A stretch of DNA of 49,894 bases, from positions 1 to 49,894 of IMG/VR virus record IMGVR_UViG_3300008107_000080. One strand, 5' to 3'. This document shows, one piece after another, positions 1 to 49,894 of the stretch; position 1 is the first letter of the stretch; every line of letters starts with the position of its first letter. The position numbers and the translations under genes were made by a program. The stretch comes from a virus. Under the pieces are notes generated by a model that worked only from the letters and a program-made list of their open reading frames with translations, was not told the origin of the DNA and made no database searches.

Positions 1-110
1 GCTCCCTTCGGGAAAACCTACCAAGAACCTATTGTTTTGCACAAGCCTTGCACCTGCACACCCCTTGCATCTGCAATCGGATTGCAAGTAGGGTTTGTTC
101 ACAATATCGA

Positions 111-260
111 AAGTTCGCTATATCGGGAGTTCGCTATAGTGGAAGTTCGCTAAACTGGATTTGTTTCGGATTGTAGATAGTTCGCTAAACAAGACTTGTT
201 TGATATAAAAGAAAGTTCGCTAAACAAGACTTTTCTACTGGGAAAGAAAGTTTGCTATAT
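111..260 (+). repeat. Left array of AGTTCGCTA(A/T)A repeats
   Basis: Six copies of AGTTCGCTAAA or AGTTCGCTATA (the last is AGTTTGCTATA) start at 112, 129, 144, 179, 214 and 249. The last four are spaced exactly 35 bp apart and the first three are 17 and 15 bp apart. The same core appears in the opposite orientation at 4412-4546, so the two arrays flank the compositionally odd 0.26-4.34 kb segment like long inverted borders. This could be an iteron array, a partition site or the end of a mobile cassette; no transposase or Rep gene is visible. Confidence 0.8.
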
Positions 261-699
261 TGGAAAAGCTCTCGGACTCGGAGCAAGGGAGCTCTCTTCC
301 TGGGAGGGAGAGGGAGAGACTTCTAGGAAGAGCTCTCGGACTTCCTGGGAGAGCTCGGAGAGGGAAGAGCAAGAGAGGACTTCCTAGAAGAGCTCCGAGC
401 AAGGGAGAGGACTTCGGGAGGGAAGAGGACTCGAAGAGCTCCAAGGAAGGGAGGGAGAGAGCTTAGAAGAGCTCGGAGGGAAGAAAGCTCCGAAGGGAGG
501 GAAGAGGGAAGAGGACTCCCAGGAAGAGGGAAGAGGGAGCTTCTAGGAGACAAGCTCGGAGAGCAAGAGAAAGCAAGGGAGAAAGCAAGCTCTCTTGCTG
601 CGGGAGAGTTTCGAGCAGCAAGAGCAGCAAGGAAGGGAGGGAAACAAAAAGAGCTCCCGATAAAGGGAGCTCCAAGAGAGACAAGGGAAGAGAGGAAGT
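261..699. other. Purine-rich low-complexity stretch, no gene seen
   Basis: The + strand is almost entirely GA-rich and is punctuated by GAGCTC palindromes and GGGAG, GCAAG and CTTCC words. Open frames exist on both strands only because the composition avoids stop codons. They translate to Ser/Leu/Pro- or Glu/Arg/Lys-rich low-complexity strings with no Shine-Dalgarno in place. I see no credible gene. TTCCTGGGAG motifs occur at about 298 and 344, with one opposite copy near 519. Confidence 0.6.
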
Positions 700-1056
700 T
701 TACAAGGGAGAGCGATTCAAGAAAGCAATCTCGAAAGCATAGCCATTAAGCAAGCAAGATTCGGGAGCGTCCCAATTAGAAGAAATTGTTTCACAAGCTT
801 GACTAAGCAAAAGCTTTTCTTGGGAGGGGTTGCTTTCGTATTCCTTGCAAGCAAGCATGAAAGCTTCTAGGGCTTTCTCTTGTATGTAGTTTCTCCAGTT
901 ATTCGGAAGAACTAGGAGAGCTTCGGGAGCTTCGGAGAGCTTGCTTTCGATTGCTTGGAGCTCCTGGGAGTGAAGAGCTTCCGAAGCTTCGGGAGCTTCA
1001 TTCAATTCAAGAAATCGAGCTTGTAGATAAAGCTTGTAAAGTTTCTGGGAGAGCAT
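700..1056 (-). CDS. Hypothetical protein of the left cassette (118 aa)
   Basis: The predicted protein is 118 residues, starting MLSQKLYKLYLQARFLEL. The start at 1056 is preceded by AAGGA seven bases upstream, which is better supported than the longer frame that begins inside the neighbouring gene. The sequence is helical and Ala/Glu/Leu-rich with an EAPEASEAL-type repeat near residues 20-50. It ends with a Cys-containing tail and has no family I recognise. It is the last gene of a three-gene cluster (1519-1343, 1315-1067, 1056-700) with spacings of 27 and 10 bases, so co-transcription is likely. Its codons come from the same restricted word set as the surrounding non-coding DNA. Confidence 0.6.
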   Translation of the reverse strand: MLSQKLYKLYLQARFLELNEAPEASEALHSQELQAIESKLSEAPEALLVLPNNWRNYIQEKALEAFMLACKEYESNPSQEKLLLSQACETISSNWDAPESCLLNGYAFEIAFLNRSPL

Positions 1057-1066
1057 GAAAGTTTCC

Positions 1067-1315
1067 TTATTGAAAGAGATAAACAAGAAAAGCATAATCG
1101 CAGCAAGCTTTTGCAAGCAAGCTTTCGAGCAAGAGAACTCCCGTCAAGAGTTCTAATCGGGAGAAAAGAGGGAGAGCTCTTAGGGCTTGTATCCTCTCTT
1201 CCCCTTGCTTTCGGAAGAGCTCCGAAACTATATCAAGCTCGGAGAGGGACAAGCTTTTGAGCTCTTTTCCGAGCTCTTCTACTGAGAGGGAATTGTAGTA
1301 TTCTAGAGACTTCAT
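1067..1315 (-). CDS. Hypothetical protein of the left cassette (82 aa)
   Basis: This 82-residue protein starts MKSLEYYNSLSVEELGKELK and is predicted to be helical and charged, with a hydrophobic C-terminal third rich in Leu, Ala and Cys. The start codon is preceded by CCCAGGAATCCCAATT, so the SD AGGAA is part of the window-wide CCCAGGAA motif. The family is not recognised. It sits between two other small genes in the same direction and probably shares a transcript with them. Confidence 0.55.
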   Translation of the reverse strand: MKSLEYYNSLSVEELGKELKSLSLSELDIVSELFRKQGEERIQALRALPLFSRLELLTGVLLLESLLAKACCDYAFLVYLFQ

Positions 1316-1342
1316 AATTGGGATTCCTGGGAAGGGAGGGAG

Positions 1343-1519
1343 TTAATTTATTCCGAGCTCTTCTAGTTGTAAGTCCAAAGCTTCGAGTTCTTTTTCTAGT
1401 TTAGCAAGCTCTCTTCGGACTCTCGAACTTTCTTTTTCCGATAGATAGAGTTCAAGAGTTTCAATCTTTCTTGCTATTCTTGTTGCTTTTGCTTCAAGCT
1501 CGATTGCTTGCTTGTTCAT
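1343..1519 (-). CDS. Small coiled-coil protein (58 aa)
   Basis: A 58-residue frame starts at the ATG at 1517-1519 and stops at 1343-1345. The translation begins MNKQAIELEAKATRIARKIE and is a continuous charged amphipathic helix with Glu/Lys/Leu heptads, so a coiled coil is likely over nearly the whole length. The SD is AGGAA eight bases upstream, again inside a CCCAGGAA motif. It is the first gene of the small cluster that runs to 700. Function is unknown; such short coiled coils often act as oligomerisation or adaptor proteins. Confidence 0.6.
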   Translation of the reverse strand: MNKQAIELEAKATRIARKIETLELYLSEKESSRVRRELAKLEKELEALDLQLEELGIN

Positions 1520-2095
1520 CTTTCGTATTCCTGGGAAGGGAGTTCTTTTCCTGGGAGGAAGTCTCCCAGGGCTTGTATTTGTATCGGAAGGGAGCTCGGA
1601 AGAAAAGAGGGGAAGAGCTCGGAAGGGAAAGAAAGTTCGAGAAAGTTTCGGGAGCTTGGGAAGCTTCTAGGGAGCTCCGAGACAAGCTCCGAGACTCGGA
1701 AGGGAGAAAGAGAGGGAGACCAGCTCCGAAGCTCCGAGCAAGCTTCCTGGGAGACTTAGGAAGGGAAGGGAGGGAAGCTCCGAGAAAGAGAGGGAGCAAT
1801 CGAGCAAGGGAAAGATTGAAGCTCCGGGAGCTCTCTTGCTGCAAGAGGAAAACTTGCTGCAAGGAAGAGAGCAAGGGAAGGAAGTTCCGAGCAAGAGCAA
1901 GCGAAGGGAACTCGGAAGAGGGGAGGGAGGGAGGGAGAGCAAGAGAGCTCGGACAAGAGGGAGAGCTTGCAGCAAGAAAAGCTCTTGCAGCAAGAGCAAG
2001 AGGGAGGGAGCTTGCAAAAGACTACAAAAGAAAAAGCTCCCTTCCTGGGAGGGAAGAGAGCTCGGAGAGTTTCGAGAGTTTAGCTAGCTAGAAGC
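1520..2095. other. Purine-rich intergenic stretch of the left cassette
   Basis: The + strand is GA-rich and contains many GAGCTC, GGGAGC and GCAAGAGC words, with TTCCTGGGA motifs near 1548, 1747 and 2042. A long open frame on the + strand (1471-2091) translates to Arg/Glu/Lys-rich low-complexity sequence and looks like a by-product of composition. No SD-supported gene was found. Confidence 0.55.
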
Positions 2096-3469
2096 TTATT
2101 CTTCTTTCTTGCTCTTTCGGGAGTTGATGTAGCCACAATCCAACCCTCCGAAGTTTCGATAGTTTGTCGGAACTTTCCCCTCTCGAACTACGTAGGAAGT
2201 CCAAACCGAGCTTGTGAAGTCCTCTTTTTGGATATTCTTCACAAGTTCGACACAAGCACTCATAGCAGCAATCGAGAGCTTTGAATAAAGTAAGCTCTTG
2301 TTTTCGTCGGTTTTCTTGTCTTTTGCTTTCCTTCCGAACAAGTCCGAAAAGACAGAAACAAGCGGACCGGAATTGTCCGAAGTGGTTGAAACAAGTTCAA
2401 GCACCGTATCTACCAAATCCCAATTTAAGTCCAAGGGAGCTTCGGGAGACAAGAGGGAAGCTCGAAGAGCAAGCTTTCTTTCGGCAAACTCTTCGGGAGA
2501 CTCTCCCTCTTCCCTTTGAACTTCGGAAGCAATCTTAGAAGAGATAACTTCCTCCGAGTTCGAAGCGAGTACAAGACAAGTCCCAAGGATACTTGGTTCG
2601 AACAAGTCCAGCCAAGCCCTATCTTGCTTTCCGCTTTGAGACTTCGAAGCTTCCCACAATCGGAGGGAGAGCTTTTCCATAGTTTGAGCATCGGAGAAAC
2701 GGGAGCAAAAGTCTTTTTCTTGTACCCAAGAGAGCTTGTCTCCCGTCCGAGAAATATCTTTCCCAGAACTTCGAGCAAGTACACTTGCTGCAATCTTGCT
2801 ACGCAGTTTGAGCAAGCCCATACGCTCCGATTGTCTCTCTTTCCCTTCGGGAGTTCTTTCAAGTTGGATTCCTTCGAAAAGCTTTTCGTCGAAAAGATTA
2901 TCGTCCGAGAAAGAATCTTGTTGCTTGTTCCGAGCTCTTCCCTTGTCGCTCATATCGCGGTATTGGGGAGGGAGTCCGAAAACACAAAAGAAATACAACC
3001 CTGGGAGAGTCTCCCCGTTCTCAAGAGCTCCGAGAGCTCCCGAAATTGTATGCTGTGCGGAAGCAATCTCCCCTTCATCGGTAAACAAGAGGACTCCTGC
3101 AAGAGTTCCCCAAAGTCCCCTTGCTTGGGAGTTCGAGTAAGTCCCCTCTTTTGTTACTGGGAGTACTCTTGAGAGTGAAAGCGGTCGATTGTGCTTGTTC
3201 CTCTCGAATACGTATCCTTTCCCTCCGATTGTGATAAAGGGGTGTTCCCCTTCCTTGCAAGCTCGGATTCCTGCCAGGATTTCAAGATTCTCTCTTGTTG
3301 CTTCGACAAAACACGAAAAAGAGTTTCCTACAATCTTGGAGTTCAGAGTCCGAACTTCCGAGCTTGTAAGCTCTTCCGAGCGAACTTTTCGGACTGAGTT
3401 CGAGACAAGAGCTCCGAAGATTGCTTTGAGCTCGGAAGCGGAAGCGGTTTGGATAGCAAACTTTTGCAT
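2096..3469 (-). CDS. DGQHR-like protein with SAQHT motif (457 aa)
   Basis: A 457-residue protein. Around residues 125-190 it reads GEIASAQHTISGALGALENG, then a Phe/Val strand, CVFGLPPQYRD and DKGRARNKQQD. This order matches the layout of phage and bacterial proteins in which a GQHR loop is followed by V-x-GL and D-x-GR-x-R (ParB/DGQHR-like fold), but with Ala-Gln-His-Thr instead of Gly-Gln-His-Arg. The C-terminal half is helical and unassigned and ends in a Lys-rich tail. A GGGGAAAA stretch precedes the ATG. It lies downstream of the smaller SAQHT protein at 3627-4064. The family assignment is an inference from motif order; no activity is proposed. Confidence 0.65.
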   Translation of the reverse strand: MQKFAIQTASASELKAIFGALVSNSVRKVRSEELTSSEVRTLNSKIVGNSFSCFVEATRENLEILAGIRACKEGEHPFITIGGKGYVFERNKHNRPLSLSRVLPVTKEGTYSNSQARGLWGTLAGVLLFTDEGEIASAQHTISGALGALENGETLPGLYFFCVFGLPPQYRDMSDKGRARNKQQDSFSDDNLFDEKLFEGIQLERTPEGKERQSERMGLLKLRSKIAASVLARSSGKDISRTGDKLSWVQEKDFCSRFSDAQTMEKLSLRLWEASKSQSGKQDRAWLDLFEPSILGTCLVLASNSEEVISSKIASEVQREEGESPEEFAERKLALRASLLSPEAPLDLNWDLVDTVLELVSTTSDNSGPLVSVFSDLFGRKAKDKKTDENKSLLYSKLSIAAMSACVELVKNIQKEDFTSSVWTSYVVREGKVPTNYRNFGGLDCGYINSRKSKKEE

Positions 3470-3626
3470 AATGTTTTCCCCTATTGGAAAAAGTTTAAGA
3501 GCTTTCTTCTATGCAAGAAAGCGAGCTCCGAAAAAGCTTGCTTCACTGTGAAACAAGCAAGAGGAAGGGGAGAGAGTTACGCTCTCCGAGCTCGAAAGCT
3601 CCCGCTTGGACTTCCTGGGAGGGAGA

Positions 3627-4064
3627 CTACCATATCTCCCTTGGGTCGATTGTGGACTCGGAAGAGCTTTCTTCTGGGAAGTCCTCTTCAAGAGGAACAA
3701 AAAGCTTGCTCTCTTTCGAGTCCTCTTGCTGCTCGGAGGAAGTCTCAACTTGTTCCCAGTTGTAAGCTTCGGACTCTTGGACAAGCTCGAAAGCTTGCTC
3801 TTGCTCTTGTTGCTTAAAGGAAGCAAGAATACTTGCTAGAGTATGCTGAGCTGAGACAAGTTCCCCTCCCGAAACTGCAAGGGAGTCCGAATACTCTCGA
3901 AGCTCTTTCTTTTTCTTCCGAGCTTTTCGAGCTTGCTTCCGAGCTTCCTTCCGAGCTTGTTCAAGCTCGATTGCTTGAAGCTTATTTGTAAGCTTTTGAA
4001 CTTGTATCTCTTTCTTGAGATAAAGTCTCTCGAAGTGCCTTTCGTCAAAAGTTCTTTCTTTCAT
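3627..4064 (-). CDS. Short SAQHT-motif protein (145 aa)
   Basis: This 145-residue protein has three parts. There is a charged N-terminus (MKERTFDERHFERLYLKKE), a Lys/Arg/Ala-rich coiled coil around residues 25-55 and then GGELVSAQHTLASIL near 68-82, followed by an acidic Gln/Glu/Ser-rich C-terminus. The GGELVSAQHTL segment matches the GEIASAQHTI segment of the larger protein at 2096-3469, so the two are probably related or partners. No strong SD precedes the ATG. It is probably the first gene of the left-cassette transcript. Function unknown. Confidence 0.55.
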   Translation of the reverse strand: MKERTFDERHFERLYLKKEIQVQKLTNKLQAIELEQARKEARKQARKARKKKKELREYSDSLAVSGGELVSAQHTLASILASFKQQEQEQAFELVQESEAYNWEQVETSSEQQEDSKESKLFVPLEEDFPEESSSESTIDPREIW

Positions 4065-4380
4065 TCTCTTGCTCTTTCTTTTGTGGACTTGCTCGGAGCT
4101 CCTGGGAGGAAGTCTCCCGGACTCGAAAAGCTCCGAGCTTGCAGAAGCTTAGAAAGTCTCGGAACTTGTGACAAGTCCTCTTGAAGCTTTCTTTTTCTTC
4201 TAGGAGGAAGGAAGAGCAAGCTTCCCAAGAAAAGCAAGGGAAAGCTCTTCTAAAATTATTTTAGAATTTTTAGGAGACTCGAAGCAAGCTCGGACTCTCC
4301 CGAACAAGGAAGAGCTCTCCCGGACTCTCTCGAAGCTTCAAGAGCTCTCGAACAAGGAAGAGCTTTCTTCCGAGTTTAGA
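4065..4380. other. Upstream region of the left cassette
   Basis: No gene seen. It contains the palindrome TTCTAAAATTATTTTAGAA at 4248-4266, followed on the + strand by a T-run; this is a weak AT-rich hairpin. There are also two direct copies of CGAACAAGGAAGAGCT near 4300 and 4349. The promoter for the - strand genes at 4064-700 should lie here or in the iteron array, but I could not identify convincing -35/-10 boxes. Confidence 0.4.
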
Positions 4381-4546
4381 AAGTTCGCAAAATTCAAGCT
4401 TGTTTTCTTTTGCGAACTTTTATTTTTGCGAACTTCTAGTTTAGCGAACTTTCGATTTAACGAACTTCTACTTTTGCGAACTTCCGATTTTGCAAACATT
4501 CTCTTTTGCGAACTTCTAGTTTAGCGAACTTTCTGTTTTGTGAACT
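4381..4546 (-). repeat. 16-bp iteron array, nine copies of (G/A)CGAACT core
   Basis: GCGAACT or close variants start at 4412, 4428, 4444, 4460, 4476, 4492, 4508, 4524 and 4540, an exact 16-bp period over nine units. The unit reads roughly TTCTAGTTTAGCGAAC with T-rich spacers. Units 4 (ACGAACT), 6 (GCAAACA) and 9 (GTGAACT) are degenerate. A tenth core lies in the opposite orientation at 4382 and forms a 12-bp inverted repeat with the first unit (AAGTTCGCAAAA at 4381-4392, TTTTGCGAACTT at 4408-4419). Tandem direct repeats at one to two helical turns are typical of Rep-binding iterons or partition sites. The same core in inverse orientation at 112-260 makes this the other border of the left cassette. 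Confidence 0.85.
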
Positions 4547-4549
4547 TCC

Positions 4550-4905
4550 TCCGAGTGTACTAGCACACCCGTACACCCGATACCCCTCTACAGGGGGGGG
4601 GTGAGTGTACTAGCTGACCCATACACCCGCACTCACACACAACAGCCCACCCCACACCCAGGTACACGTGTAAGACGACTTTGGGGTTTTTTTATTTGGA
4701 AAATTTCCCGTACGAGGCCGGCCACTGGGTTTTTTTGTGGGTTTTTTTTGTCTGGGTTTTTTGTCTGGTGGTTGCACGTAGAAAGATTTTCCAGGGTTTT
4801 TTTGTTGGCCGACTGGCCTGGTTTTCCTGGGGTGGGTAGATGGTGGGAGGTTCCCACGTAGTAAGAATTTTCTGGGTTTTTTATTGACTGCATGACGGAG
4901 ACTAT
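4550..4905. repeat. G/T-rich non-coding repeat region
   Basis: No gene seen. GAGTGTACTAGC occurs twice about 50 bp apart (near 4553 and 4602), each time followed by acccn-tacacccg. GGGTTTTTT-type elements occur at about 4682, 4728, 4740, 4754, 4794 and 4873. Two of them sit in a longer imperfect repeat, CACGTAGAAAGATTTTCC (near 4774) and CACGTAGTAAGAATTTTC (near 4854), each followed by the GGG-T run. A TTCCTGGGGTGGG motif lies at 4816. The base composition differs from both the cassette on the left and the phage genes on the right. Confidence 0.6.
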
Positions 4906-4949
4906 AAACGAATGACGGATGACGAACGAAACGCTGTGAAAGAAAAGTT

Positions 4950-5025
4950 CTGCCCTAGCCTAAGCTGGAAGGAGTCACTTAGACTAGGGCAGAGTTGCTA
5001 CAACAGTCGGAGCCAAGACTGTTGT
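4950..5025. terminator. Two tandem hairpins downstream of the 52-aa gene
   Basis: The first hairpin is CTGCCCTAG-c-CTAAG (4950-4964) pairing with CTTAG-a-CTAGGGCAG (4978-4992) around a 13-base loop. The second is ACAACAGTC (5000-5008) pairing perfectly with GACTGTTGT (5017-5025) around an 8-base loop. Read on the - strand they follow the gene at 5093-5251, and the first hairpin is then followed by AACTTTTCTTTC. A transcription-termination role is therefore plausible, though the U-tract is imperfect. A small structured RNA is the alternative. Confidence 0.45.
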
Positions 5026-5092
5026 GGTAGGAATCGAGAGACTTTAGGGATTGGGGGGGATAGAGTCAGGGATAGAGACTAGAGACTAGGGA

Positions 5093-5251
5093 CTAGCTTG
5101 CAAATTCGATTGCAAAGCCCTTTAATGCAAGATTGTGTACAACTGTATCGAGTTGGTTTTCTTCGACGAATACAGTGGGGTCAGCTAGTCCGGTTCCGAG
5201 TAGGTTGATTTTGAAATCACCGGATAGAGTTGGGAAAATGATAGCTGTCAT
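5093..5251 (-). CDS. Hypothetical 52-aa protein
   Basis: The protein starts MTAIIFPTLSGDFKINLLG and is 52 residues long. The ATG at 5251 has AGGAACC upstream, which favours it over the longer in-frame extension through the (ACTGG)n microsatellite. Beta-strand-like hydrophobic alternation suggests a small folded domain. The family is not recognised. It is an isolated gene between the terminus of the late operon and the tandem hairpins. Confidence 0.45.
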   Translation of the reverse strand: MTAIIFPTLSGDFKINLLGTGLADPTVFVEENQLDTVVHNLALKGFAIEFAS

Positions 5252-5493
5252 GGTAAAGGTTCCTAACGATACGATAAAGGGACTGGAGGGACTTGACTGG
5301 ACTGGACTGGACTGGACTGGACTGGAGAAGGGACAGAAGGGACACACCGAACAAAGTTGGTATCACAATAGGATACTTCTTACTGGCGGATTAGTTTCCT
5401 AATCTGTCGAAGTATACGCAGAAGAAAACAAAAGACAAGAGAGAAAATCAGAAAATCCCTAAAATAAAAAGTACACCCTGAAAAAGTACAATT
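5252..5493. repeat. Intergenic region with (ACTGG)6 microsatellite
   Basis: Six uninterrupted copies of ACTGG occupy 5296-5325, flanked by degenerate GGACT units. The remainder is AT-rich (lines around 5400-5490) with no gene seen. Such short tandem repeats are prone to length change by slippage, and this one sits just upstream (on the - strand) of the 52-aa gene's SD. Confidence 0.7.
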
Positions 5494-5512
5494 TAATATC
5501 ATAGGATGATAC
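5494..5512. promoter_or_regulatory. Operator copy 1 (ATATCA-N5-TGATACT)
   Basis: AATATCATAGGATGATACT matches the palindrome AGTATCA-N5-TGATACT found eight times in the window. Its reverse complement is nearly the same as the copy at 49010-49028. It forms a pair with the next site, 67 bp away, with GCGTGAAAG adjoining it on the - strand, as at 49074. Confidence 0.65.
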
Positions 5513-5560
5513 TTTCACGCATCACGGAACTACACCCATCGATTTAGAAAACATCAGTTT

Positions 5561-5579
5561 AATATCATAAAATGATACT
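5561..5579. promoter_or_regulatory. Operator copy 2
   Basis: AATATCATAAAATGATACT is a perfect ATCA-N5-TGAT core within the AGTATCA-N5-TGATACT family. Together with copy 1 and the intervening ACGCATC and CATCAGTTTA segments it resembles, in inverse orientation, the two-operator module at 49010-49092. The nearby palindrome TAAAATCGATTTTA (5615-5628) follows GCG, as in the -10 region of the 49.77 kb promoter. Confidence 0.65.
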
Positions 5580-5716
5580 GCTACGCTCTATAGGGGAACT
5601 CCGAAACTACCGCGTAAAATCGATTTTAAGCCCCCTGCTAGGCTCATAGGCGAACCCTAGACCGATTTTCGACCCAAGACCAAGACCCCAAACCGGACGC
5701 ACTAGCGAAGCGAGGT

Positions 5717-5735
5717 AGTATCATACCTTGATACT
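5717..5735. promoter_or_regulatory. Operator copy 3, perfect palindrome
   Basis: AGTATCATACCTTGATACT has two perfect 7-base arms around five bases. It lies about 70 bp past the stop of the last late gene. No promoter of sigma70 type was found next to it, so it could be a stop-type operator that silences read-through or a partition-like site. Confidence 0.7.
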
Positions 5736-5747
5736 AAATATCTGTGT

Positions 5748-5802
5748 AAGTCTATCATCATACCACAAACCAAGTGGACTATGATAGTCCCAAGATAGAC
5801 TT
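5748..5802 (-). terminator. Hairpins at the end of the late operon
   Basis: AAGTCTATC (5748-5756) pairs with GATAGACTT (5794-5802). Inside, CTATCAT (5752-5758) can alternatively pair with ATGATAG (5781-5787), with CCAC/GTGG continuing the stem. GGACTATGATAGTCC at 5776-5790 is also a hairpin on its own. The set lies just downstream of the glycosyltransferase stop at 5806. No clean U-run follows, so this is an end-of-operon structure rather than a textbook intrinsic terminator. Confidence 0.45.
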
Positions 5803-5805
5803 CCA

Positions 5806-7056
5806 TTATTGAATAATACACTTTAGTTTCTCCATTGCAAAAATACTTTTGAGAATAACTAATACAGCAGTTTCACTATACGGAAGTCCTTGTGCTGTTG
5901 CACTATCTCTAAGCCAATAGAGAATAGTCCTAATGTTTTCTTCACAACCTTGAACACCCCAAGCATCCATGATTGCAGCTCGTTCTTCACAACCACAACT
6001 GCTGGACGTATGAAACCAGCTCAGGGTTTTTTTGAGTGTAGTACCTGGGCCAGATCCTACTTCAAACAAAAGTGGTTTACCTTGTTCGGCTAACAATTTG
6101 TTTGCAACAGTTCGGGTAACATCGTTGACTGACTGGCTAGGTGTACATCTACCACAGCCCCGACATTCTTCTGGGGTGGGGTAGTATGGTTCTCTAGCTA
6201 GTTCACTAATGATGTTACATTCACCTGTTTCAGATTCAAGGAACTGGCAGGGAGGTAGTGGATTCATGTTACGGAATGTTTCGAGACGGTTAGGGTCGTT
6301 GGCGTAGTGACGAATGTAGCAAGGGGATTCTGCAAAGTCTTTCATCCACCACTGAGTGTTGTACTCTCTTGGGAGGTACGAGACTTTGTATGGAAGACAC
6401 TGGTATTCTACCCAAAACTGTTCGTCACAGTGTTTCCTGGGGAGTGGGTGGCTTGGTGGCTTCCAGATACTTGCTGATGCTTGTCGGCATACAACTACAC
6501 CTGTGTTGAGACAGTATGCTGGTATCTCTGTGTCGGCTGGTAGTTGTTGAGACTGGTAGACTGCTGACTTACCGTGGATCATCCAGTCGGTAGTAGGAAG
6601 ATCGGGAGTGTCGTTGTGTATTAGTACGTCGGCACTTCCCAGAAGATTGACTAGGTTGGGGCAGTCGTCGTCAACCACACAGTCGGCATCAAGATAGATA
6701 GTGTAGTCGTACTCTTGAGCATACTGATAGATTCTAAACTTTTCGTAGCCCCACCATAGTTGAGTAGAGTCAGTCAACTCAACATAGTCAGCACCAATAC
6801 GTTCAGCATACTTTTTGATACTTCGATTGTGCTGGAGTAGTTCACTAAACTCCTCACCAACACCAATGGTAACTACCAGCACCTTACTCCTGGGGGAGAT
6901 TTCTTCCTGGGTGGGAGTGAATCCTAGGGATAGTGGTTCTACTTCAATCACTGGACTGTGAGTGATTATTGGTGCTGGTTCACCTGCTAGGATTTGTTCC
7001 CAAGTCCACACAAGAATTGGACAAGTGTACTCTAGGTCTAACAGTTTAGTGTCCAT
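5806..7056 (-). CDS. Glycosyltransferase (GT-A fold) with Cys-rich C-terminus
   Basis: The protein is 416 residues. Residues about 55-275 look like a GT-A glycosyltransferase: VLVVTIGVG start strand, IYLDADCVVDDD (DxD-type metal and sugar-nucleotide motif near 120) and LNTGVVVCR near 188, as in GT8-like enzymes. The C-terminal part carries a CRGCGRC cluster near 298-304 and a HTSSSCGCEERAAIMDAWG segment ending in a helical tail, probably a small metal-binding module. As the last gene of the late operon, overlapping the upstream gene by 19 bases, it may glycosylate a virion protein or host surface polymer. Enzyme class is fairly clear; donor and acceptor are unknown. Confidence 0.8.
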   Translation of the reverse strand: MDTKLLDLEYTCPILVWTWEQILAGEPAPIITHSPVIEVEPLSLGFTPTQEEISPRSKVLVVTIGVGEEFSELLQHNRSIKKYAERIGADYVELTDSTQLWWGYEKFRIYQYAQEYDYTIYLDADCVVDDDCPNLVNLLGSADVLIHNDTPDLPTTDWMIHGKSAVYQSQQLPADTEIPAYCLNTGVVVCRQASASIWKPPSHPLPRKHCDEQFWVEYQCLPYKVSYLPREYNTQWWMKDFAESPCYIRHYANDPNRLETFRNMNPLPPCQFLESETGECNIISELAREPYYPTPEECRGCGRCTPSQSVNDVTRTVANKLLAEQGKPLLFEVGSGPGTTLKKTLSWFHTSSSCGCEERAAIMDAWGVQGCEENIRTILYWLRDSATAQGLPYSETAVLVILKSIFAMEKLKCIIQ

Positions 7057-8375
7057 GCTGGAATGTTATGGGTGTGGGTGATTGGGGTTGAGTCAGTGAC
7101 ACTGGTGTAGTTGAATGAGTGGTCGGAGAAAGTTTGGTTGTAAAATGTAAGAGTTGGTGTTAGAATACTTGAACATAAACCACACTGTACGACAAAAATG
7201 AATACAGTGTTTTCTGGATAAGGTAGCCAGCATCCTTGAAATAGACCGTAACAAGTTCCAAGACCTACTGTACAATCTTGAGACAATCCCACTATAAAGC
7301 ACGAGTCGATGTGCTGTTGTCCTGGGGGAGGAGGATCGTATGTCCAGGATACGGGGTCGATTGTTATTGTGGCTGGGCCAACTACTTCCCACATTTGTTT
7401 TGGGTTGGGAAAAGTATTAAGCACAGCAGTTGCACAACACTCGACGACTGTACCGTAAGTGTATGGTTCTATACCAACGTACACTGGTGGTAAGGTTCTG
7501 TTAAAGGTAACTGTGATTGGGCCTTGTTCTGTTGTTGGTGCTAGACAGAAGAAAGGTTGGTCGCAGAACTGAGGGTTGTCGTCGTCGTCAGTGAATGTTA
7601 GTGGACAGTTTAAGTTAGTAAGAACTTTTACTCGGCTGACTGTCAGCAATTCTCCTGGGGTGGAGTCTAGGGAGATATAATTACATAATGGAAAGTCGTT
7701 CGATCCTATTGATGTGTTGACGTTGAATCCAGCAGCTAGTTCTTCGAGGGTTGCACCGTTAGAGCAATACTGGAGAATGTCTGCATTAACAAAGTCGAGT
7801 GTTCTAGTGAAAGTCTTGTAGCCCTGGGTGAATCCACTTGCTTGTAAGCTGAATGTCACTGTCAGACCGACGACAAACACACACTCGGAAGTTCCGTACT
7901 CACAAGTACGAAGAAACTTTCCGACAGTGATGGTTGCTGATAGTACAGACAACTTACTAGCAACCACTCGTTCTCCTTTCTCCATTACAGAACCAGTAGA
8001 CTCGAAGGCTATTACGATGTCAGGACATTCGTTGAAAGCACAGAGGTCGGGTAGTTCTGGGGAGGTAGGGTCGAAGCTGGTTGTGACTGTTTTCTTTTTC
8101 TTTGCTCGTTGAATACACTTAATTGTTTCTGATGTTTCGTATGTCCAATCAGAAGTACACTGTACTCCAAGACTACCTCCTCCAGAAATGGAAGTGTTAC
8201 GGAGACAGCAACCTTCTTTGTACCAACCTCCAGGAGAAAAAGTGAGCGAGGTTCCACCGACAGACACACCAACTCCACTAGGGAATAGTGTAGACAAGTC
8301 GGACAGCTCGATGCAACATTCTTCTGGGGGAGGAGTTGTAGGGCAGCAATCAGACAAACAATTAAGGGTACTCAT
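7038..8375 (-). CDS. Cysteine-rich virion-associated protein
   Basis: A 445-residue protein with many cysteines, several as adjacent pairs (DCCPTTPPPEECC at the N-terminus, GCCLRN, ECCATA) and proline-rich PPPPG and TTPPP runs. The rest is beta-rich, resembling repeated Ig-like or beta-sandwich segments of tail-tip or fibre proteins. The ATG at 8375 overlaps the TGA of the upstream gene by four bases (ATGA), implying translational coupling. Position after the baseplate-like genes and before the glycosyltransferase suggests a tail-tip or receptor-binding role. No family recognised; disulphide or metal stabilisation is inferred only from the Cys content. Confidence 0.7.
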   Translation of the reverse strand: MSTLNCLSDCCPTTPPPEECCIELSDLSTLFPSGVGVSVGGTSLTFSPGGWYKEGCCLRNTSISGGGSLGVQCTSDWTYETSETIKCIQRAKKKKTVTTSFDPTSPELPDLCAFNECPDIVIAFESTGSVMEKGERVVASKLSVLSATITVGKFLRTCEYGTSECVFVVGLTVTFSLQASGFTQGYKTFTRTLDFVNADILQYCSNGATLEELAAGFNVNTSIGSNDFPLCNYISLDSTPGELLTVSRVKVLTNLNCPLTFTDDDDNPQFCDQPFFCLAPTTEQGPITVTFNRTLPPVYVGIEPYTYGTVVECCATAVLNTFPNPKQMWEVVGPATITIDPVSWTYDPPPPGQQHIDSCFIVGLSQDCTVGLGTCYGLFQGCWLPYPENTVFIFVVQCGLCSSILTPTLTFYNQTFSDHSFNYTSVTDSTPITHTHNIPAWTLNC

Positions 8376-9154
8376 GGACAAGCCTCAAAGTGAATCATCC
8401 ACCTACCGTCTACTTCACTTGCTACGATTCGACGGTTGGCAGCTATTGTTTTAGTGTCGTGGGGATTGAAGCCGATTAGTTGAACAGAAGAAAATGTCCA
8501 GTAACTAGCAGAAGGTACTGCAAGGTTAAACAGTCCAGAACTGCTTGGAGCAATGCTGTTGATTGTTCTACCAAACACTGAGGTTTGTCTTTTCCTAGTA
8601 AGGTGTACTATAGCGTGGCTACCGTTGGCAGACAGACTGCCGATGATTTCTGCTCTACCTCTTACGTCATAGTTCATGACACCGTTGAAGATGTCTAGTC
8701 CTTTGTAGACTGAAAGGTTGGTGGTAGGTCTAGTACCTTCTAACTTTAGATGACTCACCCCAGAAAGAAGGACAGGAGCACAAACAGTCCCACTAATCTG
8801 TCCTTGAGCAATCCCCCACAGTGGATTGAATCCGTGTGTAGTTGAATTGAACTCAGAGAACTTATTGACTTTAACAGCAGGGACTGCTGGTACTTCCTGG
8901 GGGAGACCTCCACCTGGTGCTTTGTTGGTGTTCATTACATCGAAGGGTTCGACGATCAGAACAACTTCGTAGGGTTGGATGATGTCAGTTGCAGATCCAG
9001 AAATATGCTGACCCATGATCCGAACTTCTTCATGGTGAAAGCCTTTGCCGGCAGTACCACTAAACACAGGTTCGGGTTGAATAAGCTCATTGATGAATTT
9101 GCTGGTGAGAACGTCACGGTACTTAGTACCAGGCTTGAGTGCTCGTCTTGTCAT
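8372..9154 (-). CDS. Tail-associated protein, function unknown (260 aa)
   Basis: A 260-residue protein with a basic N-terminus (MTRRALKPGTKYRDVL), then beta-rich sequence. It has no recognised domain. It is flanked by the baseplate-like protein at 9151-10281 (four-base ATGA overlap) and the Cys-rich protein (four-base overlap), so these three genes are translationally coupled. A minor tail or adhesion function is likely from position only. Confidence 0.65.
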   Translation of the reverse strand: MTRRALKPGTKYRDVLTSKFINELIQPEPVFSGTAGKGFHHEEVRIMGQHISGSATDIIQPYEVVLIVEPFDVMNTNKAPGGGLPQEVPAVPAVKVNKFSEFNSTTHGFNPLWGIAQGQISGTVCAPVLLSGVSHLKLEGTRPTTNLSVYKGLDIFNGVMNYDVRGRAEIIGSLSANGSHAIVHLTRKRQTSVFGRTINSIAPSSSGLFNLAVPSASYWTFSSVQLIGFNPHDTKTIAANRRIVASEVDGRWMIHFEACP

Positions 9155-10281
9155 AATTGAAATTCTGAAAAGTCGGCTGTGTAATAGTGTTTTAAGATTG
9201 TCCTCAAACTAGGAATCCTAATTTGACGACCACCATTGCTGGTTTGTATCTGGGGTGCGTACTCGTATGAGACAATACTCCACCCAGAATGAATACCAGG
9301 AGCTTGTCCTGTAGTGGATGCTTGCTGTGTACTTGGAAACTCATCTTCTCTGTACAGATCATACTGATTGTCAGTGATAATGACTTTCCTGTCTGGGCCT
9401 AGCCACACGACCGTATCTTCTGGGGTGGAGATTGATTCGAGTGTGTCACTAAAAGCAAAGTTGTTTTTGACTTCGAACTCAAGTGTGACGGGTACTGCTT
9501 GGTACAAGTCACCTTCACCAGAATATCCAACAAACATCACACTCTCTGGTGCAAAACCAAAGAACTTCTTTTTGTTAGTACAGGTTATCATTCTGGATAG
9601 CCGACGTATGTATGAATACGTCAGCTTGCTAGGTGGCATGTACTGAGTGATTTGGAATTTGAAAGAACGAGTGTAAACTTCTGCTCCTTCAATTCCGTCT
9701 TCACTGTAACCGATCAGACCGTAGTTGTTGATGGTGTAGGGGACTGATTCGGACGATGGTCTGTTCTTTGCCTTTTGGCACTCCATGACCCTCGCCTTCT
9801 GTATTTTCTGGGTGGAGACCGATCCGTTGAATGACACTTGAGTAAACTTGGTACTGTTTGCTTCTCGGTCACTTGGGCCTGAATCACCCTGTCCTGCGCT
9901 ACCAGAACCACTGTTTGCTCCGTTGTCACTTGGTACGTCGTAGGTCAGTTTCAGTTCCCACGTGGTGTGGTTGATCTGAGTACCAGACATACTAGCTAAG
10001 TACAACAACTGGAACTTGTCGTCGTCAAAGTAGAACATGAAAGTCATTGGAACCAACCCGTAGAAGATCGGTATGACTTCTCTCTGCATCACTGAGTCAT
10101 CGAACGTCATTTCAAACGAAGTTCCTGGGAGGACTTGTCGTTCTGCTAGATCAAGGAACAAATCAGACGTAACACGAAAGACAAAGTCTTTGGTGATGGT
10201 CTGTCTGTTTACTGAGAACGATCGAGACTCTTTGAATACTTCTTCAAAAATGATTTGGTTTGGGTCATTGTCAGACGGCAT
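9151..10281 (-). CDS. Baseplate/tail-tip structural protein (376 aa)
   Basis: The 376-residue protein is beta-rich. It carries a Gly/Ser-rich disordered segment near residues 120-140 (GANSGSGSAGQGDSG) separating two domains. The second contains FQITQYMPPSKLTYSYIRRL and a KKFFGFAPESVMFVGYSG motif. These features fit a LysM-less tail-tip or distal-tail adaptor located directly after the tape measure. No exact family is recognised. It overlaps the upstream 94-aa gene by 11 bases. Confidence 0.6.
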   Translation of the reverse strand: MPSDNDPNQIIFEEVFKESRSFSVNRQTITKDFVFRVTSDLFLDLAERQVLPGTSFEMTFDDSVMQREVIPIFYGLVPMTFMFYFDDDKFQLLYLASMSGTQINHTTWELKLTYDVPSDNGANSGSGSAGQGDSGPSDREANSTKFTQVSFNGSVSTQKIQKARVMECQKAKNRPSSESVPYTINNYGLIGYSEDGIEGAEVYTRSFKFQITQYMPPSKLTYSYIRRLSRMITCTNKKKFFGFAPESVMFVGYSGEGDLYQAVPVTLEFEVKNNFAFSDTLESISTPEDTVVWLGPDRKVIITDNQYDLYREDEFPSTQQASTTGQAPGIHSGWSIVSYEYAPQIQTSNGGRQIRIPSLRTILKHYYTADFSEFQL

Positions 10282-10555
10282 GGTGCTTCGCTTCTTCCTG
10301 GAGGACGTCGGTTAGTTCATTGCTGTCGTAGAAGTTGAACTTGTTTTTTAGATACTCGATTGCTTTGGCACAATCTACATCTACAATTACCACCTGTCCA
10401 GCAGAGTTATAGATCTGGTTGACAGCTGGTACTTTTGTTACTGAAAAGAACGATCGGTAGTCTTGGTAGAATAATCGATACGTTGGTTTGTCATGCCTGC
10501 TAATTCGAGTTAGCAAAGCATGAGCTATTTGTATACTGGCATGTTCTGGGATCAT
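10271..10555 (-). CDS. Small tail protein (94 aa)
   Basis: A 94-residue protein starting MIPEHASIQIAHALLTRI, with alternating strands (SAGQVVIVDVD) and a C-terminal helix. Its start overlaps the tape measure stop by four bases. The position between tape measure and tail-tip genes suggests a small tail-assembly component. No family recognised. Confidence 0.6.
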   Translation of the reverse strand: MIPEHASIQIAHALLTRISRHDKPTYRLFYQDYRSFFSVTKVPAVNQIYNSAGQVVIVDVDCAKAIEYLKNKFNFYDSNELTDVLQEEAKHHAV

Positions 10556-13500
10556 GGCATACCTGCACCTGTTGAGAGTAGTCGGTTGGTTTCACGTTGT
10601 TCATCTAACTGATCTTTCATTAGCTGTTCTTGGGTCTTGGTATCAACTCGATAAATGGATCGAGTAGACATTGCAGAACCAGTAACAGATTGTAGATACT
10701 TTTGCAGACCACTTTGCATTTGATCGAGTTGCTCCAACCAAGCAGCTCCTTGTCCTGTGCTTTGTGGTATTTTACCATCACCAAAGGAGTCACGTTCTTG
10801 TTGTAGTCTAGCAATTTCAGCAGCTCTCTTTTGCATGTTAGCTTCAAAAAGCTCAGCTGCTATTTCAAGGGATCGCGACATGTTGAAACTGCTTTGTTGA
10901 CTCTGAGCATTGTAACCTGCTGCTGCTTGCCGACGTTGATCGGCTCGACCTGCTGTGTTGGTTGCAAACATGGCTGAAAGTTCTTGTTCTCGTCTGGCAC
11001 GTTGTGTTTCAAGTTCTTTTCTTGCTCGTTTACTTTCGAGAAAAGCTGTTTGACTTGTGACAGACGCATCCATTTGAATACCTCGACCAGCAGCCCCCAT
11101 TCCTGGGATGCGACTAATGATTTGTCCTATTACACTTTGAAAAGCTGCTAGGAATTTCATTAGTTGTTCGTGCAAGAAGATTGCTCCTCTAAATAGTTCG
11201 GTAATAAACTTGTCAAGACCAACAGTGAAACCAAAAGCCATGCTTTCAATTCCACCTTTTCCTCCCCCAGAAAACATACTAAACACGTCTTTGAACGAGT
11301 TAAAGATCGGGCTAGCAATAACACCAGCGGTCTGACTTACTCCTTCAAAGATGCTCATAAAGATGCTCTTGAGTGCAGTAAATACTTTCATTAACGTAAC
11401 CCACAAGTAGTCTACGTTAGCCATAAAAGTATTCCAAGCTGCCATAATTTGATTGCTGATGATGTCGGCAATCCCACTAAATGCAGAGGATATTGCAAAA
11501 ACACCAGTAGATATATCTCCTTGCATGAAAGCTTCTATTGCTAATTGGAACAACTGGAGTGCTGGTGCTGCGTAGTTAGCAATCTTACCAAGTTCTCCAA
11601 ATGCTCCACTGATACCACGACCGAGTGCTTGGAAGGCTTGCACTACTGGAGGAATCTTGTCTCCAAATAGTAACAAAATGTTGAAGATCATTCCAACAAA
11701 GTTCCAAGAGAACACAAATCGAGTAACCGATCCAGCTACTTTAAGGAAGCCTAGTGCAATAGCATTGATGCTGGTAACAACTTTACCAAGAGTACCTACG
11801 TTAAAGATACCCTTAAATGCAGCAATACCACCACCTTTAAGTGCAGACAAGCCTTTCATTAAACCACCACCCACTATAGACCCAGCACTTTTGACAGATG
11901 TTAGTCTGGATCGGAGAGTAGCAATTTTCATTTCACTAGCAATTCTTTGTCCTGTTTGAGCTATTTCTAGCCTTTTTACAGTAGCGGCTTGTCTTGCTCG
12001 ACTTGAAGCAGTTTTAGCTGCTGCTTTGGCATCAAGAGACCGTTGTACTCCAGCTTGCCTAATTGTTTCAGCTCGTCGTGCAACTGCTTGTTTTTTGATT
12101 GCGGTTAGTCTAGTTGTTTTTGCTTCAAAAGTATTAATCTGTTTAGCCAGCATCAATTCTTCTTTACGATACTTAAGCCATGTCATAGATGTTTTTGGGC
12201 CATCTTTTGTAATCATGACTTTAGGTAAATCTTTTAAGATTTGCCTAACGGCATACAACCGGTCGTATGTTTGATCTAAAACTTTTATGTTTGATGGACT
12301 AAGATGCAATCTAAGAGCTTTACCAGCATTTTGTATTTTCTGTACTTGTGATGTTCTTTTTGCTGCTGCTGCTGATGCCGACATTCCAGTCTTTGCTGGA
12401 GCTTTAATCGGAGTAGAGGCTTTTGCTATTTGTGCTTGCATTGCTCGTTCTGCTTTAAGAGCAATCATTTGCTCTCCACGGATAGCAGAGTTCATCAGAG
12501 CATTTGTTTTGATAGCTTTTTGTCTAGCAACAAAAGCTCTACCTGCTTTACCAACAGCCGCAGCCATTTTCTGGGTGACGGGAATAACTTGCTTAGCTGT
12601 CTGCCCGAATCTGCTAAGTAGTCCCAGCAGGCTGTTGGGTGGTAGCTTCTGGAGGGTTTGGAGTTTTTGGCTTGCAGCTACTAGCTTCTGCATAGTCTTG
12701 CTGTTAGCTACACCTGCCATTGCTTTAGCTTGACCAGCAGTTGTTTTGCGGGTCAGAGCTTTGGCTGACATAGTTTGGATTTTAGCTTGCAGCTTGGCTA
12801 CAGCTTTCATCTGGGTAGCAATTTGTGCTGCTCTACTTGGGCCTTTTGGCCCGAACATAGCTGCTGTTCCTTTAGCGGCTCCAAGCAGTCCTCCTCCCAG
12901 GAATTTGAGGCCACGACCTGCTGCTGAGACTAACCGTAATGCTCTAGCTAATCGAGCTAGAACAAAAGACAAAGTCATAGCACCAACAGCTACAGCACCA
13001 AATATAACAGGTGAAGTTAGTAGAGCTAGAGTTAGCCCTTTGTAATTTGCGATAAATCTTTCTACTACTGTGACTAAAAATGCTAGACCATTTACAAGAC
13101 CAGTAAATTCTTTTGAGTAAAGTTTTACTATTGTGATTCGGAGTGTTTCTAAAGCACTTGTAAATCTTCGGACTGCTCCACCTGCGCCAGATTCCATCAC
13201 AGCTGCTGCTAGTCTGGATTCAGCACCAGCTCTTTTGATTGCTTGTTCAAATGCTTTGATTCGTTCCACTTCGACCGAAGCAGCAAAAGCTCTTTCACCA
13301 CGCATGTTAAATACTTCTTGAAAGAACGATGTTCTTTTAAGGAAGTCCATGCTTTCGGTGAGTTTGAGCAGTTGTTTCTGGGTGGAGAGTAGATCGACTT
13401 TACCAGTCTTTGTCAAAGTGATTTGAAACTTAGGAAAGTATTTTTGAATCTTTGCTAAGTTGTTTGACAGGTTACTCATCATTGTATTTAATGATGTACC

Positions 13501-14223
13501 TGCAAGAGAGGCTTTCAATCCAGATTCGGACATCTGGATGAAGTAAGCCATAAGTGTTTCAATTTCAATACCTAGAGCAGCAGCTTTACCAGCAGCATAC
13601 TTAAAAGCTTCTCTAAGGTCGACAATTTCGATCGTACCGAGTCGAGTAGAAGCAACTAATTGAGAAGTAAGTCTAGTAACTTTTGCTGTTTTTTGTTCAA
13701 GACTGTCGTCTGCTCCGAACATGTTGTATGTTCGAATCAAGTTGGCTACGAAGTCTGCTGATTCACCAAGAGAATAGTTTGTACCACGGGCAAGGTCGAG
13801 AACACCTTGCAAGCTAGATTTGAGTTCTTCTGCTGAGAAACCAGCTTGTGCTAACGAGATAGCTGCGTCCGCTACTTCCTGGGAGGTAAAGGCTGTGGTT
13901 CTACCTAGTTGCATGATGGTCTGCTCTAGGTCGTTAATGATAGCAGTTTGTTCTGCTGTCTTGTTGCCAAAGAATCCCATCTTGACTGTGAGGTTGAGAA
14001 TTTTATCCTCAAAGCTGACGAAGTCTTTAACAAGACTTCGTACAGCTATTTGAGACAGAACAAAACCAGCGGTGGCATTGAGTGAAGTATCCCGCAGAGC
14101 ACGAGAGGCTTGCATCATCTTTGCAGACATATTGCTGACCAGCTTAGAAAACTTAGCTGTAGCTTGATCTGCTAGATCGATAACAATGACTGCTTTACCT
14201 GCTTGAATACTTTGACGACCCAT
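10552..14223 (-). CDS. Tail tape measure protein, TP901 type
   Basis: At 1223 residues this is the longest gene of the window, as expected for a tape measure. The first ~330 residues form a TP901-like core (FEDKILNLTVKMGFFGNKTAEQ, TTAFTSQEVADAAISLAQAG, GTSLNTMMSNLSNNL). Hydrophobic segments occur near residues 385-440 and 830-870, consistent with membrane insertion during DNA entry. The middle is a long Ala/Lys-rich coiled coil, and the C-terminus is Gln-rich. It directly follows the gpG/gpGT chaperone genes (2-base gap), the canonical order. Its length would set tail length in a long non-contractile tail. Confidence 0.93.
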   Translation of the reverse strand: MGRQSIQAGKAVIVIDLADQATAKFSKLVSNMSAKMMQASRALRDTSLNATAGFVLSQIAVRSLVKDFVSFEDKILNLTVKMGFFGNKTAEQTAIINDLEQTIMQLGRTTAFTSQEVADAAISLAQAGFSAEELKSSLQGVLDLARGTNYSLGESADFVANLIRTYNMFGADDSLEQKTAKVTRLTSQLVASTRLGTIEIVDLREAFKYAAGKAAALGIEIETLMAYFIQMSESGLKASLAGTSLNTMMSNLSNNLAKIQKYFPKFQITLTKTGKVDLLSTQKQLLKLTESMDFLKRTSFFQEVFNMRGERAFAASVEVERIKAFEQAIKRAGAESRLAAAVMESGAGGAVRRFTSALETLRITIVKLYSKEFTGLVNGLAFLVTVVERFIANYKGLTLALLTSPVIFGAVAVGAMTLSFVLARLARALRLVSAAGRGLKFLGGGLLGAAKGTAAMFGPKGPSRAAQIATQMKAVAKLQAKIQTMSAKALTRKTTAGQAKAMAGVANSKTMQKLVAASQKLQTLQKLPPNSLLGLLSRFGQTAKQVIPVTQKMAAAVGKAGRAFVARQKAIKTNALMNSAIRGEQMIALKAERAMQAQIAKASTPIKAPAKTGMSASAAAAKRTSQVQKIQNAGKALRLHLSPSNIKVLDQTYDRLYAVRQILKDLPKVMITKDGPKTSMTWLKYRKEELMLAKQINTFEAKTTRLTAIKKQAVARRAETIRQAGVQRSLDAKAAAKTASSRARQAATVKRLEIAQTGQRIASEMKIATLRSRLTSVKSAGSIVGGGLMKGLSALKGGGIAAFKGIFNVGTLGKVVTSINAIALGFLKVAGSVTRFVFSWNFVGMIFNILLLFGDKIPPVVQAFQALGRGISGAFGELGKIANYAAPALQLFQLAIEAFMQGDISTGVFAISSAFSGIADIISNQIMAAWNTFMANVDYLWVTLMKVFTALKSIFMSIFEGVSQTAGVIASPIFNSFKDVFSMFSGGGKGGIESMAFGFTVGLDKFITELFRGAIFLHEQLMKFLAAFQSVIGQIISRIPGMGAAGRGIQMDASVTSQTAFLESKRARKELETQRARREQELSAMFATNTAGRADQRRQAAAGYNAQSQQSSFNMSRSLEIAAELFEANMQKRAAEIARLQQERDSFGDGKIPQSTGQGAAWLEQLDQMQSGLQKYLQSVTGSAMSTRSIYRVDTKTQEQLMKDQLDEQRETNRLLSTGAGMP

Positions 14224-14225
14224 GA

Positions 14226-14857
14226 CTAATAATCTCCTTTACTTACTAGACCAGCAACAACTGATTGTACTGCTGCTCTACCTGTACCTGGTTTTGGTTT
14301 GCGGATACTCTCTGGGAGGAGTTCCTTACTTTGTGCAGAACAGGCCCAGTTAATCTGATCCCGTTCGTGCGCTATCTTCTCGATGTACATTAGTTCACCG
14401 AGACTTTTGTTGTCTACTCGGATGCCTCTTGATTCGACTCGGTAGACGATTTCGATGATGTGGCTGAGTCGAGACTCAACTGTTTCATTTCTCGTTTGAG
14501 ACTTTTCCACAGATCCAGCAAGACCCCCTTCTTCTGGGGGCTGGAAAAATTTACAATAGCTGCCCACATCGTTTCTCGGAAGTGTTCTACAGCATCCGGT
14601 TCTTCATCGAGCAGTTCGAGGAACTTGTCCCAATCGTATTGAACTTGTGATTCGAGATAGTGCCAGCAAAGCCGGAGACAGAGGTCGTCGTCTACCAGCA
14701 GGTTCATGGCTATCTTCTGGGTGATTTCGTCGTTGACGAATAGTTTGAGGATTTCAAGCCCAAACTTATCTGGGAGGGTATTGTAGGCAGCACTCCATGT
14801 AATGTTGATTGGATATTGCTTGCCAGCGAACGAAAATTTAGCTACGTGTTTTGTCAT
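14226..14857 (-). CDS. Tail assembly chaperone gpGT-like, -1 frameshift product
   Basis: The downstream frame (14226-14567, DUF-type T extension starting inside gpG) lacks a start of its own and lies in the -1 frame relative to the upstream gene. In the overlap the sequence is AAATTTT, read A-AAT-TTT in the gpG frame at 14552-14546, a canonical slippery heptamer. A -1 slip would join 104 gpG codons to 106 T-frame residues, giving about 210 residues. This matches the lambda G/GT arrangement directly before the tape measure. Family role: chaperone that coats the tape measure during tail assembly. A short GGGGGTC stretch downstream could add structure. Confidence 0.75.
14414..14857 (-). CDS. Tail assembly chaperone gpG-like (147 aa)
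   Basis: The unshifted product is 147 residues from the ATG at 14857 (MTKHVAKFSFAGKQYPIN). The N-terminal beta strands and central helices (DDDLCLRLCWHYLESQVQYDWDKF is the helical core, residues about 60-85) fit gpG-like chaperones. The C-terminus is Ser/Glu-rich. It lies between the tail-tube gene and the tape measure. Expression may be modulated by the 14890-14927 hairpin in its leader. Confidence 0.75.
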   Translation of the reverse strand: MTKHVAKFSFAGKQYPINITWSAAYNTLPDKFGLEILKLFVNDEITQKIAMNLLVDDDLCLRLCWHYLESQVQYDWDKFLELLDEEPDAVEHFRETMWAAIVNFSSPQKKGVLLDLWKSLKREMKQLSLDSATSSKSSTESNQEASE

Positions 14858-14889
14858 AATTTTGAGGGTAAAAAGGGGGTTATTCAATA

Positions 14890-14927
14890 CTCTACCCCAC
14901 TCAAGCGCACACCTGAGTAGGGTAGAG
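14890..14927 (-). terminator. Strong hairpin between tail-tube and chaperone genes
   Basis: CTCTACCCCACTCA (14890-14903) pairs with TGAGTAGGGTAGAG (14914-14927), 14 positions with one C-A mismatch, around a 10-base loop. It is not followed immediately by a U-run on the - strand. An mRNA-end-stabilising or partial terminator that lets the tail-tube gene be expressed more than the chaperones is likely. Confidence 0.55.
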
Positions 14928-14949
14928 GTAGGTAAAAACTTGGGGAAGG

Positions 14950-15783
14950 CTACTTGTTCTTAACGATTTCGTTAAGAGCATCTAGCAAGGCTTGTCGATT
15001 GAAACCACCCATGCCGGTGATGACGTTTTGTACTCGTCGTCCCGATGCTCGGCTGGTTTCCCTGGGGATGGGTGATGCTTCGACTAGGCTTGTTAGCAAG
15101 CTGTCGACGGTTTCTTCACCCAGGAAAGTAATCAACGGTGCAACGTCGGTGAAGATTTCCTCTGCCGAAGTCTTGTTGAGGGCTTTGTACACTGAGTGTT
15201 CTTGAATCTCAGCGGCAAGCTTTGATACGTTATACTCAGCAAACAAGCCAGGGTTGTAACTGGCAAGCGTACCTGCTGCGGCCGTTTTTACTGGGGTGAT
15301 CTTGCATCCAGACTTCACACAAGCTGCTGGCTTGAGTTTGAAGTTTTGCTTGGATGCACCAGATTCTGGGCCAGTGATCGAACGATCGAATCCTCGGAAC
15401 TTGCCTTTGAACCCAATGTTGTTGAGTTCGGTCAAGTATCCGGTGAGGACGAGAATGTTTCGAGCATAGCTGCCTGGTCGCATTGCATTGAGGTAGATGA
15501 AACCCTCGTACAACGGATCGACTACTTGTTCACCAGACACTTCTAAGTCAGACTTGCTTTCGGTGTACTGTTTGTAGATTTGGTCTGGATCACGGACGGA
15601 GAGTTCTTCTTCGTCGTCGGTTTCGTTGATCGAAAGATCACCGGTGATTCCTTTGTGGAATACCCACACAGGAGTCGTACAGCTAGAACCACCTGCTGTG
15701 GATGGATCATCTGCTGTGTCGTAGTACAGAGAAACTTCTGTACCCTTCTTATCGCACTGAGTCAAATCAGTTGCCATTGTCAT
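14950..15783 (-). CDS. Major tail tube protein
   Basis: A 277-residue protein, starting MTMATDLTQCDKKGTEVSLY (a second ATG lies at codon 3). The N-terminal half has the short beta-strand pattern of tail tube proteins (VWVFHKGITGDLSIN, then an acidic DETDDEEEL-like loop). The C-terminal ~100 residues are helical, with an SRASGRR basic patch. It is placed between neck genes and gpG/GT, as in siphoviruses. Longer than many tube proteins because of the helical C-terminal extension. Assignment rests mainly on context. Confidence 0.65.
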   Translation of the reverse strand: MTMATDLTQCDKKGTEVSLYYDTADDPSTAGGSSCTTPVWVFHKGITGDLSINETDDEEELSVRDPDQIYKQYTESKSDLEVSGEQVVDPLYEGFIYLNAMRPGSYARNILVLTGYLTELNNIGFKGKFRGFDRSITGPESGASKQNFKLKPAACVKSGCKITPVKTAAAGTLASYNPGLFAEYNVSKLAAEIQEHSVYKALNKTSAEEIFTDVAPLITFLGEETVDSLLTSLVEASPIPRETSRASGRRVQNVITGMGGFNRQALLDALNEIVKNK

Positions 15784-15842
15784 AAGTGTTGTTCCTTGAA
15801 AGAAAGTGTCAAATGGACTTGTAGGCAGTTTTGTGAGTCTGA

Positions 15843-16277
15843 CTAGAAGTTGAAGTAGTGTCCCATGCCTACCTTAAATTCCTGGGGGATAGCACCTTTA
15901 GCAATTAGTTGGTTCAAGGTGTGACCCATGTAGGATCGTTCAGGATAGTTAAAGTAGGCTCTCTTGTTAAAAAATGTTCCACCAAACTCGTGAATGTGTG
16001 GAACAGGTTGGTTAAAGAAGTCACTGTTAGGGAACTTGATGGGGCCGACTATTGCCGTGTCTCCATAAGTTACATACTCGATGACTCTCAAACCACCCCT
16101 AGTCTTGGCAAACGGCGGGCTTCCTGGGGGAGAAGTTTGTTTGCTGATTCGTAGTGTTCTGATGCAAGATGCTCTGATTAAAGCAGCTACTTTATTGAGT
16201 CCTCTTTTCTTTCCTTTGTCTACTGTGTAAGTAAACTTTTGAAGATAGAAAGTTGACTTGTAGAAACCTTTGAACAT
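15843..16277 (-). CDS. Neck/head-tail connector, HK97 gp10-like
   Basis: A 144-residue basic protein. VAALIRASCIRTLRI near residue 30 followed by PGSPPFAKTRGGLR and a HIHEFGGT motif near residue 95 matches the layout of HK97 gp10-like tail-terminator proteins, which have a P-G-x-P-P and an H-x-x-E-F/Y-G signature. Acts at the head-tail interface by closing the tail tube. The gene starts two bases after the next upstream gene stops. Confidence 0.7.
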   Translation of the reverse strand: MFKGFYKSTFYLQKFTYTVDKGKKRGLNKVAALIRASCIRTLRISKQTSPPGSPPFAKTRGGLRVIEYVTYGDTAIVGPIKFPNSDFFNQPVPHIHEFGGTFFNKRAYFNYPERSYMGHTLNQLIAKGAIPQEFKVGMGHYFNF

Positions 16278-16279
16278 AG

Positions 16280-16747
16280 TTAGCAGACTTGGGTTGAAAA
16301 AGTAAACTCGGTTGAGGACAGAAAGTTTCGTTGATTCAACTCAATCTCAACTGGTGGCATTGGATTGACACTGTTAAGATTGTATTCACCCCAAACAGTT
16401 CTCATGATGAACAAGTCAAGTCGTTCTCGAAGATCGAGTACGTTTTTTACTTCGTTCCAATGAGTTACGTCTTTGGTGCTAAATTCCTCGAAGGGTATTA
16501 GTAACGTCAGACTGAGGTTTAGAACTGGTTGAATCGACTGCATCCGTCCTCGTCGAAGTGTACCGTCCATGTTCAAGTCTGTAAACAAAGGCATCACTAG
16601 CAGCCTCTTAGTTGAGGACTGTCTAACCACTTCTGGATCAAGACAGTTTTCAGCAGAGACATACCCAGGAACTTTGTAGGTTCCCCACTTTCCTGGGTCG
16701 CTAGCGTTCAGTGTGGTAGCAATGAGTTCAGCAAGTTCAGCTAGCAC
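16280..16747 (-). CDS. Tail completion / minor neck protein (155 aa)
   Basis: The 155-residue protein starts MLAELAELIATTLNASDPGK; a helix is followed by a beta-rich body. This N-terminal helix plus strand layout is common in minor tail terminator proteins, such as lambda gpU-like folds. It overlaps the upstream gene by 11 bases. Role is inferred from position among neck genes. Confidence 0.55.
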   Translation of the reverse strand: MLAELAELIATTLNASDPGKWGTYKVPGYVSAENCLDPEVVRQSSTKRLLVMPLFTDLNMDGTLRRGRMQSIQPVLNLSLTLLIPFEEFSTKDVTHWNEVKNVLDLRERLDLFIMRTVWGEYNLNSVNPMPPVEIELNQRNFLSSTEFTFSTQVC

Positions 16748-17102
16748 AGTTTGTCCTTTCGTTTACAACGAGTACAATCTTACGACCTTCCCCGTCATTG
16801 TAAAAGTAACTACCTTTGTTGTCTAGGACAACCTCGAACAATCTCCTGGAGGATGGGTGTTCTACTTGAAGTCCACGTACTAGAGGTAGTTCGAACTTGG
16901 TAAAGGTTTCTCGGTCGATCATGATGTGGTATCTGGGTGCTTGGATCTTGACTTTATCAGAGTCAAAGAGTTGCTTGCACTCAGTGATTGCACCCTTTAT
17001 TGGGTACTTGGCTAGATTAGGCATACCAATTAACAAGTCTACTTCAACAAACGAAGCAGATTGTTTATACAGGAAATCCAGCCCCCAGGAAAGAATGTTC
17101 AT
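16737..17102 (-). CDS. Head completion protein (121 aa)
   Basis: Starts MNILSWGLDFLYKQSASFVE at 17102; the longer in-frame extension is not preferred because it would reach into the spacer after the decoration gene. The body is beta-rich (VKIQAPRYHIMIDRETF, then ERTNCAS at the end). Gene order between decoration and tail-completion genes suggests an adaptor or stopper. No recognised family. Confidence 0.5.
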   Translation of the reverse strand: MNILSWGLDFLYKQSASFVEVDLLIGMPNLAKYPIKGAITECKQLFDSDKVKIQAPRYHIMIDRETFTKFELPLVRGLQVEHPSSRRLFEVVLDNKGSYFYNDGEGRKIVLVVNERTNCAS

Positions 17103-17200
17103 ACCACACCTTAAAAGAGAACAGCTTGTCAAGGCTACCCAGGGGAAGACCAACCCTAAGTAGCCTTGACGTAGCCGGCCATTGAAGCAGAGACTAGAAA

Positions 17201-17704
17201 CTAGTTGAACGTCGGAACCGTCCCGATTGCTGGGGAAGGTTCTTGGGTGTTCAACACTCGAACTACCGAAGCACCGGCTGGTGCTGCAATAGCTTTGCTC
17301 GATCCGTTGAGTGACACAGCTCCGGTTGGGATAACTGCATTACCAAGGATGAAGCCGTTGGTTGGGGCTGCACGAACTGCACCACCTACACCGGCAACGA
17401 CCGAAGTAACATCATAACTCCACCACACGGTGTCGTTTTGAATAATGTCTGCTGCAAGTGTACCACCGATTTTGGCTTCGATCAACCAATCCATCACCAG
17501 GGTTCCTTGTTGTCCTGGGAGGATGACTGACTGAGCAATACCGACTCGTCCACCAAGGAGAACTGGTTCTCCCTGGAGGATGGTGCTGCCGGTGGTGTTG
17601 TAGTAGTTGACCGACAACTCACCACCTTGTTTGATGACGGTTGGGGCATCGTATCGTTCGAGCTTGACTGGGTCTGCGACCCGATTTGGAGTGCTAACTG
17701 GCAT
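17201..17704 (-). CDS. Capsid decoration/stabilisation protein, DUF2190-like
   Basis: A 167-residue protein starting MPVSTPNRVADPVKLERYD at 17704, with AAGGAAC upstream as SD. It has the DUF2190 pattern: short strands, glycines and GGELSVNYYN, GEPVLLGGRVGIAQ, DIIQNDTVWWSYDV and GNAVIPTG. DUF2190 proteins are small capsid-associated proteins usually placed next to the major capsid gene, as here. Likely present at high copy in the virion. Confidence 0.75.
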   Translation of the reverse strand: MPVSTPNRVADPVKLERYDAPTVIKQGGELSVNYYNTTGSTILQGEPVLLGGRVGIAQSVILPGQQGTLVMDWLIEAKIGGTLAADIIQNDTVWWSYDVTSVVAGVGGAVRAAPTNGFILGNAVIPTGAVSLNGSSKAIAAPAGASVVRVLNTQEPSPAIGTVPTFN

Positions 17705-17748
17705 AGCCAAATGTTCCTTGTACGAAGTTTATTGTTGTGTCGGAAATA

Positions 17749-17822
17749 GAGACTACAGTTGTTCTGTAGTCTCAAGAGTGGAAGGAAAGTAAAAGAGTAT
17801 CTTGACTACAGATACATCTTTT
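17749..17822 (-). terminator. Two hairpins between capsid and decoration genes
   Basis: GAGACTACAG (17749-17758) pairs perfectly with CTGTAGTCTC (17764-17773) around TTGTT. AAAAGA-GTATC (17791-17801) pairs with GATAC-a-TCTTTT (17811-17822) with one bulged base. On the - strand the latter is followed by U-rich sequence inside its own stem. Likely effect: mRNA stability or partial attenuation between the abundant capsid gene and its neighbours. Confidence 0.5.
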
Positions 17823-17829
17823 ACATGGA

Positions 17830-19959
17830 TTAGCCGTTGAATCGACCGATTGCTTCTCGTTCACGTTCGTTGATTTCAACGTCCCAATATCCTCGAACAC
17901 CCGACCCTAGCATGTTTCCTGGGAGGTCGACTGATTCAACAGTTGGTCGACGTTGTCCTCGGAGGTAGGTGATGGAGTATGGGCTGTATCGTTGTGACGA
18001 CGGCCACAGCAACCAAGTTCCTTCACTAACAAACGTGCTGGCAGCACCGTTGTTCAGCAAGCTGGTGTTGCTCATTTGTGGGAACACAGCTTGATCGAGC
18101 TTCCCAAACCAGTAGTTCTTGTCACCAGTCTTGACACCGTTAGCTGCACCGGCTTCTTGAACAATCTTGTTCTGTTGCAAGATTTCCCAAGCAGCTTCTT
18201 CACCACTGATCGAAGTGATGAGTGTCCATCGGTCGTTGATGAGATTGACGTAGTTCTTACCACGGTTCTCGTTGTACTGACGGAGTGCATTGTAAGCAGT
18301 CGACAAGTTTGCTCGGTTGAGAGCAAAGCTGGTTCGGCTGTTGTCAGCATTGACCCAGAACGTACCAGCACCAGCAGCTTTGACAAGCATGAGCTTGCCG
18401 AGCTTCATATCTGGGACGATCAAAGCACCTTCGACCATTGCAGCCAACATATCGGAGATAACTCCCATATCGTCGTTGTAAATCTGTGCACGGTTGAACA
18501 CAACGATTTGACCACTGGTAGACAGCTTGCTTCGATATTCGGTTTCTGGGCCGAACTCGGTCATTTCAAGCTTACCGTCTCGATTGACTTCGTCCCAAAT
18601 CTTTCCACCACCTGGACGGAATCGTTGGGTTTCACGGAAGTCTTTGTTGGATTCTTCCTTGAGGTATCGAGTTGCAAACGGTGGGTTGATTTCCCATCGT
18701 TCTTCAACCATCATATCGGTGGTTTTCTTAAGCAAGTTCGGCATGTCAATGGTGCTGTAGGCAGCAGCATTGTTGATACCGAGTGCAATTTGTCTGGACG
18801 AGTTTTTGATTGACTCGCAGACTAGCTCAACATCGCTGAAACCGCTGAATCGACGACCGGATTCGGTTCCGTTAGCAATGTTGACTAAGGTTTCAACAAA
18901 GCCCCATCGAGGACTCTTGTTAGCAACGTCAATTGCCTTCTTGTCAACACCATGCTTTTCGAGTGTTTCTGGCTTGACACCAAGAGACAAAGCAAAGTGA
19001 GCCAAGATGTTTGAGCCGGCTTCCGACTTGTTTCCTGGGGTGAGGTTTGGTACTTGAGGTAGACCGTTGTTGAACATTTCGAGTTTGATTCCGTTCTCGA
19101 TGTCTTGAAGTGATTGACCAGCTTCATAGCCGGCTTCGATCTTCTCAGCATACTTTGGATAGCTGTTGAGAAGTCGAGTCAGCTTAACTACGTCGGCACG
19201 ACCGACGGGAGCTGGAGTAGGAACAGGAGCAACTGGTACAGAGTTTTGTACTGGTGCGACCGGAGCAGGAGCAGGAGCAGGAGGAGCAGCAGGAGGAGTT
19301 AGGTCAGAGGTTGGTGGAACTTCTGGGGGAGTAGCAGGTGGTGCTGAGTTCAACAGCATAGTAATAGCTTCCTTGTTTAAGAGACCGAAACTGGTGTTGG
19401 AGTCACGACCACTCATGGTGATCGTCATTTCTTTAAGGACTGAGCGTTCAGCTACATACATTGGGCCTGTAACTTCACGATTGTTGACAGTACGTTTCTG
19501 CCCTTTCTCAAGGAACGTAATATCTTCTTGATTTGGGATGCGGAGTCCCATGCTTGCTTCGAATGGAAAACCGTTCTTAATGGCTTGCACAACAGTATCT
19601 GTTGTACTAGAAGGAAATGATGTCACTCCCTCCCCAGAAAGATTTGTGTCAGTCTTGTCAATCGAAGTCGAGTGACCGATAGGTTCCCAATGTTCGTACA
19701 AAATCGGGATGCTATTTTTGTAGCTGATCCCTGCAAGATTGTACACCATTGGGTGCTTAACACCGTAATCGGAAAGATTAACGGGTTGTCCAGAGTAACC
19801 AGCAAAAGACAGCTTGGTCAGGCTGCCGTTCTCTCCTGGGGTGGAGGTAGCTGGTGTTGCTAGATTAAATACGGCTTCACCTGAGGCTGGTTTGTGATCC
19901 TCTGGTTTGCTGTTGTCACGAGCGTTCCGTATTTGCTCAAGTCGTTTACTCAATTTCAT
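17830..19959 (-). CDS. Fused prohead protease and major capsid protein
   Basis: A 709-residue protein with two parts. Residues ~50-200 look like a prohead protease: ILYEHWEPIGHSTSI with candidate His90, and FPFEASMGLRI with candidate Ser136. A Pro/Ala/Val-rich linker runs from ~206 to 252. The rest reads as a major capsid protein of the HK97 fold, of Mu gpT-like type (helical ~260-330, DMPNLLKKTTDMMVEERW near 410, then beta-rich to the end). The fusion means the protease must be released or retained at the linker. Context: portal upstream, decoration gene downstream. Catalytic residues are by pattern only. Confidence 0.82.
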   Translation of the reverse strand: MKLSKRLEQIRNARDNSKPEDHKPASGEAVFNLATPATSTPGENGSLTKLSFAGYSGQPVNLSDYGVKHPMVYNLAGISYKNSIPILYEHWEPIGHSTSIDKTDTNLSGEGVTSFPSSTTDTVVQAIKNGFPFEASMGLRIPNQEDITFLEKGQKRTVNNREVTGPMYVAERSVLKEMTITMSGRDSNTSFGLLNKEAITMLLNSAPPATPPEVPPTSDLTPPAAPPAPAPAPVAPVQNSVPVAPVPTPAPVGRADVVKLTRLLNSYPKYAEKIEAGYEAGQSLQDIENGIKLEMFNNGLPQVPNLTPGNKSEAGSNILAHFALSLGVKPETLEKHGVDKKAIDVANKSPRWGFVETLVNIANGTESGRRFSGFSDVELVCESIKNSSRQIALGINNAAAYSTIDMPNLLKKTTDMMVEERWEINPPFATRYLKEESNKDFRETQRFRPGGGKIWDEVNRDGKLEMTEFGPETEYRSKLSTSGQIVVFNRAQIYNDDMGVISDMLAAMVEGALIVPDMKLGKLMLVKAAGAGTFWVNADNSRTSFALNRANLSTAYNALRQYNENRGKNYVNLINDRWTLITSISGEEAAWEILQQNKIVQEAGAANGVKTGDKNYWFGKLDQAVFPQMSNTSLLNNGAASTFVSEGTWLLWPSSQRYSPYSITYLRGQRRPTVESVDLPGNMLGSGVRGYWDVEINEREREAIGRFNG

Positions 19960-21392
19960 GAGAGTTTCTTTCTCTTTCTTGAGTTTTCCACAGAGTCTTG
20001 TTCTTCTCTGTCAGAAGGTTCATCAGTTTCTTCTTCTGTTTCTTCTGACATGATAAGACCAGACGATGCAGAGGTTCGACCTAGCATAAGGATTTTGCAC
20101 ATATCACTGTACTCAATTCCTAGTAAGTCTGCTTCTCTTTGAATCTCTCGACGTGGGTTACGTCCACGTTCTGTGTAATACCTAACGAGAGTCATTGCAC
20201 CTGTTTGAAGATCAGTTGCTGTGCTGTTACTGATCTTCTGTGGATCGGGATGGTTAAATACTTGAGAATAACTGAGTGTGTAGTTCAGTCCTTCTTCATC
20301 AACAAATCTCATGGTTTTGTCTTGAAAGTAACCTTTGGTTAGTGATCCGGCTTGATACCAGAGTCTAACCATTCGGTGTACTACAGGAGCAAAATCTTCA
20401 CGATCAATACCAATGGTATTTTTCCAAGGCCCAAAGTCAACTTGGCTGGAAGCCATGTTGTATTGTCGGCTGTTGCCGGTAGCCAGGTTTACAGGCATGT
20501 TGATACAACGGGCAGCAGCACCCACCATTGCATCTAATGCTTCCGCATCTTCGGCTGTAGTACCTGAGTACGACAGACCTTCGAGCGTTGTTCCTGGAGG
20601 AAGTGTTGGAACCATGCCTGGTTCGTACTCCCATTTTCCGCTAGGCATACCTTCGGCATCTTCCTTGCCCCAAACAGTTGGATCAAGTTTGATAGCCATT
20701 GGTATAGCGGATCTGAACTCTGCACTACGTATGATCGAATCCAAGTATCGTTTAACACTTGGGAAGATACAGAGTGCAGGAGAACATTCAGGTATGCCAC
20801 AAATTAAATTAGCATACTTGTTTTTCCACCAGAGTATGATGTCCTTGACATCGTATTCTTCTCCGGTATCTAAGTAGATTCGAACAGGCTCCCAATTTTC
20901 ATTGTACTCAATACCTTCCCACACTCGTTCGAGTGCTCCTTTTCCTGGGGGATTTTGGAGTTTGTCAGCAGAGATAACACGTAGTCCTAATTTGACTTCG
21001 TGTTCTGTGTTGACCATTGGGTAAGGAATACCGATACCGATACCGGTTCTTGCAGCTTCTCGACGGAGTAATCGAATAGAAGCACCTAGTCCAGTTTCTT
21101 GACAAAACTGTACCCACTTATCCTCAATGTTAGTGTTTACGTCTGGATCAGATGCACCACCGATCAGTAGTGGTGAAGGGCCGACACAGTCATTTGCTAA
21201 CGTATTGAGAATACCGTGGTAGTGACTACCTTCTTCGTCTTGTTCCATCGAAACATACATGAGTTTTCGTCGAACCCACGGATGTCGAATAGCTTTCAAG
21301 AAACGGTCTCTTGGGAGTTCATTGAACGGCTGAATGTCTCGGTTTTTGATTATGCCGAGATTTTTCAGTGTATTGAGAATCATTCTTCGCAT
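19956..21392 (-). CDS. Portal protein, lambda gpB type
   Basis: A 478-residue protein with lambda-type portal motifs. These include EGLSYSGTTAEDAEALDAMV near 278-297, then AAARCINMPVNLATGNSRQYN and SSQVDFGPWKNTIGIDREDF. It ends in an acidic to basic tail (SEETEEETDEPSDREEQD ... RKRKKLS). It forms the dodecameric DNA gate at the capsid vertex. It overlaps the protease-capsid gene by four bases (ATGA) and the gpW-like gene by 13 bases, the usual portal-capsid order. Confidence 0.92.
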   Translation of the reverse strand: MRRMILNTLKNLGIIKNRDIQPFNELPRDRFLKAIRHPWVRRKLMYVSMEQDEEGSHYHGILNTLANDCVGPSPLLIGGASDPDVNTNIEDKWVQFCQETGLGASIRLLRREAARTGIGIGIPYPMVNTEHEVKLGLRVISADKLQNPPGKGALERVWEGIEYNENWEPVRIYLDTGEEYDVKDIILWWKNKYANLICGIPECSPALCIFPSVKRYLDSIIRSAEFRSAIPMAIKLDPTVWGKEDAEGMPSGKWEYEPGMVPTLPPGTTLEGLSYSGTTAEDAEALDAMVGAAARCINMPVNLATGNSRQYNMASSQVDFGPWKNTIGIDREDFAPVVHRMVRLWYQAGSLTKGYFQDKTMRFVDEEGLNYTLSYSQVFNHPDPQKISNSTATDLQTGAMTLVRYYTERGRNPRREIQREADLLGIEYSDMCKILMLGRTSASSGLIMSEETEEETDEPSDREEQDSVENSRKRKKLS

Positions 21393-21604
21393 GGTCGTGT
21401 ATTTACGTCCTCACAACTGCGTCCGTTTTTGGGTACAGCTTTCACAAAAGTAATGTTGTTGAGAAACGGTTTACGTGTACCACGGGAGTTAGCTGCTTTA
21501 AGCAACTCAGCTAAGCTGAACTGCTCCACTTCTTCCTGGGGTGTCTTGACTCTTTTAGGGCCAACAGCAGCTTGGATAGCCTGTATGTTTTCTTCAAGGG
21601 ACAT
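21380..21604 (-). CDS. Head-tail joining protein, gpW-like candidate (74 aa)
   Basis: MSLEENIQAIQAAVGPKRVK starts a 74-residue protein. The pattern A-x-x-A-G-x-(K)RV-x-T, then E-V-E-x-x-LAELL-K, resembles lambda gpW, a small joining protein encoded just before the portal. The C-terminal 20 residues are unusual (CEDVNTRPCEE). Position directly 5' of the portal supports the call; sequence support is modest. Confidence 0.5.
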   Translation of the reverse strand: MSLEENIQAIQAAVGPKRVKTPQEEVEQFSLAELLKAANSRGTRKPFLNNITFVKAVPKNGRSCEDVNTRPCEE

Positions 21605-21612
21605 AGTAGATC

Positions 21613-23547
21613 CTAATTAAGAGCCGCATACTTCTGGACTGCTGGGCCGTATAAAATAATACGTCCTGTTGCAGAGTCTCGAAGTGACCATTGCATACAT
21701 TTATCGGTTTGTTCTGCAACAGAAGGTACTGTTACAGAAACAGAGTTGGTTACTGATGTAAGACCTGTAACAGCTACTAGAGTTGTCTTGTCAGACTTCT
21801 CAATGCAGAACGTCATAGGTTGTCCGTCGAATACACCTGATGCAAGAGAGACAAGGTAAGTACGAACTTCACTGTTGAAGAAAGTAAATACGTTTTTCTC
21901 TAACAAAATATTGTCGAGATTGATGAAGGCTTCTGGTGTAACAGAAGTTGCTCCACCCCCTCCACCACCAGCCGGAGCTAAACTCAAGGCTGTTGCTGTC
22001 CACTTAACTAAAGCTGTACCAGAACCTACAAGCATAAGTGCTAGATCGGTTACAAGTTGTGCTGTAGCAGATGGGATTCGTGCTAATAGTGTAGTAATAC
22101 CGTTGAGGCTTTGCCCCACTGTTCCTGGGGTGGTATAACTGGTGTGGTTAGTACCAAGTAGAGTAGACACGATTGTTGTGTATACTCCAGCTTCAAGTGA
22201 TGTAGGATGAATGGAATCAATTTGTGATTCGTGAATATCTGCGGCAATATGGTGAGCACCAGTAACAGCGACTACACGAACATTATAGTTATGAGCTAAT
22301 AGAACACCATCTAGGTATCCTGCTCTAGTTGCTGTCCAGTTAGTAGCTAATGCCCAATCACCTTTACCATTGAGTGCTGATGTAGCAATCGAAGATGAAG
22401 TGATAACTGATGGAGCCATTTCACCAATATAGGATGCGATTCGGCCATTGACTAAAGCAGTTGGGATTCTGCTTTGAATGTCAACAGTATTGTTTTGGAT
22501 TGCAACTAAAGTGGAAGTGGTATCGTAATCAACTACTGAACCATTCCAAATTGCATATCGAGCTTCGGCACTTACTGTACCAGTAGCTTCAATTCGTAAG
22601 CTTTCTTTAGCATGAGTTGAAGCTACTGTGTACGTGAACCGATACCGTCCTGTTCCTGGGGAGGTAACTGCTGATAAGTTTGCTGATCTATCTGTACCAG
22701 CAGCATTGGTGGCTGTAATGGTAGGTGTGGCATCAAGATTCACTAACTTATCTTCATCATCTTTGACTACTAGATCAAATGAGTAAACAGTTGATCCAGC
22801 TTCGGGAACTTCAAGTAATACTGCTCCAAATAAGTTACATTTAGCACTTAGATTGTTTAGACCTGAAATGCTTGATAGGATTGAACTACTTGCAGCATCT
22901 AGGAAGTCTAAGTTGAGCGCTCTTTGTGGTGTTATCAGACCAAGCAGAGTCGTTGTTCCTGGGGTGTCTGTTCCTGCATAGGTTGATCGACTACTGATGG
23001 TAGCATCGAGTCTATCAACAATTTGTTTACCAATACTACCAGCAACTAAGATTCCTGAGGTAAGGAAATCCCAAATAGCTTGTACACCAGCACTAGACAG
23101 AGTTATTCCACTTGCCGAAGTAATGTTGGTTGTACTTGCTACTGTAGACGGAAAGGTTACAGCACTAGCAGCATTTGCCGTTTGACCGGCAACCTGGGTT
23201 ACGTTTGCTTTGACGTTTCGATTCTCAAGCGAGAACGATTTTAGCTTGACCCTGGTTAAGTCTTTGCTGTCCACGGTTCCTGCCGTAAACACAATGTCGT
23301 AATCTTCACCAGCAACGTAGAACACAGGATCGGCTGACGTATCAATCACCAGCAAATGGAACCCGGCCTTACCGTCGTAATCAACAGTGGGCGATACTAT
23401 ACCGGCAGTCGATTCCGTCGTGCTGTTTTTGTATACCGCAAACGTAGGAGCAATGCTTGGAGTTGCTGGAACCAAGGCTTGGTTGAGTGTGTTGAACTTG
23501 ATCCGAATCACCGAACCAACTGTGAAATCACCGTAATAGTCGTTCAT
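21613..23547 (-). CDS. Large beta-rich virion protein, tail-fibre-like
   Basis: The 644-residue protein is Ser/Thr/Ala-rich with repeated beta-strand segments. The first ~100 residues look like a BppU-like N-terminal domain (DFTVGSVIRIKFNTLNQAL, DYDGKAGFHLLVIDTSADP). A middle Ig-like section (YRFTYTVASTHAKESLRIEA) and a GGGGGG hinge near residue 540 precede a compact C-terminal domain. It is placed unusually, between the fibre-like 220-aa gene and the portal genes, rather than after the tape measure. A capsid fibre or decoration is therefore also possible. Confidence 0.6.
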   Translation of the reverse strand: MNDYYGDFTVGSVIRIKFNTLNQALVPATPSIAPTFAVYKNSTTESTAGIVSPTVDYDGKAGFHLLVIDTSADPVFYVAGEDYDIVFTAGTVDSKDLTRVKLKSFSLENRNVKANVTQVAGQTANAASAVTFPSTVASTTNITSASGITLSSAGVQAIWDFLTSGILVAGSIGKQIVDRLDATISSRSTYAGTDTPGTTTLLGLITPQRALNLDFLDAASSSILSSISGLNNLSAKCNLFGAVLLEVPEAGSTVYSFDLVVKDDEDKLVNLDATPTITATNAAGTDRSANLSAVTSPGTGRYRFTYTVASTHAKESLRIEATGTVSAEARYAIWNGSVVDYDTTSTLVAIQNNTVDIQSRIPTALVNGRIASYIGEMAPSVITSSSIATSALNGKGDWALATNWTATRAGYLDGVLLAHNYNVRVVAVTGAHHIAADIHESQIDSIHPTSLEAGVYTTIVSTLLGTNHTSYTTPGTVGQSLNGITTLLARIPSATAQLVTDLALMLVGSGTALVKWTATALSLAPAGGGGGGATSVTPEAFINLDNILLEKNVFTFFNSEVRTYLVSLASGVFDGQPMTFCIEKSDKTTLVAVTGLTSVTNSVSVTVPSVAEQTDKCMQWSLRDSATGRIILYGPAVQKYAALN

Positions 23548-23549
23548 GT

Positions 23550-24212
23550 TTAGTTGATTAAAGGATGGTTCAAAGGATCAAAAACACCACCGCCGCTAGC
23601 CGATTGTTGTGGCACTTCCCATAGACCGAGAACCACGCTTCGCGATGCTGCCGGTGTCGTTACACTTGCACTTTGGCTTGTCCATGCTGTTGTTTGGGTT
23701 GCGTTTGAATCATTGACGATAGCTTGCCAACCTGCTCCGTCTGTTGAACTAGACACGTTGGTCAGTCCAGTGAATGTTCTTGTGTTGAGAGCATTACCTG
23801 AATTTCTCTGGCCCATAAAGCCAAAGATCCAGTAGTCGTCTACGTTTGTTGGGAAAGTACCAGCCGTCTGAGCACCGAAAGTTACAGTCGTACCACTGAG
23901 AACAGTCATGTTCAAAAAGACTGGGATAATCAATTTATTTGCCGCTGGACGATAAACGGTAGCATGCAAGGTGCTGGCATTCGTCCATGTCCCGCTTTGC
24001 TCGGTTGACGATGTTGCTCGTTTCCAACCGATTACCATAGAAGGTGCCGAAGTGGGCGAAGCCATAAGCCCATACCAACCAGCGGGCAACGTCGGAGCAG
24101 TTGCACTTGCGTCTCGATAGGCTCCAATGATAATTACATCATTTTCGGCGTGAGTGGGAAGTGGGATCGTCGTGCCGTTGTTTGTTGCCGAACTGATACG
24201 ACTGATTGTCAT
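23550..24212 (-). CDS. Beta-rich virion protein (220 aa)
   Basis: A 220-residue protein with no charged clusters, rich in Thr/Ser/Ala, with regularly spaced short strands (NDVIIIGAYRDAS, PSMVIGWKRATSS, SRSVVLGLWEVPQ). It ends GGGVFDPLNHPLIN. A jelly-roll-type fold common in fibres or decoration is likely. The gene abuts the fibre-like gene with a 2-base gap. No exact family recognised. Confidence 0.55.
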   Translation of the reverse strand: MTISRISSATNNGTTIPLPTHAENDVIIIGAYRDASATAPTLPAGWYGLMASPTSAPSMVIGWKRATSSTEQSGTWTNASTLHATVYRPAANKLIIPVFLNMTVLSGTTVTFGAQTAGTFPTNVDDYWIFGFMGQRNSGNALNTRTFTGLTNVSSSTDGAGWQAIVNDSNATQTTAWTSQSASVTTPAASRSVVLGLWEVPQQSASGGGVFDPLNHPLIN

Positions 24213-24710
24213 TTAGAACCTCGGTTCTGTTTCGGGAGTACCGTCCCAGACGGTCATGGTTTCTCGGTAGGCTTGCAGTTGGTCTTGGTAGCCGTCTATC
24301 TTCGTATGCTTGTATATTTCAAGCAGCAACGAGGCTTGTACCGCCGCAACTTCCTCGACCGTGGTGGTGATGTTGTTTTGTTCAAGTAGAGAAACCATAC
24401 GGTTAGTATGGTTTGCTAAGGTCAAAGCAACTGGATGGTTTAGTAATCGAAGTCGGGTATTGATAGGATCGTCACCAAGCCTGACTCCACTTGCAGCTTC
24501 GGTAATCATCCAGTCATAACCGGAATCCTTGACTACTTTAAGAAAAGCTGGCATGTTTTCGTCACCAATCAACTTGGCAATGTCTACAAGTCGATACGTT
24601 TTTGGATCGACGTAATGGACTGTTTTTTGTTCAAGGCGGGCAAGTATTTCCTGGGGTGTGAGTTGTCTCCAGTTAGGTACTTCTTCGATCAGTGTTTGAA
24701 TCGGTTTCAT
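24213..24710 (-). CDS. Hypothetical protein of the late operon (165 aa)
   Basis: A 165-residue, mostly helical protein starting MKPIQTLIEEVPNWRQLTPQ. Features: TPQEILARLEQKTV near the N-terminus and a Gln/Glu-rich C-terminus. It overlaps the membrane-protein gene by four bases and ends one base before the next gene begins. Might be a lysis-regulation or scaffold-type protein; unsupported beyond position. Confidence 0.5.
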   Translation of the reverse strand: MKPIQTLIEEVPNWRQLTPQEILARLEQKTVHYVDPKTYRLVDIAKLIGDENMPAFLKVVKDSGYDWMITEAASGVRLGDDPINTRLRLLNHPVALTLANHTNRMVSLLEQNNITTTVEEVAAVQASLLLEIYKHTKIDGYQDQLQAYRETMTVWDGTPETEPRF

Positions 24711-24979
24711 GCTGTCCTCGATTTGATGTTGGCTAATTCTTCTTTGAGGGCTGCAATTTCTGTCTCTTGTTTAACTTGAGTTCGGAATAGTTCAAGTCGA
24801 TCGGCTTCACACTTTTCGGATCTAGCTTCTTGCTTGATGAGGTTGGTTTGTAGGTCTGTGATTGCTTTGGTGTTGTTTGATTCAAGTTTACGGTAGAACA
24901 AAGCAACAATAGACGAAAGTGTAGCAATCACAGTAAGTGCTCCTTTTACCCACCAATCACTCGGTTGTGTTCCGTCCAT
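24707..24979 (-). CDS. Small membrane protein with coiled coil, holin/XhlA-like
   Basis: A 90-residue protein, MDGTQPSDWWVKGALTVIAT onwards. One hydrophobic transmembrane segment (residues ~11-30) is followed by a charged coiled coil (about 34-85: KLESNNTKAITDLQTN, then EIAALKEELANIKS). This one-TM-plus-coiled-coil layout resembles XhlA-type or Rz-like lysis accessory proteins, although the TM is N-terminal here. No endolysin is recognised nearby, so the lysis role is uncertain. Confidence 0.55.
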   Translation of the reverse strand: MDGTQPSDWWVKGALTVIATLSSIVALFYRKLESNNTKAITDLQTNLIKQEARSEKCEADRLELFRTQVKQETEIAALKEELANIKSRTA

Positions 24980-24988
24980 TTGTGTTCC

Positions 24989-25318
24989 TTACCATTCGTA
25001 AACAACAGTGAATTCTTTGTCAGTAGCTTCCGCAGCATTTGTTTTGATTTGTACAGCAGACAGACCAGCCGTGTATTCTGGGGGGATACTGATTGATCTG
25101 ACTGTGTTGTTGAGTGTGAAGCTCAACGAAGTGTTAGTGCTACCTTGGTACATGGTTTCGTAAGAACCACCGTCACCAACTCTACCAGATAAGACCATTG
25201 ATGTAGCCACTGACATAATTGGTGATTGTACTCGTACCAGCCGTGCTCCTCCTGGGAGGGAGACTGGTTCGCTGGTGGTAGCACCAGCTATGATTTTGAT
25301 TTTCTGGTTTTGAATCAT
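24989..25318 (-). CDS. Small virion or cement protein (109 aa)
   Basis: 109 residues, MIQNQKIKIIAGATTSEPVS onwards. The composition is Thr/Ser/Ala-rich with regular beta strands, and a SLPGGARLVRVQ segment precedes the core. It overlaps the downstream-facing start of the next gene by four bases (25315-25318), suggesting coupling. Looks like a small beta-sandwich; family unknown. Confidence 0.5.
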   Translation of the reverse strand: MIQNQKIKIIAGATTSEPVSLPGGARLVRVQSPIMSVATSMVLSGRVGDGGSYETMYQGSTNTSLSFTLNNTVRSISIPPEYTAGLSAVQIKTNAAEATDKEFTVVYEW

Positions 25319-26088
25319 GGTACGTTTGGGCAGACTCCGTTAACACAAAGACCTCGAATTACGGCTTTCATACATTCTCGGTACGAGCCAACATCTTGTG
25401 GATTGTATTTAGCAATCTCTCGATCGATCGGTATTCTCCACAAGTTTAACCAATCTTTGCCACGACTACCAATTTCTCTGGTTGAAAAGCAGAGTTCAAC
25501 CATTGCTGTAACAGCACCCTTTGCTTCTGGGAGGGTTGGAGGTAAATTGTTGATAGTCTTGAGAAGATTTGTTTGTAAGAGAAGTGTTGTTGATGGATCT
25601 TTGAGAGTTTCCACTCCGGCTTTGGATACTTGACGTATACTGTCGAAGTTTGGAATAGCTGGTGGGGTAGGAGGAGTAGGAGGGTTTGGTGGTGTCGGCC
25701 CTGTTCCTGGGGGTGTAGTAGGTATAGAACCTACTACTTCGATTGTATGGAACTTGTAGTCAATAGCTGCTGTTTTGTCAGCTACGATCAACCCAAACTG
25801 GTATTTTCCTGGACTCGGAATGGAGAAAAAGATACTCGTACCACAAGATGCTGACTGTGATTTGAGTTCTTCTGGTATGATCCAAACCTTGTTTTCACCA
25901 ACTGCATCTTCATGTGATAGAAAAACCAGTGTACCGGCTAAAGCTGTACTTGGCCCCTTTATAGTTGCTTTCACAGAAGGGGTATCTTGCCCTAGTGCGA
26001 CCTGGGCGAAGAAAACCAGCCAAACAAATAAAACGTAAGGAGCAGTCTTACTTGTTTGTGCAAATACCAGAGGGTTGAAAGTTTTCAT
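25315..26088 (-). CDS. Secreted Pro-rich protein (257 aa)
   Basis: A likely signal peptide or anchor covers residues ~17-34 (APYVLFVWLVFFAQVALGQD), with a probable cleavage site after ALG. Then comes an Ig-like or PKD-like beta domain (~35-120), a linker of TPPGTGPTPPNPPTPP type (~125-142), and a helical domain ending CVNGVCPNVP. Secreted proteins with Pro linkers and CxNGxC tails suggest a periplasmic or cell-surface role during infection. The host Sec pathway would be used. Family not recognised. Confidence 0.55.
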   Translation of the reverse strand: MKTFNPLVFAQTSKTAPYVLFVWLVFFAQVALGQDTPSVKATIKGPSTALAGTLVFLSHEDAVGENKVWIIPEELKSQSASCGTSIFFSIPSPGKYQFGLIVADKTAAIDYKFHTIEVVGSIPTTPPGTGPTPPNPPTPPTPPAIPNFDSIRQVSKAGVETLKDPSTTLLLQTNLLKTINNLPPTLPEAKGAVTAMVELCFSTREIGSRGKDWLNLWRIPIDREIAKYNPQDVGSYRECMKAVIRGLCVNGVCPNVP

Positions 26089-26108
26089 GATGTCTGAGAA
26101 AGGTTGAG

Positions 26109-26633
26109 TTATTTTTTCTTGGGAGGTTCAGTTGTTGACTCAGCAGTTGCTGGTTTTGTCACGGGAGCTTTAACAGAACCAGTGTCAGACACAAGTTCGA
26201 CACCCATGATAGACAAGTTGGGTGCTGTTGCAGCAGGAGGAACAGGTTGTTGTTCTTTCTTTCTGCGATTCTCGGCAATCAGTTTAATGATTTCAAGAAT
26301 GATAGGGATAAGAACTTCCCAACCTTGGGTACTAGCTTGTGGTGCTTTTCCAAGAGCTAGAGAAACAGCTTCATCTGTTTCTTGTTCAGCAAGAGCATAA
26401 GCAGTTGCTTCGAGTTTGCCGACTAGAACGTCAAATCGGTCGACAACTGAAAGCAAGCCGACTTCGTCGTTTCCCTGGGGGAGAGTTGGTGGGCCAACCT
26501 TTTCGATAAGACAACCGGCAATCCATAGTGCTTTTTTGACAGTCTGGACGTTGATTCCGTTCTTGAGATCGGCAATCAAACCGAACACACAAGACAGAGA
26601 AATGTTGTTTGGGAATTGTGGAGCACAAGACAT
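26109..26633 (-). CDS. Hypothetical late protein with membrane-like helix (174 aa)
   Basis: Starts MSCAPQFPNNISLSCVFGLI at 26633, with a helical body. A hydrophobic stretch around WEVLIPIILEIIKLIAENRR (about 105-124) is followed by KKEQQPVPPAATAPNLS and a Thr/Pro/Lys-rich tail ending PPKKK. It could be a minor capsid or an inner-membrane-associated protein. The upstream spacer holds a tRNA-like fold (26674-26750). Confidence 0.5.
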   Translation of the reverse strand: MSCAPQFPNNISLSCVFGLIADLKNGINVQTVKKALWIAGCLIEKVGPPTLPQGNDEVGLLSVVDRFDVLVGKLEATAYALAEQETDEAVSLALGKAPQASTQGWEVLIPIILEIIKLIAENRRKKEQQPVPPAATAPNLSIMGVELVSDTGSVKAPVTKPATAESTTEPPKKK

Positions 26634-26673
26634 GACTAAATCCTTTGAGGAAGGGAGGGACAAAACGGAACAG

Positions 26674-26750
26674 TGAGCTGTGTAGGCTTCGATCCTACGT
26701 GGGGCCAAGACTAAGAGAAAGTGCAAAAACTTAATCTACCCGTCAGCTCA
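26674..26750 (-). ncRNA. tRNA-like structured element, D-arm missing
   Basis: Read on the - strand, the 77-nt segment 26750-26674 begins TGAGCTG and ends CAGCTCA, a perfect 7-bp acceptor-like stem. A GTAGG-ATCGAAG-CCTAC arm near the 3' side resembles a T-arm (box B GGTTCGANNCC with one change). A 7-position stem GATTAAG...CTTAGTC (one G-U) has a 14-base loop, not the 7-base anticodon loop. One extra base lies between T-arm and acceptor, no D-arm fits, and CCA is not encoded. It lies in the 122-bp spacer between two late genes. May be a degenerate tRNA, a processing signal or a chance fold. Confidence 0.3.
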
Positions 26751-26755
26751 GAAAA

Positions 26756-27082
26756 TTAACTTTCAACTTTTGCGTACTGGAGTTTACCAGTTACGTCTGG
26801 GGTGACAGCATCACTCGTGCAACCCAAAGCCCAACCGTTCGGCACTAGGATTTCCCTGGGGCCGATCGAAGTCGAACCTGTTACGGTTGTGGTGGTGTAC
26901 CGGTGTACTGCGATAATGTTGTTGGCAGATCCAATAGCATCGGATGGATTGAACATTCGAATGGTATGAGTACCTGTTCCGAGGTTGTTGCCTGAAACGA
27001 TGTATACTCCACCTTCGAGTGGGCCTGTGTTGGAGGACAGCACGTTTTGTGCTGGTGAGATTGGGATTGTACCTTTTATCAT
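26756..27082 (-). CDS. Small beta-rich late protein (108 aa)
   Basis: A 108-residue protein, MIKGTIPISPAQNVLSSNTG onwards, with regular beta-strand alternation (GGVYIVSGNNLGTGTHTIRMFN). Its ATG overlaps the subtilisin TGA by four bases (27079-27082), so it is translationally coupled to the protease. A beta-sandwich virion component or protease partner is plausible. No family recognised. Confidence 0.55.
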   Translation of the reverse strand: MIKGTIPISPAQNVLSSNTGPLEGGVYIVSGNNLGTGTHTIRMFNPSDAIGSANNIIAVHRYTTTTVTGSTSIGPREILVPNGWALGCTSDAVTPDVTGKLQYAKVES

Positions 27083-27999
27083 ACATACTCCAAGTTGTCA
27101 TTGAGCAGAGCATTGATAATCTCTGTGGTTTTGGGAATACCGTATCCCCAAGCAGGGTCGAAGCCAGGTTCACCCTTGTCTTGGGTGTAAACTTTGAAAA
27201 ATTCTCGGACAGCTTCTACTCCACTAAAAGCTGGGTAGCCTTCTCGTCTCATGAGTTCAATGATGAGGGCAAACAATCCAGCTGCAAACGGTGTGGCCAT
27301 GCTGGTTCCTGACATGCCGACGTAACCGTTCTGGGTAGAACAAGAAATGATGTCTTGTCCTGGGCAGACAAAATCCATTTCTCGGCCTCCGGAGGAGAAA
27401 GAGGCTCGCTGTCCATCTGATCGGTAAGCACCAATGCAGAGTGTTTCTGGGTATCTTCCTGGGTAGCCGATTGTGTTTGCTCGACCAGTAAAACCGGAGT
27501 TGCCGGCAGCAGCTACTACAACTACTCCGTTATGCCAAGCATGTTTGAGAGCATCTTGCATTGGTTGGTAGGGAGAAGATGATCCAAGAGACATACTGAT
27601 GATGTCTGCTCCTGCACTTACAGCCCAGTTAATACCAGCAGCAATTCCGTCTGAGTTTCCACTACCTCTGTTTGAAAGGACTTTACCGACCAGTAGAGAG
27701 GCAGCAGGAGCCACTCCTATACCCTCTCTCCCTAAGACCGTTCCTGCACAATGGGTTCCGTGCCCATTGCCGTCTTTCCAGCTCTCACCCTGGATAAACG
27801 AACGCCCCTCTACTGGTTCTGGTAAAACATCATGAGGATTGCAGCCTGTATCGAGGACGGCAACTTTGATTCCTTTTCCAGATACTCGATTCCAGATCGG
27901 TTCAAAAGTGGCTTTTGGTAAATGCCAAAGTTCTCCTGGTGCTGCATACATTACAACATCGGAGATAAGATCGGGAGGTAAGTATACAGGAGGACTCAT
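27079..27999 (-). CDS. Subtilisin-like serine protease (S8)
   Basis: A 306-residue subtilase with the complete catalytic triad. Asp50 is in KVAVLDTG, His80 in NGHGTHCAGT and Ser233 in GTSMATPFAAG. The oxyanion Asn167 is in AAAGNSG. No signal peptide or classical pro-domain is present; the first ~40 residues are a short lead-in. The ATG at 27999 has no SD and lies 5 bases from the intrinsic terminator tail (28004). It is the first gene after the 28.1 kb promoter. Cytoplasmic or virion-packaged action, possibly processing of virion or host proteins, is inferred. Confidence 0.92.
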   Translation of the reverse strand: MSPPVYLPPDLISDVVMYAAPGELWHLPKATFEPIWNRVSGKGIKVAVLDTGCNPHDVLPEPVEGRSFIQGESWKDGNGHGTHCAGTVLGREGIGVAPAASLLVGKVLSNRGSGNSDGIAAGINWAVSAGADIISMSLGSSSPYQPMQDALKHAWHNGVVVVAAAGNSGFTGRANTIGYPGRYPETLCIGAYRSDGQRASFSSGGREMDFVCPGQDIISCSTQNGYVGMSGTSMATPFAAGLFALIIELMRREGYPAFSGVEAVREFFKVYTQDKGEPGFDPAWGYGIPKTTEIINALLNDNLEYV

Positions 28000-28003
28000 G
28001 ATA

Positions 28004-28048
28004 CAAAAAAAAGGTTGGAACCTAGAACAAATACTAGGAACCAACCTT
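28004..28048 (-). terminator. Intrinsic terminator in the late-operon leader
   Basis: On the - strand AAGGTTGG-TT-CCTAG, loop TATTTGTT, then CTAGG-TT-CCAACCTT form a stem of 8 plus 5 bp with a TT/TT internal mismatch, directly followed by a run of eight T. This is a textbook rho-independent terminator. It lies between promoter 28095-28123 and the subtilisin start at 27999. Transcripts starting near 28088 would end after about 85 nt unless read-through is allowed. It would also stop transcription coming from the early and middle genes upstream. Confidence 0.85.
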
Positions 28049-28053
28049 AAAGG

Positions 28054-28072
28054 AGTATCATGGTCTGATACT
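28054..28072. promoter_or_regulatory. Operator copy 4, perfect palindrome
   Basis: AGTATCATGGTCTGATACT has perfect 7-base arms around five bases. It lies ~16-34 bp downstream of the predicted start site of the 28.1 kb promoter, so a bound dimer would block elongation or promoter clearance. The 49.73 kb site has the same relation to its promoter. Confidence 0.8.
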
Positions 28073-28094
28073 ATTTTGTGGCGGTTCCCCGTAG

Positions 28095-28123
28095 ATTATA
28101 CGCAGTAACCGCAGAAAAGTCAA
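28095..28123 (-). promoter_or_regulatory. Near-consensus sigma70 promoter of the late block
   Basis: On the - strand TTGACT (28123-28118), a 17-bp spacer and TATAAT (28100-28095). One mismatch in -35, none in -10, ideal spacing. GCGGTT (28081-28086) and AACCGC (28107-28112) form an inverted repeat spanning the -10 box. Predicted start is near 28088. Operators flank it on both sides (28054-28072, 28150-28168). A close relative with the same TTGACTTTT start and GCG before the -10 is found at 49772-49800. Confidence 0.85.
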
Positions 28124-28149
28124 ATAAAATTTTTATGATACCGCAAGTA

Positions 28150-28168
28150 AGTATCATGGTGTGATAGT
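28150..28168. promoter_or_regulatory. Operator copy 5, upstream of the promoter
   Basis: AGTATCATGGTGTGATAGT: six of seven positions in the second arm match. It shares its centre (TGGT) with copy 4 and overlaps the stop of the nuclease gene. Its centre lies about 40 bp upstream of the -35, so DNA looping or cooperative binding with copy 4 is possible. A half-site ATGATAC lies at 28135-28141. Confidence 0.7.
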
Positions 28169-28731
28169 TAAAGGTCTACCTTTGCAGCAACAACAGGTTT
28201 TAATGGAATCTCAAAGATGGTCGACACAGTGTATGACTCTAATTCCCTGGGGGTGGGTGTTACCCAGGGTTCTGGATCTTCAAGTGGTTCAAAGAGAGTA
28301 AAAATGTCTGTGACACGTGTTGGTGTTGTGTTACCTGCTCTTTCGGCTATTTGTAACTCAACTGGAGTCCAAGGACTCTTGGCTACTTTTCCTGTATAAG
28401 ATTTAGCCATGTAGCCTTGCAAGAGAAGGTTAGACAAGTCGAATTGAGATTTCTTATCTCCCGAAACACACCACAACTTACCAACAAACCGTCCAGCAAA
28501 CTTATCTGGTTCGATAAATTCGACACGTAAGTAGTCGTAGTTGAGTTCGAGCCACTTAGTAACCCACTTCATAACTGCTCTACCAGCCGGCGTGTTTTTT
28601 TCTGGGGTGTCGATTCCGTAGAGACGTAGGTGTCGTTCGACAAGTAAGTCACTGAATGGAGCACAACGTATGATGCAATTAAGTGTGTCACCGTCCATCA
28701 CACGTAATGCAAAAGGCTTGTAGAGGGTCAT
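28168..28731 (-). CDS. Staphylococcal-nuclease-like (SNase) protein
   Basis: A 187-residue protein with SNase family motifs: VMDGDTL (residues 11-17, metal-binding Asp), RLYGIDTPE (36-44, Arg36 and Glu44 corresponding to the catalytic Arg35/Glu43 of the model enzyme) and GRFVGKL (80-86, Arg81 equivalent to Arg87). The family hydrolyses DNA and RNA with Ca2+. No signal peptide, so intracellular action is expected. C-terminal 50 residues are Pro/Glu-rich. AAGGAAA is a strong SD. Overlaps the hydroxylase gene by four bases. Could degrade host nucleic acid. Confidence 0.85.
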   Translation of the reverse strand: MTLYKPFALRVMDGDTLNCIIRCAPFSDLLVERHLRLYGIDTPEKNTPAGRAVMKWVTKWLELNYDYLRVEFIEPDKFAGRFVGKLWCVSGDKKSQFDLSNLLLQGYMAKSYTGKVAKSPWTPVELQIAERAGNTTPTRVTDIFTLFEPLEDPEPWVTPTPRELESYTVSTIFEIPLKPVVAAKVDL

Positions 28732-29243
28732 TTGGCTTTCCTTATGATTGGGAACAAGAGGGAGTATCTATCAGGACTGTTGAGTTTGTGATGTTGAAGA
28801 TGATTCACACGGATTGCATAACCCCACCAAGTTTTAGGTTGATAAGGTGTGTGGCAAGAGTAGTGTGCGAATTCGTACCACAAAAGCATACACAAAATTG
28901 TTGTGTGTGCTGTGTAGATTCCTACCGGCAAAGCTAGGAATATAAGGCTGTTTATGAAATACACGTTGATGACCCACAAGTCCGGCAGCCCTGTTTCTGG
29001 GGTGGGATCGTGGTGGTGTCTATCGTGTGTAAATCTAAAGGGTGTCCAGATCCATTCGTGCATCAAGTATCTGTGTGCAATGTACTCGTAGATCGGCCAA
29101 CCAAATACTATTGCAGCACAGATAAAGTAATCACGAGTAGTGAGAGGTAAGGCAGATCGAAGGATGATAGCTAGTAGGGCAGCTAAAGCTATCAGTCCTC
29201 CTCTGCCGTACAAGAATTGTTTAAGTAGTTGTTTTAGTGTCAT
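28728..29243 (-). CDS. Membrane fatty-acid-hydroxylase-superfamily protein
   Basis: A 171-residue integral membrane protein with the His boxes of the fatty acid hydroxylase/sterol desaturase superfamily: HRYLMH (57-62), HDRHHH (73-78), HYSCH (127-131) and HLQHH (148-152). Hydrophobic segments lie near 15-32, 37-55 and 92-125. The superfamily uses a di-iron centre and O2 to hydroxylate lipid or carotenoid chains, with a reductase partner that would have to come from the host. It sits in a phage gene run between a dNTP pyrophosphohydrolase and a nuclease, overlapping both neighbours, so it is an auxiliary metabolic gene candidate. Substrate unknown. Confidence 0.85.
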   Translation of the reverse strand: MTLKQLLKQFLYGRGGLIALAALLAIILRSALPLTTRDYFICAAIVFGWPIYEYIAHRYLMHEWIWTPFRFTHDRHHHDPTPETGLPDLWVINVYFINSLIFLALPVGIYTAHTTILCMLLWYEFAHYSCHTPYQPKTWWGYAIRVNHLQHHKLNSPDRYSLLFPIIRKAK

Positions 29244-29853
29244 GATCGTCTGGGTGGATGTAGGTGTCGGGTTGGTCTTTGCTGTCTACTGCTTGCCACA
29301 AGGCAAATGTAAGACGAGCCATTGCATTGACTAAATGAGGTTCGTCTCGGTTGCCACGATTCCATTCGTTGATATGGTTCATGGCATGATTGAGATTATC
29401 TCGTTGTGGAATTTTCTTCCAGTTTGTATCACCATACTTTCTAGCACCAAATCCTAGACATTGAGCAAGCAGACGAAGAACAACTGGAGGAATACAATCG
29501 AATCTAGCGTCGAAATGGGATTGTCTACCACCTTGCTCATTGACGACAGTTTGGTTGTTACGACCTTCGAATGGATTGGGTTCAGGTATCCACTTATTTT
29601 CGATATCATCAAAGTGACCTTGTTCTGGATCAGGTTTGGTTTCCTGGGGTGGAGAAGGAGATGAAAGAGTTATAAACTTTTCGTTTGCTTTGGTGTTGTT
29701 AACACCTTGTTTATTTTCTTCGATAGCTTCAAGTTTGTACCACCAATTGCAGGACTTGTATTCACGTTCTGTAACTTGCCATCGTGAGAAATTGTAAAGA
29801 ACTTGGTCTCGAATGTTGAACTTGGGTGGTGGAATGGGTTGTTTTGTTGGCAT
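29221..29853 (-). CDS. DUF5664 / MazZ-like dNTP pyrophosphohydrolase
   Basis: A 210-residue protein. Residues ~107-190 carry GGRQSHFDARFDCIPPVVLR, then GFGARKYGDTNWKK and HAMNHINEWNRG with a final HLVNAMARLTFALW helix. This is the DUF5664 pattern (dATP/dGTP diphosphohydrolase-like, MazG-related helical fold). The N-terminal ~50 residues form a small SH3-like domain (DQVLYNFSRWQVTEREYK). In some phages this family (MazZ) cleans the dNTP pool, with PurZ making 2-aminoadenine; no purZ is in this window, so that link is not claimed. Shares its terminus with the terminase gene. Confidence 0.75.
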   Translation of the reverse strand: MPTKQPIPPPKFNIRDQVLYNFSRWQVTEREYKSCNWWYKLEAIEENKQGVNNTKANEKFITLSSPSPPQETKPDPEQGHFDDIENKWIPEPNPFEGRNNQTVVNEQGGRQSHFDARFDCIPPVVLRLLAQCLGFGARKYGDTNWKKIPQRDNLNHAMNHINEWNRGNRDEPHLVNAMARLTFALWQAVDSKDQPDTYIHPDDHDTKTTT

Positions 29854-32039
29854 TATTTTTGGTTCTTTATGAAAGTTCCCATGTCTAGTTTTTTGACTTC
29901 TTTTCGTGCTTTCAGAGTACAGCCAGCTTTGATAAGCAAAGCCATAGCTCCTACAGTGTTGTCAAAGTATTCGTTATCGTGCATCTTGTCGTCTTTTGTC
30001 CACTCAACGACGATACGATTTTCTTTGACGTTTGTTTTTGTTTCGGGTGATTCAGAACAAAGGTGATCTGCGTACTGCTGATGGTCGCCTGGATTTTCTG
30101 GGATGAATAGTTTGAGTGTACCTATTGTACCAGAACGAGATATGTAACCACGGTGTACAAGAGTCTTGATAGCATTGGTGTCAATCTTGAGTAGTTCGAC
30201 AACCCTGTCTGTACTTGGAGTTGAGAAGCAATGAAAGTGCATTGTTCTGTCTCCGTGTACTTGTTCCATCATAGGACGATCTTTTACACCGTAGAACAGA
30301 CCTTGTGTACCAAGGAGTAACGATCGGTGTCTGCTTTCACGTATTGCTCGAAGTATGTCGTCGGTTTGCCACATCGTATCAAAAGCAATATAACGATGTA
30401 GTAGTTCGTGACCATCTTCTCGTTTGTAAATAGTGTTAGCAAGTATTTCACCAAAGTCTCGAATAGCAGCATACATCATGTTACCAAAATCTTCTCTTTC
30501 AATGTCTGGATAGAGAGACTCAAGTTTCTTGATGATCTTACCTTTTTTCCAAATCACACCAGGTTGTGGTGGATAGGTTCCGTAATCAACAACGTATGGT
30601 CGGAGTTCTTGGTCAGATGCCATAGTCAAGTAGGTTAGTACGTCAGCGTTACAGTCAACGTGAGTTACTAGGTACTTACAATGGGCTGGCACCATTCTCC
30701 TGGGGAGGTGTGATATACGTGTCACTATCTGTTCGTGGGATGCTTTGAGGACTTCTTCATCAAGGTTCTTACGTTCGACCTTGCATTGACATTCAAAGTT
30801 GAAGGCTTCTTCGCCTTCTTCAAAATAGAATGTCATTGCATGGTGTACGGCTGATAGTTCGATTGGATCGTCTGTGTCCCACTCGTATGCGTACTCCCAT
30901 GTAGCTTGAGCACCTTCGTGGAGAGCATCAAAGTTGGTCTTAACAAACTCTGCTGCTCTACGTTGTGCTTTTTCTCTGTCACCTTCTTTTCGACGATCGA
31001 AGTTGAGAAGGATTGCAGCATATTCTTCCCATAAGTCCATGTTTTTAGGCATGGTCTTAATCATAGGGTATAGTGCAACTTCCCACGATGGTTCGTTGAG
31101 AATGAAGTGAGTAGCTACGTCACCGTCTACGTTTGGTGTGATGGTCATAACTGCTCGAATTTTCTTCGAGTGACTACCGCCAAACAAGACAGATCGTTTG
31201 ATTGTTCGAATGATTTTCTGGGAGACAGTTGGGCTGGTAGCTTCTTTGTCTGTTTGAATATCGTCGATCAATACAAAGTCTGGTCGAATAACTTTACCGG
31301 CTTCTGGCCCATAACGAATCTTACGAGAAATACCTCGAAGATTGTCTTTAGTACGAACTAGGATAACTGCACCGCTGCTTGGTTCTCCTGGGACGTGTGG
31401 GAATCGGATGCTGTCTTTTGACCAGTCGATATGAGTAGGTTCATCGTTTAGGGTTTGTCTGCTAGCTTTGAAGGCTTTACCTTCGGTAGCCTGAAAACAT
31501 TTGAGAACTACCGGAAAGTATTTTTCTAGTTCAAAGTTACCAAGCAACTCTGTTTGAAGCTGATCCATGATGTCTTGAGACTTGTCGATTGCAGATGATA
31601 CAATCAAAGCAAACTTAATGTCACCTGTTAAGATGCCAATAAGTAGCTGATTGACTGCACGAGAAGTCTTAGCAAATCCACGGGGTTCAGCTTGGACTAA
31701 CTTACCACGGGACTGAACAATACGTTGAAAACGACGAATAGCAGCATTTTGTTCTTCTCCAAATGGCTTTTGACCGGTGCTGTTGGGAAATACAGTTTGG
31801 TGCATTTTGACGTAGTCTGACCGTAGTTCTTCCCTAGCTGCAAGTAATTCTGGGGTAAGTGTGCAGTTGGCTTCTACGTTGTGAACAAGAGACCGCATAA
31901 GTGCGGATCTTTTGTCGTTACGTTTGTCAACTGAGTTCTTCCTAGTAATGGCTTGCAGAGTTTCTTCTGGGGTGAGAAATTCTGGTATACGTTCGTCATC
32001 GTCGAACTCGTCGAACATGCTAAAGGTTTTCTTTGGCAT
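29853..32039 (-). CDS. terL: Terminase large subunit
   Basis: A 728-residue terminase with an ATPase domain (VQAEPRGFAKTSRA Walker-A-like 116-127, DFVLIDDIQTD Walker B ~ residue 260, MTITPN coupling motif ~300) and a C-terminal nuclease domain (THVDCNADV, then YFDNTVGAMALL near the end, metal-binding Asp residues). It is longer than the usual 450-650 because of N-terminal and linker insertions. It drives DNA packaging at the portal. AAAGG provides the SD. It is about 8.5 kb upstream of the portal, separated by accessory genes. No small terminase was recognised. Confidence 0.92.
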   Translation of the reverse strand: MPKKTFSMFDEFDDDERIPEFLTPEETLQAITRKNSVDKRNDKRSALMRSLVHNVEANCTLTPELLAAREELRSDYVKMHQTVFPNSTGQKPFGEEQNAAIRRFQRIVQSRGKLVQAEPRGFAKTSRAVNQLLIGILTGDIKFALIVSSAIDKSQDIMDQLQTELLGNFELEKYFPVVLKCFQATEGKAFKASRQTLNDEPTHIDWSKDSIRFPHVPGEPSSGAVILVRTKDNLRGISRKIRYGPEAGKVIRPDFVLIDDIQTDKEATSPTVSQKIIRTIKRSVLFGGSHSKKIRAVMTITPNVDGDVATHFILNEPSWEVALYPMIKTMPKNMDLWEEYAAILLNFDRRKEGDREKAQRRAAEFVKTNFDALHEGAQATWEYAYEWDTDDPIELSAVHHAMTFYFEEGEEAFNFECQCKVERKNLDEEVLKASHEQIVTRISHLPRRMVPAHCKYLVTHVDCNADVLTYLTMASDQELRPYVVDYGTYPPQPGVIWKKGKIIKKLESLYPDIEREDFGNMMYAAIRDFGEILANTIYKREDGHELLHRYIAFDTMWQTDDILRAIRESRHRSLLLGTQGLFYGVKDRPMMEQVHGDRTMHFHCFSTPSTDRVVELLKIDTNAIKTLVHRGYISRSGTIGTLKLFIPENPGDHQQYADHLCSESPETKTNVKENRIVVEWTKDDKMHDNEYFDNTVGAMALLIKAGCTLKARKEVKKLDMGTFIKNQK

Positions 32040-32071
32040 GATAACCTTTCAGTGTACGAGGAGTTTGTGGG

Positions 32072-32155
32072 TTATGGTCGGTGGTCATGGATTTTGAAAG
32101 TGATGAGTATGAGAATGATAACAAACAAGCAAAGTAACCAGTGTTCTGTTGTCAT
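32072..32155 (-). CDS. 27-aa single-pass membrane peptide
   Basis: A short frame from the ATG at 32155 to TAA at 32072 encodes MTTEHWLLCLFVIILILITF followed by a basic tail (KIHDHRP). Residues 6-20 are a clean transmembrane segment. Its ATG overlaps the primase-helicase TGA in an ATGA, so translation is likely coupled. The terminase start follows 32 bases later. Short size makes chance possible, but overlap and TM character favour a real microprotein. Confidence 0.45.
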   Translation of the reverse strand: MTTEHWLLCLFVIILILITFKIHDHRP

Positions 32156-34185
32156 TGGAAACCTAGATGTTCGAGACCTTCGGTTAGGTTCGGGTGTAGT
32201 GTAACTCGAAGAACTTTACGACCCATGCCAGAAGCTGAGTCATGCTTGTGAGCAAAGACTAGCCGGAGAGCAACAAGGTCTTGGAGTTCTCTGTTTACAC
32301 GTTCAATTGACATTTCGAGTTTGTCGACCAGTTCGTCACGGCTGTGCGGTTGCTTCATAATGAGTTTGCAAATACGCATACGTGGTGATTTGAAGTCGAT
32401 GATGTCTCGAACAACTTTGGCAACCAGTTGGTCTACCAAAGCATTGGGTCGATCAAGACCTAGAACAACTGGAGCACACATGTAGAGTTTGGTAAGCTGA
32501 CCGATCAAACGAGCTGGTACTTCGATGATGGGTTCAGATGCAATCTCGCGTTGTCCGAATGTTTCTCGGTCAACTTTGGTACGGAGTGTTGCTGCAAGTT
32601 TTGCCCACGTCTTGATGTTTTGTTGTTCTCTGAGACCTAGTTGTACGTTGCAAGGCTTGTCCATGAGCATATCAAGGAAACCCTTTGCAGCTGCAACCAC
32701 CGGCATTTCTGGGGGAAGAGTTGAAGGGTTATTGGCTACCATCATGGATCGTTCTAGCATACGATCTTCGATTAGTTCTCTGTCTCGGTCAGACAAGTCG
32801 AGTTCGAAGTCTAGGAATCGTTCACCCAAGAATGATTGGTCAGATCGACGAAGCACGTGAGTACCACAGAGAATCATGGTACTGCGAATGTTTCGGTAGT
32901 CGTGTGAAATCATGTTCTTGTAGAACGTAGAACTGTCTTTGTCGTAGAAGTCTCGAAGTTCTGAGAAAATCTTTTCGACGTTTGGTTGTTTGAGTAGAGC
33001 ATCGGCATCTTTGACGATCAGTGTCTTACCTGCAATGAGGGGAATCAATGATGCGTCAGCGTTACCTTTTTCGTCTTTCCAACCAGAAAACAAACCAGTA
33101 AACGTAGACTTGAGTACGACTTGCTGTGAACCACCAACTACTTTGGCAATGGTGGTTTTACCAGACGAAGGAGCACCAAAAAAACGTACCCACAACTGCT
33201 CGCCTTCTACCCTGGTGGAGTAGATGGAAGATAGAACTAGAAGTAGTCCTAGCTTCATAGGTTCGGTTGTGTGGAACACGTTTTCGTATCGTTTGACTAA
33301 TTCGTCATAAGTCGTACAGGTACGGTCTGCTTCGACAGTCTCAATGGTACTCTTGACCACCACCACGTTTTCTGGGGAGGTATAAGGTTTGATCCATTCT
33401 TTGATCTTACCGAATGATCCACGACCGTAGTCTCGATAAGTGTCGTTGAGGTCGTAGCCTTCGGGTTTATCTTCGGGCCAGTCGATGTAGGAAATGGATT
33501 TTGGTTTGTACTGAGAAGCAGAGATATGTTTGAGAATTACTTGCTCAAATCCTGCTTTACCAGAAGTGTCGTTGTCGTAGCAGAACACAACGTGTTTTTC
33601 TGATAGGTACTCACACCAACCACCCTTCCATACACCAGCCCCAGGAACTGCTGTAGGAGAGATACCGTTAGATGCTATAATTGCTTTTGCAGCTAGACGA
33701 TCCCAATGACCTTCGGCAATCCAAACGGTATCTTCTGTTGTTTCTTCCCAATTCATGAGCGTGTGCTCAATTCCTGGGGAGGCCATGATGATCCATTTAT
33801 CAAACCATTCACCAGTCTTTTTGTCTTGTTTACGTACAAGAGCGACTTTGTAAAGGTTGTTGAGTTTACCGTTCTTAAAAGTTGGAATCAAGTACGTACC
33901 GTTAAGTTCGTTATACTTGACTCCAGCATCTTGTACACAAGAAATAGGTAGTTCACGAAGGTTGGCAATGAAGTGGGACGTACGAGTTACGTTGTCAAAT
34001 AAACCGTAGAGTTCACGAAGAAACGTAATTGGATTGCCACTTTTCATGCAAACTTTGCAGTCCCACAAACCATTTTCTTGGTTGTAGAAGAAGTGTTTTT
34101 CTTTCTCACAAAACGGACAGTTTGTTACGAACTGGTTTCCATGTTGTTCTGGTTTGAAACCAGTATGAAATTCGAACAGGTGCAC
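32152..34185 (-). CDS. Primase-helicase (Zn finger, TOPRIM, ATPase, wHTH)
   Basis: A 677-residue replication protein. Zn finger with Cys23/26/43/46; TOPRIM primase (EGHWDRLAA at ~158, CYDNDTSGK at ~202 with D-x-D); ATPase with FGAPSSGKTT (337-346) and VKDADALL Walker B; C-terminal winged helix (MKQPHSRDELVDKLEMSIER). It primes and unwinds DNA at the phage fork, next to the polymerase. The start is GTG at 34185, with AGGAGA supplied by a CCAGGAGA version of the strand-biased motif. The ATPase has a SF3/AAA+-like rather than DnaB-like character. Confidence 0.88.
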   Translation of the reverse strand: MHLFEFHTGFKPEQHGNQFVTNCPFCEKEKHFFYNQENGLWDCKVCMKSGNPITFLRELYGLFDNVTRTSHFIANLRELPISCVQDAGVKYNELNGTYLIPTFKNGKLNNLYKVALVRKQDKKTGEWFDKWIIMASPGIEHTLMNWEETTEDTVWIAEGHWDRLAAKAIIASNGISPTAVPGAGVWKGGWCEYLSEKHVVFCYDNDTSGKAGFEQVILKHISASQYKPKSISYIDWPEDKPEGYDLNDTYRDYGRGSFGKIKEWIKPYTSPENVVVVKSTIETVEADRTCTTYDELVKRYENVFHTTEPMKLGLLLVLSSIYSTRVEGEQLWVRFFGAPSSGKTTIAKVVGGSQQVVLKSTFTGLFSGWKDEKGNADASLIPLIAGKTLIVKDADALLKQPNVEKIFSELRDFYDKDSSTFYKNMISHDYRNIRSTMILCGTHVLRRSDQSFLGERFLDFELDLSDRDRELIEDRMLERSMMVANNPSTLPPEMPVVAAAKGFLDMLMDKPCNVQLGLREQQNIKTWAKLAATLRTKVDRETFGQREIASEPIIEVPARLIGQLTKLYMCAPVVLGLDRPNALVDQLVAKVVRDIIDFKSPRMRICKLIMKQPHSRDELVDKLEMSIERVNRELQDLVALRLVFAHKHDSASGMGRKVLRVTLHPNLTEGLEHLGFQ

Positions 34186-34204
34186 GGCTCTCTCCTGGGG
34201 TGTG

Positions 34205-34423
34205 TTAGCTTCTGTGGTGTTTGAGAATACGACGACGCATGTGGAACAGAGCTTCTCGATCCTCTTTGCTAGGACTGTTTAGCTCGTCATCAACAATGTT
34301 GCAAATTTCGTCCTTACGTTGTTGGAGTGGGATGCTGGTATTCAAAAGCAGTTCTTCTATTTCAAGAAGTGCTGCTTTGAGAATAATAACTTTTTCTTTC
34401 AAGGTTAATGGTTCACTCGGCAT
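34205..34423 (-). CDS. Hypothetical 72-aa helical protein
   Basis: Starts MPSEPLTLKEKVIILKAALL at 34423 with CCAGGAAATACC as SD, which is a copy of the dispersed motif. Helical and charged; ends RRRILKHHRS, so nucleic-acid contact is possible. Lies between polymerase and primase genes with short spacers, hence a probable replication accessory protein. No family recognised. Confidence 0.55.
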   Translation of the reverse strand: MPSEPLTLKEKVIILKAALLEIEELLLNTSIPLQQRKDEICNIVDDELNSPSKEDREALFHMRRRILKHHRS

Positions 34424-34439
34424 GGTATTTCCTGGGGAG

Positions 34440-36347
34440 TTAAAAGAGAAATTCTTTGGTTGGGTTAATGATGCCCTGGATGATGGGGTTGGTTTCATCA
34501 GACGGATGGTATTGAAGTTCCCAAGTAACGTCACAAGTAGGAATGAGTTTACGACCGGCATCGGAGATTGTACGACACTTTGCTTCGATAAGAACTGGAA
34601 GGGCTGGTGTGATACGTACTTCGGTGTCGAGACCGTCATGAATTTGTGAGTTCATTTGGCAATTAAATTTACGATAGAGTGGGTTTGCGTCCCAAGCTAT
34701 CATAGCTTCTGTCATGATCCAACCTGCACTACCTTGGACGAAGAAGTTACAGGCTTTGAACGGTTCGTCTGGTGGAACATCTAGTCGATATCCCCCAAGT
34801 GTATGTACAGCAAACACAGAATACTTAGTGTATGTAATGCTTGCCATTTTGATTCGGGTTTTGGTAAACTCTGCAATACCAGGAAAGCGAGCATCAATCT
34901 TGGCACAATAGTTAGGAGCATCTTTCTTGCCATAATAAGTCTCATTGGTTTTCTTGTCTGTTGCACCGTAAATACGTGCAAAGTTACCGTTCTTGACACG
35001 TTGGTATACTTTGAGAACTTTCTGATCGGCCTCAGTCAGTTGACTCTTGAGTTTCTTTTTAGCACGATGGTAGGCTTCCATTTGATCGGGGAAAATGATT
35101 TCCATAATCATTTGGTGGACGGACTTACCTTCTTCGAAGGCTTGGATAAGCTCTTTGTTACCGACTGAGTATGCCCAGATTCGGAGTTCAATGTTGACCA
35201 TGTCTGTGCAGATCCAGACATATCCTGGAGCAGGGCCAAACAAAGATCGGAGTAGCTTATCAGTATTCTGGTCATTCGGACTATTTGAACTTTGGCGAGT
35301 TTCTCTCGTTCCAGTGATATTGAGGGAGGAATGGGTTCGATTGTTCTCGTCAAGCCAGTTGATGTAGCTTGTGAGATCCGTACAGTGTTTTTGTTTTTTC
35401 TTGTACGAGGCGAGTTCTGCGAGTGGTTTGGCATTGTATTTTACGAAGTACGAGTCGAGAGCTTTTTGATCCATAGCAGGAACCGGCTTCTTGCCTTTGG
35501 TATAAAACTCTACGGGAATATCGAGACGTTTGTGGATCAAGTCGATCAAGTGTTGACGTTTGTTAGGATCAAATCGGTAGTCGATACCGGCTAGACGTTT
35601 GATAGCCCAACGATGTTCCTTCATTTCTTTCTCAAATTTGGTAATGAGGGCAGTTGCTTTAACTTTGTCAAAAGATTTGCCTGTCGTTTGCATATCGTAT
35701 GCAATACGAATCAGCTTTTTACGAGTTTGGTATACGTCCCAAAGATTGTCTGTAAGTAGACTGTGTTTGAAAGCATCCCACAAAAGTAGAGTACGTTCAA
35801 CGTCACGTACAGCATACTCACGACAAGCATCGAGTGCTAGCCAGTAATCCATCTTCCAGAACTCTGTACCGTTTTTGCGTATTCCTGGAAAGTGGTGGTG
35901 TCCTGCTTTGGCTACACAATATCCTTGCTTGCGAGCATCACGTACTGCTTCCTTGACACGATCTGCAAGTACATCTTCGTCAGCATCAGAGTAGTTGAAA
36001 TACTTGACAGCAAGATTCTTGAGATTGTGTGTGTCACCAGAACAGATACAGTGAGAAGCAAGCAAAGTATCTTCGAGTTTATTCCAGAACAAGTCTGGAG
36101 AAATACCGATAGATGCTAGTGCTCGAATATCAAACTGAGCATTGTGGAAGATGATCTTGTTAGCTTGTTTGACTAGCTTGACAAAAGCATCAAGCTCGTC
36201 ATCTTCCCAACTAACTTCACGAGTACGAGGATTGACGATACCTTCAAACACGTAGTTGTATTTACCGTCACAAGCTGTAATCATGAATGGTCGACATCCA
36301 TGAAAAAAGTCTGTGCCGGTGGTTTCTGTATCGACTGCGAGTAACAT
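34440..36347 (-). CDS. DNA polymerase I family (family A)
   Basis: A 635-residue polymerase with an N-terminal 3'-5' exonuclease (DTETTG at 6-11, HNAQFDIRAL at ~67-76) and the polymerase domain. Motif A is CTDMVNIELRIWA with AFEEGKSVHQ, motif B is RVKNGNFARIYGA and motif C is SQIHDGLDTEV. In motif C the usual His-Asp-Glu reads His570-Asp571-Gly572, so the second acidic residue is replaced. It is the phage replicative polymerase. AAGGAGC is a strong SD. Lies with primase and ligase genes in the same direction. Confidence 0.95.
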   Translation of the reverse strand: MLLAVDTETTGTDFFHGCRPFMITACDGKYNYVFEGIVNPRTREVSWEDDELDAFVKLVKQANKIIFHNAQFDIRALASIGISPDLFWNKLEDTLLASHCICSGDTHNLKNLAVKYFNYSDADEDVLADRVKEAVRDARKQGYCVAKAGHHHFPGIRKNGTEFWKMDYWLALDACREYAVRDVERTLLLWDAFKHSLLTDNLWDVYQTRKKLIRIAYDMQTTGKSFDKVKATALITKFEKEMKEHRWAIKRLAGIDYRFDPNKRQHLIDLIHKRLDIPVEFYTKGKKPVPAMDQKALDSYFVKYNAKPLAELASYKKKQKHCTDLTSYINWLDENNRTHSSLNITGTRETRQSSNSPNDQNTDKLLRSLFGPAPGYVWICTDMVNIELRIWAYSVGNKELIQAFEEGKSVHQMIMEIIFPDQMEAYHRAKKKLKSQLTEADQKVLKVYQRVKNGNFARIYGATDKKTNETYYGKKDAPNYCAKIDARFPGIAEFTKTRIKMASITYTKYSVFAVHTLGGYRLDVPPDEPFKACNFFVQGSAGWIMTEAMIAWDANPLYRKFNCQMNSQIHDGLDTEVRITPALPVLIEAKCRTISDAGRKLIPTCDVTWELQYHPSDETNPIIQGIINPTKEFLF

Positions 36348-36360
36348 AACAAATAGCTCC

Positions 36361-36621
36361 TTATTTTTTTGCTAGGGCATCGAGGCAACGGTCTCTCCAC
36401 TGTGCAAGAAAAGCTTGATTAACTGGTCGATCTTCTGCTTCTCGACTAGCTTCCCAATCTTCTCCTGGGGGATGGAATTTGACTTTGACAGGTCTTGTAA
36501 ATCTTTTGTTGATTGGTCGTACAAGACCTATGGGTTGGTCTGGGTACTCAAGACATCGGTAGGTTCCATCTGGGTAGATGAACTCAGCTATCGGTGCTTG
36601 AGTCGAAGTTTTCTTCTTCAT
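36361..36621 (-). CDS. Hypothetical basic protein (86 aa)
   Basis: An 86-residue protein starting MKKKTSTQAPIAEFIYPDGT, basic N-terminus, then TRPVKVKFHPPGEDWEAS and an acidic to basic C-terminus. AAGG lies 7 bases upstream of the ATG. It overlaps the previous gene by 38 bases and ends 13 bases before the polymerase start codon. No family recognised. Confidence 0.55.
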   Translation of the reverse strand: MKKKTSTQAPIAEFIYPDGTYRCLEYPDQPIGLVRPINKRFTRPVKVKFHPPGEDWEASREAEDRPVNQAFLAQWRDRCLDALAKK

Positions 36622-36835
36622 CTGTGTACCTTACAGGTTTGAGTGTAAGTGGAAAATCTGGGGTGTTTGAGACTAGTTCGATATTAAGTCTGGTACGTTC
36701 TGCTAAATCTTTGTTGTCAAAGAAAATAGCAGCTGTAGGATCATCAACCCATACGGAAGTCATACAATGACTACACCCAGAATAGTACATACTGTGTGTA
36801 CCAATCTGACGACAAATGATATATTCTTCTGACAA
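36584..36835 (-). CDS. Small Cys/His-containing protein (83 aa), TTG start
   Basis: An 83-residue protein with CRQIGTHSMYYSGCSHCMTS (residues ~8-27), a possible metal-binding cluster, then an acidic C-terminus. The best start is TTG at 36835, preceded by AAGGA at 8 bases; the first internal ATG is residue 16 and lacks an SD. No family recognised. Confidence 0.5.
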   Translation of the reverse strand: MSEEYIICRQIGTHSMYYSGCSHCMTSVWVDDPTAAIFFDNKDLAERTRLNIELVSNTPDFPLTLKPVRYTDEEENFDSSTDS

Positions 36836-36846
36836 GAGAGTATTCC

Positions 36847-36936
36847 TTAAACAATGGGTTGGTTACGTTTGCCGTGTAAGTATCCGACGATATACATGGC
36901 TGTGTGGGTAAGTAAGAGTGCGGCTATTTCGTACAT
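36847..36936 (-). CDS. 29-aa membrane peptide
   Basis: A short frame from ATG at 36936 to TAA at 36847 encodes MYEIAALLLTHTAMYIVGYL followed by HGKRNQPIV: one probable membrane helix and a basic tail. Weak GAAAG precedes the ATG. It fits immediately upstream of the TTG-start gene, 11 bases apart, with AAGGA for that gene covering its own stop. Similar in style to the 27-aa peptide at 32072. Confidence 0.4.
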   Translation of the reverse strand: MYEIAALLLTHTAMYIVGYLHGKRNQPIV

Positions 36937-37204
36937 GGTGGTCTTTCAAAAGAGTAAACAAACAAACAAAAAAAGGATCGGGCAGTACTGGCTACCTGCT
37001 TCTGCACAAAGTGCTGTTTTTGAATACATTAAACTACCGACCCTAGGTTGGTTAGGCCAACAAGTCCACGACTATGGTAATGTCGTCTACCTATTCTGTT
37101 TGGGTTCCAGGGTACTATCTTTAAGTAAAACCAGTGGTGTACCAAAGCAAGGTTTGAGCAAACCGATCAAACCTTGAACGGGTGTCTAAGATAGACCCAA
37201 ACAG
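36937..37204. ncRNA. Hairpin-dense intergenic region, putative structured RNA
   Basis: A 268-bp gap with nested pairing. CTGTTTGGGT (37096-37105) plus CTATCTT (37115-37121) pair with the continuous AAGATAGACCCAAACAG (37188-37204). Inside lies CAAGGTTTGA (37149-37158) with TCAAACCTTG (37168-37177), a perfect 10-bp stem with a 9-base loop. GCAC-aaa-GTGC near 36997 and a GTTGG-ttag-CCAAC stem near 37047 add hairpins. No U-run follows, so it is not a simple terminator. It begins directly after the stop of the secreted protein. Could be a small RNA, 3' UTR stabiliser or remnant element. Confidence 0.45.
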
Positions 37205-37669
37205 TTAATCACAGATGATCGTAGCATACCAACCGTATACTCGGTAACGTCGGTTGTAACCGTAAGCTACACCTTGTTCTCGAATAGGTCGTTGTCCGTA
37301 GTAGCAACATCGTCGGACAGCATCTTCTGGGGAGGACGTTGAAAATCCTACTCCTTCTGCTCTGCCTCCACCAAAACCACCACCAACGTGGCAACATTGT
37401 TGCATTGCGGCTTGTCGTTCAGCTTTTGACTGAGCAAGACCTGACGCAAAGCTCTCGACAACAGACCGTACCGGCTGTACTTCCTGGAGGTATCGGACGG
37501 GTGCTGTTACAACTTCGACAGCTGTACCGACGACGTATCCGGTGGACTGCACGACTGTACCGACTGCTTGTTGAACCGGATAGCAGCGACCGTTGGAACA
37601 GGTAGACTGAGCAAATAGGTTAGTAGCCAAGAGGCAAACAAATGCACAAACGAACAGAAATGGTCTCAT
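37205..37669 (-). CDS. Secreted Cys-rich protein (154 aa)
   Basis: MRPFLFVCAFVCLLATNLFA is a clear Sec signal peptide with cleavage likely after LFA (residue 20). The mature part starts QSTCSNGRCYPVQ, then has a Val/Thr-rich helix-strand section. CCHVGGGFGGGRAEG and VRRCCYYGQRP with two vicinal Cys pairs follow, and it ends YGWYATIICD. AAAGGAG is a strong SD. It lies in the replication block but looks periplasmic or surface-exposed. Possible superinfection exclusion or envelope modification; family not recognised. Confidence 0.65.
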   Translation of the reverse strand: MRPFLFVCAFVCLLATNLFAQSTCSNGRCYPVQQAVGTVVQSTGYVVGTAVEVVTAPVRYLQEVQPVRSVVESFASGLAQSKAERQAAMQQCCHVGGGFGGGRAEGVGFSTSSPEDAVRRCCYYGQRPIREQGVAYGYNRRYRVYGWYATIICD

Positions 37670-37733
37670 GGTAGAGAACTCCTTTGTAAAAACCAAACTG
37701 AACCAAGTCTTTGAATAACACACTCAAAGACAG

Positions 37734-37756
37734 AAAAACCAGTGGTGGCTCACTGG
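37734..37756 (-). terminator. Intrinsic terminator after the SSB-like gene
   Basis: On the - strand CCAGTG-AGCCAC-CACTGG is a 6-bp stem followed by TTTTT. Two further symmetries flank it: GAAGGCTAGCCTTC overlapping the SSB-like stop (37791-37804) and GTCTTTGA/TCAAAGAC (37707-37731). This could end the early transcript before the secreted protein gene, which has its own strong SD. No clear promoter was found in the 64 bases that remain. Confidence 0.6.
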
Positions 37757-37795
37757 CAGAATCGGTACTGTAGCACACACAGGACTAACGGAAGG

Positions 37796-38563
37796 CTAGC
37801 CTTCGATTTGGTCGATTCGGATGATCTTCTCCATACGAGGATCATCGACGTTCTTGACTTGGACTTTGCCGGACTCAGCAAAGACTCCAGTGACCATCCA
37901 ATTCATTTCCAGGTGCTTAACCGTTTGGTTAAGGGAAGGGACAGTAGCCTGTGCCTGTGATGGGGCAGCAGTCGGGGTAGGAGCTACAGGTGCTGTCGAC
38001 CCTTGGGGCTTTGGGACGGATGGTGGAGCAACACTGTCGGTGGCTTCGATATGTTGTTCGGTTGTTGAAAGCCGAACAGACTTACCATCGTCCAACGTAT
38101 TGCGAGCATCTTCCACGATTTGAAAGTGGAAGGCCATACCAGGTTGATTGAGGAACCAGTCACCAATCTCTGCTGGAGACTCGTGGTTGACACGGATTTC
38201 CCTGGGGAGACCGTATCGTTCCATATCACCTAGGAACATTTCGTAACGACCGGCAGCATCCATGTTGGCACTTGTAGCAAACCACCATTGCTTACGGAGG
38301 GTTTTGCCTTGGTGCTCTGGATGGTCGATAACCGAGAAGGTCATTTCTGCATAAGCTGTACCTTCCTTGGTTGTACCATCTGGATTCTTCCTGTCTTGCG
38401 ACTTACTCAACTTGAACCCTGTTGGGATGCAAGTACCGTTAGCACCGATGGGCAACGGAATGTTTTGCAGTCGAGCTTCTGCTTGCTTGGCTTGCTCGAT
38501 CCGTGTGGAGTTACGTCCAAAAAAGGACATGAATTCAGCTGATACTTCGGTTTTCTTTGTCAT
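37796..38563 (-). CDS. Single-stranded DNA-binding-like protein (255 aa)
   Basis: 255 residues from ATG at 38563 (MTKKTEVSAEFMSFFGRNST). The N-terminal ~165 residues resemble phage DUF669-type or OB-fold SSB proteins, with a TAYAEMTFSVIDHPEHQGKT and LRKQWWF core. A Pro/Ala/Thr/Gln linker (SVPKPQGSTAPVAPTPTAAP) leads to an acidic C-terminal segment. Gene pairing with the Sak4-like ATPase directly upstream is a typical recombination module (ATPase plus SSB). Function by context and fold pattern. Confidence 0.6.
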   Translation of the reverse strand: MTKKTEVSAEFMSFFGRNSTRIEQAKQAEARLQNIPLPIGANGTCIPTGFKLSKSQDRKNPDGTTKEGTAYAEMTFSVIDHPEHQGKTLRKQWWFATSANMDAAGRYEMFLGDMERYGLPREIRVNHESPAEIGDWFLNQPGMAFHFQIVEDARNTLDDGKSVRLSTTEQHIEATDSVAPPSVPKPQGSTAPVAPTPTAAPSQAQATVPSLNQTVKHLEMNWMVTGVFAESGKVQVKNVDDPRMEKIIRIDQIEG

Positions 38564-38641
38564 AATCAAAAATCTTTCTTAAAACACGTACACACATACA
38601 AAATTGAGAGCTACACGTTGTAACTCTTTGTGAGAGACAAA

Positions 38642-39421
38642 CTACGCAGAAGCTTTTGTAATCTCCTTTCGATAAGCTTCTGGAAAATGTTTGGACAGAT
38701 TCTTCCAGGCATCCTGGGGAGAACGGCCCATAGGGATAACAGGAGGCATATTCCATCGGTTCTTGGCTTGGTGGGCTGTAGACAGAGTGGTGTAGATAAC
38801 TCGGTTATCTTCTTCTCTGGCTTTACCTTCCATTGCAATACCTTTAGCGGCTTCGGTGACACGGGTAATGTCGACTTGCAGATTGAGGAAGAAAATAAAT
38901 CCTGCCCAAGCTGTAAGAGTCGATCTCATGCCTAGCCCCTTTTCACCGTCATCAAGGTTGATAACGTGACACAGGAAGTCTGGCCCCATTGTGTTGGGTA
39001 ACGAGATTGTACCAACGTGTCCGATCAAGATGACGTTGACACCTTCGTTAGCTTTGTTGTTGCACAAGTCTAGGAATTGTTGCAACACTACCGGCGACTC
39101 TTTCCTGGAGCCACTACTGTAAGCATGAAAGTCTTTCGTGCTGTTTTGGTAGTGGGCTTGAAGGACGAAGTCAAAGATTTTGTTTTGCAACCCCTTGGTA
39201 GAGTCAATAAGGATTGTACCCTTAGTGACTTTGGTAACAGCTTGAACAAGTTGTTGGAATGAAGTAATGACGTAGTTCAGACTGTTGTCTGGAACTTGTC
39301 CCATTACTTCTAAGTCCTGGTAGCCGGTTTCACCGATTGACATACAGTGAATTGGGCCAGGGAACTGTAGGCCGAGGCTGGTTTTACCCATACCTTCACG
39401 ACCATAAATAACACCAGTCAT
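38642..39421 (-). CDS. Sak4/RecA-like recombination ATPase
   Basis: 259 residues from ATG at 39421: MTGVIYGREGMGKTSLGLQF gives a Walker A (GREGMGKTS, 7-15) close to the N-terminus, as in Sak4/AAA_24 phage ATPases; Walker B is GTILIDS. VILIGHVGTISL is a RecA-core-type strand. The family promotes single-strand annealing with an SSB partner. A GCGAGG element precedes the ATG. The longer reading frame upstream is not used because it crosses the 39.43-39.47 kb spacer. It precedes the SSB-like gene. Confidence 0.75.
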   Translation of the reverse strand: MTGVIYGREGMGKTSLGLQFPGPIHCMSIGETGYQDLEVMGQVPDNSLNYVITSFQQLVQAVTKVTKGTILIDSTKGLQNKIFDFVLQAHYQNSTKDFHAYSSGSRKESPVVLQQFLDLCNNKANEGVNVILIGHVGTISLPNTMGPDFLCHVINLDDGEKGLGMRSTLTAWAGFIFFLNLQVDITRVTEAAKGIAMEGKAREEDNRVIYTTLSTAHQAKNRWNMPPVIPMGRSPQDAWKNLSKHFPEAYRKEITKASA

Positions 39422-39470
39422 ACCTCGCAAAATAAATCTCCAAAAGAGGAACGAAACGGAAACGGAACAG

Positions 39471-40193
39471 TTAGTTTTGGTCTGCCTTGGCTTCGGCAGC
39501 TTCTGGGGTGAACTTGCCTTGTGGGTATCGTTTCTCAAGCTTTGCTCGGTTGAGTGTACGATAGTACGACAAGGTGTGACCACAGGGTAGTGAATTGTTT
39601 GAGTCGATCTCGTAGTCAAGATGGTAGACTCGGTAGCCGTTGATGATAAGTGACATATCAATCAGGACTTGAGTCAATGAACCTTCGTGACCGTAGAAGA
39701 TCAACTTCTTGGTTTTGTTGAGCATGAACTCGATTTTCTTGGCAATTGAGTTCGCCCAGAGAGCCATTTCGTTAACAACACCGTTGAACTCAAACACAGA
39801 CATATCATCGAGTTTGTTTTCATACGAATTGTCCCAAGTAACAAGGTTCGGCTTGTGGGAACTGTTGATAAGCAGAGTTTGAAGTTGTGCTTGATAGTAG
39901 CACAGGTCACCAAGTTCTTGTCTTGCTTCCTGGATGATAGCTTGGCCTTTGTCTGGTGTTTCAAAGCCACCATACTCAAGAGCAAGCAGGTGTTCATTGA
40001 GTTCGTACACTTCACCGATAAAACCGTTGATACAATGGACAACATCAAGACGGTGAGCGAGTTGCTCAAATCGTTTACCAAATTCACCATAGTGGTTACA
40101 GTCTGATGGTGGTGTGTTTGGATCGAGTTCTACTCTTGCTGCTCGTGCAAAAGTCTTGTCACAAAACTCGTGGTAGGGGCTGAGGTACTTCAT
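39471..40193 (-). CDS. MazG-like nucleotide pyrophosphohydrolase
   Basis: A 240-residue protein with MazG-type motifs: CINGFIGEVYELNEHLL (residues ~54-70, E-x-x-E-x-x-E-like) and ARQELGDLCYYQAQLQ (~90-105, E-L-G-D). The C-terminal half is helix-rich and ends with a basic segment plus Ala/Glu tail. MazG-like proteins hydrolyse dNTPs or alarmones to monophosphates. It starts 1 base before the next gene ends. A second NTP-pool enzyme is encoded at 29221. Confidence 0.75.
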   Translation of the reverse strand: MKYLSPYHEFCDKTFARAARVELDPNTPPSDCNHYGEFGKRFEQLAHRLDVVHCINGFIGEVYELNEHLLALEYGGFETPDKGQAIIQEARQELGDLCYYQAQLQTLLINSSHKPNLVTWDNSYENKLDDMSVFEFNGVVNEMALWANSIAKKIEFMLNKTKKLIFYGHEGSLTQVLIDMSLIINGYRVYHLDYEIDSNNSLPCGHTLSYYRTLNRAKLEKRYPQGKFTPEAAEAKADQN

Positions 40194-40194
40194 G

Positions 40195-40737
40195 TTAGTA
40201 TTGACTTTCTTTTGAAATGGTTTCGTAAAAGGAGTAACAAAGTTTCAATGAAAATTCATTGTTTGCAACAACAGGGGTAGTTGGTGCAAGAAAGTAGATG
40301 TACTGGTAGGCTTGTCGTCTAACAGATTCAGCAAGTAACCAACACAGTTTGATACAGTTCGCATCGTCGTGTGTTAGAGCTGCTTGTCGAATCAAACGCA
40401 TTTGATGTACAACCCATAGCGAGTGTGTCCAGTTTGACACAGATGCCTCACGCATTTCTGACGGTCGATACGTGTACTGATTGTTGAAGATCACAGCATC
40501 GAAGTTAGATAACCATTCTGTTTTGGCATGGTTTTTTAGATAGTTATCTTCAAAACCATAATGAGTTGTATTTAAGGAATCTGTTTGATCGTGTTCAGAT
40601 TTAATTGCTGCACACAATTTACCAATTTTGACAATCAAAGACGAAAATGGTGCGTTTTGGTTCAAATGGTATTCAAGTTTTTTGTGTAATTCTGTTTGCA
40701 CAACAGTGTATGCAACTAGAATTTTATTAAGGTTCAT
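40195..40737 (-). CDS. Hypothetical protein (180 aa)
   Basis: A 180-residue, mostly helical protein, MNLNKILVAYTVVQTELHKK onwards. Aromatic and His-rich helices (SVSNWTHSLWVVHQMRLI, RRQAYQYIYFLA) suggest a helical bundle. Its ATG overlaps the RecB-like gene stop by four bases (ATGA), implying coupled translation with the nuclease. No family recognised. Confidence 0.55.
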   Translation of the reverse strand: MNLNKILVAYTVVQTELHKKLEYHLNQNAPFSSLIVKIGKLCAAIKSEHDQTDSLNTTHYGFEDNYLKNHAKTEWLSNFDAVIFNNQYTYRPSEMREASVSNWTHSLWVVHQMRLIRQAALTHDDANCIKLCWLLAESVRRQAYQYIYFLAPTTPVVANNEFSLKLCYSFYETISKESQY

Positions 40738-41798
40738 TCTTCACCTTCTAGTTCTTTGAATAGAGACGGAACGGGAACGAGACTGTCGAGGTCGATCTGA
40801 CCTGTCAGGTAGTTGTAAAAATCTTTCTTGTATGAGTCTGTTCGAGCAGGGTCGAACAAACGTAGTGGTCGTTTGTGGAACAAGTGATTGTAGCAGTCAG
40901 GGTTGAGTGGATCAAACGAGTCTGACAACGTATACTCGTACATGTAACACAAACTGTCGATAATCGGATCAAGTACCTCCTTTCGATATCGGGTCACTTT
41001 TTCCTGGGGGTGGTAAAAGATATGCTGGTCTACCCAGAATATCTTGTTACGAGCAACAGGGTACTCTTTGTAAGGAGTGCAGTTGTTGTACAGACGTTCG
41101 ATGTAGAACTTGTGTCGTTCACCAGCTTGTCTAGCAGGACAGTTCCATTGGACTTCTGGTATACGAAGGATGTCGTACACAACGTGGGTGCAAGGTTTTC
41201 CCGCCAACTCCATAGCATGAAGATACAGATTGAGTTGCAAGTCTGTATGGATTTCTTGCCTGTGTTGTAGTTTATCGTGACGACCTTTGCACTTGTGTTC
41301 TACAAGGATGTACTGTTCTGAGTTAGACAGACCCATTGGGTAGTCAGACGTAGTGTTACCGTTACGAGCACCAGCACCATCTATCTTGCCCATGAGGGAG
41401 ATAGGAAAGTTCTTGGTACGGTAAGGTAGTTTGAATTGTTGTTCAGTTAGGATTGTGTAGAGAGACTTGTATCGGTCATCGTATAACTTCATCATTTCCT
41501 GGACGGAGTAGATGGTGGTCATATCGATTGACAGATACTTGCTTTCTTCCTCTTTGAGAACTTGCTGGACTGTTGCTTTTTGTTCGTCAGACAGATCACG
41601 GTATAGTTCCGGCCACTGTAGAGTTACTTCAAGCAGTTTGTGAAACATGTTACCCCAAATCAAGTTTTGGTTGAGTTGGGATGGTTCTTCAAGTCCAAGT
41701 CCATAGTAAAGGACAAAACTGAACGGGTCTTGTAGGTACTTCGACAGAAGGGATTGTGTTATTCCTCCGTCGATTGGGCCTCGCCATTTCCATTGCAT
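40734..41798 (-). CDS. RecB/Cas4-like PD-(D/E)XK exonuclease
   Basis: A 354-residue nuclease of the PD-(D/E)XK superfamily. GNMFHKLLE (His53 and Glu57), GKID (Asp140), ILVEHKCK (Glu167-x-Lys169) and QLNLY (Gln188...Tyr192) match the RecB-nuclease/Cas4 order. No Cys-rich Fe-S cluster is obvious. It likely processes DNA ends for recombination together with the Sak4-like ATPase. The SD is AGGAAAC, inside a CACCCCAGGAA copy of the dispersed motif. Overlaps the FlbD-like gene by 40 bases. Confidence 0.85.
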   Translation of the reverse strand: MQWKWRGPIDGGITQSLLSKYLQDPFSFVLYYGLGLEEPSQLNQNLIWGNMFHKLLEVTLQWPELYRDLSDEQKATVQQVLKEEESKYLSIDMTTIYSVQEMMKLYDDRYKSLYTILTEQQFKLPYRTKNFPISLMGKIDGAGARNGNTTSDYPMGLSNSEQYILVEHKCKGRHDKLQHRQEIHTDLQLNLYLHAMELAGKPCTHVVYDILRIPEVQWNCPARQAGERHKFYIERLYNNCTPYKEYPVARNKIFWVDQHIFYHPQEKVTRYRKEVLDPIIDSLCYMYEYTLSDSFDPLNPDCYNHLFHKRPLRLFDPARTDSYKKDFYNYLTGQIDLDSLVPVPSLFKELEGEE

Positions 41799-42307
41799 GG
41801 TGGTGTTTCCTGGGGTGTTGGTTGAACTTGTAGGTTGGCTGGGTGGTTCTCTATGAAGTCAATGAAATTTTCGATAGACGGCCCTGTATACGGCTTTTGA
41901 ACAGGAGGTAAAAGTTGAGCAATGTTTTGAATAGTTTGCTTCACCTTAGGTGATGCTGCACGGTCGTACAGAGATTGGAGAGTTTCCAGGTCTGTTAAGT
42001 CTGGTGACTCATTGATTTGAATGGTTTTGCCTTGAAGTTGAGGCAGGAGGTCGTCGTCTTTGTGTTTACACAAAGGCAGTCCGTCTGGGCAGTTATCGTA
42101 ACCGACCATAATTTGGTCAGCAACGTAGTCAATCGGGTCTCGAACGGAAATGCTGGTAGGTACGGAACCGATGCAGTAGACTATGCTGGTTCCTACCAGA
42201 CCAATGTCATTTTCTCTGAACCGGAACTCAGAGAAGCTGACGATGGTGTCTGGGTCGATGTAGATTCGATTATTGTCGATGGTGAGTAGTTGGATGAAGC
42301 CGGTCAT
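41759..42307 (-). CDS. Protein with FlbD/SwrD-like N-terminal domain (182 aa)
   Basis: From ATG 42307, residues 1-65 read as MTGFIQLLTIDNNRIYIDPD, then TIVSFSE and TSIVYCIGSVPTSISVRDPI, i.e. the strand-turn pattern of FlbD/SwrD-like small domains. The remainder is a Pro-rich linker with a helical segment and an acidic end. The start has AACTCTCAC directly upstream. It overlaps the UDG gene by four bases. Family call is tentative. Confidence 0.45.
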   Translation of the reverse strand: MTGFIQLLTIDNNRIYIDPDTIVSFSEFRFRENDIGLVGTSIVYCIGSVPTSISVRDPIDYVADQIMVGYDNCPDGLPLCKHKDDDLLPQLQGKTIQINESPDLTDLETLQSLYDRAASPKVKQTIQNIAQLLPPVQKPYTGPSIENFIDFIENHPANLQVQPTPQETPPCNGNGEAQSTEE

Positions 42308-43026
42308 TGTGAGAGTTTTCCTGGGGTGACGGAACGGATATAAGATTCGAGTTTGTGTGCTTCTCGTCTGCACTCAAGAAGTTTGTATTCTTCTTCGAGG
42401 AACTTGAACATGGGTACTCGAAACAGGGTATGTGTAGTGTATCGTTGAGATACTACTTGGTTTCGTCTAACGCTGGTTCCAACATAAACTACACCTTGAG
42501 GTTTGAATGAATCGAGAAGTTCGACAATATGATCGGAGCATAGTTGAACTTCTTTGGCAGAGGGTGGTCTGCCTTGGTTGATAACGTCGGCATACGTTCC
42601 TGGGGTGGAGAGGAAGTTGTTAGCTTCGTCTTGTTCAGTTGACAAGTATTCTGTACCGTCAGGTTTGTATAGTCGAACGATGTCTTTGGTTTCACAGCAG
42701 ACTGTGTGTGTCATGCAGTAGGAAATGCTGTGACGGAGTTCTGAGATTATAAATTCCAGAACTCGTCCGGCACGTCCCGTAAAAGGTATCCCTGTGTTGG
42801 AGTCTGTTCGGTCGGGGGAGTCTCCGATGAACATGATTCTGGTTCGGGGAGTTCGTCCGTAGTCGTGGTGTCCGTCCCTTCGAACGGCCACGATTCTGCG
42901 TCCGGTGGCAAGTAGGCATCTGTTACATCTGCTCCAGTCGGCATGGCCTGTATGACTATCGTAGATGAGATTTGTGCCTGGTATCTTATACCGGACAGGA
43001 TTTTGTTTAGCACTTCCAGACTGCAT
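42304..43026 (-). CDS. Uracil-DNA glycosylase, family 4/5 (Fe-S)
   Basis: A 240-residue protein with CNRCLLATGRRIV (Cys pair, ~34-46), RIMFIGDSPDRTD (~63-75, GE-x-P-G-equivalent catalytic loop), GIPFTGRAGRVL (~78-89), YCMTHTVCC (Cys of the cluster, ~103-111) and a VVYVGTSVRR strand. These give the fold and 4Fe-4S ligands of family 4/5 UDGs. In phages it removes uracil or protects against misincorporation; MazG-like and DUF5664 enzymes occur in the same genome. SD GGAG is 7 bases upstream of ATG. Its first 280 bases overlap the HTH gene out of frame. Confidence 0.85.
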   Translation of the reverse strand: MQSGSAKQNPVRYKIPGTNLIYDSHTGHADWSRCNRCLLATGRRIVAVRRDGHHDYGRTPRTRIMFIGDSPDRTDSNTGIPFTGRAGRVLEFIISELRHSISYCMTHTVCCETKDIVRLYKPDGTEYLSTEQDEANNFLSTPGTYADVINQGRPPSAKEVQLCSDHIVELLDSFKPQGVVYVGTSVRRNQVVSQRYTTHTLFRVPMFKFLEEEYKLLECRREAHKLESYIRSVTPGKLSQ

Positions 43027-43271
43027 TTTCTGTCTCCGTTGAGGATAGCATGAAAGTTGGGAGGTTTGAAACCGATCTTCTCACAATACTGACGGAAGTT
43101 GCCAGGTGCGTGTCGATCAATCAAATCTTTTATTAAGTAACCTTCTCGCTGCTTCAGCAAGATTGTTGGGTTGAAATTCGGGTCGTTTGGCCTCGGAATA
43201 ATCAAACTTTCCGATTCCGGGGTTACGTCCTTTAAGGACGGATTTGATGGTGTTGATGGTTCGTCGCTCAT
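42747..43271 (-). CDS. Helix-turn-helix protein overprinted on its neighbours
   Basis: A 174-residue frame. Residues 46-100 read like an XRE/Cro-type HTH: YLIKDLIDRHAPGNFRQYCE, KIGFKPPNFHAILNGDRKC and SLEVLNKILSGIRYQ. The N-terminus (155 bases) lies inside the endonuclease gene and the C-terminal ~93 residues (280 bases) lie inside the UDG gene, in a different frame, leaving only ~90 unshared bases. The C-terminal tail is acidic, Thr/Pro-rich. It is the only DNA-binding regulator candidate here for the eight palindromic operators. Overlap makes misannotation possible. Confidence 0.55.
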   Translation of the reverse strand: MSDEPSTPSNPSLKDVTPESESLIIPRPNDPNFNPTILLKQREGYLIKDLIDRHAPGNFRQYCEKIGFKPPNFHAILNGDRKCSLEVLNKILSGIRYQAQISSTIVIQAMPTGADVTDAYLPPDAESWPFEGTDTTTTDELPEPESCSSETPPTEQTPTQGYLLRDVPDEFWNL

Positions 43272-43569
43272 CTTCTTTTAGATCCGCTGACATGAAGTAA
43301 AGGATGATCCAGCCAGCCAAGACTAGATCGTTGTGTTTGTGGTAGTCTCGTTGCATACCTTTGTAACTCGTGTGTCCTGTACCGTAACCTTGCAGTTCGA
43401 TTGCTATTTTTTCCTGGGGGAAGCAAAAGTCTAGTTCCCACTTGCAGGATAGGTGAACTGTGTGGTGGTGGACAATCGGGTAGGTGCTGTGAGATTTCCA
43501 TATTTGGTGAAAGTTTTCTTCGAAGTTACTGTCGTAAATCCGTTGTTTCGGACGGTAAGCTTTTTTCAT
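43117..43569 (-). CDS. PD-(D/E)XK-like endonuclease (150 aa)
   Basis: From ATG 43569: MKKAYRPKQRIYDSNFEENF, with the core CKWELDFCFPQEKIAIELQG (Glu-Leu-Asp ... Glu-Leu-Gln), then GTGHTSYKGMQRDYHKHNDL and GWIILYF. This order is the VSR/DUF559-like endonuclease pattern: ...LD..., ...I-E-x-Q-G..., H/K at the next helix. It may cut at mismatches or Holliday-type structures. It starts in the 3' end of the 43526 gene (44-base overlap). The active metal ligands are assigned by pattern only. Confidence 0.7.
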   Translation of the reverse strand: MKKAYRPKQRIYDSNFEENFHQIWKSHSTYPIVHHHTVHLSCKWELDFCFPQEKIAIELQGYGTGHTSYKGMQRDYHKHNDLVLAGWIILYFMSADLKEDERRTINTIKSVLKGRNPGIGKFDYSEAKRPEFQPNNLAEAARRLLNKRFD

Positions 43570-43849
43570 GTTCAAGTTGCTCTGGGGCAAACTGTACACC
43601 GAGTAGCAGTAACGATTTGCGAGCAGCCATAAGGTGTTGGAGACACTCTTGAAAAGTATCGGACATTAGAACGTAGTTGTCTGTTCTGATGTTGGGGCCG
43701 TACTTTTCTGGGGAGTCTGGGAATCCTTGCCTTCCGGTTACTACGTTAACGTGCTTGCTGTCGAATCCGATTGCAGTAAGCTGTGCAGCTAACTTGATGC
43801 AGAGTTCGATGTCGGTGAATAGCTTGTGTTCTGGAAATTGTTGTTGCAT
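43526..43849 (-). CDS. Hypothetical protein (107 aa)
   Basis: 107 residues from ATG 43849 (MQQQFPEHKLFTDIELCIKL), SD GTAGGATC. A helix-strand layout with FDSKHVNVVTGRQGFPDSPE in the middle. Possibly a small nucleotide- or DNA-binding fold, but no family is recognised. It lies between the small 78-aa gene and the endonuclease gene in an early polycistron. Confidence 0.5.
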   Translation of the reverse strand: MQQQFPEHKLFTDIELCIKLAAQLTAIGFDSKHVNVVTGRQGFPDSPEKYGPNIRTDNYVLMSDTFQECLQHLMAARKSLLLLGVQFAPEQLEHEKSLPSETTDLRQ

Positions 43850-43898
43850 GATAGATCCTACGAGTTGAAACGAGAAATAAACGAAACGAGGGTTAAAG

Positions 43899-44135
43899 TT
43901 AGCCTGCACGAAAGTCACGCATAATTATACCGAGTCCTGCACTTTCTGGGGTGAGTAGTTGACAGGTGGATTGGGTTCGATTGAGCCATACGTCTGACCC
44001 TTCGTCACCACAACATTCTGATGCAAATGTTCTAGCTTGTTTGGGTGATAAGGCTCGAACTATGAATCCAGAAGCCATATCATAATCGAGGTCGACAGTG
44101 TCTTCGTTAAGACGGAGGAGGTAGAGTTTTGGCAT
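43899..44135 (-). CDS. Hypothetical small protein (78 aa)
   Basis: 78 residues, MPKLYLLRLNEDTVDLDYDM onwards. A beta-hairpin start, then ALSPKQARTFASECCGDEGS and a LTPESAGLGIIMRDFRAG end. This AxARxxAS-type segment is common in small phage/planctomycete proteins with unknown role. The ATG lies 2 bases after the ligase stop codon. No family name assigned. Confidence 0.5.
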   Translation of the reverse strand: MPKLYLLRLNEDTVDLDYDMASGFIVRALSPKQARTFASECCGDEGSDVWLNRTQSTCQLLTPESAGLGIIMRDFRAG

Positions 44136-44137
44136 GG

Positions 44138-45292
44138 TTAGTCAAGGTTTCCTGTGTCTATCGGGCCAACTGGTTTGTCGGATTCTTCTTTGGTGAAGTA
44201 GTGGATTCCGACTGGACAACGAGGTACACCGGATTCGGTAAGACCTTCAAATTCGACTTTGAGCCACTTACCGATGTAACTTTCTCGGTAGGTGAGGATT
44301 TGTTGACGTTTGGCACGAGTTGCTTTGAATGAACATTTGAACTCTTTGCCGTGAGAAGTAGCACATACGAACACACCTTCACGATTTGTTCCTGGGATGA
44401 CATCAACAATTTCGAACTCTGAGTCTACAAAGGCTTTCATCTTGAGTAGACCAGCAGATCGTTTGTTGATTTCGTAAGGTGCGTTGGCATTACGAATCAT
44501 CATACCTTCGAATCCAGCAGACTTGTATTCGTCAAACTGGTCTTGTAGTTCTTCGTCAGTAGGACAAATTTCGTAAAGAACAGTGTGAACCATCTTGAAT
44601 GGACACTTACGGGAAAAGTATCGAACTTTTTGGAACGGATGGTTTACATCGGTACGAGCTTTGATGTAAAAATCTTCCATAATCTCGACGATACGTTGAG
44701 CTTCATAGATTCGTGCCGAAAAAGGTGCATCGGTGTCAATTACATCGAATACGTGGTACTCGATTTCTTGACAAGCAACAAGATCAGGTGTGTTACGCAT
44801 TACATACGAGTAAATCGTTTGTAATGGTGTGTTGGGAATGATAAGTTCACCGTCAAGTTTGACACCTTCGGGTATCTTTGAGAGGTACAACTCTAGGTGA
44901 GGACAGCTAGTGAATAGCTGATTCTTCCTGGAGAGGAGTCCGTCTCTGGACATGATACATCGGATACCGTCTAGTTTGGGTTGGAGTGCTGTATGGTTGA
45001 ATCTTGGGTTACGCTTGTACTCTTGTGCAAGCATAGGTAAGGATGGTTGACTGGTTGGAATGTCACGAGAGTAACCTTTTCGGTTAATCTGGTAGTCAAC
45101 TCGGCTTTGGTACTCAGACAAAGTGCTGTCAGGTAAGGCTTGTGAGCCACCCTGATTTTTCTGGGTGATGTTGTTGTTTAGACATCGTCCCCAAGATAGC
45201 AGCAGTTGTTGTGATTCTTCATCATACTCGGCTGTCCACCAAGTGATGTCGTTGAAGTTGTTGAGACAGTAGAGGGTAGTTGAGTGTTTCAT
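44138..45292 (-). CDS. ATP-dependent DNA ligase with N-terminal WGR-like domain
   Basis: A 384-residue protein from ATG 45292. Residues ~1-45 resemble a WGR domain (ITWWTAEYDEESQQLLLSWG). The catalytic part has motif I KLDGIR (Lys106 forms the AMP adduct), motif III-type YHVFDVID, motif IV EGMMIRN and motif V LLKMK, then an OB domain (FEIVDVIPGTNREGVFV). Seals nicks in replication and recombination. Leader contains CTCTCACAATACT directly before ATG. The N-terminal WGR-like unit may bind DNA ends. Confidence 0.92.
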   Translation of the reverse strand: MKHSTTLYCLNNFNDITWWTAEYDEESQQLLLSWGRCLNNNITQKNQGGSQALPDSTLSEYQSRVDYQINRKGYSRDIPTSQPSLPMLAQEYKRNPRFNHTALQPKLDGIRCIMSRDGLLSRKNQLFTSCPHLELYLSKIPEGVKLDGELIIPNTPLQTIYSYVMRNTPDLVACQEIEYHVFDVIDTDAPFSARIYEAQRIVEIMEDFYIKARTDVNHPFQKVRYFSRKCPFKMVHTVLYEICPTDEELQDQFDEYKSAGFEGMMIRNANAPYEINKRSAGLLKMKAFVDSEFEIVDVIPGTNREGVFVCATSHGKEFKCSFKATRAKRQQILTYRESYIGKWLKVEFEGLTESGVPRCPVGIHYFTKEESDKPVGPIDTGNLD

Positions 45293-45335
45293 AGTATTGT
45301 GAGAGAGTATAAGAGTGAGAGAGTGGGGAGAAAAG

Positions 45336-45746
45336 TTACAGCACGTGTCGAATACTGCTCTTTTTGATGCAGGATTCGGGTGAAGCTTGTAGGTTATCGA
45401 CAATGATGTTGCCGGTTGTTCCGTCTGTGTTTTGAAAAGTAATGTGAAAGTTGGGACTTCTAAAAAGCATAGGATCTCTTATGAACATATGTACTAGCAA
45501 AGTGATAAGCATAGCTGACATTGACGTACGGGTTTGGATGATGTCTCGCCTTTCTTCTCCTGGGTAGGTATCATTTTTCATGATTGTGTCTATAAACATG
45601 GGTGTTGTACACCATGCTTGTATGAGTGGTTGTAGTGGATGTTCACGGTACATCTGAACAAACACAACACCTAGTTCTTCAACAAGAGTTTGTACGTATT
45701 CTTGTTGTTGTTCAAGAGGGAGAGAAGCAAAGCGTTCTTCGGACAT
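45336..45746 (-). CDS. Hypothetical early protein (136 aa)
   Basis: 136 residues from ATG 45746 (MSEERFASLPLEQQQEYVQT), mostly helical with a hydrophobic middle (SMSAMLITLLVHMFIRDPML, ~ residues 75-95). GGAG plus AACTCTCACT precede the start. No family is recognised; position between helicase and ligase suggests an early replication accessory protein. Confidence 0.55.
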   Translation of the reverse strand: MSEERFASLPLEQQQEYVQTLVEELGVVFVQMYREHPLQPLIQAWCTTPMFIDTIMKNDTYPGEERRDIIQTRTSMSAMLITLLVHMFIRDPMLFRSPNFHITFQNTDGTTGNIIVDNLQASPESCIKKSSIRHVL

Positions 45747-45791
45747 AGTGAGAGTTCTCCAAAGTGAGAAAAAACAGGGACAAAACACGGG

Positions 45792-47324
45792 TTAGTCGTT
45801 GAAAAGGTAGTACATGTCGGACTTGGTACGGGTGTGAGCAACAAAATCTACGTTCTTTTCTTGCTCAATTTGGTCTGGTGTTTCTGCACGGGAGGAAGGA
45901 ATTGGTGGGTTGAGGAGTCCAACAACACGGGCTTCCAGACCTTTGGCTTTGTGAACTGTTGATAAAACAACGTGTTGGGTGCCTTTTGGGGGCTGTAACA
46001 GTCGTTTTAGCATTGGTTCAAAGTCGTCAATGGTAGTACAAGACTTGAGAACGTGTTTGATACAGTCAAACTTGTCTTTGTTGGCTTGTTTTGCCATTGC
46101 ATTTCCCACTTCAAGAGTTCTTTGCTCGTACTGTGCTAGTTTGAGCAAAAGATCCTCCATTGAAGTAGCTTTTCGGTTGACAACGGTACTGATAAGGCTT
46201 TTGACTACAGTAGCACCGAGAGATTTGCATGGAATACCTTCTCGGACGTACTGTAGAGCAAGTTTTACCAGTGGTGCATTGTATCGACACACAATCATTG
46301 GGTTTTTGTCCTTTGAATCAGCATGGTTACTGAGTGATTCTAGGGTATTTCGAGTCCAAGTCATGAGTTCGTCAGGGGTAACACGGGCAATAATACCGTC
46401 TTTCTTGTTGTCTATAGTACGAATTTGTGCTGTTGGACGGATTTTATTGGCCTGTGCAGCTACGTTTGGAGGGAGTCGAAAGGACAGTCGAAGGGGTAAT
46501 TCGGCTGCACAATACTCTCGGATACGTTCTATAGAGTGTGGATCAGCACCGTTCCAGCCGTTAATTGCCTGGTTATTGTCACCTACAAACACCAAATTCT
46601 TGGCAAGTTTGAGGCTTAAAGCCAGTCTAGCTGGGGATAAGTCCTGACATTCGTCAACAAAACCGATTTCGTGGGGTGGAGTCTTGAGTAGGAACAAAGC
46701 TAACCACACTTGCATCATGTAAGTGATGCCGATACGTCGATCGACTGTTTTCATTGCCCGAATAATTTCGGAACACTGAGAAAGCATGTCTGGGTGGATC
46801 TTGTATGGTGCAAGTTCACTGTATTTGGCTTGCAGGGCATACAAGTTTTCCTGGGTGAGATCGAGTAGTTCTTCTTGGAACTTCTCTACAAACCGTAAGG
46901 AGCTAATCCAGTCAAATCGACGTTTGTTTTGGCTCATGGTTTGGCCGGTAAGTTTCTCGACAATAGCTTCACCGGCTCGTTCGTTTACTGGAACAAACCC
47001 GTAGGCTTTTTGAATGACAGAATAACCCCAACCGTGGTGAGTTTTGACGTCGGTATCTTTGTGGATACGAGGTTTCAGGTCGTCAACGGTTGTGTTGTTA
47101 AAAGCCATGTAGATAGCTTTGTAACAATCTAGGCCAGCTACGGCCACGTCTGGTTTCCTGGGGAAGTTGTCTCTACACCATTGGTAGATTGCAGCTTGTT
47201 CAGGAGTATTCTGGAATCTGGTGAGCCACATGACAGGATTAGCTGCCTTGTAGTACAGGTAGGCATCGACGATGGTACTGGTTTTACCACAGCCCGGCCC
47301 TGCGTTAATTAGTAGGTTTGGCAT
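45792..47324 (-). CDS. SF1 (UvrD/PcrA-type) DNA helicase
   Basis: From ATG 47324, 510 residues. Motif I AGPGCGKTST (8-17), motif II DECQD (224-228), motif III GDNNQAINGWNGAD (248-261), then RLSFRLPPNVA (motif IV-like) and motif VI-type VDFVAHTRTKS near the end. STVHKAKGLEA (motif V) is also present. It unwinds DNA with 3'-5' polarity in this family. The start is chosen at the Met just before motif I; the longer frame uses TTG in the neighbouring gene. It overlaps the 86-aa gene by 20 bases. Confidence 0.93.
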   Translation of the reverse strand: MPNLLINAGPGCGKTSTIVDAYLYYKAANPVMWLTRFQNTPEQAAIYQWCRDNFPRKPDVAVAGLDCYKAIYMAFNNTTVDDLKPRIHKDTDVKTHHGWGYSVIQKAYGFVPVNERAGEAIVEKLTGQTMSQNKRRFDWISSLRFVEKFQEELLDLTQENLYALQAKYSELAPYKIHPDMLSQCSEIIRAMKTVDRRIGITYMMQVWLALFLLKTPPHEIGFVDECQDLSPARLALSLKLAKNLVFVGDNNQAINGWNGADPHSIERIREYCAAELPLRLSFRLPPNVAAQANKIRPTAQIRTIDNKKDGIIARVTPDELMTWTRNTLESLSNHADSKDKNPMIVCRYNAPLVKLALQYVREGIPCKSLGATVVKSLISTVVNRKATSMEDLLLKLAQYEQRTLEVGNAMAKQANKDKFDCIKHVLKSCTTIDDFEPMLKRLLQPPKGTQHVVLSTVHKAKGLEARVVGLLNPPIPSSRAETPDQIEQEKNVDFVAHTRTKSDMYYLFND

Positions 47325-47565
47325 TTGTGTTTTGTGAGAGTTGAAAAATGAAGTTGTGAGTGAGTCGTTTACTACTACGTTGAGCAGTAAACTTTTGAGT
47401 TGCAAAATCGATTTCTACTAGGTCAAACTTGATTCCTTTACGGTAAGGGTACATACTTCGGGTGAGAGTTACGTTGTGAAATCGTAGACGACCTGTAGTT
47501 GGGTCGGCGAGTTCTACACGTTCGTAGGTAAAGATTGAGTTAGGAGGGTTAGGTTGGGTTGTCAT
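47305..47565 (-). CDS. Hypothetical 86-aa protein
   Basis: 86 residues, MTTQPNPPNSIFTYERVELA onwards. Beta-rich (GRLRFHNVTLTRSMYPYRKG), with a basic C-terminus ending SQNTNAKPTN. Its ATG overlaps the coiled-coil gene TGA (47562-47565). Possibly a small nucleic-acid-binding or inhibitor protein; unrecognised. Confidence 0.5.
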   Translation of the reverse strand: MTTQPNPPNSIFTYERVELADPTTGRLRFHNVTLTRSMYPYRKGIKFDLVEIDFATQKFTAQRSSKRLTHNFIFQLSQNTNAKPTN

Positions 47566-48227
47566 GATTGACGGTCTCGTCTTAGTGTGTCAAATTTTTC
47601 TTTCAATTCTCGGTTTTCTTCGATGGTTGCCTTGAGTTCGGCTCGAAGATCCTTGATGATTTCGACTGAGGCTTTGTTGGCTTTGTTTGCATCGTCTCTT
47701 ACTTTGTTGAATTGTGAAACGAGTTCTTGGTAGTGTCCTTCTTGCTTACCAATGATTCCCTCAAGTCTAGCTTTTTCTTGATTCGATCTGTCAATATGAG
47801 CTTCCAGTAGTTCATTTTCTGCATTAAGTTGGTTGACAATTCTTTGAAGCAGAGTGTTCTTTTCGATTGTCTGTCGAAGTTCTTCACGAAGATCGTCAAT
47901 GACAGTGTCGGTTTCACGAAGATCAATAACTTCGGGACAACTTATCTGTGTTTTGATTTGTTCGATTTCTTTAGACAACTCAGAGTTCAAAGTAGTGAGA
48001 GTTTCTATTTCTTTTTCAAGATTTGAAATCGTACTATGCATCATGTTGATTTCACAGATGTGTCCATTTGATATTACATCTCTATCACAAACTTCTTGTT
48101 TGAGTTCGTCGATTTTGTCGAGGTAGGCTTCGAGTTCGTCCTTATGACGAAGACCGATTTGTGTAAAAATATCAACAATATCGAGTAACTTGACGACGTC
48201 AGATGCATTTTCAAGGTTAATAAGCAT
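47562..48227 (-). CDS. Long coiled-coil protein (221 aa)
   Basis: 221 residues, MLINLENASDVVKLLDIVDI onwards, and nearly continuous heptad-type Leu/Glu/Lys sequence from ~25 to the end (e.g. LEAYLDKIDELKQEVCDRD and ATIEENRELKEKFDTLRRD). A short N-terminal head precedes the coil. AAGGAAA is the SD, with CTCTCACA immediately upstream. Structural or anti-host role is possible; the coil gives no functional clue. Confidence 0.65.
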   Translation of the reverse strand: MLINLENASDVVKLLDIVDIFTQIGLRHKDELEAYLDKIDELKQEVCDRDVISNGHICEINMMHSTISNLEKEIETLTTLNSELSKEIEQIKTQISCPEVIDLRETDTVIDDLREELRQTIEKNTLLQRIVNQLNAENELLEAHIDRSNQEKARLEGIIGKQEGHYQELVSQFNKVRDDANKANKASVEIIKDLRAELKATIEENRELKEKFDTLRRDRQS

Positions 48228-48299
48228 AATCAGGATTTCCTTGTGAGAGTGTAAACAAATACTGTGAGAGAAACGGGGAGTGAACAGAGGACGAGGTAA

Positions 48300-48464
48300 T
48301 CAAGAGTTACGAGTAGCTGGGTCACGGTCGAAGTCCTTTTCTGGGGAGGGCGGTGGTTGTATTTCAGGGAAACAAGTAGCACCGACTATGATTCCGATAA
48401 TAAACGAGAAACCACAAGCACAGAGAATGGAGAGAATAAAGAGATAAAAGTTGAGAGTAATCAT
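48300..48464 (-). CDS. 54-aa membrane protein
   Basis: ATG at 48464 to TGA at 48300 gives MITLNFYLFILSILCACGFS, then FIIGIIVGATCFPEI and a Pro-rich acidic tail ending PATRNS. Two short hydrophobic stretches form one long or two TM segments. It starts 5 bases after the stop of the 71-aa gene and has the early-gene CTCTCATG leader. A TTCTGGGGAGGG motif lies in its tail. Small membrane proteins of this type often act as early host-takeover or exclusion factors, but nothing specific can be said. Confidence 0.55.
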   Translation of the reverse strand: MITLNFYLFILSILCACGFSFIIGIIVGATCFPEIQPPPSPEKDFDRDPATRNS

Positions 48465-48469
48465 GAGAG

Positions 48470-48685
48470 TTAGACCTTTACGACACAGATTTGAGTGAGA
48501 GACTTGTAACGAATGTTGACAGACTGGATGCCAGACTTGGCAGCATCTTCTTTGTTGATGTAACGACCATCGTGAGGACTAGAAATGTCTTGGATTAGAA
48601 AGTCTTTACCAGCATCCCAGTCGGCTTGTACAGCTTTCTTAGATTTGTAGTCACGACCGTAAGCAGGAACGAGTGTAAGATACAT
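48470..48685 (-). CDS. Hypothetical early protein (71 aa)
   Basis: 71 residues from ATG 48685 (MYLTLVPAYGRDYKSKKAVQ). GGAG lies upstream, and CTCGTT directly precedes the ATG, as in the 64-aa gene at 49272. Pattern: W-x-AGKDFLIQDISSPHDGRY near the middle, then IQSVNIRYKSLTQICVVKV. This compact beta-alpha layout resembles small phage proteins of unknown function. No family recognised. Confidence 0.55.
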   Translation of the reverse strand: MYLTLVPAYGRDYKSKKAVQADWDAGKDFLIQDISSPHDGRYINKEDAAKSGIQSVNIRYKSLTQICVVKV

Positions 48686-48724
48686 AACGAGGTACTCCAA
48701 AAGAAACGAAACGAAAGAAACGGG

Positions 48725-49009
48725 TTAGACGATTGTGCATTCGGTGAGTAGGTTGTGAAGTTCGGTGTACTTGTACTCGTACTCGAACATGACCCAGAAA
48801 GGTTTGTATTGTTCGAGCATAGTCAAAGCATGTTCACGGGCAGCATGTCTTAAAAGAATACTATGGGACGAATCAGACAGATCACTGTAGAGTCTAAGAA
48901 TAGATTCTTTTTGTCGGTACAGAATTTGATCGACTTCTGTGGTATCAACAACGTATGCTTTACCATCACCGTGAGGATAACGAATATAAGCAGCAGGAAC
49001 AACTAACAT
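48725..49009 (-). CDS. Hypothetical early protein (94 aa) behind an operator
   Basis: 94 residues, MLVVPAAYIRYPHGDGKAYV onwards, helical C-terminal half (HAAREHALTMLEQYKPFW). Its ATG (49009) directly abuts the operator at 49010-49028, and the AGGA of the operator doubles as the SD. Binding of a repressor would therefore also block ribosome-site transcription or be positioned to control just this gene onwards. Function unknown. Confidence 0.55.
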   Translation of the reverse strand: MLVVPAAYIRYPHGDGKAYVVDTTEVDQILYRQKESILRLYSDLSDSSHSILLRHAAREHALTMLEQYKPFWVMFEYEYKYTELHNLLTECTIV

Positions 49010-49028
49010 GGTATCATCCTATGATATT
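49010..49028. promoter_or_regulatory. Operator copy 6, overlapping an RBS
   Basis: GGTATCATCCTATGATATT: palindrome ATATCA-N5-TGATAC reading on the - strand. It lies directly upstream of the ATG at 49009 and includes the SD AGGA. The reverse complement is nearly the site at 5494-5512. No sigma70 boxes seen within 60 bp upstream. Confidence 0.65.
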
Positions 49029-49073
49029 AAACTGACGATTTGAAAAACATGGTACACGAACGAGATGCGTAAA

Positions 49074-49092
49074 AGTATCACTTTGTGATACC
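49074..49092. promoter_or_regulatory. Operator copy 7
   Basis: AGTATCACTTTGTGATACC, with perfect GTATCA-N5-TGATAC arms. It overlaps the stop codon of the 64-aa gene (49078-49080) and lies 64 bp from copy 6. GATGCGTAAA abuts it, the same string that forms the -10 neighbourhood of the 49.77 kb promoter. Confidence 0.7.
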
Positions 49093-49272
49093 AGCTTGTG
49101 CTAACATCTCTGCTATGGTGGGTTTGGGTTGCACTACTTTCCTGGGGGTGGGTACTTGGAGAGCTTTTGGTGTTGCTGTCTTAGTACCGTAGTCTTTGGG
49201 TCTAGCACCTGACCGATTGTGATGTATGTCGATTAGGTACTTGCCACGAGGTTTACGAATGATACGAACCAT
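49078..49272 (-). CDS. Hypothetical basic early protein (64 aa)
   Basis: 64 residues from ATG 49272 (MVRIIRKPRGKYLIDIHHNR), AAGGA SD nine bases upstream. Strongly basic with His, Arg and Lys in the first half, then Thr/Pro/Lys-rich linker and a short acidic end. Basic small proteins in early operons often bind nucleic acids. Family unknown. The stop codon lies inside an operator (49074-49092). Confidence 0.55.
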   Translation of the reverse strand: MVRIIRKPRGKYLIDIHHNRSGARPKDYGTKTATPKALQVPTPRKVVQPKPTIAEMLAQAGITK

Positions 49273-49309
49273 AACGAGATTCCTTAAATAAGGGACGAAA
49301 CAAAACGGG

Positions 49310-49618
49310 TCAGACGAATTTGACTTCAATATTGTGGGGACGAAGTAGGTCATTGAGTGGGCCGAGCAGTTCTTTCCTGGGGTGTGTGGAAAGTAGTTTG
49401 AGAATGTCGAGGGTTAGTTTGCTGTCAAGAAAAGACCTACGACATTCGACTGTGAATGGTGGAATATGTTGCTTGAGTTGTGAAGGAAACTTGGTTTTAT
49501 CAGGAATCGATATACCCTTGGATAACAAAAGACAGCCAAGAACATCGTAATGTCCGTCTTTTTGCATATAGTGGGCAGGGTGGGCAAGTAGAATTGAGGG
49601 AATTTCGATTGTTTGCAT
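49310..49618 (-). CDS. Hypothetical first early protein (102 aa)
   Basis: 102 residues from ATG 49618 (MQTIEIPSILLAHPAHYMQK). The longer frame starting in the AAAACAG tract is rejected as low-complexity Phe/Leu/Ser. Helical C-terminus with LTLDILKLLSTHPRKELLGP. No SD is seen before the ATG. It is the first gene after the 49.77 kb promoter. Function unknown. Confidence 0.5.
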   Translation of the reverse strand: MQTIEIPSILLAHPAHYMQKDGHYDVLGCLLLSKGISIPDKTKFPSQLKQHIPPFTVECRRSFLDSKLTLDILKLLSTHPRKELLGPLNDLLRPHNIEVKFV

Positions 49619-49621
49619 GAT

Positions 49622-49690
49622 AGGAAAGAAAACAGAAAACAAAACAGAAAACAGAAAACAGAAAACAGAAAACAAAAGAGAAAACAGAAA
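49622..49690. repeat. AAAACAG-type simple repeat in the early leader
   Basis: About eight AAAACAG or AGAAAAC units occupy 49626-49690 between the operator region and the first early gene. The mRNA strand is thus a U-rich, G-poor leader (TTTTCTG repeats). No hairpin. It probably provides an unstructured 5' leader or slippage-prone tract. Confidence 0.7.
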
Positions 49691-49727
49691 ACCAAGTTGT
49701 CTCAAAATGAGACGCGGCGGAAAACGA

Positions 49728-49746
49728 AGTATCATACCGCGATAGT
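49728..49746. promoter_or_regulatory. Operator copy 8 downstream of the early promoter
   Basis: AGTATCATACCGCGATAGT: first arm perfect, second arm CGATAGT with two differences from TGATACT. It lies about 19-37 bp downstream of the predicted start at ~49765, the same arrangement as copy 4 at the 28.1 kb promoter. A GTCTCA-AAA-TGAGAC palindrome lies at 49699-49713 next to it. Confidence 0.7.
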
Positions 49747-49771
49747 TCGGGGTACACGCTCCGCCAAAAGT

Positions 49772-49800
49772 ATTTTACGCATTACATCGGCAAAAGTCAA
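49772..49800 (-). promoter_or_regulatory. Early sigma70-type promoter
   Basis: On the - strand TTGACT (49800-49795), a 17-bp spacer, TAAAAT (49777-49772). One mismatch in each box; perfect spacing. The first bases of the spacer (TTT) and the GCG just before the -10 match the 28.1 kb promoter, so the pair looks paralogous. It would drive the early genes from 49618 down. Upstream is AT-rich (49801-49860), typical of an UP element or flexible DNA. Confidence 0.8.
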
Positions 49801-49894
49801 GAGGCAAATTGAGAAAATAATAAAAATAAAAATAAAAATTTTTGTGGCGTTTATTAGTGAATCTAATGGCGGGATAAAATTAAAAATGGAAAGC
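49801..49894. other. AT-rich right end
   Basis: AAATAATAAAAATAAA-type tracts dominate at 49817-49843, then GTGGCGTTTATTAGTG. No gene seen; the upstream neighbours lie outside the window. May serve as the UP element of the early promoter or as an unwinding region. Confidence 0.4.

Follow-up and report, generated by a model that had tools for sequence, protein, structure and literature searches.

A family of uncultured phages carries an evenly spaced, strand-oriented DNA motif that is very probably recognised by an enzyme acting on one viral strand

Single-strand nicks in phage genomes were recognised about 50 years ago and still lack a known function, while the genes encoding the nickases are poorly defined (PMC11780129). 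Published nick motifs occur on one strand, extend across coding sequence and are shared family-wide by diverged phages among which they drift, and in phiKMV-like phages they are found on the non-coding strand (PMC3517423, PMC11780129). The described cases include the interruptions of tf and the LUZ24-like phages (TACT/RTGMC, WACTRTGAC), of the phiKMV-like phages (CGACxxxxxCCTA/CTCCGG) and of T5 (R/GCGCRGG). Other oriented signals dispersed through genomes are the stoperators, through which transcription elongation is blocked or the genome silenced in cluster A mycobacteriophages, and Chi of E. coli (GCTGGTGG) with its RecBCD/AddAB analogues.

The motif described here comes from a 49.9-kb uncultured phage record, referred to below as the window, meaning the whole stretch of DNA that was analysed. 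As in tf and the LUZ24-like phages, it is short and asymmetric, lies on one strand within coding sequence, and is kept across strongly diverged relatives with drift between lineages. It differs from theirs in number (66-78 sites versus 9-14), in its unrelated sequence, in its spacing, which is uneven in the tf group, and in having 11 sites in the reverse orientation, whereas tf has no copies on the other strand, a strictness that T5 does not share. In addition, the tf and LUZ24-like nicks have been demonstrated, whereas this motif comes from assembled sequence, in which nicks are not visible. With the phiKMV-like phages and T5 it shares a one-strand motif, and with the phiKMV-like phages a position on the non-coding strand, a ligase being encoded both by phiKMV and here; those phages differ in having few major sites of different sequence, and the nick enzymes are not known to be related. 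The reverse sites limit our claim to a motif that works like the nick sites of the T5, phiKMV and tf types, as opposed to proven membership of that class. We found no earlier description of the motif in the literature searched.

The window encodes a tape measure protein, capsid/protease, portal, GpA-type terminase, primase, PolA, Sak4, ligase and UvrD helicase. The motif has the core TTYCTGGGR and the full form TTCCTGGGG[A/T]G, and the 20 nt that follow it in the 3' direction are enriched in G and depleted of C. Because all confidently called genes of the window are on the - strand, the motif lies on the non-coding (template) strand, and the sense strand reads C[A/T]CCCCAGGAA. In its degenerate form (TTCCTGGG/TYCTGGGR) it occurs over the whole window at 78 distinct sites on the + strand and 11 on the - strand, 66 of the 78 being in the core genome, outside the terminal 4.6 kb (Table 1). 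An earlier note on this DNA had counted about 80 + strand copies by hand, in agreement with these numbers, and fewer than ten in reverse, a figure that the 11 sites found slightly exceed. The 8-mer TTCCTGGG is present 41 times on the + strand and 6 times on the - strand of the window (1.6 expected), and the exact 12-mer TTCCTGGGGWGG six times, always on the + strand and never in 100 shuffles. One exact 12-mer, at 4824, bears out the note's mention of a non-coding copy; overall, 378 of 426 sites (about 89%) fall fully within genes. In seven genomes the sites occupy all three codon frames, as the note had said, though unevenly (251/90/37), and the most frequent frame encodes Pro-Gly or Pro-Glu. 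Despite the G-rich 3' flank, a G-quadruplex was rejected, since a two-tetrad pattern is present at just 19% of sites and a three-tetrad pattern at 0.3%.

Table 1. Positions of the motif, of individual sites and of candidate partner genes in the window
Feature	Position	Strand	Remark
Dispersed motif TTYCTGGG(G/A), full form TTCCTGGGG(A/T)G	297..49381	+	then a G-rich, C-poor 3' flank
Exact 12-mer TTCCTGGGGTGG	4824..4835	+	non-coding DNA past the tail genes
Reverse-orientation site	17084..17091	-	kept in 6 of 7 alignable relatives
Exact 12-mer site	22122..22133	+	
Exact 12-mer site	22653..22664	+	
Exact 12-mer site	29641..29652	+	
Reverse-orientation site, 1 of 11	33640..33647	-	kept in most relatives; forward word in G001
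Exact 12-mer site	33771..33782	+	within primase gene; kept in most relatives
Sak4-like recombinase	38642..39661	-	
PDDEXK_1 / phrog_1218 exonuclease	40734..41798	-	
Exact 12-mer site	42597..42608	+	within 240-aa gene 42304-43026, probably UDG-family
160-aa DUF559/phrog_503 protein, Vsr/I-Bth0305I-like PD-(D/E)XK fold	43117..43599	-	candidate nickase
ATP-dependent DNA ligase	44138..45403	-	kept in G213, G215, G216
UvrD-family helicase	45792..47405	-	
Motif site	47155..47163	+	helicase gene; identical in 7 of 7 alignable relatives

The frequency of the motif is independent of the proteins encoded beneath it. Compared with synonymous-codon shuffles, which keep every protein and the codon usage, CCCCAGGA occurs 7, 13 and 5 times in the three frames of the window versus 0.3, 0.5 and 0.0 times after shuffling. 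It is the strongest 8-mer of this genome (z 24), and the top enriched 8-mers are motif words; the best 8-mers in the same test reach z 5.7-12 in lambda, T7, Pan1, RcOceanus and DaVinci, and z 5.5-7.5 in tf, phiKMV, PHB09 and Vibrio 1.205.O. In the 10 close genomes this enrichment over synonymous shuffles extends to every frame; five more distant genomes show enrichment as well, which is weakest in G216. Pooling the ten close genomes, which are related so that their counts are not independent, gives 199 sense copies of CCCCAGGA versus about 10 expected and 22 antisense versus 3.8, and for CCCAGGAA 219 versus 17 and 32 versus 4.3. A coding artefact is ruled out by both synonymous-codon and codon-order shuffles. 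The contention that protein sequence does not account for the motif thus held up, every frame being far above the null, and the codon-preserving shuffle suggested as a check abolished the motif in all three.

Codon composition contributes to the raw strand ratio by favouring the sense-strand word in the clade of the window. The bias persists where the null is symmetric, as in G214 (31:4 observed, 1.9:1.7 expected), and in all five distant relatives (G213-G217), whose nulls are roughly symmetric, we observed 12-31 sites versus 1-4 in reverse (30:3, 31:4, 22:1, 12:2 and 21:2). Antisense copies are mildly enriched as well (53 observed versus 22), the reverse word standing about 2-7 fold above the synonymous null. 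At 4-fold sites the GC skew of the coding strand is -0.40, and the motif lies on the opposite, G-rich strand.

A terminase search identified 14 relatives, all uncultured phages: nine are close, at 64-85% identity, and five are more distant, at 35-55%. The motif is present and identically oriented in every one of them, versus control counts of 0-1, which is the oriented enrichment that the earlier note had proposed looking for in related phages, and the family-wide density is about 1 per 700 letters, nearly always on the same strand. Roughly a third to a half of the sites are at exactly the same place despite strong synonymous divergence. At places where the encoded residues do not differ, 86-95% of the motif 8-mers have stayed the same (26/28, 18/21, 18/19 and 11/12), compared with 21-27% for other 8-mers and 30-41% for the remaining Pro-Gly/Pro-Glu windows. 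Since motif 8-mers are so much better kept than other 8-mers encoding identical amino acids, the motif DNA itself is under purifying selection. At three positions (10122, 11100 and 33640) the motif word is replaced in a homologue by its reverse complement, and the site at 33640, which is inverted in the window, lies 131 bp from the 12-mer site at 33771. The preferred form also drifts among lineages: CACCCCAG is a common form in the clade of the window, the sense strand of G008 has none of it, and CCCCCAGA is the form favoured by G216.

The sites are more evenly distributed than chance would have them. In the core genome of the window the mean spacing is 685 bp and the median 518 bp, and gaps below 100 bp are depleted (1 versus 8.8 expected). 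The coefficient of variation of the spacing is 0.59-0.79 versus about 0.97 for random placement, the even spacing being not significant individually in three contigs with few sites (G214, G216 and G217). When 2.9 million viral contigs were scanned with three pair patterns, dense oriented copies were found only in the motif's own phage family (L177, L254); these scans sought two spaced copies and had low power, each matching no more than one member of the family and being expected to catch a small fraction of carriers. Where unrelated viral contigs contained several copies, these were mostly local protein repeats and were rejected, and one further contig, L290, has a mild dispersed excess not comparable to that of the phage family. 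The strong oriented motif of this family is real, and enrichment over synonymous shuffles, orientation family-wide and conservation of the 8-mers upheld the proposal of an oriented signal at the level of DNA.

The motif is very probably the recognition site of an enzyme acting on one strand of the viral DNA. This sequence-specific, strand-specific DNA-processing enzyme is most probably phage-encoded, as is favoured by the occurrence of dense oriented copies in one phage family only. Site-directed single-strand interruption is the best-supported specific mechanism and ranks above a Chi-like signal; we consider it plausible, if somewhat short of probable. Late in infection, the TTYCTGGGR sites, or some of them, would be cut on the non-coding strand by a nickase, which may be the conserved Vsr/I-Bth0305I-like 160-aa nuclease. 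The nicks, whatever purpose they might serve, would be resealed in the next cell by a host ligase or by the phage ATP-dependent ligase, which could seal them, in the manner of the one-strand nick sites of T5, phiKMV-like and tf-like phages. In support, a blind scan of phage tf with our procedure ranked its experimentally mapped nick motif (TACTGTGA) first, at 10:0; the phiKMV nick motif, with only three sites, was not recovered by the same scan. The structural model of the 160-aa protein matches the catalytic domain of I-Bth0305I (E 5e-4, TM 0.79 by target) and, more weakly, the Vsr mismatch nickase, and homologues occur both among the close relatives and in G216, the most distant of all, an association that makes this endonuclease a candidate nickase. 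Several observations run against nick sites. The motif is far more numerous than the sites reported for tf-like phages, its reverse orientation is present and mildly enriched where tf has none, and its more-even-than-chance spacing is neither predicted by nick models nor seen in the tf group. Moreover, homologues of the 160-aa nuclease are encoded by two unrelated phages that were also scanned, and neither has a comparable motif; one of them is temperate and carries the homologue near its replication genes.

The principal competitor of site-directed nicking is a Chi-like polarity signal, a resemblance that the earlier note had drawn and which we regard as possible though on balance doubtful. 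Here, a host RecBCD/AddAB-type enzyme or a phage helicase-nuclease would enter at the early-gene end, read TTCCTGGGG on the 3'-ended strand and switch from degradation to recombination at the motif; by keeping many evenly spaced sites, the phage would protect an end that is incoming or unpackaged. The asymmetric G-rich core with its extended G-rich 3' flank, the strong over-representation, the evenly spread coverage and the strand bias all fit, as do the mild enrichment of the minority orientation and the position on the strand with an excess of G at 4-fold sites, Chi being mostly on the leading strand. E. coli Chi, 75% of which is on one strand (PMC5959072), and its analogues are likewise G-rich, oriented, over-represented and on the G-skewed strand with minority reverse copies. 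The phage also encodes possible partners in a UvrD-family helicase and a PDDEXK_1 / phrog_1218 exonuclease, besides its Sak4 recombinase, and shared contig ends suggest a defined linear genome. However, the motif is longer than E. coli Chi and several times denser (0.7 kb versus 4.5 kb), coverage would suffice for Chi and yet individual sites are conserved here, and no unrelated phage of comparable copy density emerged from the scans. As far as tested the motif is confined to one phage family with no host link, and no motif-bearing host genome is known. All five cellular terminase matches are in Planctomycetota MAGs, and 52 of 392 Planctomycetota genomes have a terminase homologue at about 30% identity, which weakly suggests a Planctomycetota host, the genomes sampled being from this phylum. 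In these 392 genomes CWCCCCAGGAA reaches at most about 6 copies per Mb. Whole-genome counts seemed raised relative to a reversed-pattern control, but over 200 kb of one such high-ratio genome they were only about 1-2x the synonymous null, and a host Chi in Planctomycetota was rejected on this basis.

Other readings are less likely. We think it unlikely that the motif is a primase, packaging or DNA-organising site of another kind; the even spacing of about 0.7 kb and the phage primase speak for such a role, but known primase sites are shorter than this motif and no packaging motor is known to require dozens of oriented sites. Still less likely is a stoperator-like function, in which a phage protein bound to asymmetric sites would block transcription elongation or silence the genome. 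The sites are indeed asymmetric, dispersed and oriented against transcription, those of cluster A mycobacteriophages being likewise asymmetric and oriented relative to transcription, and our blind scan recovers stoperator-like words in phage DaVinci, where they too are antisense in both arms; here the correlation with transcription is trivial, as all genes face one way. Against this reading, stoperators sit in promoters and short intergenic gaps (PMC9283540), whereas our motif is more numerous and mostly intragenic, and the subset of ORFs whose proteins were scanned yielded no repressor-type HTH or integrase. A 457-aa terminal protein was considered as a known DNA-binding fold and rejected, with no significant structural match and no Pfam match. 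Least likely of all is a signal on the mRNA (CCCCAGGAA), be it a Shine-Dalgarno element, as the earlier note had entertained, a pause site or a site for an RNA-binding protein. Sense orientation is inseparable from genome orientation when all genes run one way, and two core sites do lie 15-17 nt before start codons. But a Shine-Dalgarno element would sit about 5-10 nt before starts, and only those 2 of the 66 core sites (41807 and 34193) precede called starts, most sites being within genes; RNA structure was rejected too, as pairing probability and folding energy are the same as in transplanted controls, and with the antisense orientation also enriched the broader RNA-level role fared no better. 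Selection at the sequence level, conservation of single sites, orientation and the mild enrichment of the opposite orientation favour DNA over RNA.

For the long-standing question of nicked phage genomes, up to about 80 conserved, evenly spaced sites on one strand together with a candidate endonuclease would constitute an unusually dense case, in which that question would become testable. The synonymous-shuffle scan, which with no prior knowledge put the nick motif of tf in first place and picked up stoperator-like words, also offers a simple way of finding such sites in uncultured viruses. If the motif were Chi-like, an oriented signal would be kept as a property of a phage family and not of a known host. 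More speculatively, and in our estimation rather improbably, the family may possess its own genome-wide, evenly spaced and strand-oriented code, read only by a phage-encoded enzyme, for example a phage helicase-nuclease with a Chi of its own. Such a code would mark self DNA and its direction, be it to guide recombination-dependent replication, to guide packaging or to protect the DNA against host nucleases, and motif and reader would co-evolve across the family.

The end points of the window (1 and 49894) are shared with independent contigs of related uncultured phages carrying the same motif (G003, G004, G006, G008 and G215), most of which end near TAGGTTCTTGGT and several of which start near TTTTTATTTGATCCCA. 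No direct terminal repeats were found at these shared ends, in the window or in the relatives. Judging from the sequences, the shared ends are probably fixed physical genome ends, an arrangement compatible with a cos-type GpA terminase.

The segment at the left end of the window has an odd vocabulary (AGCTC, GGGAG, GAGCAAG). It holds the gene for a conserved 457-aa protein, which several relatives also encode at this end of their genomes. The terminal module may have been exchanged recently, because this gene is 88% identical to its G004 counterpart, versus ~65% for the remaining genome. The protein had no match in Pfam or PDB; there are hints, none significant, of a ParB/Srx-like domain in motifs such as 'GQHR' and in a very weak match to SspE (E 0.47).

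Positions of features in the window
Feature	Position	Location
Terminal segment	1-4550	
AAGTTCGCTAAAC-like units (inverted arrays)	about 105-250 and 4380-4545	at both bounds of the terminal segment
457-aa protein gene	2096-3469	terminal segment
Short tandem array (GGACT/CTGGA units)	5281-5325	non-coding region
Inverted motif pair	33640-33782	primase gene

The two inverted motif copies in the primase gene lie exactly 131 bp apart. This pairing is kept in several relatives and may flag a site of replication or processing. Accessory genes among the minus-strand ORFs encode a subtilase, a dATP/dGTP diphosphohydrolase, a UDG-family glycosylase and a fatty acid hydroxylase.

Homologues of the phage's unusual terminase (~30% identity) occur in 52 of 392 Planctomycetota genomes, which suggests a common, little-known prophage type in this phylum. 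In the coding sequence of five genomes of the terminase-sharing family, likely restriction sites are strongly avoided relative to counts after synonymous codon shuffling: GAAGAC (8 observed versus 98), GGTACC (5 versus 71), CTGCAG (2 versus 62), CCATGG (3 versus 48) and AGTACT (6 versus 54). This profile of avoided sites could aid in identifying the host.
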